Under the pieces are notes generated by a model. That model searched no databases. It saw only the letters and a list, made by a program, of their open reading frames with translations, and had not been told where the DNA came from. 64,000 nucleotides of DNA from Sphaerosporella brunnea (lineage: Eukaryota > Ascomycota > Pezizomycetes > Pezizales > Pyronemataceae). Positions 1 through 64,000 of the stretch are shown here, piece by piece. The position numbers and the translations under genes are program-made. The stretch spans positions 218,183 through 282,182 of the forward strand of contig VXIS01000019.1 in NCBI GenBank assembly GCA_008704415.1, written 5' to 3'. The stretch's first letter is position 1, and the number at the start of each line of letters is the position of its first letter.

Positions 1-828
1 TGCTAGAGGCACGAATCGATATGCCCACAGTATTAATTATTTTCACGTTTCACTATACCCCATCGTGGTCGGATGAACCCACCTGCACACACGGAGTGAC
101 TGCATTCTTATGCTGCAGATAATTTTTTTTTTTTGTTTTTTTTACGTCCATCGCCATCGACATCACATTTTTGGATGTTAGGGGGAGAAGCAGACTACGC
201 CGGTTTGCCCTTTTCGTAAAGAAGATAAGAAGAAGCAACATCAACAATGAGAATCGAGATGGACTCGCTTCGTTCGTGGGGGACGGTGGGGGCGGGGAGC
301 GTATTAACTGGCTACATACGAGGTACGCTACACAGCCAGCGGATGTAAAAAAGCAGGAGAAAAGGTTTTGTATAACATGGGGGAAGTTTCATACATGCAC
401 GCACGCACACCAGCACTGTAACGCGACACAAAAAGTCGGCAGCGAGATAACGTAGGCGGTGGGCGGAAGCGAAGGCGGGTAGGGTACAAGTCGGTATACT
501 TGAGTACGCCGCATGCAGTTTCTATACCATAACCCTCATTCGATATCACAACAACAAACTTGCACCTACTTGGGTGAATTGGCGGATGTAGTTCTCTTGC
601 CGATGGCCCTTTCCTTTGTGTGGTTGTTGAGAAATCAAACAGCTTCGATTATTGCTAAAATACAAACGCCCACTTGTTGTCGAGGATGTCAACTTAACCC
701 CTGCAAGTCATGGGATACAAAACCTAAACCTTCTCAAAAAGCGCACTTCTGATTTTTTTTTGTTTTTTCCTTCCTGTTTCTTTTCCAACCAACCAACAAC
801 GCTGCCGACGCGGCAACAAAGGCCTCAC

Positions 829-868
829 GATCTCATCATCATAATCATCATCATCATCATCATCATCA
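829..868. repeat. (CAT)n microsatellite
   Basis: About 40 bp of ATC/ATA trinucleotide repeat, mostly perfect CAT units near its right end. Simple sequence in a non-coding stretch. Confidence 0.9.
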
Positions 869-1239
869 CCCGCTTCTTTGAAGAAGTTTAGCTTTGGCCC
901 GCCAGCTGGCGGTAGCAGAATCGATTGTATTTTTTTGTCTTAGCTTTGGACGACTTGCAAATCGCAATGCTACGGGCCAGTACTGTACATAGAGTTACAG
1001 ACAGACACGACACCCGGTCCCCTCCCCCCGCTTCCGCCTCCCGCGATTCCCCCCACGACTCAGTCCCGGCTTGTTTGCTTTTGGCGGGAGCAAGTAGAGG
1101 GCGGACCTAATAATCAAACAAGCAAACAAACGTTAGTCGTTTGACTTCATATGGAGGGAGGCTGACGGGGAAGACGCACGAAGGATTTGTACGCACGAGG
1201 CCGCTGTGTCGCCGCTTTCCGCCGATGGTCTGTCTGGCG

Positions 1240-1269
1240 CCATAACCGCGAGGAATCTGGCGGTTATGG
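1240..1269. repeat. Perfect 10-bp hairpin
   Basis: CCATAACCGC at 1240-1249 is followed after 10 nt by its exact reverse complement GCGGTTATGG at 1260-1269. No tRNA-like cloverleaf surrounds it. It could be an operator-like or replication/transcription structure, or chance. Confidence 0.6.
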
Positions 1270-1380
1270 ACATAAGATGGCTGTCGAAGGGATTTGAAGG
1301 ACTAAAGGTGGCGGGTGGAGGGGAGAGATCCGCAGATGGTGTTGCGGGGTCGGTGGAGATGTCCACAACGGTGGAGACGA

Positions 1381-1480
1381 AGGGAGGAGGAGGAGGAGGA
1401 GAAGGAGGAGCAGGAGGAGGAGGCGGAGGAGGAGGAGGAGGCCCAAGGAAGGTGGAGGAGAAAGAGGATGAGGAGGAGGA
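1381..1480. repeat. GGA-rich polypurine tract
   Basis: About 100 bp of GGA/GAG triplets, purine on the plus strand almost throughout. Such homopurine mirror tracts can form triplex or G-rich structures and are common near fungal promoters. The Gly/Glu and Pro frames that it creates are not taken as genes. Confidence 0.85.
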
Positions 1481-2810
1481 AGTCGAACACACAAACAAAA
1501 GAAACATTCACTCCCCCCAGAGGGGGAGGAAGGGAGGGAAAACGAGTGTGAGTGGGCTGCCGGTCAGATCCAGAGACACCTCTTTTCTTCGCAGGCTCCA
1601 GAAGGCGAGCTTTATATCTTGAGGCCTGCACTGTGGGCGGAGCATCACCCCGGGGGAGGGGGGTGGTGCCCGTGGCGTGATTTAGCCGGAGAGATGGAGC
1701 GGTGTTACATTCCGGAGGCGCTGCTGTTCGTCACACATACAACATTATTTCTCTTTCTCAGTGGTTGTTGATGATTGCGATGGCGGTGGTGGTCGTGGTG
1801 GCTTCTTGGATCCATGGAGTAAGGGCTGAGAACGATGTGTGGGGAGGATAGCTGGTGACGACGATCTGCCGCGGCGCGGCCTTCCTATTCCCATCCTACT
1901 TACGACACCCGGCCGCGCTGGAAAGCTTGCTGCACCATCGCTTGCTGCGCTCCGGCCCGCACTCTGGCCAATCGACAATCTATCATCAGGCAAGGCCCCC
2001 TCAACGCATCCATCCTAGCTTTGTCTACTATAGTACTGCCTATACCTCCCGTCATGCAACGCTATGGGGGCGGGCGGGTATGCATCCGGCACCTGATATG
2101 TATGTCAGAAATAGGTATGTGCTCTCTCAGCTCACGATACCGATGATTGACGCCGCCGAATAGAGATTAAATGCCTACCTACCACAGTAGGGACCGGTTT
2201 CCTGGGCCCTTGTTTTAAGGGGAGTGGGGGCGTGCGGCGCAGGCCGCTCCAGAACCGCCGTTGGCGTTCGTTGTTCCCATGACCAATCCTCTGAAACCAG
2301 AACAGTTGGCGGGAGCTCTTAAACGTCGATCTTTTTTTTGCAAATGGCCAAAGAGGATTACTAATCCCTCGAACTAAACCGCTGTTCACTCATAAGTCGG
2401 GAAGTGGGGTCTTGCCTCGGGAACTGCGGGAAAAGCTGAGAGGGCAGAATCATCATGAGCTGAAAGAATACGAAGCTCCGGCATCATGCATATGGTCTGG
2501 TCTGCCTCCTGAACCCTCTGCTTACTCGAGGTGGGTGGTTGTCTGCATATTGGACCGCATATTATAATGAAACATACAGCAGAAAGCACATATTATACAA
2601 CATATCAACCTCCCTCAGCCAGTGCCAGCGGGTAAATATCCATGTTAATGCCAAGGAGGGGGTGTTCCCCACATTCTTTCAGCTACAGGATGGATGCCCC
2701 CAACAGCAACTGCCGGAAATGCTCTTCGGATTCGCTGCTCGATTTCATCGCCGCAATCACCACCACCCACCCACCATTCCGACTCACCGGCTACTAGACC
2801 GGACATCGGA

Positions 2811-4529
2811 CTAGCCGTCTTCGAGCGCCCAATCCGGCAAACTCGTCTCATACGCCCATGCACCGTCCGCACACTCATATCTCTTCGCATGAAGATAAAT
2901 GCCTAGCTCGTGCGGACCCGGGTCCGAGTACAGCGGAGTGTCACATATTTTGCACAGCTCACCAGTCATCTTCTCTGCCTTTCTCTTCTGGTGCTCATCC
3001 ACAATCTCCTTGTGATATGCTTCTGCCTCCGCGACCTCGGACTTTCCCATCTTGTTCAGCCGCGTGATGATATCCTCGTCGTCACCTTCGCCCCCCTTTC
3101 CGAGGCTCGGGCCAAACACTTTGCGGTTGCAGTAGATGGGGTCGTTGGTGATCGGATGGCCGAGATATTGCAGGTGCACCCGCAGCTGGTGCGTTCGTCC
3201 GGTGTACGGGTGGCACTCGACGATGCTGTAATCATTCTGGGCGTTGTAGTGAATACGCCGGAATAAGGTTTTTGCGTGCTTGCCGTTAGCCTTGACTCGG
3301 TTGAGACCAAGTTTTGGTGAAATTTGTAGGATTGGTTGATCGCAGACTACGTCGCCACTGCCAAGGTGTTAGCAACGAGTGATAGACATGAACACAGCGG
3401 CGAAACTCCTAGTCACATGATGGAAAGCGGGGTGCCCAGAGCGACGGAGCTGCTTCTAGCCTCTGGCTTTCTGTACTTATACGCCGGGCGACTTGTGACC
3501 GGGTTCATGGCCAATTCCAAACGGGAGACTTTGTTTCAAGTGTCGTCGGAATGTCGGCTTGCCGACTTCGGCGAGTCGTTCTGGTATCAAGGATATGTAA
3601 AAACGAAGCCATACTTACTCTGGAAATTTCCCGTTCACCCTTGCCACGTATTGTTTCCTAATCGTGCGGCTCTTGAGCTGGTTCATGAACGCATCCGCCG
3701 CATCCCTTGTCTTCGCAATGAACATCAATCCGCTAGTCAATCGATCCAGCCGATTGCACGGCATCGGCAAAAAATCGGGCCCGCGCTCATGCTTCATGAT
3801 CTCGGTGACGGAATTGTAATTGTACCGGCCGGTTGGATGCACCGGCACTCCCGCGGGCTTCGAGATTGCGATGATACCGTCGTCTTCATACACTATCCCG
3901 ATTGGCTGATCCGTCACTGGCGGCTCGTGCCGGTGCATCGTGTGTGATATCATGTCTCCGTTTTGCACGATCGTATCCAGACCTGCCCGGGCGGGCGCGC
4001 CGGCGAGAACGGTACGTTTGTCCGTGGCCACGACGCACACCGTTCCAGCAGCAATTGCCGCTGCCTGTCCTCGCTTCATCAGCGCATAGTCCCAAGACAA
4101 AAAAAATACAGTGTTGTAGATACGTACATAGTACTCGACGGGGCGATCTCTGAACTCGGTGGAAAAGATCTCCAGCAGCGACTTTCCGCGCCAGCGCTCC
4201 TTGCAGAAGGTGTTGAAAGTGAAGTAGTAAGGGTACACTTTGCGCAGGCCATCTTCGAAGTAGTAAAGCGGGTTTGGTGGCTTGTTGACAAACTTCGTGA
4301 CGTTGTGCTGGTGCTGCTTCCGTTTGACCTCGTGCGGCCGGCTTTTCGGGTGCAGGTGAGGTTTGGGTGAACGCGGAACCGGCGGAGGTGACGGTGGTTC
4401 GATGCCCGGGAGCTCGGAAATCAGAGTATCCATGGCAACGCCCGGACGGTTGCGGATATGGAGAGCGAGGACTGCCACGAGCTGGTAGTGTGGATTTGAG
4501 AGTGGAATGTACCGTACGATCTCGCGCAT
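2811..4529 (-). CDS. RluA-family RNA pseudouridine synthase (Pus9/Rib2-type)
   Basis: Converts uridine to pseudouridine in RNA; Pus9-type enzymes modify position 32 of tRNAs, in the cytoplasm or mitochondria. The N-terminal part (about residues 95-200) resembles the S4-like region and ends in NGDMISHTMHRHEPPV. The catalytic loop NRLDRLTSG has the invariant Asp (about residue 244), and the closing motif GRTHQLRVHLQYLGHP is intact. A C-terminal tail with a CKIC pair and a YLHAKRYE segment follows, as in fungal Pus9 proteins. I read exons 4529-4128, 4073-3619 and 3357-2811. The first intron (4074-4127) is 54 nt and in frame, so it could be retained. The second (3358-3618) is 261 nt, long for this genome, with GTAAGT donor and CAG acceptor. 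An in-frame ATG at 4433 is an alternative start. The exact tRNA target cannot be told from sequence. Confidence 0.9.
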
Positions 4530-4693
4530 GTGGGTATGAGTGAGTGATCTTTAGGGCGAGAGAGAAAATGGTGGGGCCAGGGTCGGCGGCTCTAAGGAAG
4601 CTCTAATTTTGTATGTAACAAACGTAGAGGAAAAGAATATATTGCATGTGCATAAACAAAATGGCCGTGTAAACGGGGTACAGGAAGGTTTTC

Positions 4694-5434
4694 TTAGATG
4701 ATAGAATAGCCGGCGTAATAGGTGTATCCATAGACGGCTACCAAACTTAACACCGCTTCCATCAATCCCATCTCAATCACCGCCCAGATCCACAGTGTCC
4801 CCAACGGCGGTGTCTTCTTCATAACAAAGTAGTATCCGTGCTTATTGACCGCCTTGACGATGTAGCAACCTGCCGCAATGCTCATTCCAAACAGGAACAT
4901 CCGCACTGTAACCCACATCCGCCGGGGATGGAACACATAATGGATCGCATAAATAGCTACGCAAGTCAGCAAGATGCATCTGCCTCTATAGACGGCGGTA
5001 TCAAGCTTACCTGGGAATGCTTTGATGCATCTCATTATGACCAACTTAAAGTCGGTCTGTTGTCTGTACTGCATGTGTACCAACACATCCAGCCAAAACA
5101 ACAGTATCGTCAACGGCACCGCAAAAAAGAACGTATTTGCGCGGTGACCGAAGACCTCCTCCATCTCTTCGGCCTCCTTATCCTCCTCCCCCGCCTCCCC
5201 TTCTTTGTGCGATGCACTGATGGGGTTTCCGGCCGCATCGCGAGGTCGCTTCTCATCGATCAGGTCGAGGAGGGTTCGTCCAGTCGGTTTTTTGCCATAT
5301 TCGGGAGTTTTTAGGGGGAGTTCCGAGATTCGTACGCCTTCTTTCGTTATGAAGGTTTTTGTTGCCATGGAGCTGATATCGTCATCCTCGTTTGCACCGG
5401 AGGCTTTCTGGTTGCGATGTCGTGTTCGTGCCAT
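4694..5434 (-). CDS. Conserved fungal four-helix membrane protein (DUF7719-like)
   Basis: The first ~95 residues are hydrophilic, with an acidic Glu-rich segment (EAGEEDKEAEEMEE). They are followed by about four hydrophobic helices: FFFAVPLTILLFWLDVLVH, then one near AIYAIHYVF, MFLFGMSIAAGCYIV, and WAVIEMGLMEAVLSLVAVY. The short loop HPRRMWVTVR and the helix-loop KKTPPLGTLWIWAVIEMG recall a fungal-specific membrane family of unknown function; this link is from memory of the family. A 54-nt stretch at 4957-5010 has GTAAGC donor, CTGAC branch and TAG acceptor and is in frame, so it is probably an intron that removes 18 residues. The location is presumably ER or another endomembrane (inferred). 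The gene is divergent from the CENP-O-like gene across about 300 bp. Confidence 0.75.
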   Translation of the reverse strand: MARTRHRNQKASGANEDDDISSMATKTFITKEGVRISELPLKTPEYGKKPTGRTLLDLIDEKRPRDAAGNPISASHKEGEAGEEDKEAEEMEEVFGHRANTFFFAVPLTILLFWLDVLVHMQYRQQTDFKLVIMRCIKAFPGKLDTAVYRGRCILLTCVAIYAIHYVFHPRRMWVTVRMFLFGMSIAAGCYIVKAVNKHGYYFVMKKTPPLGTLWIWAVIEMGLMEAVLSLVAVYGYTYYAGYSII

Positions 5435-5741
5435 GACGGAGTGTAGAGTGGCCTAATGAGAGCTGGGGCTTCTCAGGCGAGATATGCCGCATGTTGGGTC
5501 CAGTGAGCTTCACAAATATCACTCGGTTGTCTGCGAACCTTTGAATTTGATGCAAACAATCGCTTTCGTTACCTGGGGCTCTGTTCTCTCTAGACATGAA
5601 TTCCTGCTCTCTTTCCAAAGCCACTGTTGACATGTTCGAAGCCATGGTGATCAGCACCTCCGCACCGTTGCTGCCAAGCCCTCCCTCACAACAAACACAA
5701 CAAGTCAGTCGCGTTCACCAGCGCGTGACCCATCTACCACG

Positions 5742-6814
5742 ATGATGTCGGAACCCTTCACGACCACCAGGTTCCAAACGCCCCCAACTTCACGGAACCC
5801 TTCTGATGAGACTCTTAGTGGTAACATCGGGGACGCTGGAACGGCCAAAGGGGGAACTTTTGCAAGAATTACTGGCGAGGATGAACTTTCTTCCCTCACA
5901 TTGGCCGAGCTCGCAGCCCTCGGTAATTTCATGCTTTCTTTCTATGAAGAGCACCATTGACGATCCCCGCAGCTTCTGCGAAAGCTTCTCAGCGCATACA
6001 GTTACAGGCCCGCCTTCTCTCCCTACAATGCCGTAAACCCCGCACGACCAAGACCCCCCCGAAGTTGGCATATTTCTCGCCACCGGCCTCGCCCTGCTCC
6101 AGCCAAGTCTCAACCATCCCGGACACCGACATCCTGGACGCCGACCCCGAAGTGCCTGATCTCGATACTCGCATCCTATCTTTCGCGCTCTCGCGGAGTA
6201 AGGTCCTCACTTCTCACGCGCTCAGCAACCTGTTTCGACTCTCTGGCGTGACCACGTTCCAGGCGCGCGAGCTGAGCGGGGAGACACTCTTGGGACTACG
6301 ATTTGATGTGTTCTCATCCGGCGGAAGGAAATTCGTTACGCCAGTATACGTCCTACTAGAACTTCGCAAGGTTGAGAAGGGTGCTGAGAAATGCTTTGTT
6401 GTGGCGAGACACTCGGTTCCGGCTTTTTTGGGGCTGAGCGAACTTGCTATGAAGCACTTGCCGACCAAGGGAAGCCAGGACTTGGTGAGGTTTGTGAAGG
6501 AGCTCAGAAGGCGTATCCGCAGGTGGAGGGTCAGAACTGATGCCATGGAGGATTTGAAGACCACCGCGAAGGCGGCCATTGCGGAAGGTTGGAAGAGAAA
6601 AGTTGAGAAGGTGGAGGCTGATGCTGAAGTAGCGCTTGTTACTATCCAGTGGAGTAACGGTGCTGAGGCAAGGTGCAGAGTGGATGAGAAGGGCGATATC
6701 TCCAAAGCTGTGGTCACGGATCGGAAGGGAATTCGTATCACCGAGATGGAACAAAAGACGAAGGGATCTCTCAAGACATTGCCACAGAGAATGGGCTGGA
6801 TCCAGGATCTGTGA
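5742..6814 (+). CDS. CENP-O/Mcm21-like kinetochore protein
   Basis: Probable CENP-O family member (Mcm21 in budding yeast, Mal2 in fission yeast), part of the inner-kinetochore COMA/CCAN complex that links centromeric chromatin to the outer kinetochore. Two exons, 5742-5922 and 5973-6814, give 340 residues; the 50-nt intron has a GTAATT donor and CCGCAG acceptor and restores frame. The N-terminus is short with a coiled-coil tendency (SAKASQRIQLQARLLSLQ). The C-terminal half has the family pattern: LLGLRFDVFS, then VTPVYVLLELRK, then the hallmark RHSVPAFLGLSELAMKHLP, then VRFVKELRRRIRRW. The family call rests on this pattern, which I recognise but could not search. A TTAAAC-rich 3' flank ends the gene before AIM11, which is convergent. 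Confidence 0.72.
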
Positions 6815-7045
6815 TTTTGAGCACGGGCGGTTTCTTTGCTTCTCTTGTTTCATACCGCTCTTCTTCACGGAGTACTGGAGTTCCGAGTTGGCGTTTGATC
6901 CTTCCCATCCCTTTTTCTGTTGTACTTCTAGGTATGAGATCACAATACAAATACAATACAACTTCCGATATCAACACTCATCCATCGGTTAGACCGCAAT
7001 TAAACCACCTAGACATACTTTGTCCGTCTCCCAATCTCACCAGGT

Positions 7046-7630
7046 CTATTTGTTCTTCTCCAATTCTTTCTCAACTTCAGACTTAACCCTGTCCTTCAAT
7101 TCCTTCCTCGCCAATATGGTAACAAGCCACTCTTCAAACTCCTCCTCCGCTGCCCTCTTCTGCGCCTCCCACTCGTCTCCCTTGTCACTCGCCCTGAACC
7201 GCTCCCTCAAATCCTCCACATTGCTCACATCCAAGGCGAACGCACCGCCTCCCACCAGAAGCATGGCAACGGAGAAAACATTCAGTGTTGCCAGCTGCAA
7301 TGCCTCCACGGCGTCCAGCGCACCTGAAGGAGGGTTGACAGGAGGCTGGTTGTTGGGGTGATAATACGGAGGAATCATGGCTAGCTGGCGACGGACGGTC
7401 GAGCGACGCGTTAGTCGCATGGAGAGGAGGAGGAAGGCACCGCCTATGACGGGCAGTGCCAATTGTTTCAAGAAACGTTTAGTTTCGTCCCGGGGCTCGG
7501 CAACAGCGGGAACGGCATCTTTCGGCGGGCAGGGCTGAGGGGGAGGCGGAGGGGCGAAGGCGGGCGAAGGCGGCGGAGGCGGCGACGGGGTGCTTCCCCA
7601 AGGGAGCCAGGAGGAGAGGTAAGAGTTCAT
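7046..7630 (-). CDS. AIM11: AIM11-like mitochondrial/membrane protein
   Basis: Single-exon gene of 194 residues. A Pro-rich N-terminus (residues 12-45) precedes a first membrane helix LPVIGGAFLLLSMRLTRRS, a short loop with a YYHPNNQPP segment, and a second helix LATLNVFSVAMLLVGGGAFALDVS followed by a charged helical tail. The two-helix layout, RRSxxRR after the first helix and ALDVSNVEDLRERFR after the second match the Aim11 (altered inheritance of mitochondria 11) family of fungi. The molecular role of that family is not established. It is divergent from the telomere-protein gene with about 335 bp between the starts, and the shared region contains a duplicated GATAGAGAGCG. Confidence 0.82.
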   Translation of the reverse strand: MNSYLSSWLPWGSTPSPPPPPSPAFAPPPPPQPCPPKDAVPAVAEPRDETKRFLKQLALPVIGGAFLLLSMRLTRRSTVRRQLAMIPPYYHPNNQPPVNPPSGALDAVEALQLATLNVFSVAMLLVGGGAFALDVSNVEDLRERFRASDKGDEWEAQKRAAEEEFEEWLVTILARKELKDRVKSEVEKELEKNK

Positions 7631-7966
7631 TGGTATTGGGATGGTGGGGTTGTAGAGTCGATTCGGTTGTTTCGGTTAAGTTAGTTTCTTCTTGATAGTT
7701 CTGAGTTTCCCTGGAAATGTCGATAGAGAGCGTGTCGATAGAGAGCGACGATGCTGTTCTCAATCTTCCTCTGAAAGAAATTACAATAAACAAAGTCTGC
7801 ACTGCAGAAAGCAAACACGAAGCCCTAACCCAGCCCCTCTTTTCCAAGTTTTCCCCCACACGTGACGAGATTGCATTGTTGACATTTGTCGCGTCGCACC
7901 ATACTCTACACTCGTTAACCAAACAGCACGAAAGCAAAAGCAAAAGCCACCAAAAAGTCACATTCC

Positions 7967-10336
7967 ATGGTGAACACGCGTTCTCGACAATCCGCCGACC
8001 CGGAAGCCCGGCGCGCAGCTGCCAATCCAGCAAAAGCCCCGCGTGCGAAACGCGCATCGCATACGAGTGAGCCAGCTCCACACGCACGAAGAAGTCGCAG
8101 CCGACAGGCCGAGCCCACGCCAGTGCTGGTGACGAGGAAGACATCAACACGTAAAGGTCAAAGAAAATCACAGAGCGATTATGAAGAAGAGGCTGCACGG
8201 CAACAACTCCTAGTCGAGAGCGACTGGCGCAAGGGAAAGCAGCTTATGTCGCCTGTTCGAGAGGAGGAAAGCACACCGATTCGAGAGAGAGAGGACGAGG
8301 AGGAAGAGAGCGCTCGGGATATCGACCGTGAGATGGCCATTGCGGAACTTCCCATGCTTCAGACGACCGCGGAGACTTTGCTCAAACTTTTGTTACACGA
8401 CAAGCGCGACCTTACGGAGATCAGGGAAGAGTTGTCGAAGCCTGACTCAGTGCTCTCTCGCAGGCTTGATGCTCGAAAGAAGACTTTCGAGGTTCCCAAG
8501 ATGCATTTCGGAAAGCAGAAATATATCTCTCCAAATGTCATTGCCTCTGTCGTCAAAACCGATGCATACCATCCTGTTCTTCATGAGGCAAACCTGGCAG
8601 TCATCACGGCGTTCTTTTATACTGCACGTCAAGAGACAGACGTGTTGTATGTCGATTTGAAGGCCCTTGACCTCACGTTTCCAGAGATACTCGGCGAACA
8701 CCTCACGAAAGAGAATTTCCCTCTCGCACTCGACCTGAGGACACAGACGCTGGTAGCAGGCATCGTTAGAGACCACGAAAAGGACGGCTTCAGCGCTGAA
8801 GCATTACTCAACGATGTCTTTTACGATGGCGATTCATATCGTTCTTTTGCCGGTTACATAGGTGTCAGTTCGCTCATACGAGAGAGAATCGATCAACTAA
8901 AGCTTATACTCACCAAATCCCGTGAGAATGGCGACGACATTGAGTTGGGGTCACTTCTAGAGGAATATCCGTGGGAAAAATTCGTAAGGCGCATGGTAGA
9001 ATATTTTCGAAAACTTCTAGCAGATTCTGGACGACGGAAAATGATCGATGCTGCTGTAGAGAACGCTAGAGCTTTTGATCCATCTGGCCCTGCCGAACCT
9101 GGATCCGAAAACCCACCTGTATCTGGGCAGGGAGACAAGGCTTTGGCGGAAGACAAAGGGTCTGTGATATCCATTGGCAGGCCTCTTTGATTCATTACTG
9201 ATCTTTGACATAGGAAGGAAAAACAAGAGGAACATGAGCCACTCTCCGGTCTCGGGGCGGTCAGGGGATTTTTAGGAGATAAACCTGCTGCTGGGGACTA
9301 CCAGCAAGCGATCCGCAGGCTCGGAAACGAGGGGAATAAAGAAAACCGCCCTGTTCCAGAGCCTGTAGTTGCTGGACCGTCAAGACGCTCTTTTTTGGAC
9401 CGACAAGCAGGTGCAAAAAGGGTGGAATGGGATTCGGAGGCCGGCCATTCCCAATCACCGGAGCAGCCGCAGAAGAGAAAGAGGCGAGCGATTGAGGAGG
9501 AAGAATCGGGATCGGAATTTGAACTGGATACACGCGTTGAGAACGAAGAACGGCGGAAGCGTACGCGAAGAGAACCAGTCCCCCACAGCGCGCGAAACTC
9601 TGCAGTCTCGGTTCGCACTTCTGGTGTTTCAGCACGAGCTTCTGCTCGAACTACTAGCACCCGATTTTCTGGTGCATCTGATGGGCCGATTTCTGGCGCA
9701 CCTGCTTATCGCAACAGCGATGGCCACGTTGGCGGCGGAATCATCCATCGGAATGAACTTGTTCCCGCGCATATCGGAAGACAGCGTTCCCAGTCGGCTG
9801 ACTCCGCTGAGAGTGATGACGAAACGTGTGCGGGTGCTACTGCGCTCAAAAGATTAGATAGGATAAATCGCCGGATGAGGCCGCGACACCTGGGAGGCCA
9901 ACAAGGCAGATCTCCCTGGACTGATGAGCAAACTCAAACACTCATCGATATGATTGGAAAGTATGGCCCCAACTGGTCTTTTATTGCGCAGGTGAGTGAT
10001 ACAATGGTGCCAGGAATTGAAGACTCTGTTTGACAAATTGAACAGCAGCGCCACGCGAACCTCAGAGGTCGAACAAATGTCAACCTTAAAGACAAAGCTC
10101 GTAACATCAAGATTCAGTATCTGCGCAACAATTCTCGACTGCCAGCGGGATTTCGGGGCGTTACCATTAGTGAGAAGGACCGGCTACAGTTGATGGAAAA
10201 ATACGATGTCCATGCCGCCGCATTGGAAGAGGAGTGCCCGGACCCTGGTGATGAAAAATACGATGTTGAGGATGAAGATGATGAAGAACGTGAAGTCATC
10301 AGTGAGCACGACGAGGAGGAAGAGCAACGGCAATAA
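7967..10336 (+). CDS. TRF/Taz1-like telomere repeat-binding protein
   Basis: Predicted double-stranded telomeric DNA-binding shelterin component. Exons: 7967-9159, 9214-9991 and 10046-10336, giving 753 residues. The N-terminal ~130 residues are basic then acidic; about residues 130-390 are helical and fit a TRF homology dimerisation domain. A long Ser/Arg-rich linker follows. The C-terminal Myb domain (about residues 630-690) starts SPWTDEQTQTLIDMIGKYG and contains the telobox NVNLKDKARNIK (canonical VDLKDKWRN). The tail is acidic (DEDDEER and similar). The second intron is canonical and splits the Myb domain. The first has a weak GTCTGT donor at 9160, chosen because it is the one that restores frame; another donor may be used. 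Taz1/TRF assignment versus Tbf1 is inferred from the C-terminal single Myb and the N-terminal helical domain. Confidence 0.85.
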
Positions 10337-12289
10337 GCTTCATACATGGGCACAAAATCGGCACGATGTTTTTGTGTTCTGTTCTCATTTTTTTATTTTT
10401 TTTTCGGTGGGGGGGCGTTTTCTTCCTACTACTCGTATTACTCGTGTTTTTCATCATGCTTTGATTTCGGAATTCTACCTTTTTTTTCTGTCACTGGCCT
10501 GGTGGGATTGCTTTTAAATAGGACTTGCTTTGGTTGGCTGAGAAATACCAGTTCCCATTCTGCACAATATTAGGTAGCGTTTAGTGGGCGCTGTAGTTCG
10601 TTACCTGTTCAGTAGGCGCCTAGAGAAATACTGGCGGCTGATGACGGTCGCACTCCTCACCCACGCCGCTGCCGCACCGTCTGGACTCCCGTCGAGCTCC
10701 ATAACTCCACCAATTCTTGATCAAATCTAATTATATTTTTTGTATGCAGAATCCTCATCGCTTGCTCTGGCTGCCTGTTTCTGACTCGGCGCGTTTCCGA
10801 CTGCTCTGCGCCCGCAATTATTGTTGTTGGGGTTGGTAGTTGATGCGGGCAGAACTGGCACGGCGTGGTTCCATGGACTTTTGGTCTGAGGTAAAATCTC
10901 CAACACCATGAATTTCCTGATAATCCAGTTCTGGTACTGAGCCTCGTGAACGGCGTCGTCATTCTATCGCACTGACACTAACGTTGTTCCACACCATTCT
11001 GTGGTAATTCGGCCCACACTGAACACACCCTAAGTAATCAAAATCAAAGCACGAAAACGGAATTTTCAAAAGTTGAGGGTACTCTACGATTGGTGTTTCC
11101 TGTAGCGTGGTTGAAAAAGAAACCGTTTTGTTTTGTTTTTGTTTTAATCATAATGTATTCGGCCGCTTGCGGCCATGACATATGAAGACCGTCTGACCCG
11201 TCTGTGAAAAATAGCAGACTTAGGGCGCCGGATTTCCACAGAACTGAGTGAAGATCCGTTAGTATCAGTTCCAGAGAAAGTTGACTCTGTTAGGTAGGCA
11301 CAGTTTCAGAACCAGATTACCAGGAAATTCGTGGTGCCAGAGAATTCACCGGCGGACCAATATTCTGCGAAACCGGTTCTTCACGAATTCAGAACCCTAA
11401 TCCCCGCTGACTAATAATCTCATCACTGCCTCTTAGTTCTTGCACCCCGCCCCTGACCAGTGGTTTCGGGGCCGCCCTGGACAGAAATCTCACATTCGCG
11501 AAACACGAACTACAGTTCCGCAACCGAACGCTACCTTACTTAAGTTCAAGCGACGTAGACGGTAGACCAAACCGTGACTGGGGCTTGAAGGAAACAGATT
11601 CTCCTGAAGCCTCGAAAAAAAAAAAAAAATCACCGTCCCTTAAAGGGTCCGTTTGGATGGCCACTTCCTATTGGCTCAAGCCGTTCCGTCCAGCTTTTTC
11701 GCGCTTTGATTAATGACTCGTGTCGGATTGACTTTGAAGGATAATCTATGGATGTAATTTCGACCATGCGCAGCAATGTCTCGAAGATTCGTCGGTTGTT
11801 TTCAGTCACTCGCCGCCGTCCGGAACTGTGGCGGACTGCTGTTTGTGCTGTTTGTGCTGTTTGGTGACTGCAATATGCGGATTTGCAAACATCGCTCAAA
11901 GTAGCTCATGAGCACGCCACATTTCGAGTGCGTAGAATTGTGAAGTTGTGTATACATGTCGCACATGATACGTCCAATTCCTGGACCTATTCTGATGGTC
12001 ATGGTACGAGAATTGGAGCGCTGTAACCGCCATTTTAATGATCCTGGCTTGGCCGTCATCTATCTCATCGCGCAACTCCCAACCGTCACACGGCATGCAT
12101 CGTGATGCACCACGTGCAGCGAGAATCCTCCGTTCCTTCTTTCTCGGTGTTTCGAATTCCTTGCTCCTGAATAGAGTGCAGTTGGCGTTGTTGCTGCACC
12201 TCTGCATTGCCGCGCCAGAGCTCTCTAGCTCAGTTTGCCGAACTTCGATTGATGTCCAGTGAAGCTACCTGGTGTCAGCTCTCATTGGT
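10337..12289. other. Intergenic, no gene seen
   Basis: About 2 kb without a supported coding region. It contains homopolymer T tracts after the telomere-protein stop, a small LINE 3'-end relic at 11126-11180 and a poly-A run near 11618. I recognise no other feature. Confidence 0.6.
11126..11180 (-). mobile_element. LINE 3'-end relic (minus strand)
   Basis: The stretch with ATTCGGCCGCTTGCGGCCAT next to a T/G-rich run is the reverse complement of the tail of the LINE fragment at 33.9-34.9 kb (about 34805-34850 there). The GGCCGC/GCGGCC hairpin and the adjacent A-rich end (on the minus strand) match. Only the extreme 3' end is left, as expected for a severely 5'-truncated insertion. Confidence 0.7.
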
Positions 12290-12630
12290 GACTCTTGATA
12301 TTTCGACTTGTACCCTCTTTATCCTTCATCCATTCCCTCGCTTACCCCTTCTTCCCTTTTCAGCGGAAAAAATCTTCATCCTTCATTCATTGTCTCACTT
12401 ACCTCTTCTTCATTCCAACCCCCACTACTACCCCTACATTTCATCTCCGTTCCTTTGTTCTCGTACCTTCTCGAAAGATCAAGTCGCTTGATCCCTTTCC
12501 TCTATCTTCATTTCAACAGTTAGTCGTCCATTTATCTTCTCGTCATCAATCTATCAAGCAGCGGGTAAGTGGGTTCCTGTTCGAATCCAGCTGAGGAATT
12601 AATGCTCACTGTTGTCTTACCAGATTTCAG
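12290..12630 (+). promoter_or_regulatory. CT-rich core promoter and 5'UTR intron of the RdRP gene
   Basis: Positions 12295-12560 are strongly pyrimidine-rich on the plus strand, the usual look of a filamentous-fungal promoter just upstream of transcription starts. A leader intron is likely from 12565 (GGTAAGTG) to CAG at 12623 or 12630, with the coding ATG at 12640. I see no clear TATA box. Confidence 0.55.
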
Positions 12631-12639
12631 ATTTTCCTA

Positions 12640-15600
12640 ATGGCGGGATCTCCTCGCCGTACTTCGCGAGGCCCGAGTGGGGGAATGGTCCCTGTGACCG
12701 ACCAACTTCGAAATCAACTTGCGCGCCAACTTTTACCAAACAAGTTCGCCCAGAGCGACACAGACCGTCAACAACGAAGTGTTAGCGTTGGTTCGGGCCC
12801 TAAAGGAAACCAAGTGTTCTTTTCCGAATGGCCTGCTCAGGAGCCTCGCGACTTTCCCCGAACCAAACCCCAAAATTCGGCAAGTCGCGACCGTGGAAGA
12901 AACAGTGCCAACCGTGGAGGCCACCGTGGAATGGCAGGCGGTCAAAGCAGACCTGCTCAGAAAACCATTAGGCCTATATCAGCAAATAGACCTCCTCCTG
13001 GACAGGGAGACATGCCTATGCTGCTGAGCCTCCCAAATAGCCCACCGCAAGTGGCTCGCCGCAAGGTGGAACCTCGTGTGAAAACCAGAAGGCCGTCAGA
13101 GCCCGGAAGGAACCGGTGGGAGGAGGAGACCTCCAACACTCTTGCAGGGCCGCCAGGAATCCGGTTACCGGAGAGACGCCCCGTGCATCCATCCGCACAG
13201 CCACAGGGTCTTCAGATTCGGCCCTGTGACCCGTCCCCGTCCCCGAGCGTCCGAGTCGATGAACCTGCACAAAAGCTGATCACTCGTCATACCGCTGTTG
13301 ATTCATTCCCCGAAAAGGCTCAGACGGAAGAGAAGGTTCATGGCGTGCTGGCTGCTCATGTTCATCCTTGTAATCAGCCTTTTCTCCGAAACGAAGAATG
13401 GAGAAAGCAACCGGACGTCACCGTTCGATTTGGGCCCAAACTGAGCCCATCTATTTCGGTGAAGGATATCTTCCTCCGAATTAGGGATTTCGGAACTGTC
13501 GAGATGATCGACCTTCTGATAGACGATGATGGAAGGAAGATCGGTAAAGCCTTGGTCCGATTTAGCAATGTCCGGACTCCGTTCTGGGAAGCCGGATGGA
13601 TCAATTTTGGATCAGGAACTGTTGGGATGAAGCTTGAGCGGTACAAAGGTGCTTCGACTGTACCTAGTCCATCAAACCCATCCAAGTTGTATCCTGCAAA
13701 GCTTGTAAGTCTCTCGTGATTCATTAGCCTGTATTTTGTTTTTCATGCTAATACCTTGACAACAGAGGTTCGAAGTCGAGTCTCTAGAGTTTGGCTTCAT
13801 GTTGCAAGCTGAGGAATTTATGTCCATGCATAAAACTCGTCCAGGCAACAAGATTACCTGGGAAGTCAACCTCCTCAAGAAGAGGATTGAGATGATGTTT
13901 CACCTCTTTTTCGACGAGAACGACCCTGCAGTCAAGAGGGTTGGACCACCACAGTCCGATCCCAGAATCTACAAGGTCGAAATCCCGTTCACGCAATTGC
14001 AGGAAATCCTTGTTCCAGCAGATGAGGCCAAAGATGGCCACAAGAGAACTTTTGTGCTTCCGCTCCCGGACCCGCCAAGAGTTTCGAGGGAGCTTACCAA
14101 TTGGACCAAGTCTATGGAGGAGCCGGCGATGACCCGTTGGACCATACACGATGTCTACATGCGGCAGACGGACATCGAACTCGACATGAGGATCAGGGGT
14201 GACCGACCGGTGAGCTTGCGGCACGCACAGCCGGTCATTGACATCGGTACGTGCCTGGAAACCCATCTGGAATCTGATAGCATCAGTAAAACAGCATGTA
14301 CTGACCTTGTTGTAGGAAGATGGACAACGTACCGTCTCTGCTTCGACTTGAAAGATAGCAAGTGTATGGAAAAGTTCCAGACAATGCTGGATGCTTTCAA
14401 AGATTTCAACGTGCGCAGCAAGCCGTTGCAGAAATTCCAAGTCGAATGCGACCAGTCCAAGCTTAATCCAATCTGGAGCTACCTGGACCGGGAGCAGGCC
14501 CAGGGAGCTAGTAGTGCTGAACTTCTCAGTTCACCATTCCTTACCTTTCCAGTCCGCTATCAGTTGGAAGTGTGCATTTCGCACGGCCACCTCAACGAGT
14601 ACAACTTGACTCACGAGTTTGTTGACATGCTTGCCAAGTTGTCTGAACGCGATGCTGTGGCGTTACTTGAAGCTGTGCACGAGAACAAGGCTCGGTTTTT
14701 CCAGCCTATGGACATCTTGAAGATTCCCCGCAACAAGAGGATTGACTCGGCTCGTCCTATTCCGGCAGCTTGCGTCCAAATGAGGAGGGCAACTGTTACT
14801 CCGACTGGCATATTATTCCATACGCCAAGTGTGGAGATATCAAATCGCGTTATCCGCCATTACGATAGGTATGCGGATCGATTCATCCGCGTAACTTTTA
14901 CGGATGAGAAGTCCTCCGGTAGGATCAGATTCACTGATAAGGACAATGCCAACGAGCTTTTTGGGCGCGTCTATCGAGCGCTCAACCGCGGAATTGTTAT
15001 GGGCGACCGCCATTACCAATTCCTGGCGTTTGGAAACTCGCAGTTGCGAGAGCACTCGGCGTATTTCTTCGCTGGGGCTCACGATCTCTCAGTCAACGAC
15101 ATCCGCACGTGGATGGGTGAATTCTCTGATATCAGAGTGATCGCAAAGCACGCTTCACGCCTCGGTCAGTGCTTCTCGACGACGAAGGCTTTCAAGTCTT
15201 GCGATGTTACTCTCCGTAGAATACCCGATGTCGATCGCAATGGCTACAAATTCAGTGATGGAGTCGGCACGATGTCGCCAGTTGTTGCACACCTTCTAAC
15301 CGAAGAATTCCTTGGGAGCCGGCGCAGTTTGCCAAACTACCAAGCTTCGTGTTTCCAATTTCGTCTTGGAGGACACAAGGGCGTATTGGCACTGGACCCG
15401 ACGACTATCAACCTGGAAGTCCACCTGAGGCCAAGCCAGGAAAAGTTCTGGTGTCCCCATAAGACTCTGGAGATCATTCGGTGTTCGCAATTCGCTGCAG
15501 CCTCCTTGAACCGTCAGCTGATTCAAGTGATGTCGAACCTTGGTGTATCGGACCTGTTTTTCCGCAACCGCTTGAACCAGATTCTGGCGGACTATTCGAC

Positions 15601-17755
15601 TGCAGTCACCAGTCCAAATAAGGCTCTTGAGCTTCTCACCAAGCATATCGATCCGAACTTCCAGACGTTGGCAATTGCGAACCTAATTCGTTTCGGGTTT
15701 ATGGCCTCGGCTGAGCCGTTCGTGATGTCTTTGATTCACTTGTGGCGAGCATGGACCATTAAGTACCTGAAGGAGAAAGCCAAAATCACCATAGACGATG
15801 GTGCCTTCCTGTTGGGTGTCGTTGATGAGACTGCGACGCTGCGTGGCTACTTTGAAGAAGTCTCGGAGGAAGATCAGCTCCCTCAGATCTTTTGCCAGGT
15901 GACGGACATAAGCATGAACAGGACCCGCGTCATCACTGGTCGGTGTGTTGTGGCTCGAAACCCCAGTTTGCATCCTGGAGACGTGCGCATTGTCGAAGCT
16001 GTTGACGTGCCCGCTTTGCACCATTTGGTCGATGTGGTCGTTTTTCCGCAGACTGGAGACCGGGATATCCCAAGTATGCTGTCCGGGGGTGACCTGGACG
16101 GCGATGACTACGTCGTCATTTGGGACGAGGAACTGACAGCTCCCGGAGTAATCACCAATGAGCCACCGGCGTCATACAAGCCAAAAGACCCGATAGTACT
16201 TGATAGAGATGTTTCCATCAAGGACATCCAGAAGTTCTTCGTCAACTATATGAAGAACGATCGGCTTGGATCGATTGCAAATGCTCATCTGGCATGGGCC
16301 GACTCGCACACCCTGGGAGTCAAGAGTCCGATTTGTTTGCAACTGGCAGAGCTTCACTCGGACGCGGTGGACTATCCGAAAACCGGTCTAAAGGCACAGA
16401 TGTCCAAGGCCCATCGCATCCGGCGCTGGCCTCATTTCTTTGAGAAACCTGTGGAAGAGGGTGTATATATTAGCACAAAAATCCTCGGCCAACTTTACGA
16501 CATGGTGGAACGCGTCGATTTTACCCCTTGTTACCATCTTCCTCCGAACGAGAAGATCATGACGGCGTTTGAGTTGTCCCCGGGGGATTTGCAAGAGGCT
16601 ATGCAGCTTAAAAATGAGTATGACGCGGCTGTGTATCGAATCATGGCCCAGCACGACATCAAATCCGAGTTTGAGGTCTGGAGCACTTTCGTCATGCATC
16701 ACAGTGGTTCTAATGACTACAAGTTCCATGAGGAAATCGGCGGAATCGCCGAGACCCTCAAAGACAGGTTCTGCAAATACGTGATCGAAAACTGCGCGGA
16801 GCCTCGGAAAACCGTGTTGCCTCGCAAAGTGGCCGCAATGTATGTCGTAACCCAGAGGGCTATTGAGCAGGCAAAATCCGACATCCTTGCGGAAAAGGAA
16901 CGTCTTGCGCCCCGGAACAAGGGGAAGCTTTCCTTCGAGGCTCTGACCAAGGAAGATCTGCAGAAGCTTCCCTTGATGTCGTTTCCCTGGCTCTTCGGGG
17001 AAGTTCTTGCTCGGCTGGCGAGCGGGTACAAGGATGTTGCTCATGATTACTCCGGACCTGGCCACTGTGAGGTGAGCTTCATCTCACGGACTGACGATGA
17101 GGGGGACTACGAGTATGTTCCCATCAAAGAAGAAGACAACGCTTTGGACGACGGCCAAGGCGATCATGTTCCGATCAGAGAAGAAGACAACGCTTTGGAC
17201 GACGGCCAAGGCGATCATGTTCCGATCAGAGAAGAAGAAAACGCTCTGGACGACGGCCAAGGCTATCATGTTCCGATCAGAGAAGAAGAAAACGCTCTGG
17301 ACGACGGCCAAGGCTATCATGTTCCGATCAGAGAAGAAGAAAACGCTCTGGACGGCGGCCAAGGCTATCATGTTCCCATCAAAAAACCAGAAAACGCTCT
17401 GGACGACGGCCAAGGCTATCTGTACTCTTTGAACGACGGCCAAGGTTGTCTGTACCCTTTGGACGACGGCCAAGGTCTGTACCCTTTGGACGACGGCCAA
17501 GGTTGTCTGTACCCTTTGGACGACGGCTCTCTGTACCCTCTGGACGACGGCCAAGACTATCTGTACCCTTTGTCCGAGTTGGGGCGGATCGGGTTGGGAA
17601 GGATCGAGTTTGCAGGGATCGAGTTGGGAGATATCGCAGTTTCCGACGGAACCGACGGAAGCTTCTCTGAGGGAAGTGATACCCCATCTGAGGCCGACGA
17701 AATCTATCCAGCAAAACCTTCAAACGAGGATAGCAAGGGAGATAGATACTTCTAA
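12640..17755 (+). CDS. RNA-dependent RNA polymerase (cellular, RNAi/MSUD type)
   Basis: Makes double-stranded RNA from single-stranded transcripts for Dicer, in quelling, meiotic silencing or small-RNA heterochromatin pathways. Exons: 12640-13704, 13766-14246 and 14316-17755, about 1661 residues; the second intron (69 nt, GTACGT...TAG) is in frame. The N-terminus is disordered (Arg/Pro/Ser-rich), then an RRM-like stretch (VTVRFGPKLSPSISVKDIF ... ALVRFSNV, about residues 265-320). The polymerase core has SDGVGTMSP and the catalytic GGDLDGDDY loop, with its three Asp at about residues 1108, 1110 and 1112 (nt 16091-16105), all intact. The C-terminus is a minisatellite-coded acidic repeat (separate entry). 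The RRM-like N-terminus is closer to the SAD-1/Rdp1 class than to QDE-1, but subclass is inferred. Confidence 0.95.
17117..17572 (+). repeat. Coding minisatellite at RdRP C-terminus
   Basis: Six tandem units of 51 bp (17 residues, type VPIREEENALDDGQGYH) run from about 17117 to 17418. They grade into shorter 8-10 residue units of type LYPLDDGQG to about 17572. Units 2-5 are nearly identical at the DNA level, pointing to recent slippage or unequal exchange. All keep the RdRP frame open. The shared core is [L]DDGQG. Confidence 0.95.
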
Positions 17756-20700
17756 AGACGATGCGTGAATGTGGGATGGGTATTGTTGGCACGGCCCTGA
17801 GGGTCGTTCCCTGTCACGACTGCATTTCGGAAGGTGTTTTTTGCTTTTCTGCTTTTGTACCGTCACTTTCTTTCCTTTAGGGTCTTGAAAGGTGTTGGGA
17901 TGGGAGATTACCAATTGTGCCGGTTGGATTTCCTGATGTTTCTTTTTTCTGATGCTCGGGATCGATTGAGTTGTTCTTTGGGTGTCTGTCTTTACATTGC
18001 TATCAGCCAGTACAAACGATGAGACCCTGTCCGATCCTTCTTCTCCGCCTGCTTCGACTCATGATGATTCTGTGGCCTTTCTGCGTAATTACCGCTCTCC
18101 GATATACAAGCACCAAGACAGGAAACGACAAGAATGGCCAAAACAATTTCAAACTTGCAGCGAAAGCTAAGCTCATACCTCATCAATGAACCATGCTTAA
18201 GCAATGAGTATTTTTTTGAGTTTTGTGGTGGACAACTTGCCGAAACAGACTTTTCCAACTAATATCAGTCAGAGGGATGACAAGAAAAGAGCTCCATAGG
18301 CTTATACCGTTGGTTCATCCAGGGTTGGAAACGGCGTTAGTGATGCACACTTTCAACTGATAGCGGACTTGAAAGGCCAGGAATGGCTCATTGAGGATTC
18401 GGATGCCAGCAGCGGATAGCTCCAGATTGCCTTGAGCTTGACCAATTGGACTGGTCGCATTCGACCTGGATCTTCAGCAGTCCAGTAGTCTCGACGTACT
18501 CACCAGCTACATTTAGCATTGAAATAACACAAATTCCGAGGCGGTAAGTTTTAAATTAAAGAAAAACAAAAGTCTGCCATCTCTTTCTGCCTTTTCCCGG
18601 GTATACAGGATCTTTAGGGCCACAGAGGTCTGCCCAAAAAGCATCCAAAAGTCTCAAGAATAACGCCGATGCTTCCGCTGAATTCCTGTCTTTTGTGGAG
18701 GAGCGGGTCAAGAATCTGGTCAGGACGACTGGGTGCATTCATTATACACCTGAAGCCACAGGTTAGCTCTCCGAATAAGACTGGCTGCTTGAGCTACCGA
18801 CAAAACTTCAAAAGGACTACTGGAACGATGTACCTATGTGTAGATGTTAAATAGCGGCGACGCGGTAGATCGTCGGGGGCAAAGTGTGACGGAGCTAGGT
18901 GGGCCTCGGGTCATGGCAAATAGGCCGGACTTGATTCCTTCGTCAACGAGGATACCGGTGTTTCTTCGTCCTATGTAAGGCAGTTAGCACTAGAACTTCG
19001 AAAACAGACATACATATGCCGTGAGCCCTACAACAAGCTGAGCGATAATCGGATACCAGCTTATCCTGGAGTCTATGCAAGCCTTCATTAACAGAGGGAG
19101 AACTGTGGTGTTTACCCCGCCCGAGAAGATTTGGCCATCTTCTCTTTGACTATACCACGCAGTTCAGCCCTCCTCCAACAATAAGTCGGAAATCAGTTTC
19201 TCATCCCAGTTTGTGCCTGCCGTTTACGTGAGCATCCATCAACAGACGGGGAAACGTGGTGTTGATTACCTCTTGTCCCCCACCCAAAAGGCTTCGGCGA
19301 TGACCATTATTTTGTCCCACGCACTCTGAACAATAATCGAAGGTTAATTTTTTCGCCCCAGCCTAAGTTTTAATTCCAATGTGAGCCGTTCATTATCAAC
19401 TGAGGAAGAAGGGTTTTTGTATTTACTTACTCTCACAACAGATCCCGAACCCGATTCAGGTAGTAAAAACTCTATTTTCATCGGAGGTAGCTGGTTTCGT
19501 AGACGGGGTTTCCCTCTTTTGCCGTTTGGTTGTTGAAGCCGCCTGGTCTACGCCTCTTTTCCCCGTCTCTTCGGGAACTTTGGTGGCGGAAAAGTAAACA
19601 GAAGACTGGAATTTGAGCGTAGGTGTCCTTGTGCTGTTGGATTTTCAATGTTACTCGAGCCGGTTTCGCAGCAATCTAAAAAGAGGAAAAGAAAGTTAAA
19701 AAAAACCTCTAGAGGGGGGAAAGGAATATCGTCAGGCTGGAAAGCGTGTGGTGAATGAAAGGGAAAGAAGGTACCGAAAGAATGTTGGTGGGAAAGGAAA
19801 GGAGCACAAGCCGGCTTGACTGTCAGTCAATCGCAAATTATTCCTAACCACCCCCTTCTCCGACCCAGCCAGTTGGCATTCACAACTCGAGAGCGCTGAA
19901 AAGCAAGAAGGGAAGTGGTTGCAGGGCAAGAAAGGAATTGGTGTAAAGCGGCAGCCCCACTGACCACTTGGGATCGGCAGGCGGCCCGCGCAGAGAGAGT
20001 GTGATGCAGGTATGATTATCTGCAGGTATGATTATCTGCAGCTATGATTTGATGCCAACACGAGAAGTGACGCGCTCGCCACTCACCGTTTGAGCCCTCG
20101 GGCCCGTTCACAGTTCCAAGGTCACCACGATGTTGGTGCACTTGCGGGTACCACGAAGGACCGCAATCTGAGAATTCGCATGGCTATGATTACACCAGAC
20201 GAGAAAGGCGCGGGGCGAGAACGGGGCACTCTGGGAACTCTCCTGCTCTTGTCTCTCTAGATCTGGAATCGATCGTCTGTCTGTCTCAAGATCCAGATGG
20301 AAGCTCGTTTGCGTGGTCTACTTGGGGGGGTCCCATACCGAAGCATACGAAGCATCGACCTACCCGAAGGGGATGGTTATACTTCTGCGGCGCCATGGTT
20401 GTTGGCGAACGCAAAGCAGAATCTGAATGTCTAGGTCTTGAGGGCGGCACTGCTTGGAGCGGTTAAGGGCGGTCAGGATGCAAACGCGCTGTCCATGCCA
20501 GAGCTGCTGCACCACGGAGCTAGCTGAGTGCATACATACATACATACATACAGCATGAAAAACAACGAGCAAACAGGCGCTCTGTGCGCTCTGTGCGGCA
20601 CGGAGCTGTATCTCGAATAAACTCGCGACACATCAACTCTTCTCCCCCAATCATTCGCCCTCCATTTCCAGAATTCCTCACAGATAGATACATATTACAC

Positions 20701-21172
20701 GTAGAGTACGATACCAAGAACAAAAATGCTCTAGACCCGCCTCGATCACACCAAAACTCGCCGGTTGCAGTCCACAACAGAAACCAGAAACCATCCAAAA
20801 ATAAAGAATCCCTTCGTTGCTCCCGAGTTTCATTAGTGATGCAGCGAAAAAGTCGTCAAGCCACACCTGTTTCTCCTTGATCTTTTTGTCCACATCGACT
20901 TTTCCACCAAAGAAAAAAGTAGGAAAAAAAAAAAACTATGTAAAAAATGTAAAAAAAATCCCTCGCTAGTGTATCACCACCAACACAGATACGGGTATCG
21001 CCAACAAAGTCCCAAAAAGTCCAGAAAAAGTCCATAGCCCAGCCGTTTATACGCAAAATAAATGTAGGAACGTCAAAAAAAAAAAAAAAAAAAAGAAGAA
21101 TGAAAGAAAATTAATCAATAGAATGGAAGAAAAGAAAGATATCAAAAATGTACAGCTGAAATCTTAGTTGGT
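17756..21172. other. Intergenic, 3.4 kb, no supported gene
   Basis: No frame with recognisable protein features. Around 19080-19440 there are three diverged segments with a shared motif (CATT/CATCAACAGAGGGGAAAACGTGG-like, beginning near 19084, 19229 and 19388). These look like a decayed ~150-bp tandem repeat. A 16-bp tandem lies at 20006 and poly-A stretches lie at 20920-21100, near the 3' end of the PLAC8 gene. Confidence 0.55.
20006..20048. repeat. 16-bp tandem repeat, about 2.7 copies
   Basis: GCAGGTATGATTATCT occurs twice head to tail at 20006-20021 and 20022-20037, then a partial third copy GCAGCTATGAT to 20048. Confidence 0.9.
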
Positions 21173-22422
21173 CTAGGGGTACGTCATTGTTGGTTGCCTG
21201 CGATAGCCACCTTCGCCAACCACTCCGCTTCCAGGGCCCTCGAATTGTCGTCTTTGGTCCTCTCGGTGCCTAACTTCTCGGTCGTCCTGGATGAGTACAC
21301 AACAAGAGCAACAGTAAGCTTTCACGCAATCGCTTGCCACTGAACCCTCGATTCTGTAGTTTTCACGGATACGACTGCGCTGTAGAGTGGTCAAGACAAC
21401 TAAACGATGAGATCAGTTTCCTGCATTGACCACTAGCAGTACGGGAGATAACATACAAGATACAGGTGCCAACAAACAGAATATTCCACAATGAATATTA
21501 CATGAGTGATGACGTTCAATATTTGACTTCGGGGCAGTTTTCAGGCGGTGGTAAGTGCGAGAGTACAGGATGCAAGGGCACCAATAACCAAGACAACCTG
21601 AAGGAAGTTTCAGCATCTATCTCGCCTGATATAGCTCAAGGAACTTCGGCTCTTACATGTTGGAATGTCGCCCATACAGTCACACATGCCGTGCTGATAC
21701 TTCTGAACCCCATTGCGCTGGTTCGGATGGCCGATCTGCCCTGGTGCATGTACGCCACCATTCGGGCCCGCCGCGGCGCCAGGAGTGTACGTCGGAGTTT
21801 TTGGAGTCCGTGGCCCGGTATTCGCATCAGAGGGATTGTACGATGGAGTTTGAATAGGGACAGGAGGCATGGGTGGGCGAACAAAGCCAACCTGTGACGG
21901 ATCCTGCGGGTGGGCCGCTGATGGGTGTGGTTCATGCGTATCAAAGGCTGGCGGGGGCGAGCGCGGTTGCTGCGGTAGCCCTGGATAATGGTCAAACGGC
22001 GGTGGCGGTGAGCGTGCGGGCTGAGGCGTCATCGCAATGGTCTCGACACCAGGTATTGGCGGGAGACCTGGGGTATTTGGTGGCGAGGGATGCGCCGACG
22101 ATACTTGGTATGGAATGGAAGTAGGCGGTGCCGGGAAGAAGTGGGCATTCACTGCTGGCTGGGCTGGCTGTCCTGGTTGAGAGAGGCCGGGTGCGGGCAT
22201 GGGCTGGATTTGTTGCCGTTCAGTTGCCATATGGGAAGTTGGAGGCGGGGGAAATGTCAAAGGCGATTGATCATAAACGGGAGACTGCGGTGCGGGCTCG
22301 TCCCCATTATGCGGGCTGCTGTAGAGGTTGCGGCTTCCAGGCCCTTCAATAGGCGTGTGGAGCGAGAATTGTTGTGGCTCGTCCGGCGAGTGGAGAGTGG
22401 AGTACGGCCGATTGAAGCTCAT
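21173..22422 (-). CDS. PLAC8-family Cys-rich protein
   Basis: Three exons, 22422-21657, 21597-21464 and 21379-21173, give 368 residues. The first ~235 residues are a disordered Pro/Ser-rich region (PPPPFDHYPGLPQQ, PPSFxTH-like runs). The C-terminal PLAC8 domain has the sequence QHGMCDCMGDIPTC, then CCLGYWCPCILYSRTYHRLK (the CCxxxxCPC signature), then CNIHCGIFCLLAP, then RSRIRENYRIEG and a last CxxxCCxxC-like cluster (DCVKAYCCSCCVLIQDDRE). The start at MSFNRPYS is chosen; the frame extends 22 codons upstream, but that part is unlike the family. The exon 2 donor GTATCT keeps frame and removes a segment that would otherwise stop. PLAC8 proteins are small Cys-rich, often plasma-membrane associated; the fungal role is unknown. 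Confidence 0.85.
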
Positions 22423-24489
22423 GATTCTGGACTTTCGGAATGGGTTAGCAACTTCTAGTAAGAGCAATTGTCGGTTCCAGTTTTGCACTTCGCCGGGGGG
22501 GGGGGGGGTGTGCTCGGACTCCGAGGGAGCTGGTCATGTCAATATATCGCTTTGCGATCAAGATCCCGGGCGCCACGGACAGACTGCAGGACGAGACATG
22601 GAGTCAACAAAGCGAGGAGAATCCGCCCACCTGATCGCTGTTCTGGCGACTACTTCACGGTCAAGGAGAAGGATCGCAACTGAATAACTGGATGCAGTGC
22701 AGAAGCGAGCGAGGGTCGCAGCGCTTATGTATAAAACCGTCGATGATTGCAGCGCGTAGAGGCTCGGTACCTATAAGGCTACTGATCGACGGGTTACCGA
22801 GCACAACAGGAGAGAAGACGGCGGTTCGGAGACTTCCGCCAAACGGTTCATATGATGGGAGGAGAAAGACAGAGGGAGAAGGCGGATACTTAGGGTTCCA
22901 TACAAGAAGGCTCCGCTCCCACCAGTCCTGCCGCATCACCTACATCCTGATGAGCGAGCTGCTTCTCCTGTGCAAGTGCCGGGGCTGTAGAACAGGGTAC
23001 TAAACGATTGCACGTTATCCAATCATCCGCCCGCCGCTATGCACTGTCTGTGTGTTTTGGTCCAACCGTCATGGTGGGCGCTTGCATCCGTTTCGAATCC
23101 TCGACAAACTGATGTGATTTTTCCCTCGTGGCAGGCCTGATGCCTGTTTGATGCGCAGAAATCACTATGAAACGGATCGTGTTTTCTAGACGTCTTGCTT
23201 GGTAGGAAATACAGTCGACTCTCCCTATGATAAGAATAGTGTATATAAGAATAATCTCCCTATAAGAATACGAGTGACCGGTCCCGACCGAGTTTGTATT
23301 GGACAAGCCACTCTCTCTATAAGAATTTTCACTGCATAAGAATACGCCCCAGCGGTCCCGACCGTATGTATTCTTATAGAGAGAAGAGTCGACTGTATGC
23401 GTTTTTCAACCGATGTTGCACTGCCCTGACAGCACTTAATTAAGGCAACGTTCGTGCGACGATCACAACTATTAACCAGAACAACACACATGCGAACTTT
23501 GAATATTTGTGGATGTTTTTATGCGTCGATTTGGTGTTGGGATTCCGTCGAATACATACCTGGCGTTTACGCTAAAAGGGGTTGGGACTGCCTTACGGCT
23601 CTCGTCAACACGAAAACCCAGAGAAGGTAGGTGCATTCCATTTCGCCATAGCGTTGGTCGAAAGATGCATACCGAAGGGCATGCAGAATACGTAGCCTTC
23701 GAGCGCCTATACCAGGTGCCTCACAGAGACCAGCTGCCAGTAGGTATATCTATAGGCATGCAAAATACATCCAACCGCCTCAAGCTCGTTTTATGGAGGG
23801 CAACATTAATAGGTACTCTACTTGCGACACTGATTGCTTCGAGTTCACTGTCAAGATTTATGCTTAAAAGATGGTACACCTGGGCGCTATACTTGAATTG
23901 CAGCTTGCATAAACACTTCGCGATTTCAATTGGTAAGGAAGCATTTCATCCTGCTGGTTGCTATGTGTGGGAGTGGTTTTGTTCTTGCAGTAAAAGATGG
24001 CTGGTGTTTCCCAGCGTGCATAAAAGCCGAGCCATGTGCTCGGCCTGTTGCTTTTTTAGCATAGCGTGGGCGTTTAAAAATCAGCCTCAGCTGGACACTT
24101 CAGTTGGCATCGACATGAATCCGAGACACCTCTAGTGAACGAACTTCGTGTTGGTTTTGAGGCCCCCGACATTGGCCCAGCGGAAGCGAGTTGCAGCATC
24201 GATATCGTGCTCTGTGCGACTTGGGATGCCCCAAAACGGGTGGTGAAGATCGAGCTGATGAAAGTTTACTATTGAGTTACTTCCTCCAAGATTGGTTCAC
24301 AACTCATCACTCGGATATATAGGATCAAACCAGAGTGCAGCCAGGACAGGCAAGCCATTCCCGGTAAAGCCTGTACATATCATTACTACCTAGAACAAAA
24401 GAAACCAGACAAAAGAAAGCCATCTATGTACATTGAATGGAAAATTAAAAGCCGACCCCCTGACCTGTCGACAACCATCATGATCAGCC
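22423..24489. other. Intergenic, with one MITE
   Basis: Contains a G homopolymer at about 22495-22507 in the upstream region of the PLAC8 gene, and a pogo/Fot-like MITE at 23212-23395. A 208-codon plus-strand frame at 23509-24135 shows no domain, no codon pattern that I can recognise and no clear promoter, so I do not call it a gene. Confidence 0.5.
23212..23395. mobile_element. MITE, pogo/Fot1-like, TA target duplication
   Basis: Terminal inverted repeats CAGTCGACTC... and ...GAGTCGACTG are flanked on both sides by TA (23210-23211 and 23396-23397). The interior has two diverged copies of TATAAGAATA plus CGGTCCCGACCG, so the element is itself partly palindromic. At 184 bp it has no transposase. 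TA duplication with a CAGT-start TIR is typical of the pogo/Fot branch of Tc1-mariner. Confidence 0.85.
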
Positions 24490-24864
24490 CTATATCAGGA
24501 GCATATCGGGTTTTTCAAGATACACCTTGGTGCACTCCTGACACCAGTGATGCCCACAACCTCTGCAGTCCACAGTCAGATCAGCCCCACGCAACGGCCA
24601 CTGGCCACCGCACCCGCAACACTCCCACTTCGATATCATGCCGCGCATGGATGGTAGCGGCGGACTGTGAGAGGTCTTCTTAAGCTTTTGTTTTGGTGGA
24701 TGTTTAACCCCCAAAGCAGGGTTGTCCCGCCTTGTAAAGGTGCAGCTGGAACACCAGTGATGCATACAGGCACCGCAGATCGAAGTTGCGCCTTCTCCGT
24801 AGAGATACCAACTATGCAGGCAGCCACAACACTGCCAGATTCGTCTTGGGGGGTTGATGGTCAT
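24490..24864 (-). CDS. Small Cys/His-rich protein with duplicated zinc-ribbon-like motif
   Basis: Single exon, 124 residues. Two copies of one motif are visible: residues about 9-42 (WQCCGCLHSW ... CGACMHHWCSSCT) and about 80-112 (WECCGCGGQW ... CRGCGHHWCQECT). Each has paired CxxC/CCxC and an invariant HHWCxxCT, consistent with zinc binding. The linker is Lys/Pro-rich. Small proteins of this layout are frequent and uncharacterised in filamentous ascomycetes. The start is the first ATG (MTINPPRR). A short intron cannot be excluded but the frame is open throughout. Confidence 0.7.
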   Translation of the reverse strand: MTINPPRRIWQCCGCLHSWYLYGEGATSICGACMHHWCSSCTFTRRDNPALGVKHPPKQKLKKTSHSPPLPSMRGMISKWECCGCGGQWPLRGADLTVDCRGCGHHWCQECTKVYLEKPDMLLI

Positions 24865-25931
24865 TGGGTGCTTGCCTTTGTGCTGTTGTATGATTCTTTT
24901 TGAGGGATGTAACAGAATGGGTAACGGGTTTATATATCGGATCCGGATAGTGCAGCGGATGTATTCAAAGAATTGGAACTTGTAGTAGTTTGGTGGGAGC
25001 TAGATGGGGCCAAATTATATTGGCCATTAAATCTGGGGATCCATTTTACTTTCAATGTATTCAATGGGCATATGTGGCATTGAAGATGGAGAAGCTTCAA
25101 AGATGATACTGTGATTGTGTTGTGCATAATTTATCACTCGTAGATCTACCGAGTGCAGAGAGCTCAAATGATTGCTTTAGAGTTCATGCAAAATAATTGA
25201 TATTGAAAAAACGAAGGCTTCTAAGCAAGCAATTAGCTAGGACGAGCAAACAAAGGCTTCTCTTACCTAAGTCTAACGGCAGTTTAGCAACGGATGGGTG
25301 TGCCGGTCGAGGTCGAGGTCGAGGTCGAGGTTGAGATCGAGGTTGAGATCAAGGTCGAAATTACACCAGGATACGCTCACACCAAATGCAATCTTCAGTG
25401 AAACACTCCCCGCTGAGGTCCCTGCACCCAGGGCACATACAGCACTCCCACTCTCCAAGATCCCTCAGAGGCTCATGCATTGTTTGGATGTGGAAAACAA
25501 TACAGCAGGTGCATCACTTGTGGGTGCATTCGCAAGAGAGAGCCGTTTGGCCTGTTCCTGGCAACAGGTGTGCAGTCACAGCAGTGCCAGAAACATCTCG
25601 TGCCCGGACTGCTGGTTTTGATTATTTATTGAGGATATTCTGGGACGATTGGCAGCAGTGATATCGATTAGTCTCAGCTTGTATCCCCGAGGGCACCTAA
25701 GTAGTTGTCAGTTGGTACGTACATACTTTTAAGGGGGATTTTTATACATACTAAGTGGTGGAATTGGTCACTTGGGAAGCTCAGCCGAAACCGACTCGAA
25801 CTCTTCAGAGGGAATGTTGGTGAGGTGGCACGTGTTTCATCCACAATTATTGTAGCGCAGCATCCCTGTAAAAATTTTCCAATTTTCACCCCCACCAAAC
25901 CTCCGCCACCATACCAAAACACACTGCGACA
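24865..25931. other. Intergenic, with hexamer repeat
   Basis: About 1 kb with no supported gene. A GAGGTC hexamer repeat at 25309-25352 creates Arg-Ser or Asp-Leu repeats in flanking frames, which I regard as artefacts. The 100 bp before 25932 are the likely RSM22 promoter. Confidence 0.5.
25309..25352. repeat. GAGGTC hexanucleotide repeat
   Basis: About seven GAGGTC/GAGGTT/GAGATC units in tandem, drifting at the 3' end. Confidence 0.9.
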
Positions 25932-28343
25932 ATGCTCGTCGCCCGGCGCTCTCTACGCCTCACCCGCGTACTCACTCGTCAGAAGCCCATTGTGCCTAAA
26001 TCCATCGCTTTCAGGACCTTTACCACTACCACCCCCGCCACGAACGATCTACCCAATCAATATGCCAACGTCCGCGGCCGCCCGACCGAACAACCCATTG
26101 AAAGCTATGTACGTACGGTTCGTGACACTTGGGGCGACAACCTCCCCGAGGGTCTGCTGTCGGAGGAGGAATTTCAAGTCTACCAACGGTACTATGGTGC
26201 GCCGGTGCGGATGTTGACGCCGGAGGAGATTGAGCAGGAGCTTGAATTTATGGAAGCGATGAACAAAGATGTGGAAGAGGATGAACAGGGTGCAGTCACC
26301 TTGGAAGACATTGATGGGGTGGAAATTGTGCAAGAGGAGGGGGAAGAATCCGAAGAGGCATCACTGGCGGATCTTGAAGAGACACTCGACATGAGCCGGG
26401 AAACACAAGAGTCCGAGGCTGATGCAGAAATATCGGCCGAGGAACTGCAGGAAATCCAGGAGGGGAAGGTCCGTGCTCGTTCCGCAAAGGAGGCGAGGCT
26501 GTACGAACAGCTGGGGCGGGACATTGAGAGGTCACTGCGGCTTGCGCAGGAGTCGGCGGGAGAGGAGCTGTACGTGGAGGAGGAGGAGGAGGTCGAGGAC
26601 AGCGGTGAGACAGTTCATATCCGGACACATCCACTGACCCAGTTTGGCCGATTCGGAACGTTTCCGGCGACAGTTCGCCTCCCGGAGACGGTTTTAGGGA
26701 CTACTAGGGCGCTACTTTCTGATGTCAACAATAAACATCTCGGCGAGGCGGCGGAAAAGATTCTTGGACCGCGCCTAGAAGAAAGCCCAATTATGACGGG
26801 GAAGTATGGCAGGAATATCAACAAGATTCCGCTGGATACTAGCCATGGGATGAGTGACATGGAGAGCAATGTATTCCTGGCTACTGTTTTGCCGGGATAT
26901 TATGCGCAGTCTCTCAGCGCTTTAAAGGAGCTGCGGCGCCGGCTGGGGAGAGACTGGGTGCTGGGGAACCAATATGACGAGGGGGAGACGGGTGTCAAGC
27001 ATGTACTTGACGTAGGCACCGGTGGCGCTGGGATCCTTGCCTGGCGAGCCGTGGTAGAAGCTGAGCAGGCCCTCCGGGACGAAGAAGCAGCTGAGCTTAC
27101 TGCCGCTGAGCCCGCCGAGCCCACCGAGCCCACCGAGCCCGACTCCACCGCCTCTGGGCCCAACGAGCACGAGTCTACCGAGGCCGGCGAATTCGTGCAC
27201 TCCTCTAGACCTGTTGTAGTCATCGGCTCGGATCGTTTGCGCTTCCGCATGTCCAAAATGCTCGAAAACACCACCTTTATCCCACGTCTTCCGCAAGTGC
27301 ATGCAGACACCTCCCTCAAGCCGGAACATGGCGTGGAGCAGCCAGTGTTGAAGCAGCCGCGCAAGCTCTATGACTTGATAATTGCAACGAATACCCTCCT
27401 CTCTCTCCATGAAGACCACACACGCAGATACCATGTACAAAATCTCTGGTCCCTCCTCAACCCGAATGGGGGTGTACTCCTCCTGATCGAAAAGGGGAAT
27501 GCACGCGGCTTTGAGGCGATCGCTGGGGCGCGCCAAAACCTACTAAATAACAATATCTCTCGTCCGGGCGCTGAATTTGTTCCCCCTACAGAGGCCGACG
27601 ACATTAACGGACCCCGAAAACCCAAGGAAATCGGCTCCATTGTTGCGCCCTGCACGAACCACGAAGAATGCCCGATGTTCGTCAGCGGGCCCGGCAAGTC
27701 GCTGCGAAGGGATTATTGCAGCTTCCTCCAGCGATATGAGCGGCCAACTTACTTGCAGCGCATCATAGGAGCTACTCGTCGCAACCACGAGGATTTCACG
27801 TACTCTTATGTCGCCGTGAGAAGGGGCATAGATGTCACCCGCTCTCACGAGGCGCAGATAAACCCCAAGACAGACGACTTCGATACCACCGTCTCCCCAC
27901 CTAAATCTCCGTACTCGATGCAGCAGCTGCGCACCCACGCATTCAGCCTCCCGCGTAACGTGTTCCCGCCCATGAAGCGGGACAAGCATGTCATCATGGA
28001 CATGTGCACTCCCGCGGGTAAGATCGAACGGTGGACCGTTCCCAAATCGTACGGTAAAGTTGCGTTTCGGGATGCAAGGAAAGTGAAGTGGGGAGACCTC
28101 TGGGCATTGGGAGCAAAGACCAAGATCCTAAGAAATCTGAGTCTGGGCCACAAACAGCCGCGTACGGTGGCGAAGAATGACGAGCTCGGAGAGGAGCCGG
28201 TGAAGCCGGGAGGAAAGAAGAAGAATCCTGGAAAGAACCAGAGAGAACGGAGGAAGGCGCAGCAGGAGGCGAGGAGGACTGCTCAGCTCGACAGGGAGGA
28301 TGCGGTTAGGATGGTTGCTGAGGGCCTGAACGAGGAGAACTAA
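25932..28343 (+). CDS. RSM22: Mitochondrial Rsm22-like methyltransferase-fold protein
   Basis: Single-exon gene of 803 residues. Rsm22 is associated with the mitochondrial small ribosomal subunit and is needed for mitochondrial translation; its fold is that of an rRNA methyltransferase. The N-terminus is Arg-rich with few acids (MLVARRSLRLTRVLTRQK), a good mitochondrial presequence. An acidic insertion follows (about residues 95-215). The methyltransferase region shows LDVGTGGAGILAWRAV (SAM motif I), a Pro/Glu/Thr tandem (EPTEPTEP), VVIGSDRLRFRMSK, and DLIIATNTLLSLHEDHTRR. Next are LLNPNGGVLLLIEKGNARGF and the conserved Cys set (APCTNHEECPM, DYCSFLQRYERP). The C-terminus is Lys/Arg-rich. No intron is needed. 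Downstream lies the convergent HAD gene, stop to stop about 200 bp. Confidence 0.92.
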   Translation: MLVARRSLRLTRVLTRQKPIVPKSIAFRTFTTTTPATNDLPNQYANVRGRPTEQPIESYVRTVRDTWGDNLPEGLLSEEEFQVYQRYYGAPVRMLTPEEIEQELEFMEAMNKDVEEDEQGAVTLEDIDGVEIVQEEGEESEEASLADLEETLDMSRETQESEADAEISAEELQEIQEGKVRARSAKEARLYEQLGRDIERSLRLAQESAGEELYVEEEEEVEDSGETVHIRTHPLTQFGRFGTFPATVRLPETVLGTTRALLSDVNNKHLGEAAEKILGPRLEESPIMTGKYGRNINKIPLDTSHGMSDMESNVFLATVLPGYYAQSLSALKELRRRLGRDWVLGNQYDEGETGVKHVLDVGTGGAGILAWRAVVEAEQALRDEEAAELTAAEPAEPTEPTEPDSTASGPNEHESTEAGEFVHSSRPVVVIGSDRLRFRMSKMLENTTFIPRLPQVHADTSLKPEHGVEQPVLKQPRKLYDLIIATNTLLSLHEDHTRRYHVQNLWSLLNPNGGVLLLIEKGNARGFEAIAGARQNLLNNNISRPGAEFVPPTEADDINGPRKPKEIGSIVAPCTNHEECPMFVSGPGKSLRRDYCSFLQRYERPTYLQRIIGATRRNHEDFTYSYVAVRRGIDVTRSHEAQINPKTDDFDTTVSPPKSPYSMQQLRTHAFSLPRNVFPPMKRDKHVIMDMCTPAGKIERWTVPKSYGKVAFRDARKVKWGDLWALGAKTKILRNLSLGHKQPRTVAKNDELGEEPVKPGGKKKNPGKNQRERRKAQQEARRTAQLDREDAVRMVAEGLNEEN

Positions 28344-28547
28344 GCGTGTTGCATGGGTGTGTCGTTTTTTTGGCACATTGTATTATAAAAGGTTCTGAGG
28401 GAATGGTTTGGTTGCATGTGGGATGGAGTTGGAATTCCCCTCTTCTGGTATCATAGATCTGATTTGAAAGGCTCCCAAACTCCGTCCATGCCCGTGCCGC
28501 CAGTAAAAGAGAACTCTTTATTTACAAAAAGACTCGTCTGGATCCGC

Positions 28548-29822
28548 TCAAGCCTTGAGATCCCTCTCCTCCTCTATAGCCCACCTGACAGCCTCCTCCA
28601 CATTGTCCACCACCGCCTTGGCACCACCATCACTATCGCCTTCTCTGAACACACCCGTTCTTACTAGCACACTGACCCAATCCGTTCCTCTGGGGCTTTT
28701 GTACGAATTGGCGCCCGCGATGTCACTCGCAGGGTTGTCACCAACCATATAAACCCTCTTCAACTCCGGATGATCCATGAAGGCACCCAACTGTTTGAGC
28801 TTTCTGGCTCTCCACCTAGTCAAAGTGTCCTCGGCGAACTCATAAGTAGGCTGATGAGGCTTTCCGATAGTGGTAGCCTTCAGCTCCTGACCTCCAGTGA
28901 TGGATCTCCACACGCCCTCTAGCGCGGCACGGAAAGCTCTCTGCCCCAGTCTTGCATGCTGATACTCATTCGCCCACCACAAATCTGGGTTCGAAAAGTA
29001 CACCGGGAGATGGCCATCCCTGATCACATCCTCGACCCTTCGTCGCGTGCCCACCTGGCCGCCCTCACTCAGCAGCACGTCGACAACCACCTGGATATCC
29101 AGTGCCCAATCCCTCGGATCATTGAACACCAGCACAGCGTCGACCTTTGGAAGGTTCTTCGGCAGCTTCGTACCAAACTGGGAATAGTGCGACTTGTCCG
29201 TGAACGGACTGACGCCCTGAAAGCTCTTCAGGAAGTCGGCCGGGATCACAACATTTCTGAAGCCATAGCCCTTTGCCACCTCCTTTACGTTCTCTTTTAC
29301 GCCGCCGAGCACGAGTACAGTCCGTAGATGTGGCGACGATGCGTGCTCTTTGAATGGCGTGTGCGATTGCACGAATTGCTGCTCGCTGATGAATGCACGC
29401 ATGCGCAGGCGTTGGTTTAGCTGCTGCACCTGCGCCGCTTCGCTGTACCCGCCGCCGTTCGTCAGAAGCATGTATGGGATGTGGTTGTCGTGCAGGTATT
29501 CGAGGGTTTCTTTTGCGCGTGGGAGAGGGTTCGAGCCATGCACCAACACGCCGTCAATGCTGGGTAGATCAGTCAATTATTCCCCCAAGAGCTGGGCTGA
29601 GTGATTGTGGAGGACGCACTCGAAGACGAAGGCATAGTCCGGTGCTTCGCCGCGGTCCGGGACTGGAGGGAGAGGGTTCTCGTATGGAATCTCCACCGGT
29701 TTATTGCGTCGCGCGCACGGCAGGGTCTGGTGGAGTTGCCGTGCGGCAACGACGCCGGAGGGAAATGGTTTACGCGCAATGGTGCGGCTGCATGGCCGGA
29801 AGGCGAGTGTGAGGAATGACAT
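28548..29822 (-). CDS. HAD-superfamily hydrolase, CECR5/HDHD5-like, mitochondrial
   Basis: Two exons, 29822-29620 and 29559-28548, give 404 residues. The 60-nt intron splits the catalytic motif: only after splicing does FVFDIDGVLVHG appear, with nucleophile Asp at residue 68 and acid/base Asp at residue 70, so the splice is secure. Next comes NPLPRAKETLEYL, then LLTNGGGYSE (motif II region), then a cap segment with LVFNDPRDWALD, and near the end VYMVGDNPASDIAGAN (motifs III/IV). The N-terminus (MSFLTLAFRPCSRTIARK) is Arg-rich and fits mitochondrial import. This matches the class IIA HAD family of yeast YKR070W and human HDHD5; the substrate is unknown. The first ATG giving this presequence is taken as start; an upstream in-frame ATG at 29933 is less likely. 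Confidence 0.92.
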
Positions 29823-29886
29823 TGTTGGGGTTTGTGGAGTGAAGGTGGGTGACGCGGGTGGACACTGGATATGCCTTCTGTCGGCG

Positions 29887-29992
29887 ATCACGTGATATGA
29901 AAACATTCTGCTCGCGTTTCCGAAAAGGTCCAATCACGTGACTTTGATAATTTACACTCGGAAAAGCACGTGATTCGATCTTTTCGGAAACG
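29887..29992. promoter_or_regulatory. Inverted repeat with three CACGTG boxes and CCAAT
   Basis: CACGTG occurs at 29889, 29935 and 29967; CCAAT at 29930. The last two boxes lie in an inverted repeat whose outer arms are CGTTTCCGAAAAG (29914-29926) and CTTTTCGGAAACG (29980-29992). It lies just upstream of the HAD gene start. CACGTG is the classical site of bHLH factors such as Cbf1. The function is inferred. Confidence 0.6.
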
Positions 29993-30770
29993 TGAGTGTG
30001 GTTTTTGTTTTTTGTTTTTTTTGGCACAGAATGAATGGCTGATAGGACAAAACTTCTGTCCTTTCCTGCTCTGAAGCCAAAATTTTAATTCCAATCATGC
30101 TGCCCTTGCTATCACGGCGTTCTTCCTCTTTTGCTCCCGCGGCTGCCCAGCACGGGGCGACTTGGTCAACCCTCTGGTTTTCGAAGGAGAGTTGGAATTT
30201 CTGTGGCAGACATGTACTCGGGCTCTGTCTTCTAGGTTCTGGGAGAGTAGGATGTCCTGGAATTTTGACCATTGGATTTACTACAGGTTCGAACAAGCAT
30301 CACCGTGCTCTTTGCCCAAGAACCATTAGATGCTACCAGTTCCCTCGCAATGCTAGGACGTGCAGGTGATGGGTAAAGCCAACAGGCCTCTGCCTATCGA
30401 ATTGTTTCCGATGGCGGGGTAAGCGGTAACGAACTGCTTGTTCTCGAGCGGTTAAATTAACTGCTCTGAGCTTACTGGAGTTCTGGAGTCGGCTTGCGGC
30501 CTCGATCCCCGCTCTTCAACTGAAATGAGTGAAACGCCGGTGCTAGGCGGAGAGGCGGAGAGTTACATCACGAGCGCTGCTAGCTGATCATCAGCTGTGG
30601 CCTGACGTCGTCGCCCTTTATCTATTGGTGCTCGCTACCTATCAGACTCCACAGCGACAGCGAAGACAACAACAACGCCCTGAGTTTCGCACCCCCCCCC
30701 CCCCCAAATTTCTACACCTCTATCTCGCCGCCCGCTTTTCCCTCGAACTTCACAGGCAGTGCCCGGAATC

Positions 30771-31621
30771 ATGGCGACGCGAAGAAAGATCCTCAAAGTC
30801 TGTGCGCCTCCACCGTGACCGCACTAAATACTGATCCGCGCCATTTGTAGGTGATCATACTGGGCGATAGCGGAGTCGGGAAGACCTCGTTGATGAACCA
30901 ATATGTATGCACAATCACCGCCCCGCCTGTCACGCAGCTCCCCCAGACTCACGCGCCGGGAAAAATAACAGGTCAATAAGAAGTTCTCTCCTTCTTACAA
31001 GGCGACCATTGGCGCCGATTTTTTGACCAAGGAAGTTATCCTAGACGACCGTACTGTGACCCTCACGGTGAGTATTTGTCCTCTTTTGTTTGATTTGTCC
31101 AATACTGAGAGAATGTGATATGTTGGTAGATATGGGACACTGCCGGACAAGAACGGTTTCAGTCCTTGGGCGTTGCCTTCTACCGTGGCGCGGACTGTTG
31201 CGTGCTCGTGTACGACGTCAACAACGCCGCGTCATTCGAGCACATCAACAGCTGGCGCGAGGAGTTTCTGATACAAGCCAGCCCGCGCGATCCGGACTCT
31301 TTCCCGTTCGTGATGTTAGCGAATAAGATTGATCTCGGGGAGGGAAGGCGGCAGGTTCCGCGAAAGAGAGCAGCTGCGTATTGCCATAATCGCGGGCAGA
31401 TACCGTATTTCGAGTGCTCGGCAAAGGATGGAGATGGTGTCGAGCAGGCGTTTGAAGGTATGTGACTTTGCAGTGTTGGTATGAGAGAAGAGCATGGCTG
31501 CTGAAATGTGGTAGCTATCGCTAGGAATGCCTTGGCCCAGCAGGAGAGCGAGATGGCGGATATCCTGGACGACCCATTCTTGCCGGCCATCATCGAAGAC
31601 CGCTCTGGATGCGCGTGCTAA
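30771..31621 (+). CDS. YPT7: Rab7-type small GTPase (Ypt7)
   Basis: Controls late-endosome and vacuole fusion through the HOPS tether. Five exons: 30771-30797, 30851-30904, 30972-31067, 31130-31457 and 31515-31621, giving 203 residues. All motifs are intact: P-loop GDSGVGKTS, effector loop [40 protein letters not shown] (NKxD) and ECSAKDG. The C-terminal CAC is the double-geranylgeranylation signal. [13 protein letters not shown] [10 protein letters not shown] and the Rab7-specific [12 protein letters not shown] place it in the Rab7 family. The first exon of 27 nt and its GTCTGT donor are inferred from frame and the known N-terminus pattern (MATRRKILK). The linker before CAC is shorter and different from usual, which is normal for this variable tail. 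Confidence 0.97.
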
Positions 31622-32659
31622 AGCGGGGAGGCAGGGCGTTATAATTTTTTTTGGATGCGTTTGTTTCGTGACTTCTCTTCGTCCTTTGCGACATTTTGCG
31701 GGGAGTTTTTTTTTTTTTTTTTTTGGCGTGCTTGGTATATTTCTTTCTGTTGTTTTCGTGGTTGCATTTGCGGCTTGCTTCTGCTTTGGTTTGAAAGGAT
31801 GGACAATACATGTTTGGTGATTCTCTTCAAGCTTATCTAGTTCGTCGGGACTGCAATCTTTATATGCGGGACAAAATTTTTATAAAGAAATTGGGGAAGC
31901 ATTTTTGTGGGCATATCGTACCTTGCTCACTCGCATGATTACGACGGATGACAGGGCAGACTGAAGCATATCCTTACAATTTCTCTAGATGGGCCGCCAC
32001 CAGTAAAACACATCCCTTCGAACTCCGTACATACATGTACAAAGTAACGGGCCATCTTAGTAACTATCTCTGGCAACGCTGGAAAAGCCTTTTCGGAGCG
32101 CAGACTGGAATCTCTTGATTTACACCCTACGGGTGGGGAATCAGCGCCGGTGTCCTGGAACTCCACAGTACTTTCGGGGTCGGCATTTCCTTTCTGGGTC
32201 ATCCACAGTGTCCAGCTAGTCCAACTCACAGCCCCCAGTTTTCCGAGGTCGTAACTTTCCATGGGCACCGAAAACACGGTGTTCACCCGCTTTCACTCGA
32301 CCCGAGTTGTTGAGAAAAGTTTCAATTAGGTGTTCCTCGATACTAGGCTACACCGTCCAGACCCATCAAGAATTGTGCTTAAGCTCTACAGTGCTTGCTT
32401 CCTTTAAATTATCCCTAATGTGAATTCCTCTAAATTTGCATCAAAGTTCCAGAATTTCTCGAAGCCTGGAAATTACTCATAGCTTTACATTTGTTGAGAA
32501 TTTCGAACACAGCAGCTTGGTGAATAGCGCTGCTGCTACTGCTGTGAGCTCCCGGTGGGTAAAAACTCCAATCCGGGAAGGCTGGGTTTTTCTTTGTAAA
32601 CACCCCACTTTCATCCACCCTGCAAACTTCCTTTCCAGCCGCTTCAGCTTTCACTCTCC
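31622..32659. other. Intergenic after YPT7
   Basis: T-rich 3' flank (poly-T at 31710-31726) and about 900 bp in which I see no coding signal and no clear repeat. Confidence 0.5.
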
Positions 32660-33830
32660 GACCCAACACGCTCGCACTGCAACAACCTGGGGATTACCAC
32701 TTGAAATATTGTCCTGTCTTGCCATCACAAACGTCTACTTTCCTCAGAGAGCCTAAATACCGGGTGCTGGTTTCTGCCCTCGCTGGAAAGTGAGCATGGG
32801 GTGATCAGGCAAATCCTTTGGCTATTGAAGTGTTGCTCGGGTGAGTTGGGGGTTCCGTGGGCTGACACAGTACTCAAGCTGTAATCTTCAAGGCGTTGAC
32901 GAGTCGGCGGTTTGGGGTCTTGAAAGCTGAAATTTTGGCCCGCAACGTCCTTCGAGATCACCCTTACGGCAGTTCAAACAAGCACCACCCTACTACTCAT
33001 CAGGAGATTACTTGATGCTACCCGTTATGCCTGGCTGCTGCCCTCACAGGGTGGTCGTGGTGAAAAGTGAGCAAGGGGCAGCCAGACCTCTGCAAAGGTT
33101 TCATCAACTGGTCTTCACGCAGTGGAAAGGCCGGTTGCTTGGAGTGGTCCGTACTCGAGTTGTTTCTCTCAAGGCGTTGATAGTCAACCTCCTGGTGTTT
33201 TAGCCATAGAGTCTTTCTATCCTACTTGGACCTCCTCTTCGGACTTATACCGCACTGCAACAACTTGGAGCCCTCTCACTTGCAGTATTGTCAAACCTCG
33301 CTATCACATTCTCCTACTCTTCTCGTGAACCTAGTCACCGGGTACTGGCCATTGCCCTCCTGATGCTACGACGTGCAGGTGGTGGATTGAAGCGAGCACG
33401 GGGTGGCCAGCTAAATCCTCAGGTTATCTAGATGTTGCACAGGGGAGCTGGTAGTCTAGTGGGCGCTCGAGCTGACCCTCTCTCAAGAAGTTGGCGAGTC
33501 GCATGGTTAAAGTCCGGAGTATGGATAGCCAAAGTATGGAGTTTTATGATATTTCCAGGCGCTGACCGTACTATAACAAGGCTGGAGATCACCTTGCGGT
33601 ATCGTTTACCCATGCCATCACGTTCACTGACACCCGCTCCCCTAGAGAATGCCAGATGCCGTGGTACTGGTCGCTGCCCTCGTATGGCGGGCGGAGGAGA
33701 GCACGGAGCGACCAGGTAAAACCTTCGGTTATCGAAGTTATTTCTTGGGGGATTCGGGGTTCTGTGAGGTACAAACGACGTACTCGAGTTCTACCTCTGT
33801 AGTCGTATTGACTTATCGAGCCGCTGGCTC
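32660..33830. repeat. Degenerate ~300-bp tandem repeat, about four copies
   Basis: Recurring blocks are: CACTGCAACAACCTGG-like (32675, 33250, and diverged near 32940 and 33570), then TACCGGGTGCTGG with TGCCCTC (32757, 33024, 33335, 33656), then GAGCACGGGGTGACCAG-like, and GTACTCGAG. Spacing between equivalent blocks is 267, 311 and 321 bp. Copies are heavily diverged. A further partial copy may be present near 30340 (GATGCTACCAGTTCCCTC ... GGACGTGCAGGTGATGG). No frame is open across the units. It abuts the LINE fragment, so it may be part of, or a target of, that element. Confidence 0.7.
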
Positions 33831-33943
33831 AATTGCTGTTGGGCCGTCAGCCACCGGTCGATTATCTCTCCATCTACATTTCACCACGACGACAACAACA
33901 ACTAGAGTTGGCACTCCACTGCCTCCCTGCGGGGAGTCCAACA

Positions 33944-34890
33944 GGGACCGTCCGCAACTTTGTGGACGAGCAGGCCCCCCTCCGACGGCTGCACGACTCC
34001 GGGCCAGGGCCCGGTCGATGGATTGTTCCCAGGATTGCTCACGCGGAGCGCACCCTCCTCGATGCGGGCTGGACCACCGAGTTCCGCTGGACACCCGGCC
34101 ATAAAGACGTCCCTGGCAACGAGCAGGCCGATCGCTTTGCCAAAGCGGCCGCTGAACGTCAGACCCCAACTGAGACCCCCGAAGTACTCAATATCACGTC
34201 ACTCGCCCACATTGCCAGGACTGTCACACAGGCCAAACGGCGAGACCGAGAACAATGGCTACACAAACACTGCCAGTCCAAGAGCTACTACAAGAGGCCC
34301 CAAGGTAGCAAAGCCGCTTTCAAGGCCAAGAAGACGCTGGCGTCGCGCTTCTTTCAACTACGACTTCAGAAAGCCCCGACAGCCCCCTACCTGTACAAGA
34401 CAGGACGCCGCGAGGACGACAAATGCTGGTTCTGCACCTCCAGGCCGACCCAGTCCAGGGACCATCTTTTTAAGACATGCCGGAAGTGGCGAAAGGAGCA
34501 AATGACTCTGTGGAAGACGGTGGCGGAAGCCACTCAAAAAGGAGGGAAAAGAGACGGAAAACGAATACGTCAGTCAGAGACCTGCTGGCGGACGAGCGCT
34601 GCGCAGAGGCGGTGATGGCCTTCTTAGGCAGCACAAACGTGGGAATGTGGCCGGATAGGGCCTAAATCTGTCTCCTTTGTCTATGAGACGAATTTCCTTG
34701 GTACGACTTATAGTGGTTACGATTTCCTTGCTTTATTTCCTTCGGAGGAGCGGGCCCCAGAGTAGGACACGTGCCTAGGGGTGGCGATGATTCTGTATTT
34801 ACATGCCATGGCCGCAAGCGGCCGAATGCAAAATGATTAAAACAAACAAAACGACAACAACAACAACAACAACCACCACCCCATCGCCGC
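33944..34890 (+). mobile_element. 5'-truncated, decayed LINE (Tad/I-like) with RNase H and 3' tail
   Basis: The only recognisable protein part is the RNase H C-terminus of a non-LTR retrotransposon polyprotein: an NFVDEQAP stretch, then FRWTPGHKDVPGNEQADRFAK (TPGHxxxxGNExAD). A Cys motif follows, KCWFCTSRPTQSRDHLFKTC, the CCHC-like knuckle at ORF2 ends. The end TSVRDLLADERCAEAV (34585-34630) is in another frame, so there is a frameshift near 34540-34580. No reverse transcriptase domain is left. After the stop at 34663 a 3' UTR runs to the GGCCGCAAGCGGCC hairpin (about 34810) and an AAC-rich tail to 34890. A minus-strand relic of the same tail sits at 11126. Confidence 0.85.
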
Positions 34891-35624
34891 CTCCCTGCTT
34901 TGTTACCAGCTAACTCAGCCCGTTTCAACCTTTTGAAAGATAAGTTTGCAGCTTGTGGACCTGGGCCTCATGGAGGTGCCTGTCGGGGGGAGCAGGAGGG
35001 GCGGGCCTGCTCAGCTAACGAGTTATCAGCACTGAGGACGATCTGTGTGCGTGTGTAATCATATTTATTGTCATCATGCAACCTCGAAAGATTACTGACT
35101 TTGCCACAGCAACTCACGATCCGATGGCTAAAACCTAAGCCAAGTATCCACTTCTCCGTTCTCACCTATACTGAGGACGATATCAAACAGCAACGCCGCC
35201 TCAACCCACCGTCGCCTGCTCTAATGCACTCGCCGCGATGGTAGTGGTTGTGATGGTGGTTTTCTTGTGGATGGCGGGGATCTGGAGGAGGGCAGAGCAG
35301 CAGAGAAGTGGTAACGCAGACGCGAAGGAAAGATACACGGGTACTGGCTTGATAGTTTTTGTTCCATGCTCTCACTACTTTTTTGCTGGTCATGATGGCT
35401 CACTGCCTGCTGAAGTTTCTTTCCTGAACCCTGCATGCAAGGGACAATCCAATCCCATAGCCATGAAACTCTGGATATCAATATATATATATATACGCCA
35501 TAATGATACTCAACCGGACCTCATAAACCATCGTGACAAGCAAAACTCCAACATCCCATGCGTAAAAAATACCAAAAAAAGAGTCAAAAACCTCCATACA
35601 GAAAACCCCGTGTAAAAAAATGCT
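34891..35624. other. Intergenic before MFS gene 3' end
   Basis: No supported gene. A TA dinucleotide run lies at 35481-35494 and A-rich stretches lie at about 35565-35620. Confidence 0.5.
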
Positions 35625-37971
35625 TTATTTGAACGGAGCCATCATATTCTTGCGAACCTATAAAAGAACCATTAGTGGTGAAAAGCAAAGAGTATGGTGA
35701 GAGGAGAAACTTACTGTCCACAACCGCAACCGCTTGCCGTACATATACAAGGGAATAGTAAAGAGCAAACATCCGATCTGGATTGCGCCGAGTGCAGCAA
35801 ACACCCTCTTCGAACCATCATCCGCTAGCCAGTGGTTGAAAAACAGCGAGAAAACGAAGCCGTGCAGCACGTCTACATTCCACATCAGTATCCAGTCCAC
35901 AGGTTGATAAAAGCAACATACTCTTGGAAAAGTTCAGCGTCACAAGCGCCTCACCAGCAAACTGTCTGTAGCTGTCGACGCAGAACGTGATGGCAGTCGT
36001 ACTACCCAACGAGCACCCAAAACTGATGATTCCGAAAAACACGGTGGGTACGATCCAAGAATCATGATTCTCGGCACTCCATCCGAATCCCATCAGGCCA
36101 ATCGCTGTGCATAGAGCCACAGGGATAGCCATAACGAGACGGAACTCAGGCTCGTAGATTCCACCATTCCGGCGGGCCATGAACCTGACAATGATGTCCG
36201 AGACCTTTCCGGCAACGGCTGTACCGATCACACCGCCAATGAAGGGAGAAAGGTATACGAGGCCGGTGGCGAGCGGCGAGAAGTTGTAAGGTTTGGTCTG
36301 GTAAATATGGGCCACGGATTCGGACAGAACGATAAGCCAACCGATGGAGAATGCGTAGACCACCGTGCTCCACAGAACTGCAGGGTATGCAAAAAGAACG
36401 AACGGACGGAAAGCTGCTTTCCACCATGCGACTGTCTGCTGCTTTCCTTTGTAGAGCTTCAGAGTGGACCTGAAAGTATGTGGCACCATCTTGTGAGCCT
36501 CCGTGTCCGTATCGTGATGCACAATGTCGGGTCTAACAGAAACTCCCTCGACGGGCTTCAGTCCTTCAGTACGGACATAATGGTCAAGCGATTCGCGGGA
36601 GGTCTTTCCGTGGTCCATCTGGTACACTTCTCGAGCCGTGGGGACCTCCTCAATCACACCGCCGTCTTCTTCTTCTTCATGCTTCTCGTTCATGGGTTCT
36701 GCGAACGTTGCATGGCGTCCACCGTCTGTGATTCTGTGTTCAATCTCTGCGGATATCGGAGTCTCGGTTTGGGGACGGAAATCCTTCTCGACGACAGCGT
36801 GAGGAGCATGAACTTCACGTTTCTTGGAATCCCTGGAAATTCCAGTTGCTCGCGACAAGGAAGAGGCAGCACGATGGATGAGACTCGGACGTGTAGAATG
36901 CTGCTTAGGCCGTGGGGTTCTGTCCCAAAACGTCTCCGGGACGAAGAAGAACAGGAGGAAAAAGTTGAATCCCACAACTATGGAAACGATCCAGAACACC
37001 CAGCGCCATCCCTTCGCTTGGATGATGACGGCGCTGACCAAAGGTATCAAGTTCTTTCCGCCCAGCAACAGCAGAGTGTAGATACCGATTCGGTAGGCGC
37101 GTTCATGGAGGAAGAAGATCTCGGCAATTGTGGCAGACGGCAGTGACTCGCAAGGCTGACTTTCGAGTCAGCCACAGACCGAAATGTAGAATCACGCATA
37201 GACTTACCGCCACTCCAACACCCATAACAATCCTCGCCACGACTAATGACGCATAGGATTTTGACGCGGCTGCCCATACCGACGCGGCAAGGAACAATAC
37301 GACGCCAGCAAGATACACGGGACGCTTGCCAAAGATGAGAGCTGTAGGACTCGAGATCACGCAACCGATACCAAGACCGAGCATGTAGAGACCTGCACAT
37401 CACATCCCCAACATTAGTCGGGTGCTCGGGCATGCGTGCATGGGCGTGTCGGAAGCAAGATAGCGCGGCAACGTCTGTGCAGCGCGATCCTTGCCAGAGA
37501 ATGCCGTAAAACAAACGGAGATAAGGCACCAGCCGAAGTCAAGACATACCTGTGGTCAATGCGACTTGAGGGATAGTGACACCGAAGGTGGCCGCAACCT
37601 CGTTGAATCCAGCCGCCAGAATAGGCGTCTGGCCGCCTCCCATCATGCAATGCCATCCCAGACTGAGCAATGCACAATCACGCCGCCAACCCGGCCAGTT
37701 CAGAGGGTCGTTCGGGCTCTCATCGGGCTGAGGTACGAGGATGATACCATCCGCCGTCCTTTTCCGTTCTATCTGATCGATTCCCAGTGGCTCCTGTTTT
37801 GTATCGGAAAGTAAAAGAACGGTTCCTTCGTGAGATCGTCAGCAAAAGTCCAAATTTGGCACTTTCAACACAGACGAAGGGGGGGGGGGTGGAAATCGCG
37901 AAAGAGTGCAGCATACCGGGGACTTCATCGGTATCTGCATCAAGAACTCCGAGAGTATGTCTGGGAGCCAT
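35625..37971 (-). CDS. MFS transporter, DHA1/Hol1-like (left-arm copy, one base in excess)
   Basis: Plasma-membrane drug/polyamine-type H+ antiporter, about 635 residues, 12 helices. Exons: 37971-37917, 37793-37550, 37392-37208, 37155-35922, 35872-35715 and 35657-35625. The family signature NDPLNWPGWRR precedes helix 1. Other marks are LFGKRPVYL-type loop (FGKRPVYLAGVVLFL), the segment PSATIAEIFFLHERAYRIG and LLLLGGKNLIPLVSAVII. A long hydrophilic central loop of about 150 residues (EKHEEEEDGGV) is followed by helices 7-12 (LWSTVVYAFSIGWLIVL ...). The exon sum is one nucleotide too long: a TTTT run at 37760-37763 should be TTT, as in the right-arm copy at about 62340. Corrected, all splices stay in frame. 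I judge this a sequencing error rather than a pseudogene. The substrate is unknown. The palindrome begins (as visible) inside it at 36143. Confidence 0.88.
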
Positions 37972-38501
37972 GTTTCTCCACGCGGCGGGAGAGGTGGTCT
38001 GTGAGGAAACGAACGAAGATCGAGACAAGTACAGTAGAGAATGGGATGACTCCTCGGACGTGACTGGAACAGGAAGTGGGAGGGAAAGAGGGCAGTTATA
38101 GCATGTTTCCTCCAAGGGCTAACTAGAGTACTGTGCTTCGGTACTTCTAGTGGTATGTAACCAATTTACCCCCGCTTCAGAGCTGTGTGTGTGGGGGGGG
38201 GGTTGGTTTATCGCGTCGAGCGAATATCTCAGTTGCTGACATCATAGCCGCTGACTTTGAATCTCCTCCCGGTGATCGCGGGAATAGGCCGCTAGACGGT
38301 TGCACCTGCTGCCACGAGACAGGGCCCCGCATACATGCACACACACAACCAACCCTCCCGTCTCCACAGGGCCCTTTAGTGTATTCTGCATGCAAAGCAC
38401 TCTAGTACGCAGCATTTCCGGACAGGGGTCCGTTAGGAACGCGTAGCGTGAGGCTTGGCCACAGTCGTGCATGGTGCATTGGTTGAGAAGGAGCAAGCTC
38501 A

Positions 38502-38567
38502 TTCAACCTTTCTATTGAGCAACCTTCATGATCGCCATGTTGTCTTCAACCTTTCTATTGAGCAACC
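38502..38567. repeat. 23-bp direct repeat, two copies
   Basis: TTCAACCTTTCTATTGAGCA plus ACC occurs at 38502-38524 and 38545-38567, just upstream of small gene A. The mirror copy is at about 61554-61619 in the right arm. Confidence 0.9.
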
Positions 38568-38710
38568 AGCGGTTGAACACTCATCGACACGACGAGCGAA
38601 CATCTACGGGCGACAAGGTGAGTCCGTTTAATGTCACATCATCTCTCTAACTGGCTAGAGTATTGAAGACTGACTTGCTGAATTCACGAGAACAGAGTAA
38701 TCGTCCAACC

Positions 38711-39211
38711 ATGCCCACGATTTTTAGCAAACTTGCCATTAGGGCTGCTGCTCCTCGTGTTATCTTGAGGATCCCTTCGCTTGGACACGTCGGACACAGC
38801 TCGGAGGAGACAACAGATGAGGCAACGGGTTACGGGAATGAGGGAAAGGAGAAGCCTGTCAGAGAATGACTCTATTGGAAAATATAAGTTCGCTATCATG
38901 GGTCTGCTTGGCTATAGTCTGATTTCTTGTGAGAATGTGGAATCAGGTATCAGCGAGATGAAATCGTTGTTCAAGTGGGCTGGGGGATTCGTTTTCGCGT
39001 TGGTAAGAAATAAGTGGCCTCTTTCTATCAGCCCTTACATCGACGAATGTACCAGTTTGGTGCGAATTATTACTTCGACACTACGATGGAGGCGATCGAC
39101 GATCAGGAAGGGAGGTTGAAGGGGCACATGAAGGCTGAACTGAACCAGCTTCGGCTGGAAATCCGCAATGATCGTTTGCAGGATCAGCTGAATGGAAAGG
39201 ACAGAGTTTAG
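38711..39211 (+). CDS. Small gene A: putative mitochondrial membrane/coiled-coil protein
   Basis: Not recognised. Exons 38711-38756, 38800-39002 and 39056-39211 give 134 residues. Introns are 43 nt (weak GTGTTA donor) and 53 nt (GTAAGA ... CTTAC ... CCAG). The three exons sum to a multiple of three, which supports the model. The N-terminus (MPTIFSKLAIRAAAP) is basic and could be a mitochondrial presequence. Two short hydrophobic segments follow (YKFAIMGLLGYSLIS, WAGGFVFALF), then a charged helix (MKAELNQLRLEIRNDRLQ). The 5' leader contains a conserved intron (GTGAGTCC ... CTAACTGGCTAG) nearly identical to that of gene B at 39822, so A and B are paralogs or share a duplicated promoter. Function unknown. 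Confidence 0.55.
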
Positions 39212-39341
39212 ACGTGTCTTTGGGGGGTGTTTTGTTTTTTGTTTTTTTCCATGGTGTTTGCGGGGCTTTAGACTGGTTTGGCGCATCGAACCCTTTTTTA
39301 CTTGAATCCTAATCGGCTGACTGTTAGTTTTTGCTTGTATA

Positions 39342-39467
39342 CCGCATAAACTCACAAGCAAGAGACTGGGCTAAGTCACTGCGCCATGTAGGCTTAGTGA
39401 CTTTGCCACATGGCGCAGTGACTTAGCTAGTGACGTAGCCCAGTCTCTTGCTTGTGAGTTTATGCGG
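39342..39467. mobile_element. MITE-1, 126 bp, nearly all TIR, TA-flanked
   Basis: Begins CCGCATAAACTCACAAGCAA and ends with the reverse complement; the TIR is 31 bp perfect. TA flanks both ends (39340-39341, 39468-39469). The interior AAGTCACTGCGCCATG is itself inverted, so the element is almost one hairpin. Non-autonomous, Tc1/mariner-like by TA duplication. Confidence 0.85.
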
Positions 39468-39528
39468 TACTAATTGGCTATTACTTGCATTGCTTCATGT
39501 TTTTTGTGGATTGATTACGTGATATGTA

Positions 39529-39786
39529 CTGTAGCGAGCAATGAGGTTCGAACGTCACGGGAATCGGTTCGTTATCCGTTGTGGTCTGTTCGTCACCGAA
39601 ATCTTGGCGCGAGTGCTGTGCAGTGACGCTTCGAAACGCTCAACCCGCGAGCGTTTCGTCACGACCAAGGACCGGTACGAATGCGCTCAGCGTTCGTTAG
39701 CCGGGAGTTGTCGGTTTCGCCCGGTTCGTTAATAAAAAAGTGTCTTGGCGGTCGGAATCCCGTTCGAACCTCATTGCTCGCTGCGG
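39529..39786. mobile_element. MITE-2, 258 bp, TA-flanked
   Basis: Left end CTGTAGCGAGCAATGAGGTT and right end reverse complement of CCGCAGCGAGCAATGAGGTT: a 26-bp TIR with two mismatches, flanked by TA. No transposase. Its right end lies about 30 bp before the leader intron of gene B and may supply its upstream exon. Confidence 0.8.
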
Positions 39787-39893
39787 TACACGAAGAACAA
39801 AGATTGCACAACGACAGGTGAGTCCATTTAATGTCACGTTATCTCTCTAACTGGCTAGCTAAATTCACGAGAAGTGAAAAGTAGCCGACCACC

Positions 39894-40356
39894 ATGTTCA
39901 GGCTCGTTAGCAAGCAATCGTTCAAGCCTATGGGCGTCCACTACCGTCTTCAAGTCCGCAGGGCGATCAGCAGTACTACTCCGGTGAGCTCGAAGCTTTG
40001 ATACCTTACAAACTGCTCCAACTGAGCGGCTCAGAGATGCAACACCGACGATGATAGCAATGGTCAATCCACTGGCAGTGCAGATGGTCCAATCCACCCT
40101 CCCTGGGAATCCCGGCTCTTACTACCACACAGCTGGCTCTCAGAAAGAGATGAAATCGGAGATGAATGCGAAGTTCGACAAGATGGACGCCAAGATTGAT
40201 GCGAATTTCGACAAGTTGAACACCAAGATGGATAGGGAATACGACAAGAGGATGTACTGCAAGTTTGACCGTTTGTTATACGCCATTATCGGTAGTTTTG
40301 CTACTGTTCTCTCGACAGGCGGCTTCGCCTCCTACTTGACCTGGAAGAAGCAGTAG
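39894..40356 (+). CDS. Small gene B: putative mitochondrial coiled-coil protein with C-terminal helix
   Basis: Paralog partner of gene A. Exons 39894-39983 and 40027-40356 (43-nt intron, GTGAGC ... CTTAC ... CTGAG) give 139 residues. The N-terminus is Arg/Lys-rich without acids (MFRLVSKQSFKPMGVHYRLQ) and ends RRAIS, typical of a cleaved mitochondrial presequence. The middle is a heptad-like coiled coil built of a repeat, FDKMDAKIDANFDKLNTKMD. The end is one membrane helix, LLYAIIGSFATVLSTGGFA, and WKKQ. The layout recalls the DUF1640/CCDC90 (Mcur1-like) group, but it is too short to be sure. The leader intron is shared with gene A. Confidence 0.6.
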
Positions 40357-40613
40357 AGATCCGGAGGCTGCTAAGGCATGGTAAGCGTGGTGCAGTCCAC
40401 CCGTTTGAAAAGATCGACGACTGATTGATATGTGTGGACTTGCCTTTTTTTCCATGATTAATACGGGCCGGCGCATAAAATACGGTGTTTTAGCAGGACG
40501 GTGTTACTATGGTTTTTTTTTTTTTTTGCTTATACTCTTCCATGGGTGACTGCTTCGGCTGGGCAGGTTATGTGTATAGATACATCTGTTGCTTGCTTGC
40601 TGTACGAGCTGTA

Positions 40614-41214
40614 GGGGTATTCAATTTGGCTGAAAACGGCACCATATAGGGGTCGCCGATTAGCGATAGCATAATAGGTAGTTGTAGTTGAATACCCCCA
40701 ATAAAAGATGCCTAAAATTGGGCATATTATGCGCCGTAAAAGTTGTTTCCTCTTGTCGCTTGTTTTGCGCCTGATTCCGGTGGAGCATGTGAGCCGCGAT
40801 TATGTGGAGGGCCATAATCGGTGGGCTATTTGGAGCTTTATTGATCCCCGGCCATCATTACTCGGGGGATTTTTAAGTATTGGGACACGCAGTTTACCCG
40901 GCACCCCTAACCCACGCGCTCCCCATCAAAAACAGAGCACTGCAAAACACGATTTTGTCGCAACAAAAATATGAAATTTCTAGTTCTTCATTGCCAAGCG
41001 TCTTAGAGAATAGGTACCTAGTTTTGAGATTTTAAGTAAATTTTTTGGGCAAGAAACGGTGGAGATATCATTTTTCAGGTGAGCTTTGGTTAGTGATGCC
41101 GGGTAAATTGCGTGTCCCAATACTTAAAAATCCGTCGAGTAAAATGAAAAGGCATATTATGTGCCTAAAATGAAAAGTAGACGTCCATATTCTGGTACCC
41201 AAATTGAATACCCC
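40614..41214. mobile_element. TIR element, 601 bp, host of a nested MITE
   Basis: Ends are GGGGTATTCAATTTGG and its reverse complement CCAAATTGAATACCCC (16 bp perfect). Sub-terminal GCCTAAAATTGGGCATATTA-type motifs are also inverted. I see no clear target duplication. Removing the nested element at 40861-41139 leaves about 320 bp, so it is non-autonomous. Confidence 0.75.
40861..41139. mobile_element. Nested MITE-3, 279 bp, TA-flanked
   Basis: TIRs of about 37 bp begin CTCG, then GGATTTTTAAGTATTGGGAC, and end TTTACCCGGCA, with three mismatches between ends. TA is duplicated at 40859-40860 and 41140-41141. It sits inside the 40614-41214 element and therefore inserted later. Confidence 0.85.
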
Positions 41215-42378
41215 TTGTGCTTCAAGTGCAGCTCTAAAAACGCTGCCAGATCTTCTCTAGATAAGGTTGGTGTAAGGAAAAGAGTCCCCCCGTACTTCCC
41301 CCCCTTCCCCGCACATACCTCCACCTTCCCTGATGTCCCCTAGTTTTCCCCCGATAAGCAGAGACATGTGGAGTAGTAGCAAATCACAATGTTATCCCCA
41401 TCCACATGCTCCGCCCGCAACACGTGCAAGAACCTTATCGCCCGACGGCTCGAGTGGAGGCCGGAAAGGAGGGGAGGCTGGAAACCTCGTCATCGGAGGT
41501 CCGGATCGAATAAGCGATACACGCGGCGGCATACATGAGGGGGTATGATCATGATCCATCCAGCGCTCGCCACAACCGTTCTTCAAATGAAACTCGGGTG
41601 AAACGCCTGTCGCGCTTCAAACGAAAACCATGCAGACTACCTAATGCACCCCGCAAAGCGAGTGCACATTTTCCTTTTGACGCAGAGCCAGACGGGGGGG
41701 ATATTCTTAGCAACCTGTGTCGCCTCGCCGAGGGATATAAATGAGCATTATTGACGGTCTGGCGATGTTCCGAAAAAGAAACATTGGCTGGTTACGCTTG
41801 CTCGTTTTTTTTTTTTTTTTCTCGGTTCCGCGTGCTCAACTCGCGGCACGAGCTGCCCGGATACCGCCCGTGACCGTATATGGTGACACCGAAACACAAC
41901 ATGTCACCCCAACTCCACAAAGTATGTCACCGAGAGAGAGATCTTCGCCAACTGACGGCCTTGTCCGAGACATCTGACATGCTAATCTACGTAGAGTACA
42001 CAGTTCCCGTGCGAGTTCGGCTGCATGATGTTTTTTTTCTGGGCGGGCCTCCGCATTCGTTACTCCACATTTGCATCCGAAGATCATGATGAAGAGCTGC
42101 GCGTGCATACACACATCGGCGTTCATTCAAATCGCTCTCTGTTGTAAGAGTTTCTTTGTCGGGCGTTCCAGCCGCAGGACAAATGTTGGATCGCCAGGCT
42201 CACGAGACCGGTCCGCCGTTCCGCCTGCATTGCAGCCGTCCCACACTACCTCACTCGCGAAGAGTGCAGAAATTCGAAAAGTTTAAAATCTAACCAGAAT
42301 TTTCGAAACATGTCTATTATACAACGAAATTAACGCCTCCTTGCTTCCCTCCTCCCTCTTTTTCCTACCTTGACATCA
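41215..42378. other. Intergenic
   Basis: No supported gene. C-rich and T-rich runs (41285-41345, 41808-41822). Confidence 0.5.
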
Positions 42379-44292
42379 CTATGTCGCCGTGGCAGAAACG
42401 AACTCAAATGACCGCGATGGCTCCACAGTTATAGTCGACCCATTCAAGGGCTCTGTAGTCCGTGCAGCCGCTGAGGCACTAGCAGTCGGCGTGGGCGTAA
42501 TATCTGCCGCTGTCGAGCTTTGGAACTTAGCAGTAGTAGTCGCAGTAGTAGTAGTAGGACCGATTTTCGAATCGAACGTTCTAGTCGGAACAGCGGCGGT
42601 TTCGGTGGGGGTTACGACCGCGTCGGAACATGTGGTAGTACTTTCTGCCGGCCGTTGAGTCGATGTCACCGCTGCGGCGGTTCTCGCCCTCGTGCGACTC
42701 GACGTGGAAGTGGTTGTTGCCCCCGCAGCCGTAGTGCTAGCAGTGATGATGGGAAACTCGGTCGGATTCACAGGCTCAAACGAGCGCGATGGGATATCCG
42801 CGATAGAAGTTTGCCCCGACGATGCGGCAGTGGTGGTTGGTTCTACAGGCTGCTGCTGCGCCGCTGTGCTACTGGCAGTTCTGGTTCTGTTTTTGCGGCC
42901 GGTTTTTCTGCGGGTTATGGTTGAGGCTGAGGTTGCAGTGGTGATTGGGAAGTCGGTGGGGTCTGCTGGCTCGAAGGTGCGCGTTGGGAGTGCGGCGGTT
43001 GAGGTTGGGAATACTGCTGTCCCGGAGGGCCCTGTGGGGGCAGTGTGGGCTATGCATGTAGTATCCGCCAGCTGTGTCTCTGCGGCCGTAGACGTGGTTC
43101 CCGCCACCGCAGTGGTGGGGGTGATGATTGGGAACTCAGTGGGGTTCACGGGCTCAAAGCTTCTGCTCGGAATATCCGCAGTCGACGTTTGTCCCACGGT
43201 GCTGGTGGCTTCCGCTAATTGCGTACAGGAAGTGCTGGCACCCGCCGCCGCCGTACTAAGTTCCACGCAAGCAAAACTCATCGCTTTTGTCAACCCTGGA
43301 GCCTTTGTGTACGACCAACATAGCTTCGTACCGATGGGCACGATATTGCTAGTAACGTAGATGTTCCCCGCGGTGGTGGCTGCCCCAACAAGTTCTCCGG
43401 TGCGTTTTATCACCTGCAGCTGTGTATTTGCGATGCCGGTGCCAGATACAGTCTCCCAAGTGAGAAGGGCGTAGTCACTATCGAAAGCCGCAGCATGAAC
43501 GTTCCTGTGCTGCGTGCTGTTCTCCTGCGTAATGTTTGTACTCGCGGTTTCGGACGTCTGGGTGTCTACCAGTGATACGGCTATGTTGCTGGGAGACCCG
43601 TACTCATGTGCCACGAGGTAGGTAGTTGTGTTCGGGAAATGTGTTAGGCTGGGACTACTGCTCGAGGCTGCGATTCGTTTACCCGCGACCCAGACGACGC
43701 CTTGGGGGTCTATACAGCCAGTTGTGGTGGTGTTGCAGTTGGTGGAATGTGGTTCCTGCCTGAGTTGAAGAATGTTGTCGAGGGAGCGCTTGACTTTCGT
43801 GGAGTCACCGCCGTCGACGGCTACGACGAGGCTGTTGGGATCACCTTTTTTCAAAGCTATGCTGCTCACTGCACCAAGTCTCCGTCAGAAACTGGAATAT
43901 CACAGAAGGACGTGGAGGAAGTATAATTTACCTCCAGTGGCACTCTGGATCACAGTTGGCTCCCCCACCGCTTGAAAATCTGCGGTATTGAACTTTTGGA
44001 CCAGAACGGAGTCGTAACCATCCGCTGATACGAACGCGATCCAACCATTTGTTCCGTCCGCCGATAGCTTTCCATTGCCATTCGTAAACATCACATCCTG
44101 CCAGCTTTAGGAATCCCAGAACCAACTCACTGTGAAAGGGGTACTTCGATGCTGACTTGTCCCGTTAACGACCGGATCAAAAGCTTCGCTCAGTTTTAAC
44201 ACATCCGGAAACGTCGTGAAGTCCGTGGCCTGTGCTTGCACCACAGCGGCGCTTGCTGTAAACACCAGGGCAAAAAAACGAGTGGATATCAT
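42379..44292 (-). CDS. Secreted Thr/Ser-rich repeat protein (left-arm copy)
   Basis: Not recognised by family. Exons 44292-44131, 44097-43932 and 43868-42379 give 605 residues. Introns are 33 nt (exceptionally short) and 63 nt; lengths sum to a multiple of three. A signal peptide is clear: MISTRFFALVFTASAAVVQA, then QA. Residues about 23-240 form a mixed beta-type ectodomain (SADGYDSVLVQKFNTADFQ; SDYALLTWETVSGTG). From about 255 to the end the protein is a Thr/Ser/Ala-rich stalk containing four spaced copies of a motif P[ST]R[ST]FEP[VA][ND]PTEFPI and two shorter ones. There is no C-terminal hydrophobic GPI signal. This suggests an O-mannosylated secreted or cell-wall protein. The copy in the other arm is 55866-57779 with the same 496-codon main exon. 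Confidence 0.8.
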
Positions 44293-46435
44293 TGTTTACA
44301 AAACTAAAAGAAAGGAACGAGAGGTAGCTACGCTCACCAGGAGAAGAAGCAGGGCAAGTAAAAAACTAAAAGAACGTATGTACTATCTACTTAGGAAGTA
44401 TGTATGTGCCTGCACAGGGTAGTGGATGAAAACAGCAGCAACAGCGGAACCGTAACATCTCAAATGCCAGCGAAGGCGGATCCGCTGTGGTTATGAACCT
44501 GACAATCGGCCCATAGCTTTTCAAACCCCCCGGGTCGGCTCGGTGCTGTTGAAAGAAGGTGCAATAGCTTAGTGAGTGTGGTGAGACCTGATCAGGTTTG
44601 AGATTAAGGAGAGGCGGGGATGAGGAGGTTGATAAACCCTAGCCCTGGTCGAGAAAGCGATCCGAGGATTTCCACTGGGCCTGGTCGTCACGGGTCTCAT
44701 TCCTTCTGAAGCTGGTAACTCGACTCCTTCAAATTTGCTCTGGTGAATCAAACGAGAGGGAAAACTTCATGCATTTTCTTTGCAACTGCCTGAACCAATC
44801 TAGTAGCGGCGTTATAATTTGCGGGCAATGCACCTACAATAGCCATGGAGGAAGTGCAACAGGAATCTGGTAGAACAGTACTAGTTTAAGGAGTTTCGTT
44901 GGAGACGTTTTCGGCCACTCCTCTTTGATGTTGATAGGTTCCAGGAACTTAAAAGTCGGTCTCTGTAAACACTTTTGTTCCTTTGTGGTGCTTAGAAGTA
45001 CCGTAGAATCCCGGAGAAGTATCTGTTTTTGGAAGAAAATAAAGTCTTTGCGGCCATGAAAGCTAGAAACGCGTGGGCGCTGGGAGACAGAAGGAGACGG
45101 ATTGGCCTCATATTCGTGTCGTCGCCCGCGTCTCCCTCTGTTTAGGTTTCGCCGGGGCTTCGACAGCTCGTCCGCACTATAAAGTACACTTTTGGGCGCA
45201 GCTGCGTTATCACCAAATTTCTATGGTAGCGGGCGGATAGTTGTGAGCATGGGACTGTCGACAACATTCTACATTCGGTCGGCTAGTGGTCGAGCTTTCG
45301 CATTTGCAAACATAGATACCGAGCTTATACGGTTTTCTACGGGTACACTTTGAAAAGTAAGAGCAAAATCAAACCCTTTCAAATAAAATTGGCGAGGCGG
45401 TGAGTGACAGAGCGTGAGGATGTGCTTATTTTTGCGTTTGGGGAACCTCATGGCCTCTCAGCGTCGGCGCCCCTCGTCCTCGCCTTTCGCACAACCTCCC
45501 TCGCTGCCCAGGCAACTTCAGCCTGTCCTTTGACGATAGCCCAACCTCAACGTCCCAGTATTCCATGAATTCTTGAAGCTCACTGAGCTCAATGTTAAGC
45601 CCGATCCAACATCCGACAAGAGCACATACATCAGACGGGGGAGCTGAGGCTTCAAATGCTTTGAGGATTTCAGGATCAGGAAGACGAGACAAATTGAATA
45701 CTAGTAGGCACTTGAATTGTGTAGAATTATGGTGTATGTCGGATGAATTACTGTATCTACTGCTAATGAGTTGGATGGTGATTGGAGTGCTTTTATAGCT
45801 TTGCGGCTCGGTGTACGGATATTGCAACCGCTCGACATTTTCAGCAGCTCAAGGCACTCGTCGCTCCTTGGAGTTGATGCCATCACCGGCTGAAGCTGCC
45901 TGGTCCCCCGCACCTTCAAAATGACATCCTGGGCTGCGTTCGTCAGCTTGACAATCCCATATTAAGCTTTTATGCATGCTTACACTTTGGAAAACAAACA
46001 TCTAACGTTCGTTCTACAGCCGGCTATACTATTTAATCATCGTTAGATAACGGTAATCCTCGACCCCATTAGAGAGTTTGCTTAAATCCCAAATCGAACA
46101 TCTCAACCCCGATGCTGGCACTCAACATACGACGGCTCGGCGCAAATAGAATGAACCTGTAAGGGCGGCTTTATGGGAGATCTAGAGTAACGTTCAAAAG
46201 CTTAGCGCAAACATGGAATTTAAGCATGCAGCGCAAAATCTCTTAGTATTTGCAATTCAAAAGCCAAAAATCCAACAGAGACCAGTCAGGTACAAAATTC
46301 CAGACCGTGCCCATCGCGTCTGAACAAACCCCGAGTGACTCGCTGTGCGTCGTTGCCACGCCAACCGCCGCGCTAAGAGCAAAGCTACTCGAGCAAACAT
46401 CCGCCGCCTAGGGAGCTCACAAGCACACACTCACA
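44293..46435. other. Intergenic, with an uncertain ORF remnant
   Basis: A minus-strand frame of 133 codons at 45426-45827 (PDPEILKAFEASAPPS ... LSELQEFMEYWDVEVG) contains a GTATGT donor-like site exactly where the two arms differ by one T, so it may be part of a spliced gene. An upstream frame (KVRGTRQLQPVMASTPRSD) could belong to it. I cannot support a complete model. The same stretch is mirrored at 53722-55865. Confidence 0.35.
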
Positions 46436-47202
46436 ATGACGACGCCCGCGCCGCCGCCGCCGCAGCCGCCGCCGCTGATGCTGCACCACCTGCAAGCACC
46501 ACCGCAGCTGCAGCATCTGCAAGCATTGCACCACCAGCAGCAGCCGCCACATCCGCAGCAACGGCTTCCCTCTCCGTCGCAGCCGCCGCCGCAGCGGCCG
46601 CCGCAGCGACAACCCCCCAGCAGCGCAATCAACCCAACCAGCGCGCTTCAACTCCTACCCTCTATGTTTCACGCCGTGGTACATTCCCCTGTCTCCTCCC
46701 TCACGCGCCATCTTACTAACGCAGCGGCTTCTCGCAGCTCTGCCAAACCGCCGACGTCTTCAACTCCCCGCAGCGCCAACACCCGCGCGCTGTGTTGTAC
46801 ACAAACGCGCAGCTGCACGCGAGCATACCCGCGCTGTACGACCGCTTCCACTACGGGCTGGATATACTAGAGTACGAGATTGTGCGCGCCAAGGTGACGC
46901 TGCATAGGGATCTGGTGGTGTTGCGGAAGCAGCGAATGATTGAAGAGGAGTTGCGCAGGAAGGAGGAGGAGCTGTCGCGTCGCGAGAGGGAGCAGATAGA
47001 GCTTGAGAAAGGGGTGGATGATAGCGGTAGGGATCAACAGCAGCAACAGCAGCCACAGCAGCGGTTTGCGGATTTCCGGGATAGCACACCAGTTGACACC
47101 ACCACAACTAGCAGCAGCAGCACCGCCGTCGAACAGCCGACGGAGGATTTGGAAGACGAGGGTGCAGATATGGGGAGGTTTGACGATTTATTTGAGTACT
47201 AG
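46436..47202 (+). CDS. Q/P-rich coiled-coil protein with acidic tail (left-arm copy)
   Basis: Not recognised. Exons 46436-46678 and 46738-47202 give 235 residues; the 59-nt intron has a CTAAC branch and CGCAG acceptor. The first 80 residues are almost only Pro, Gln, His and Leu. The conserved-looking core is QTADVFNSPQRQHPRAVLYT, then ASIPALYDRFHYGLDILEYE, then IVRAKVTLHRDLVVLRKQR. It continues into a highly charged coiled coil (EEELRRKEEELSRREREQ), a Gln run and an acidic end (GRFDDLFEY). The composition suggests a nuclear transcription or chromatin co-factor, which is inference only. The mirror copy 52955-53721 encodes the same protein. Direction is opposite to TAF14 (convergent, 0.95 kb between stops). 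Confidence 0.7.
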
Positions 47203-48148
47203 GACTAGGCTTGCTTGCTTTACCGGGCGTCATAGGAGTTGTGTTTTGCTATTTCGTCAGGGGAACGGCTTGGACATGTATATGGTTGTGTCGGTTTGGG
47301 AAATACTGTAATGAGAGTTTTTTTTCACCAACGCTTCTTCTTCCAAAGGGATTATCATATACAGAGTGTCCTAAATTGCGGTACATGCTCCCGGCGTTAT
47401 CCCACAAAACTGCTTCCTCCCCGAGACAGACGGCAGAAGAGCAGTCCGAAACGTAGGGATAGAACACGCCCTCCCTCCAATCCACCCCCGGCAAGTAACA
47501 TGGAACGGACCCAGAAGAACAACAGCAGTAAAATACCTAGCTGGCAGAGAGTAAGAAGTGCGACAGGAACATGAACAGACGCAGGTAATCAAAAATATGA
47601 CTCCCCAAAACCCGCTAGCAATGAGAAGAAAGTACACACACAAAGTTGGCCCCACGAGTTAACCGAAAAGCAAGTACCCCGATAAAAGATAAAAGTCCAA
47701 GTAAAGAAAACGGAAGCCCAACAGTTTGTATTGCGCCCCCCCCCTCTCCCTCTTTTTTTCGCCGCCAACACCCCCCCCCCCCCACACATTGATCCCTCAT
47801 CTACCCTCCAGCCAGAAAGGTTGATCACAGCACACAAACAATGCGAGAAAAGACACCCGGCTTGAGAAAACCCAACCAAGCCAGCTGCTCACGATGATGA
47901 CAAAAAAAAAGGAAAAAGAAAACTGTGTGGTAGGTGAGGTGATAGGCCGATGAGGTGATGAGGTAGTAAAAGGTAAGAAGGTATCAAACCACAAAGAATT
48001 TTCTGATTCGTGCGTTGATTGATTCGACCAAGGTAGCAACTAGGTAAATCGGTAATCCTCTTTTCCCGTTCCCCAACATTCCCGGTATGGTTCGTGACAT
48101 GTACAGTTAGTGACGGAGAATGAGCGCAACTGGGCCGGTGAGTGCTGG
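47203..48148. other. Intergenic between convergent genes
   Basis: 3' flanks of the coiled-coil gene and TAF14. Contains a C homopolymer of about 13 at 47770 and a C-rich run at 47737, both with different lengths in the right arm (52370, 52410). Confidence 0.5.
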
Positions 48149-49349
48149 CTATACGCCAAGCGCCCCACAGTCTTGCACAAACCTCCACAGCATCTTGATG
48201 AGGTGCTCCGGCAAGGTGTAGAGGTCGACGTGGAATTCTCCCACTACATCATCGTCAGCATCCCCCTAGGGTTTAACGAGAAGGAAGGCCCTACGCTCAG
48301 TGTCGTTCTTGACATACGTTTCAGTTGTCTTGTGATCGTGAACCATTTGAACCACTTTTAACAGGTCATCTTCCCCTAGCCTCTGCAGAGCATCCGCCAG
48401 CTTCTCCATGTCGAACTGTTGGCAGTATTAGCGCAACGCAACGCCACTCCCCAGGTTGCCGTCTGTGTGCACCCACCGCCTTCTCATTCCGGGTCTTTTT
48501 CTTAGCCCGCTCTTCTCCCTCGTGTCTGCGACCCGCCCGCTTCCCAGTGCCGTTCTCTTCCGATACCGAGTTCGATCCTGGACAGGACCCGATAGTGCAA
48601 GCTGTTTCAGCAGGTTCGGACGAGGATTGACAAAAGTCTAGACAGCCGCGCCATTAACACCATTCCCAACGCAAACTAACAGTGAATGCGGCGAAGGAAA
48701 AAAACCCACCACGATGTGCGAACTCTCGTACTTGGATTTCTGGAAGTTGAGGTCGTGCTTGATATGGTGGTCGCCACCTTTGTCGATGGCGTGGAGCACG
48801 AGCTCCATGTCGAACTCTCCCCAGCCTCGCTCTTGCAGCGTAAATGGGGGCTTCCTGATGACTGTAGACTCTCAGCTCGATGTCGCTACAACTACTACCT
48901 CGTAGACTCGCAAGCGCGGTTCCACTCTTACCTCTGGTAGGATTCGTAAATGTAGGGTGCAGTTTATACGTGACCTTGTCGAAGACGCTCGCAGGATGCT
49001 CCTCTCCGTTCGGGCCAAGGAGGTACAGACGGATCGACCACTCGCGCATGGGGAAGCCTTGTTGTGCAGGTGGGAGATCGGCTCTAGCGGGGTGTTAGAA
49101 ACGCGTCGCGCAACACACACAACGCAGCAACCAGCGAAGGGAGGACGAAAAAAAAAAACGTACAAGACCGCCTGCTGCGTGACGAGCTTGACTTTCCGCG
49201 TAACCTGTCATGATAGACGTGATACCAATCAGCGCCGACAATATTCCCAACCGCATGCATGCTGTTTGCGCTCCAGCTCTCCCCCGCCATCCTTTTTCTC
49301 CTCTTTCCCCTCCAAAGACGACGCGCTGGAAGGAACGTACCTCCGTCAT
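48149..49349 (-). pseudogene. TAF14: TAF14, left-arm copy with one-base deletion
   Basis: Mirror of the intact gene at 50804-52006 (see there for domains). At about 48578-48582 the minus strand reads GTCCAGG where the other arm has GTCCCAGG. The missing C shifts frame after the YEATS domain and would remove the C-terminal ET domain. All splice sites are the same. Considering the pattern of indels between arms, this is more likely a sequencing error than a biological mutation. Confidence 0.85.
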
Positions 49350-49703
49350 TGTGGTGGTGCTGGATCTGAGAATTTGATTGTCAGTAGGGTTGTGGGTGTT
49401 GCCGTTGGGAGGTGCACAGCGCAAATTCAAATCGAGGGAGGGTTGCTCCTCTGCGGCGGGGAGGTTGTTGTCTCGCGTTGGTGTGGGGAAAAGAGCTGGA
49501 TGGGTGGCCGTGTCCACCTGTTGGATTTTACCCGCTCCTTTCACTTACAAGCACTCGACGCGAAAACACGAAACACTAACTATTAACTATTAACTTTCTT
49601 TCAACGATCTCGATCAAGTAATTTCCCGCTTCTATTTATTCAAAAAAATTATTCTCCATTTTCCTCTGCTTCCTATGTAGATTTCCCCTGAAACATAAAC
49701 AAC

Positions 49704-50057
49704 GATGATGCATATGGCGCCCCCGAACGATGCTGAGAATGGGACCGGAATGGCAATGGGACAACAACACTCGACAACCACACGCATCGCGCTTGAGAAC
49801 GCCAAGCCGATACGTGTCTCCCTCTTATTGGATAGAAACCCCGATCGCCAGAAAAACTTTTGCTTCACGCCTCCGGCGCAATAACTCAGGGCCGCTAGCG
49901 AGCCTGTATCGCCGCGCCGCGCACAAGTTGTTGCCACCATGGACCCGCACGCGAACGCCCCGCCCCTACCACCACGGACCCGAACGCCGCACCCCCTTTG
50001 AGGACCCATCCGACCCGATTGAGTCGTCCCAGATGCGCCGACACGAACAAAGCGGAC
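49704..50057 (+). pseudogene. Unrecognised gene, 5' part, cut by palindrome centre (left copy)
   Basis: Starts ATGATGCATATGGCGCC, divergent from TAF14 (about 350 bp between starts). About 55 codons are open (TTTRIALENAKPIRVSLLL), then the frame breaks. Compared with the right arm this copy lacks single bases at five places between 49880 and 50040. The gene cannot continue beyond 50057 because the sequence turns back on itself. Confidence 0.6.
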
Positions 50058-50092
50058 CACTGGGAGGCGCCCTGAAGGTCGACCTCCATGTT
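50058..50092. other. 35-bp spacer at palindrome centre
   Basis: The only single-copy DNA between the arms. It begins CACTGGGAGGCGCC and contains the perfect palindrome AGGTCGACCT (50076-50085). It also has GGAGG/CCTCC as an inverted pair. On the minus strand it continues the frame of the right-arm gene (NMEVDLQGASQ), so it is natural gene sequence and not a sequencing adapter that I recognise. Confidence 0.9.
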
Positions 50093-50448
50093 GTCCGCTT
50101 TGTTCGTGTCGGCCATCTGGGACGACTCAATCGGGTCGGATGGGTCCTCCAAAGGGGGTGCGGCGTTCGGGTCCGTGGTGGCTAGGGGCGGGGCGTTCGC
50201 GTGCGGGTCCATGGTGGCAACACACTTGTGCGCGGCGCGGCGATACAGGCTCGCTAGCGGCCCTGAGTTATTGCGCCCGGAGGCGTGAAGCAAAAGTTTT
50301 TCTGGCGATCGGGGTTTCTATCCAATAAGAGGGAGACACGTATCGGCTTGGCGTTCTCAAGCGCGATGCGTGTGGTTGTCGAGTGTTGTTGTCCCATTGC
50401 CATTCCGGTCCCATTCTCAGCATCGTTCGGGGGCGCCATATGCATCAT
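50093..50448 (-). pseudogene. Unrecognised gene, 5' part, cut by palindrome centre (right copy)
   Basis: Same gene as 49704-50057, cleaner copy. It begins MMHMAPPNDAENGTG, continues to KNFCFTPPG, then shifts by one base at a GGG run (about 50278). It runs on in the next frame (SGPLASLYRRAAHKC ... APPLEDPSDPIESSQ ... MADTNKAD) into the spacer. If the GGG run lacks one base, the true product would have more than 135 residues here. It is disordered and acidic towards the centre. No family recognised. Confidence 0.6.
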
Positions 50449-50803
50449 CGTTGTTTATGTTTCAGGGGAAATCTACATAGGAAGCAGAGGAAAATGGAGA
50501 ATAATTTTTTTGAATAAATAGAAGCGGGAAATTACTTGATCGAGATCGTTGAAAGAAAGTTAATAGTTAATAGTTAGTGTTTCGTGTTTTCGCGTCGAGT
50601 GCTTGTAAGTGAAAGGAGCGGGTAAAATCCAACAGGTGGACACGGCCACCCATCCAGCTCTTTTCCCCACACCAACGCGAGACAACAACCTCCCCGCCGC
50701 AGAGGAGCAACCCTCCCTCGATTTGAATTTGCGCTGTGCACCTCCCAACGGCAACACCCACAACCCTACTGACAATCAAATTCTCAGATCCAGCACCACC
50801 ACA

Positions 50804-52006
50804 ATGACGGAGGTACGTTCCTTCCAGCGCGTCGTCTTTGGAGGGGAAAGAGGAGAAAAAGGATGGCGGGGGAGAGCTGGAGCGCAAACAGCATGCATGC
50901 GGTTGGGAATATTGTCGGCGCTGATTGGTATCACGTCTATCATGACAGGTTACGCGGAAAGTCAAGCTCGTCACGCAGCAGGCGGTCTTGTACGTTTTTT
51001 TTTTTCGTCCCTCCCTTCGCTGGTTGCTGCGTTGTGTGTGTTGCGCGACGCGTTTCTAACACCCCGCTAGAGCCGATCTCCCACCTGCACAACAAGGCTT
51101 CCCCATGCGCGAGTGGTCGATCCGTCTGTACCTCCTTGGCCCGAACGGAGAGGAGCATCCTGCGAGCGTCTTCGACAAGGTCACGTATAAACTGCACCCT
51201 ACATTTACGAATCCTACCAGAGGTAAGAGTGGAACCGCGCTTGCGAGTCTACGAGGTAGTAGTTGTAGCGACATCGAGCTGAGAGTCTACAGTCATCAGG
51301 AAGCCCCCATTTACGCTGCAAGAGCGAGGCTGGGGAGAGTTCGACATGGAGCTCGTGCTCCACGCCATCGACAAAGGTGGCGACCACCATATCAAGCACG
51401 ACCTCAACTTCCAGAAATCCAAGTACGAGAGTTCGCACATCGTGGTGGGTTTTTTTCCTTCGCCGCATTCACTGTTAGTTTGCGTTGGGAATGGTGTTAA
51501 TGGCGCGGCTGTCTAGACTTTTGTCAATCCTCGTCCGAACCTGCTGAAACAGCTTGCACTATCGGGTCCTGTCCCAGGATCGAACTCGGTATCGGAAGAG
51601 AACGGCACTGGGAAGCGGGCGGGTCGCAGACACGAGGGAGAAGAGCGGGCTAAGAAAAAGACCCGGAATGAGAAGGCGGTGGGTGCACACAGACGGCAAC
51701 CTGGGGAGTGGCGTTGCGTTGCGCTAATACTGCCAACAGTTCGACATGGAGAAGCTGGCGGATGCTCTGCAGAGGCTAGGGGAAGATGACCTGTTAAAAG
51801 TGGTTCAAATGGTTCACGATCACAAGACAACTGAAACGTATGTCAAGAACGACACTGAGCGTAGGGCCTTCCTTCTCGTTAAACCCTAGGGGGATGCTGA
51901 CGATGATGTAGTGGGAGAATTCCACGTCGACCTCTACACCTTGCCGGAGCACCTCATCAAGATGCTGTGGAGGTTTGTGCAAGACTGTGGGGCGCTTGGC
52001 GTATAG
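50804..52006 (+). CDS. TAF14: TAF14/YEATS-domain transcription factor subunit
   Basis: Taf14 (Tfg3 in fission yeast) is a shared subunit of TFIID, TFIIF, SWI/SNF, INO80 and NuA3 that reads acylated histone H3. Exons: 50804-50812, 50949-50989, 51071-51222, 51293-51444, 51517-51678, 51740-51860 and 51912-52006, giving 243 residues, the length of yeast Taf14. The YEATS domain (about residues 10-125) has MREWSIRLYLLGPNGEEHP, VTYKLHPTFTNP, then RKPPFTLQERGWGEFDMEL (signature GWGEF) and HDLNFQKSKYESSHIV. After a basic linker (ERAKKKTRNEK) comes the ET domain, MEKLADALQRLGEDDLLKVV and GEFHVDLYTLPEHLIKMLW. The last small intron is inferred from frame. The first exon encodes only MTE. The left-arm copy is frameshifted. 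Confidence 0.95.
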
Positions 52007-52954
52007 CCAGCACTCACCGGCCCAGTTGCGCTCATTCTCCGTCACTAACTGTACATGTCACGAACCATACCGGGAATGTTGGGGAACGGGAAAAGAGGAT
52101 TACCGATTTACCTAGTTGCTACCTTGGTCGAATCAATCAACGCACGAATCAGAAAATTCTTTGTGGTTTGATACCTTCTTACCTTTTACTACCTCATCAC
52201 CTCATCGGCCTATCACCTCACCTACCACACAGTTTTCTTTTTCCTTTTTTTTTGTCATCATCGTGAGCAGCTGGCTTGGTTGGGTTTTCTCAAGCCGGGT
52301 GTCTTTTCTCGCATTGTTTGTGTGCTGTGATCAACCTTTCTGGCTGGAGGGTAGATGAGGGATCAATGTGTGGGGGGGGGGGGGGTGTTGGCGGCGAAAA
52401 AAAGAGGGAGAGGGGGGGGGCGCAATACAAACTGTTGGGCTTCCGTTTTCTTTACTTGGACTTTTATCTTTTATCGGGGTACTTGCTTTTCGGTTAACTC
52501 GTGGGGCCAACTTTGTGTGTGTACTTTCTTCTCATTGCTAGCGGGTTTTGGGGAGTCATATTTTTGATTACCTGCGTCTGTTCATGTTCCTGTCGCACTT
52601 CTTACTCTCTGCCAGCTAGGTATTTTACTGCTGTTGTTCTTCTGGGTCCGTTCCATGTTACTTGCCGGGGGTGGATTGGAGGGAGGGCGTGTTCTATCCC
52701 TACGTTTCGGACTGCTCTTCTGCCGTCTGTCTCGGGGAGGAAGCAGTTTTGTGGGATAACGCCGGGAGCATGTACCGCAATTTAGGACACTCTGTATATG
52801 ATAATCCCTTTGGAAGAAGAAGCGTTGGTGAAAAAAAAACTCTCATTACAGTATTTCCCAAACCGACACAACCATATACATGTCCAAGCCGTTCCCCTGA
52901 CGAAATAGCAAAACACAACTCCTATGACGCCCGGTAAAGCAAGCAAGCCTAGTC
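52007..52954. other. Intergenic (mirror of 47203-48148)
   Basis: Same content reversed; the G homopolymers at 52371-52385 and about 52412-52421 differ in length from the other arm. Confidence 0.5.
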
Positions 52955-53721
52955 CTAGTACTCAAATAAATCGTCAAACCTCCCCATATCTGCACCCTCG
53001 TCTTCCAAATCCTCCGTCGGCTGTTCGACGGCGGTGCTGCTGCTGCTAGTTGTGGTGGTGTCAACTGGTGTGCTATCCCGGAAATCCGCAAACCGCTGCT
53101 GTGGCTGCTGTTGCTGCTGTTGATCCCTACCGCTATCATCCACCCCTTTCTCAAGCTCTATCTGCTCCCTCTCGCGACGCGACAGCTCCTCCTCCTTCCT
53201 GCGCAACTCCTCTTCAATCATTCGCTGCTTCCGCAACACCACCAGATCCCTATGCAGCGTCACCTTGGCGCGCACAATCTCGTACTCTAGTATATCCAGC
53301 CCGTAGTGGAAGCGGTCGTACAGCGCGGGTATGCTCGCGTGCAGCTGCGCGTTTGTGTACAACACAGCGCGCGGGTGTTGGCGCTGCGGGGAGTTGAAGA
53401 CGTCGGCGGTTTGGCAGAGCTGCGAGAAGCCGCTGCGTTAGTAAGATGGCGCGTGAGGGAGGAGACAGGGGAATGTACCACGGCGTGAAACATAGAGGGT
53501 AGGAGTTGAAGCGCGCTGGTTGGGTTGATTGCGCTGCTGGGGGGTTGTCGCTGCGGCGGCCGCTGCGGCGGCGGCTGCGACGGAGAGGGAAGCCGTTGCT
53601 GCGGATGTGGCGGCTGCTGCTGGTGGTGCAATGCTTGCAGATGCTGCAGCTGCGGTGGTGCTTGCAGGTGGTGCAGCATCAGCGGCGGCGGCTGCGGCGG
53701 CGGCGGCGCGGGCGTCGTCAT
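52955..53721 (-). CDS. Q/P-rich coiled-coil protein (right-arm copy)
   Basis: Mirror of 46436-47202; exons 53721-53479 and 53419-52955, same 235 residues, no frame change seen. See the left-arm entry. Confidence 0.7.
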
Positions 53722-55865
53722 TGTGAGTGTGTGCTTGTGAGCTCCCTAGGCGGCGGATGTTTGCTCGAGTAGCTTTGCTCTTAGCGCGGCGGTTGGCGTG
53801 GCAACGACGCACAGCGAGTCACTCGGGGTTTGTTCAGACGCGATGGGCACGGTCTGGAATTTTGTACCTGACTGGTCTCTGTTGGATTTTTGGCTTTTGA
53901 ATTGCAAATACTAAGAGATTTTGCGCTGCATGCTTAAATTCCATGTTTGCGCTAAGCTTTTGAACGTTACTCTAGATCTCCCATAAAGCCGCCCTTACAG
54001 GTTCATTCTATTTGCGCCGAGCCGTCGTATGTTGAGTGCCAGCATCGGGGTTGAGATGTTCGATTTGGGATTTAAGCAAACTCTCTAATGGGGTCGAGGA
54101 TTACCGTTATCTAACGATGATTAAATAGTATAGCCGGCTGTAGAACGAACGTTAGATGTTTGTTTTCCAAAGTGTAAGCATGCATAAAAGCTTAATATGG
54201 GATTGTCAAGCTGACGAACGCAGCCCAGGATGTCATTTTGAAGGTGCGGGGGACCAGGCAGCTTCAGCCGGTGATGGCATCAACTCCAAGGAGCGACGAG
54301 TGCCTTGAGCTGCTGAAAATGTCGAGCGGTTGCAATATCCGTACACCGAGCCGCAAAGCTATAAAAGCACTCCAATCACCATCCAACTCATTAGCAGTAG
54401 ATACAGTAATTCATCCGACATACACCATAATTCTACACAATTCAAGTGCCTACTAGTATTCAATTTGTCTCGTCTTCCTGATCCTGAAATCCTCAAAGCA
54501 TTTGAAGCCTCAGCTCCCCCGTCTGATTGTATGTGCTCTTGTCGGATGTTGGATCGGGCTTAACATTGAGCTCAGTGAGCTTCAAGAATTCATGGAATAC
54601 TGGGACGTTGAGGTTGGGCTATCGTCAAAGGACAGGCTGAAGTTGCCTGGGCAGCGAGGGAGGTTGTGCGAAAGGCGAGGACGAGGGGCGCCGACGCTGA
54701 GAGGCCATGAGGTTCCCCAAACGCAAAAATAAGCACATCCTCACGCTCTGTCACTCACCGCCTCGCCAATTTTATTTGAAAGGGTTTGATTTTGCTCTTA
54801 CTTTTCAAAGTGTACCCGTAGAAAACCGTATAAGCTCGGTATCTATGTTTGCAAATGCGAAAGCTCGACCACTAGCCGACCGAATGTAGATATGTTGTCG
54901 ACAGTCCCATGCTCACAACTATCCGCCCGCTACCATAGAAATTTGGTTGATAACGCAGCTGCGCCCAAAAGTGTACTTATAGTGCGGACGAGCTGTCGAA
55001 GCCCCGGCGAAACCTAAACAGAGGGAGACGCGGGGCGACGACACGAATATGAGGCCAATCCGTCTCCTTCTGTCTCCCAGCGCCCACGCGTTTCTAGCTT
55101 TCATGCCGCAAAGACTTTATTTTCTTCCAAAACAGATACTTCTCCGGGATTCTACGGTACTTCTAAGCACCACAAAGGAACAAAAGTGTTTACAGAGACC
55201 GACTTTTAAGTTCCTGGAACCTATCAACATCAAAGAGGAGTGGCCGAAAACGTCTCCAACGAAACTCCTTAAACTAGTACTGTTCTACCAGATTCCTGTT
55301 GCACTTCCTCCATGGCTATTGTAGGTGCATTGCCCGCAAATTATAACGCCGCTACTAGATTGGTTCAGGCAGTTGCAAAGAAAATGCATGAAGTTTTCCC
55401 TCTCGTTTGATTCACCAGAGCAAATTTGAAGGAGTCGAGTTACCAGCTTCAGAAGGAATGAGACCCGTGACGACCAGGCCCAGTGGAAATCCTCGGATCG
55501 CTTTCTCGACCAGGGCTAGGGTTTATCAACCTCCTCATCCCCGCCTCTCCTTAATCTCAAACCTGATCAGGTCTCACCACACTCACTAAGCTATTGCACC
55601 TTCTTTCAACAGCACCGAGCCGACCCGGGGGGTTTGAAAAGCTATGGGCCGATTGTCAGGTTCATAACCACAGCGGATCCGCCTTCGCTGGCATTTGAGA
55701 TGTTACGGTTCCGCTGTTGCTGCTGTTTTCATCCACTACCCTGTGCAGGCACATACATACTTCCTAAGTAGATAGTACATACGTTCTTTTAGTTTTTTAC
55801 TTGCCCTGCTTCTTCTCCTGGTGAGCGTAGCTACCTCTCGTTCCTTTCTTTTAGTTTTGTAAACA
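53722..55865. other. Intergenic (mirror of 44293-46435)
   Basis: Carries the mirrored uncertain ORF (54330-54732, here with one extra T at about 54528). No further gene seen. Confidence 0.4.
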
Positions 55866-57779
55866 ATGATATCCACTCGTTTTTTTGCCCTGGTGTTTAC
55901 AGCAAGCGCCGCTGTGGTGCAAGCACAGGCCACGGACTTCACGACGTTTCCGGATGTGTTAAAACTGAGCGAAGCTTTTGATCCGGTCGTTAACGGGACA
56001 AGTCAGCATCGAAGTACCCCTTTCACAGTGAGTTGGTTCTGGGATTCCTAAAGCTGGCAGGATGTGATGTTTACGAATGGCAATGGAAAGCTATCGGCGG
56101 ACGGAACAAATGGTTGGATCGCGTTCGTATCAGCGGATGGTTACGACTCCGTTCTGGTCCAAAAGTTCAATACCGCAGATTTTCAAGCGGTGGGGGAGCC
56201 AACTGTGATCCAGAGTGCCACTGGAGGTAAATTATACTTCCTCCACGTCCTTCTGTGATATTCCAGTTTCTGACGGAGACTTGGTGCAGTGAGCAGCATA
56301 GCTTTGAAAAAAGGTGATCCCAACAGCCTCGTCGTAGCCGTCGACGGCGGTGACTCCACGAAAGTCAAGCGCTCCCTCGACAACATTCTTCAACTCAGGC
56401 AGGAACCACATTCCACCAACTGCAACACCACCACAACTGGCTGTATAGACCCCCAAGGCGTCGTCTGGGTCGCGGGTAAACGAATCGCAGCCTCGAGCAG
56501 TAGTCCCAGCCTAACACATTTCCCGAACACAACTACCTACCTCGTGGCACATGAGTACGGGTCTCCCAGCAACATAGCCGTATCACTGGTAGACACCCAG
56601 ACGTCCGAAACCGCGAGTACAAACATTACGCAGGAGAACAGCACGCAGCACAGGAACGTTCATGCTGCGGCTTTCGATAGTGACTACGCCCTTCTCACTT
56701 GGGAGACTGTATCTGGCACCGGCATCGCAAATACACAGCTGCAGGTGATAAAACGCACCGGAGAACTTGTTGGGGCAGCCACCACCGCGGGGAACATCTA
56801 CGTTACTAGCAATATCGTGCCCATCGGTACGAAGCTATGTTGGTCGTACACAAAGGCTCCAGGGTTGACAAAAGCGATGAGTTTTGCTTGCGTGGAACTT
56901 AGTACGGCGGCGGCGGGTGCCAGCACTTCCTGTACGCAATTAGCGGAAGCCACCAGCACCGTGGGACAAACGTCGACTGCGGATATTCCGAGCAGAAGCT
57001 TTGAGCCCGTGAACCCCACTGAGTTCCCAATCATCACCCCCACCACTGCGGTGGCGGGAACCACGTCTACGGCCGCAGAGACACAGCTGGCGGATACTAC
57101 ATGCATAGCCCACACTGCCCCCACAGGGCCCTCCGGGACAGCAGTATTCCCAACCTCAACCGCCGCACTCCCAACGCGCACCTTCGAGCCAGCAGACCCC
57201 ACCGACTTCCCAATCACCACTGCAACCTCAGCCTCAACCATAACCCGCAGAAAAACCGGCCGCAAAAACAGAACCAGAACTGCCAGTAGCACAGCGGCGC
57301 AGCAGCAGCCTGTAGAACCAACCACCACTGCCGCATCGTCGGGGCAAACTTCTATCGCGGATATCCCATCGCGCTCGTTTGAGCCTGTGAATCCGACCGA
57401 GTTTCCCATCATCACTGCTAGCACTACGGCTGCGGGGGCAACAACCACTTCCACGTCGAGTCGCACGAGGGCGAGAACCGCCGCAGCGGTGACATCGACT
57501 CAACGGCCGGCAGAAAGTACTACCACATGTTCCGACGCGGTCGTAACCCCCACCGAAACCGCCGCTGTTCCGACTAGAACGTTCGATTCGAAAATCGGTC
57601 CTACTACTACTACTGCGACTACTACTGCTAAGTTCCAAAGCTCGACAGCGGCAGATATTACGCCCACGCCGACTGCTAGTGCCTCAGCGGCTGCACGGAC
57701 TACAGAGCCCTTGAATGGGTCGACTATAACTGTGGAGCCATCGCGGTCATTTGAGTTCGTTTCTGCCACGGCGACATAG
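55866..57779 (+). CDS. Secreted Thr/Ser-rich repeat protein (right-arm copy)
   Basis: Mirror of 42379-44292. Exons 55866-56027, 56061-56226 and 56290-57779; introns 33 nt (GTGAGT ... GGCAG) and 63 nt (GTAAAT ... GTGCAG). 605 residues, with the same signal peptide, ectodomain and Thr/Ser stalk. Both copies are intact. Confidence 0.8.
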
Positions 57780-58940
57780 TGATGTCAAGGTAGGAAAAAG
57801 AGGGAGGAGGGAAGCAAGGAGGCGTTAATTTCGTTGTATAATAGACATGTTTCGAAAATTCTGGTTAGATTTTAAACTTTTCGAATTTCTGCACTCTTCG
57901 CGAGTGAGGTAGTGTGGGACGGCTGCAATGCAGGCGGAACGGCGGACCGGTCTCGTGAGCCTGGCGATCCAACATTTGTCCTGCGGCTGGAACGCCCGAC
58001 AAAGAAACTCTTACAACAGAGAGCGATTTGAATGAACGCCGATGTGTGTATGCACGCGCAGCTCTTCATCATGATCTTCGGATGCAAATGTGGAGTAACG
58101 AATGCGGAGGCCCGCCCAGAAAAAAAACATCATGCAGCCGAACTCGCACGGGAACTGTGTACTCTACGTAGATTAGCATGTCAGATGTCTCGGACAAGGC
58201 CGTCAGTTGGCGAAGATCTCTCTCTCGGTGACATACTTTGTGGAGTTGGGGTGACATGTTGTGTTTCGGTGTCACCATATACGGTCACGGGCGGTATCCG
58301 GGCAGCTCGTGCCGCGAGTTGAGCACGCGGAACCGAGAAAAAAAAAAAAAAACGAGCAAGCGTAACCAGCCAATGTTTCTTTTTCGGAACATCGCCAGAC
58401 CGTCAATAATGCTCATTTATATCCCTCGGCGAGGCGACACAGGTTGCTAAGAATATCCCCCCCGTCTGGCTCTGCGTCAAAAGGAAAATGTGCACTCGCT
58501 TTGCGGGTGCATTAGGTAGTCTGCATGGTTTTCGTTTGAAGCGCGACAGGCGTTTCACCCGAGTTTCATTTGAAGAACGGTTGTGGCGAGCGCTGGATGG
58601 ATCATGATCATACCCCCTCATGTATGCCGCCGCGTGTATCGCTTATTCGATCCGGACCTCCGATGACGAGGTTTCCAGCCTCCCCTCCTTTCCGGCCTCC
58701 ACTCGAGCCGTCGGGCGATAAGGTTCTTGCACGTGTTGCGGGCGGAGCATGTGGATGGGGATAACATTGTGATTTGCTACTACTCCACATGTCTCTGCTT
58801 ATCGGGGAAAACTAGGGGACATCAGGGAAGGTGGAGGTATGTGCGGGGAAGGGGGGGAAGTACGGGGGGACTCTTTTCCTTACACCAACCTTATCTAGAG
58901 AAGATCTGGCAGCGTTTTTAGAGCTGCACTTGAAGCACAA
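57780..58940. other. Intergenic (mirror of 41215-42378)
   Basis: No supported gene. Confidence 0.5.
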
Positions 58941-59537
58941 GGGGTATTCAATTTGGGTACCAGAATATGGACGTCTACTTTTCATTTTAGGCACATAATA
59001 TGCCTTTTCATTTTACTCGACGGATTTTTAAGTATTGGGACACGCAATTTACCCGGCATCACTAACCAAAGCTCACCTGAAAAATGATATCTCCACCGTT
59101 TCTTGCCCAAAAAATTTACTTAAAATCTCAAAACTAGGTACCTATTCTCTAAGACGCTTGGCAATGAAGAACTAGAAATTTCATATTTTTGTTGCGACAA
59201 AATCGTGTTTTGCAGTGCTCTGTTTTTGATGGGGAGCGCGTGGGTTAGGGGTGCCGGGTAAACTGCGTGTCCCAATACTTAAAAATCCCCCGAGTAATGA
59301 TGGCCGGGGATCAATAAAGCTCCAATAGCCCACCGATTATGGCCCTCCACATAATCGCGGCTCACATGCTCCACCGGAATCAGGCGCAAACAAGCGACAA
59401 GAGGAACAACTTTACGGCGCATATATGCCCAATTTTAGGCATCTTTTATTGGGGGTATTCACTACAACTACCTATTATGCTATCCGCTAATCGGCGACCC
59501 CTATTATGGTGCCGTTTTCAGCCAAATTGAATACCCC
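58941..59537. mobile_element. TIR element, right-arm copy
   Basis: Mirror of 40614-41214, four bases shorter; same 16-bp ends. Confidence 0.75.
59016..59294. mobile_element. Nested MITE-3, right-arm copy
   Basis: Mirror of 40861-41139, equal length of 279 bp, TA on both sides. Confidence 0.85.
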
Positions 59538-59777
59538 TACAGCTCGTACAGCAAGCAAGCACAGATGTATCTATACACATAACCTGCCCAGCCGAAGCAG
59601 TCACCCATGGAAGAGTATAAGCAACCATAGTACACCGTCCTGCTAAAACACCGTATTTTATGCGCCGCCGTATTAATCATGGAAAAAAAGGCAGTCCACA
59701 CATATCAATCAGTCGTCGATCTTTTCAAACGGGTGGACTGCACCACGCTTACCATGCCTTAGCAGCCTCCGGATCTC

Positions 59778-60234
59778 TACTGCTTCTTCCAGGTCAAGTA
59801 GGAGGCGAAGCCGCTGTCGAGAGAACAGTAGCAAAACTACCGATAATGGCGTATAACAAACGGTCAAACTTGCAGTACATCCTCTTGTCGTATCCTATCC
59901 ATCTTGGTGTTCAACTTGTCGAAATTCGCATCAATCTTGGCGTCCATCTTGTCGAACTTCGCATCATCTCCGATTTCATCTCTTTCTGAGAGCCAGCTGT
60001 GTGGTAGTAAGAGCCGGGATTCCCAGGGAGGGTGGATTGGACCATCTGCACTGCCAGTGGATTGACCATTGCTATCATCGTCGGTGTTGCATCTCTGAGC
60101 CGCTCAGTTGGAGCAGTTGTAAGGTATCAAAGCTTCGAGCTCACCGGAGTAGTACTGCTGATCGCCCTGCGGACTTGAAGACGGTAGTGGACGCCCATAG
60201 GCTTGAACGATTGCTTGCTAACGAGCCTGAACAT
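59778..60234 (-). pseudogene. Small gene B, right-arm copy, frameshifted
   Basis: Mirror of 39894-40356. Lacks one A near 59965 (GATGATGCG for GATGAATGCG) and one G near 59813 (ACAGCGGC for ACAGGCGGC), which break the coiled coil and the terminal helix. The pattern suggests sequencing error. Confidence 0.6.
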
Positions 60235-60340
60235 GGTGGTCGGCTACTTTCACTTCTCGTGAATTTAGCTAGCCAGTTAGAGAGATAACGTGACATTAAA
60301 TGGACTCACCTGTCGTTGTGCAATCTTTGTTCTTCGTGTA

Positions 60341-60595
60341 CCGCAGCGAGCAATGAGGTTCGAACGGGATTCCGACCGCCAAGACACTTTTTTATTAACG
60401 AACGGGCGAAACCGACAACTCCCGGCTAACGAACGCTGAGCGCATTCGTACCGGTCCTGGTCGTGACGAAACGCTCGCGGGTTGAGCGTTTCGAAGCGTC
60501 ACTGCACAGCACTCGCGCCAAGATTTCGGTGACGAACAGACCACAACGGATAACGAACCGATTCCGTGACGTTCGAACCTCATTGCTCGCTACAG
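60341..60595. mobile_element. MITE-2, right-arm copy
   Basis: Mirror of 39529-39786, three bases shorter. Confidence 0.8.
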
Positions 60596-60656
60596 TACAT
60601 ATCACGTAATCAATCCACAAAAAACATGAAGCAATGCAAGTAATAGCCAATTAGTA

Positions 60657-60781
60657 CCGCATAAACTCACAAGCAAGAGACTGGGCTACGTCACTAGCTA
60701 AGTCACTGCGCCATGTGGCAAAGTCACTAAGCCTACATGGCGCAGTGACTTAGCCCAGTCTCTTGCTTGTGAGTTATGCGG
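60657..60781. mobile_element. MITE-1, right-arm copy
   Basis: Mirror of 39342-39467, one T shorter in the TIR (GAGTTATGCGG for GAGTTTATGCGG). Confidence 0.85.
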
Positions 60782-60910
60782 TATACAAGCAAAAACTAAC
60801 AGTCAGCCGATTAGGATTCAAGTAAAAAAGGGTCGATGCGCCAAACCAGTCTAAAGCCCCGCAAACACCATGGAAAAAAACAAAAAACAAAACACCCCCC
60901 AAAGACACGT

Positions 60911-61410
60911 CTAAACTCTGTCCTTTCCATTCAGCTGATCCTGCAAACGATCATTGCGGATTTCCAGCGAAGCTGGTTCAGTTCAGCCTTCATGTGCCCC
61001 TTCAACCTCCCTTCCTGATCGTCGATCGCCTCCATCGTAGTGTCGAAGTAATAATTCGCACCAAACTGGTACATTCGTCGATGTAAGGGCTGATAGAAAG
61101 AGGCCACTTATTTCTTACCAACGCGAAAACGAATCCCCCAGCCCACTTGAACAACGATTTCATCTCGCTGATACCTGATTCCACATTCTCACAAGAAATC
61201 AGACTATAGCCAAGCAGACCCATGATAGCGAACTTATATTTTCCAATAGAGTCATTCTCTGACAGGCTTCTCCTTTCCCTCATTCCCGTAACCCGTTGCC
61301 TCATCTGTTGTCTCCTCCGAGCTGTGTCCGACGTGTCCAAGCGAAGGGATCCTCAAGATAACACGAGGAGCAGCAGCCCTAATGGCAAGTTTGCTAAAAA
61401 TCGTGGGCAT
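60911..61410 (-). pseudogene. Small gene A, right-arm copy, frameshifted
   Basis: Mirror of 38711-39211. One G is missing near 60968 (CTTCGCTGG for CTTCGGCTGG) within the last exon. Otherwise the same exon layout. Confidence 0.55.
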
Positions 61411-62143
61411 GGTTGGACGATTACTCTGTTCTCGTGAATTCAGCAAGTCAGTCTTCAATACTCTAGCCAGTTAGAGAGATGATGTGACATTAAACGGACT
61501 CACCTTGTCGCCCGTAGATGTTCGCTCGTCGTGTCGATGAGTGTTCAACCGCTGGTTGCTCAATAGAAAGGTTGAAGACAACATGGCGATCATGAAGGTT
61601 GCTCAATAGAAAGGTTGAATGAGCTTGCTCCTTCTCAACCAATGCACCATGCACGACTGTGGCCAAGCCTCACGCTACGCGTTCCTAACGGACCCCTGTC
61701 CGGAAAATGCTGCGTACTAGAGTGCTTGCATGCAGAATACACTAAGGCCCTGTGGAGACGGGAGGGTTGGTTGTGTGTGTGCATGTATGCGGGGCCCTGT
61801 CTCGTGGCAGCAGGTGCAACCGTCTAGCGGCCTATTCCCGCGATCACCGGGAGGAGATTCAAAGTCAGCGGCTATGATGTCAGCAACTGAGATATTCGCT
61901 CGACGCGATAAACCAACACACACACACAGCTCTGAAGCGGGGGTAAATTGGTTACATACCACTAGAAGTACCGAAGCACAGTACTCTAGTTAGCCCTTGG
62001 AGGAAAACATGCTATAACTGCCCTCTTTCCCTCCCACTTCCTGTTCCAGTCACGTCCGAGGAGTCATCCCATTCTCTACTGTACTTGTCTCGATCTTCGT
62101 TCGTTTCCTCACAGACCACCTCTCCCGCCGCGTGGAGAAACAT
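61411..62143. other. Intergenic (mirror of 37972-38710)
   Basis: Promoter side of the MFS gene and gene A. The counterpart of a G10 run at 38191-38200 is missing here, one of the larger differences between the arms. No gene seen. Confidence 0.5.
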
Positions 62144-64000
62144 GGCTCCCAGACATACTCTCGGAGTTCTTGATGCAGATACCGATGAAGTCCCCGGTAT
62201 GCTGCACTCTTTCGCGATTTCCACTTCGTCTGTGTTGAAAGTGCCAAATTTGGACTTTTGCTGACGATCTCACGAAGGAACCGTTCTTTTACTTTCCGAT
62301 ACAAAACAGGAGCCACTGGGAATCGATCAGATAGAACGGAAAGGACGGCGGATGGTATCATCCTCGTACCTCAGCCCGATGAGAGCCCGAACGACCCTCT
62401 GAACTGGCCGGGTTGGCGGCGTGATTGTGCATTGCTCAGTCTGGGATGGCATTGCATGATGGGAGGCGGCCAGACGCCTATTCTGGCGGCTGGATTCACG
62501 AGGTTGCGGCCACCTTCGGTGTCACTATCCCTCAAGTCGCATTGACCACAGGTACGTCTCGACCTTCGGTCTTGTGTGCCTCATCTCCGTTTGTTTTTAA
62601 TACGCAATTCTCTGGACAAGGATTCGCGCTGCACAAGACGTTGCGCGCGCTATCTCTGCTCCAGACACGCCCATGCACGCATGCCCGAGCACCCGACTAG
62701 AATGTTGGGGGATGTGGTATGTGTGCAGTCTCTACATGCGCGGTCTCGGTATCGGTTGCGTGATCTCGTAGTCCTACAGCTCTCCTCTTTGGCACAGCGT
62801 GCACGGGTACTCTGCTGGCGTCGTATTGTTCCTTGCCGCGTCGGTATGGGCAGCCGCGTCAAAATCCATGCGTCATAGTCGTTTGGCGAGGGATGTTCAT
62901 GGGTAGTTGGAGTGGCGGTAAGTCTCATTGCTGTGATTCTACAATTCGCGTCTGTGGATGACTCGAAAGTCGCCTTGCGAGTCACTGCCGTCTGCCACAC
63001 ATTGGCGAGATCTTCATTCCTCCTTGAGTACGCGCCTACCGAATCGGTATCTACACTCTGCTGTTGCTGGCGGAAAGAACTTGAGTACCTTTGGTCAGAG
63101 CGCGTCACAGCATCCAAGCGAAAGGGATGGCGCTGGGCTGTCTGGATTCGTTCCATAGTTGTGGGCTTGTCAACTTTCATCCTCTGTTCTCTCTTCGTCA
63201 CGGAGACGTTTGGGACAGACACCCCACGTGCCTAAGCAGCATCTACCGTCCGGGTCCTCATCCATCGTGCTGCCATCTTCCTTGTCGCGAGCAACTGGAA
63301 TTTCCAGGGATTTCAAGAACAAAACGTGAAGTTCATGACTCTCACGCTGTCGTCGAGAAGGATTTCCGTCCCCAAACCGAGACTCCGATATCCGCAGAGA
63401 TTGAACACAGAATCACAGACGGTGGACGCCATGCAACGTTCGCAGAACCCATGAACGAGAAGCATGAAGAAGAAGAAGACGGCGGTGTGATTGAGGAGGT
63501 CCCCGCTCGAGAAGTGTACCAGATGGACCACGGAAAGACCTCCCGCGAATCGCTTGACCATTATGTCCGTACTGAAGGACTGAAGCCCGTCGAGGGGAGT
63601 TTCTGTTAAGACCCGACATTGTGCATCACGATACGGACACGGAGGCTCACAAGATGTGCCCACATACTTTCAGGTCCACTTGAAGCTCTACAAAAGGAAA
63701 GCAGCAGACAGTCGCATGGTGGAAAAGCAGCTTTCCGTCCGCGTTTTCTTTTGCATACCCTGCAGTCGGGAGCACGGTGGTCTACGCATTCTCCATCGGT
63801 TGGCTTATCGTTCTGTCCGAATCCGTGGGCCATATTTACCAGACCAAACTTACAAAACTTCTCGCCGCTCGCCACCGGCCTCGTATACCTTTCTACCTTC
63901 ATTGGCGGTGTGATCGGTACACGGCCGTTGCGGAAAGGGTCTCGGACATCCATTGTCAGGTTCATGGCCGCCGGAATGGTGGAATCTACGAGCCTGAGTT
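62144..64000 (+). pseudogene. MFS transporter, right-arm copy, many indels, incomplete
   Basis: Mirror of 35625-37971. The first two exons are in frame (the AAA run at about 62340 lacks the extra base of the left copy, so DGIILVPQPDESPNDPLNWP reads correctly). From about 62490 onward, indels and substitutions occur every 10-30 bases. Examples: CCACTTGAAG for CCACTCTGAAG near 63675 and GTTAAGACCC for GTTAGACCC near 63605. The frame is lost. The gene runs past the window end. Confidence 0.85.

Follow-up and report, generated by a model that had tools for sequence, protein, structure and literature searches.

The 64,000-base window of Sphaerosporella brunnea DNA analysed here ends in a long inverted repeat that, judged from the sequence, is very probably an assembly artefact of folded reads, whatever made them fold. 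BLAST and global alignment bore out the 13.9-kb palindrome reported in the initial annotation at the coordinates given there, and BLAST likewise returned an unpaired centre of 35 bases (Table 1). Compared by BLAST, the arms gave a single inverted match of 13,999 columns at 98.54% identity, with 29 mismatches and 175 gaps; aligned globally, they were identical in 13,798 of 14,002 columns, with 23 mismatches and 133 gap events that amount to 181 gap bases. Chance is ruled out as the source of one 14-kb match at such identity. The initial annotation had offered two readings, a foldback chimera that extends a contig and a real inverted duplication. We favour the former because the mirror lies at a contig end, the differences between the arms are uneven and noise-like, a transporter gene is broken in the right arm, and other copies of the repeated element at the centre run straight through the turning point. 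The latter was left unsupported.

Table 1. Features of the palindrome, with positions in the window.
Feature	Position	Strand	Evidence
Left arm, joined to unique flank	36143..50057	+	Inverted match to 50093-64000
Centre, 35 bases	50058..50092	.	Element sequence, continuous with right arm
Right arm, probable spurious second reading of 36143-50057	50093..64000	-	Inverted match, contig end
Tail of raw-read quality at contig end	62093..64000	.	85 indel events and 22 substitutions in 1,950 columns
LINE-like element, apparent 5' end, left arm	49764..50057	+	Matches C534 and C341 copies
LINE-like element end, mirror in right arm	50093..50389	-	99% identical to C534
YEATS-domain exons, left copy	48737..49052	-	PF03366, two matches over cut-off
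YEATS-domain exons, mirrored copy	51102..51417	+	PF03366, scores equal to left copy
MFS transporter gene, unbroken; only 3' end outside left arm	35628..37971	-	P0001 matches, PF07690
MFS transporter gene, right copy, frame-broken, cut by contig end	62142..63998	+	P0001 matches in pieces

The window corresponds to positions 218183-282182 of contig C101, which is 282,182 bases long in total, so that window position 64000 is the last base of the contig. The right arm reaches this end, with no unique DNA past the mirror. The initial annotation had proposed that a contig ending soon after 64 kb would refute a real duplication, and the end was found exactly at 64000. If a real palindrome were longer than the reads, a contig that ends inside one of its arms could also result. 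Runs of at least two units of TTAGGG or CCCTAA, as expected of a telomere, were absent from the window and from 40 contig starts of 400 bases each.

The differences between the arms resemble the errors of two imperfect reads of a single sequence, and are worst at the contig end. Most of the differences are short indels, and they are spread very unevenly. In the global alignment, the 12 kb nearest the centre contained 48 indel events and one substitution, and the last 1.9 kb, at the contig end, contained 85 indel events and 22 substitutions (approximately 71 bases inserted in the right arm and 41 missing from it). An identical base adjoins 91 of the 133 gap events. The differences cannot be put down to one diverged arm, because it is the left arm that carries excess gaps beside the centre: 6 against the C534 copy of the element and 5 against the C341 copy, compared to 1 and 0 for the right arm. 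We take the left arm as the probable true chromosomal sequence, bar some uncorrected indels near the centre.

This pattern bears on whether the palindrome is a real terminal inverted duplication, present in some nuclei or in the whole strain. Such a duplication would have arisen by snap-back priming approximately 0.3 kb inside a LINE-like element, or by breakage-fusion from it; it would be recent enough to have left the arms identical, and its outer boundary would lie beyond the assembly. Ordinary mutations would then be expected along the arms, and 48 indel events against one substitution in 12 kb do not fit that expectation; nor does an error-rich tail that coincides with the end of the contig. 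In favour of a duplication, there are reports of real large palindromes in animals, such as that on Folsomia candida (PMC5490193). That only a fraction of the nuclei would carry the duplication is less likely, because the sequenced material is given in the genome announcement as mycelium from a single spore (PMC6908789). Overall, we regard a real duplication as very improbable.

The gene for a transporter of the major facilitator superfamily (MFS), which crosses the outer edge of the left arm, also argues against a real duplication, as it is broken in the right arm. Its integrity was judged against P0001, a database protein of 646 aa. The left copy matched P0001 over 414 residues at 99.5% identity, with further matches covering the remaining protein, and its 449-aa open reading frame (ORF) contained PF07690 (E 6.4e-23). 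In contrast, the right copy matched in fragments in three frames, the longest of which were 56% and 41% identical, and the longest MFS fragment among the listed ORFs of the right arm was 174 aa.

Searches of the assembly placed the DNA of the arm end at just these two places in the genome. Each of three stretches queried from the left flank had one full-length place, which counts to some extent against a real duplication, although these searches are blind to a second flank copy that was collapsed in assembly, and the flank on the right may be on a contig not linked to this one. A second foldback contig was not found in 3 of the 640 contigs, scanned over their first 10 kb, or in six other stretches, a sample too small to weigh either for or against the artefact. 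A self-inverted match of 119 bases was present in C570. The 40 contig starts (400 bases each) were compared among themselves only.

The contig turns approximately 0.3 kb into the LINE-like element, which has many copies in the genome. The copies on C534 and C341 continue straight across the turning point, and window positions 50055-50389 match the C534 copy in 333 of 336 columns; in that copy an Exo_endo_phos_2 domain lies downstream. No adapter remnant or foreign sequence was found at the centre, where the 35 bases match the C534 element. Element sequence at this point gives no direct sign of a plain adaptor skip. A snap-back end could account for a centre that is not foreign, as could polishing of the centre by normal element reads.

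At the turn there is a 3-base overlap (GTC/GAC). The 35-base centre alone folds at -7 kcal/mol, with 13 of 200 shuffled sequences equally good, and the 51 bases around it fold at -16 kcal/mol, with none of 200 equally good. We rejected the idea that the centre is a special hairpin, since the outer stem of the 51-base fold is the palindrome itself and the 35-base fold is weak. The overlap and the weak fold of the centre could also come from snap-back priming in the cell, and to this extent they are consistent with a real duplication. Twin-priming is a mechanism by which LINE insertions become inverted. We rejected it here, because the mirror takes in approximately 13.6 kb of flank beyond the element.

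That the turn sits in a many-copy repeat would also suit a join made by the assembler between two inverted copies of the element from different loci. However, the mirrored DNA extends approximately 13.6 kb past the element and there repeats one and the same single-copy locus. This contradicts a repeat-mediated join, after which the two sides of the turn would come from different loci. We give such a misjoin next to no credence, less even than a real duplication. The element copy on C124, a candidate for the native continuation, lies in the interior of a 280,952-base contig, with no loose end required to join here.

How would folded reads give rise to this contig? A library fragment of approximately 14 kb, one end of which lay within the repeated LINE-like element, would have been sequenced along one strand and then, in the return direction, along its complement. 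The fold may have been caused by a snap-back hairpin that closed the fragment end, or by an unrecognised sequencing adapter there. The assembler, probably stalled at the repeated element, would have used the folded read as an extension of the contig, which would then turn at 50058-50092 and retrace its own sequence until the read ended at 64000. The right arm was presumably carried by one or a few reads.

The genome of strain Sb_GMNB300 was assembled from a PacBio 10-kb library with Falcon, finisherSC and Arrow (PMC6908789), and the assembly that contains this contig presumably derives from these PacBio reads. The announcement gives SRP214822 and SRP215074 jointly for its genome and transcriptome data; the strain is NRRL 66913. 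The arm, at 13.9 kb, exceeds the nominal 10-kb library size, which weighs against the folded-read explanation in general and fits a special case of the artefact in which whole-genome amplification before library preparation made an inverted molecule that was then sampled by several reads. The library followed a low-input protocol (PMC6908789), and amplification is well documented as a source of palindromic reads (PMC6218980), both in favour of this case; against it, the relevant section of the genome announcement names no amplification step (PMC6908789). We consider amplification a rather unlikely origin within the folded-read explanation, accounting for a minor share of it.

Mirrored genes include a YEATS-domain gene, and the initial annotation had counted two copies of TAF14. 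The YEATS domain was indeed found in both arms (Table 1); it was this domain that we tested, and the name TAF14 remains that of the initial annotation. One of the two PF03366 matches in the left copy contains an internal TGA. One further YEATS locus was found in the assembly, on contig C344. A 501-aa ORF is also present as a second copy in the right arm.

The earlier argument that a duplication of this length lacks the marks of repeat-induced point mutation (RIP) carries little force. We compared 13 copies of the element with the C534 copy and counted transitions in the two directions. The two nearest copies (99.7% and 98.9% identical to C534) had few, 1 against 1 and 2 against 3, with no excess of C-to-T changes; therefore it is not safe to suppose that RIP acts on young duplicates here. 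RIP is not usable as a clock. At one extreme of the older copies the two directions were in balance (81 against 87), and at the other one of them was in excess (242 against 158, copy identity approximately 65%); past RIP on old copies of the element is possible.

On these comparisons, the mirrored stretch at the contig end is very probably not a real feature of the organism. If so, the gene models at 50.06-64.0 kb (the YEATS gene, the 501-aa ORF, the broken MFS gene and others) would be spurious duplicates, and should be removed ahead of any study of gene families or synteny. The artefact has two signs that require no reads and could be used in other assemblies: arm differences that are dominated by indels and unevenly spread, and mirroring that continues up to the last base of the contig. 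Were a real terminal duplication true after all, the 5' ends of LINE-like elements would seed chromosome-arm palindromes in S. brunnea.

Misassemblies in which adaptor-skipped long reads yield palindromic contigs have been described. In the palindrome signal of BIGMAC (PMC5084376), as in C101, a contig matches itself in reverse complement for much of its length or a long part of it, and in BIGMAC the pattern is inherited from a chimeric long read; in C101, however, the centre belongs to the element, with nothing foreign in it. The foldback reads surveyed with Breakinator are likewise nearly perfect palindromes, and can tangle an assembly graph, but in the data sets described they were mainly from nanopore sequencing, with almost none in three PacBio sets (HiFi, Mas-Seq and Iso-Seq; PMC12870357), whereas the C101 assembly is presumably from PacBio. 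The cases treated by Pacasus (PMC6218980) resemble C101 in that inverted duplications of artificial origin appear in long reads and also in contigs; they followed whole-genome amplification, which the announcement section does not state for the S. brunnea library. Palindromes reported as real, in a rotifer and on the human Y as well as in Folsomia candida (all as cited in PMC5490193), likewise have a gene order mirrored about a centre. In contrast to these, the C101 contig stops within the mirrored arm, and the differences between its arms are indel noise, not substitutions.

BLAST recovered a single long inverted self-match in the window, in which bases 36143-50057 pair with 50093-64000 (98.54% over 13,999 columns), so the palindrome coordinates in the initial annotation were correct. 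On global alignment the two arms were identical at 13,798 of 14,002 columns; mismatches numbered 23 and gap events 133. The genome examined comprises 50,565,648 bases in 640 contigs, and the window is bases 218183-282182 of the contig C101. As C101 is 282,182 bases long, the final base of the mirror is the final base of the contig. A contig end soon after 64 kb had been set beforehand as a test against a real duplication, and C101 stops at exactly window base 64000. We consider it very highly probable that the palindrome at the contig end is an artefact of folded reads.

Features of the window (coordinates are those of the window)
Feature	Position	Strand	Remarks
ORF	13760-17755	+	1,331 codons
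RNase H and zf-RVT	33812-34612	+	weak matches, under curated cut-offs
MFS transporter ORF	far end of left arm		open frame, 449 codons
Repeated element, apparent 5' end	final 0.3 kb before the turn		matches the copies on contigs C534 and C341
Palindrome centre	50058-50092		35 bases

A query from the arm end (36100-38200) gave two matches, both on C101 (two of two candidates scored), and a mid-arm query gave two full-length matches, again both on C101, along with 39 short repeat matches (best 40 of 78 candidates). The left flank at 34650-36142 had one full-length place, on C101, as well as short matches (best 40 of 927 candidates), as did the flanks at 28000-30500 and 13800-16800 (two of two candidates scored for each). 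Thus, no second assembled copy carrying the mirror past the contig end was found by the arm and flank queries, to which a collapsed copy would be invisible. YEATS sequences lie at three loci in the genome, namely on contig C344 and in the two mirror copies.

Gene copies diverging in a genome accumulate substitutions. Between the two arms, the 12,000 bases of the right arm nearest the centre showed 1 substitution versus 48 indel events, and its final 1,908 bases 22 versus 85. Over the 1,949 columns of this tail, 22 bases were changed, 41 missing and 71 inserted (~7%). Of the 133 gap events in the whole arm alignment, 91 adjoined an identical base; transitions made up 7 of the 23 substitutions. 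Such a pattern would be that of a long read with poor correction at its end.

The MFS gene was compared with P0001, a 646-residue database protein encoded on a 2,266-base contig. The left copy matched it over 414 residues in one stretch at 99.5%, and four further matches spanned the remaining protein. The right copy, whose longest piece among the listed ORFs is 174 codons, gave five pieces (56%, 41%, 77%, 60% and 89%) spread over three frames. Among the best 120 of 2,542 matches to the window's MFS protein, the top named relatives come from Tricharina, Pyronema and Wilcoxina. The picture was reversed beside the centre, where the left arm had 6 gaps against the C534 element copy and 5 against that of C341, and the right arm 1 and 0, respectively; mismatches were equal in number. 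These comparisons place the errors of the right arm at the contig end and those of the left arm next to the turn. Errors in different arms at opposite ends fit both arms being imperfect readings of one sequence.

The turn falls within a repeated element, which we call LINE-like because its C534 copy has an Exo_endo_phos_2 endonuclease domain downstream. The C534 and C341 copies share ~2.1 kb at 98.9% and run uninterrupted across the position where C101 turns. The right arm and centre match the C534 element (50055-50389, 333 of 336 columns), and the left arm matches it as far as 50057, where the contig turns. The BLAST alignment of the left arm continues to 50087 with clustered mismatches, since the centre is in its own right imperfectly palindromic. 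Three bases, GAC, are common to both sides of the junction. The centre alone folds weakly, with 13 of 200 shuffles folding as well. The fold could have arisen from a snap-back hairpin closing the fragment end, or from an adapter that went unrecognised and was later replaced by element sequence when normal reads polished the assembly; both fit the junction. The true locus most likely runs on into the remainder of the element and then another contig, and trimming of 50058-64000 is called for.

The family has many copies in the genome, at ~60% G+C (L010 4630-7783 on C534; L013 on C341; L022 on C124). Two share 98.9% and 99.7% identity with the C534 copy, and the family may have been recently active. 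The initial annotation had expected RIP in so long a duplication and saw none between the arms. We compared thirteen element copies with the C534 copy, counting changes in both transition directions. The two closest copies showed no sign of RIP, albeit with small counts (1 versus 1 and 2 versus 3), while older copies ranged from balanced (81 versus 87; 126 versus 121) to an excess (242 versus 158). With no sign of RIP in these young duplicates, its absence between the arms tells little, and the expectation carries little weight.

Other features of the window were also seen. The 1,331-codon ORF, judged from its motif, encodes a putative cellular RNA-dependent RNA polymerase, and tandem repeats within it (~17115-17423) code for a repeated ALDDGQG-type peptide. 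The RNase H and zf-RVT region, just outside the palindrome, is probably an old retrotransposon remnant. A dispersed repeat of ~200 bases (34650-34860) has many genomic matches at 80-93% (best 40 of 927 candidates). A short imperfect inverted repeat at 39340-39469, mirrored at 60655-60783, is ~78% self-complementary and possibly a MITE-like hairpin. No further foldback was found in the first 10 kb of three of the 640 contigs or in six other stretches; the small contig C570 holds a 119-base self-inverted match at 93% (L087, 5678-5796).

According to the published account of the Sphaerosporella brunnea Sb_GMNB300 assembly (51,598,955 bases, 872 contigs), mycelium grown from a single spore was sequenced from PacBio 10-kb low-input libraries at ~908x and assembled with Falcon, finisherSC and Arrow (PMC6908789). 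There is strong reason to apply these details to C101. The 13.9-kb arm is longer than the nominal 10-kb library size. Palindromes have been reported as real in animals (PMC5490193). In the Breakinator survey, foldback reads were almost absent from its three PacBio samples (PMC12870357), which weighs mildly against a common PacBio cause; the samples were HiFi, Mas-Seq and Iso-Seq sets. Pacasus corrects palindromic reads that arise after amplification (PMC6218980), and BIGMAC treats contig palindromes as a strong signal of misassembly from adaptor-skipped long reads (PMC5084376).
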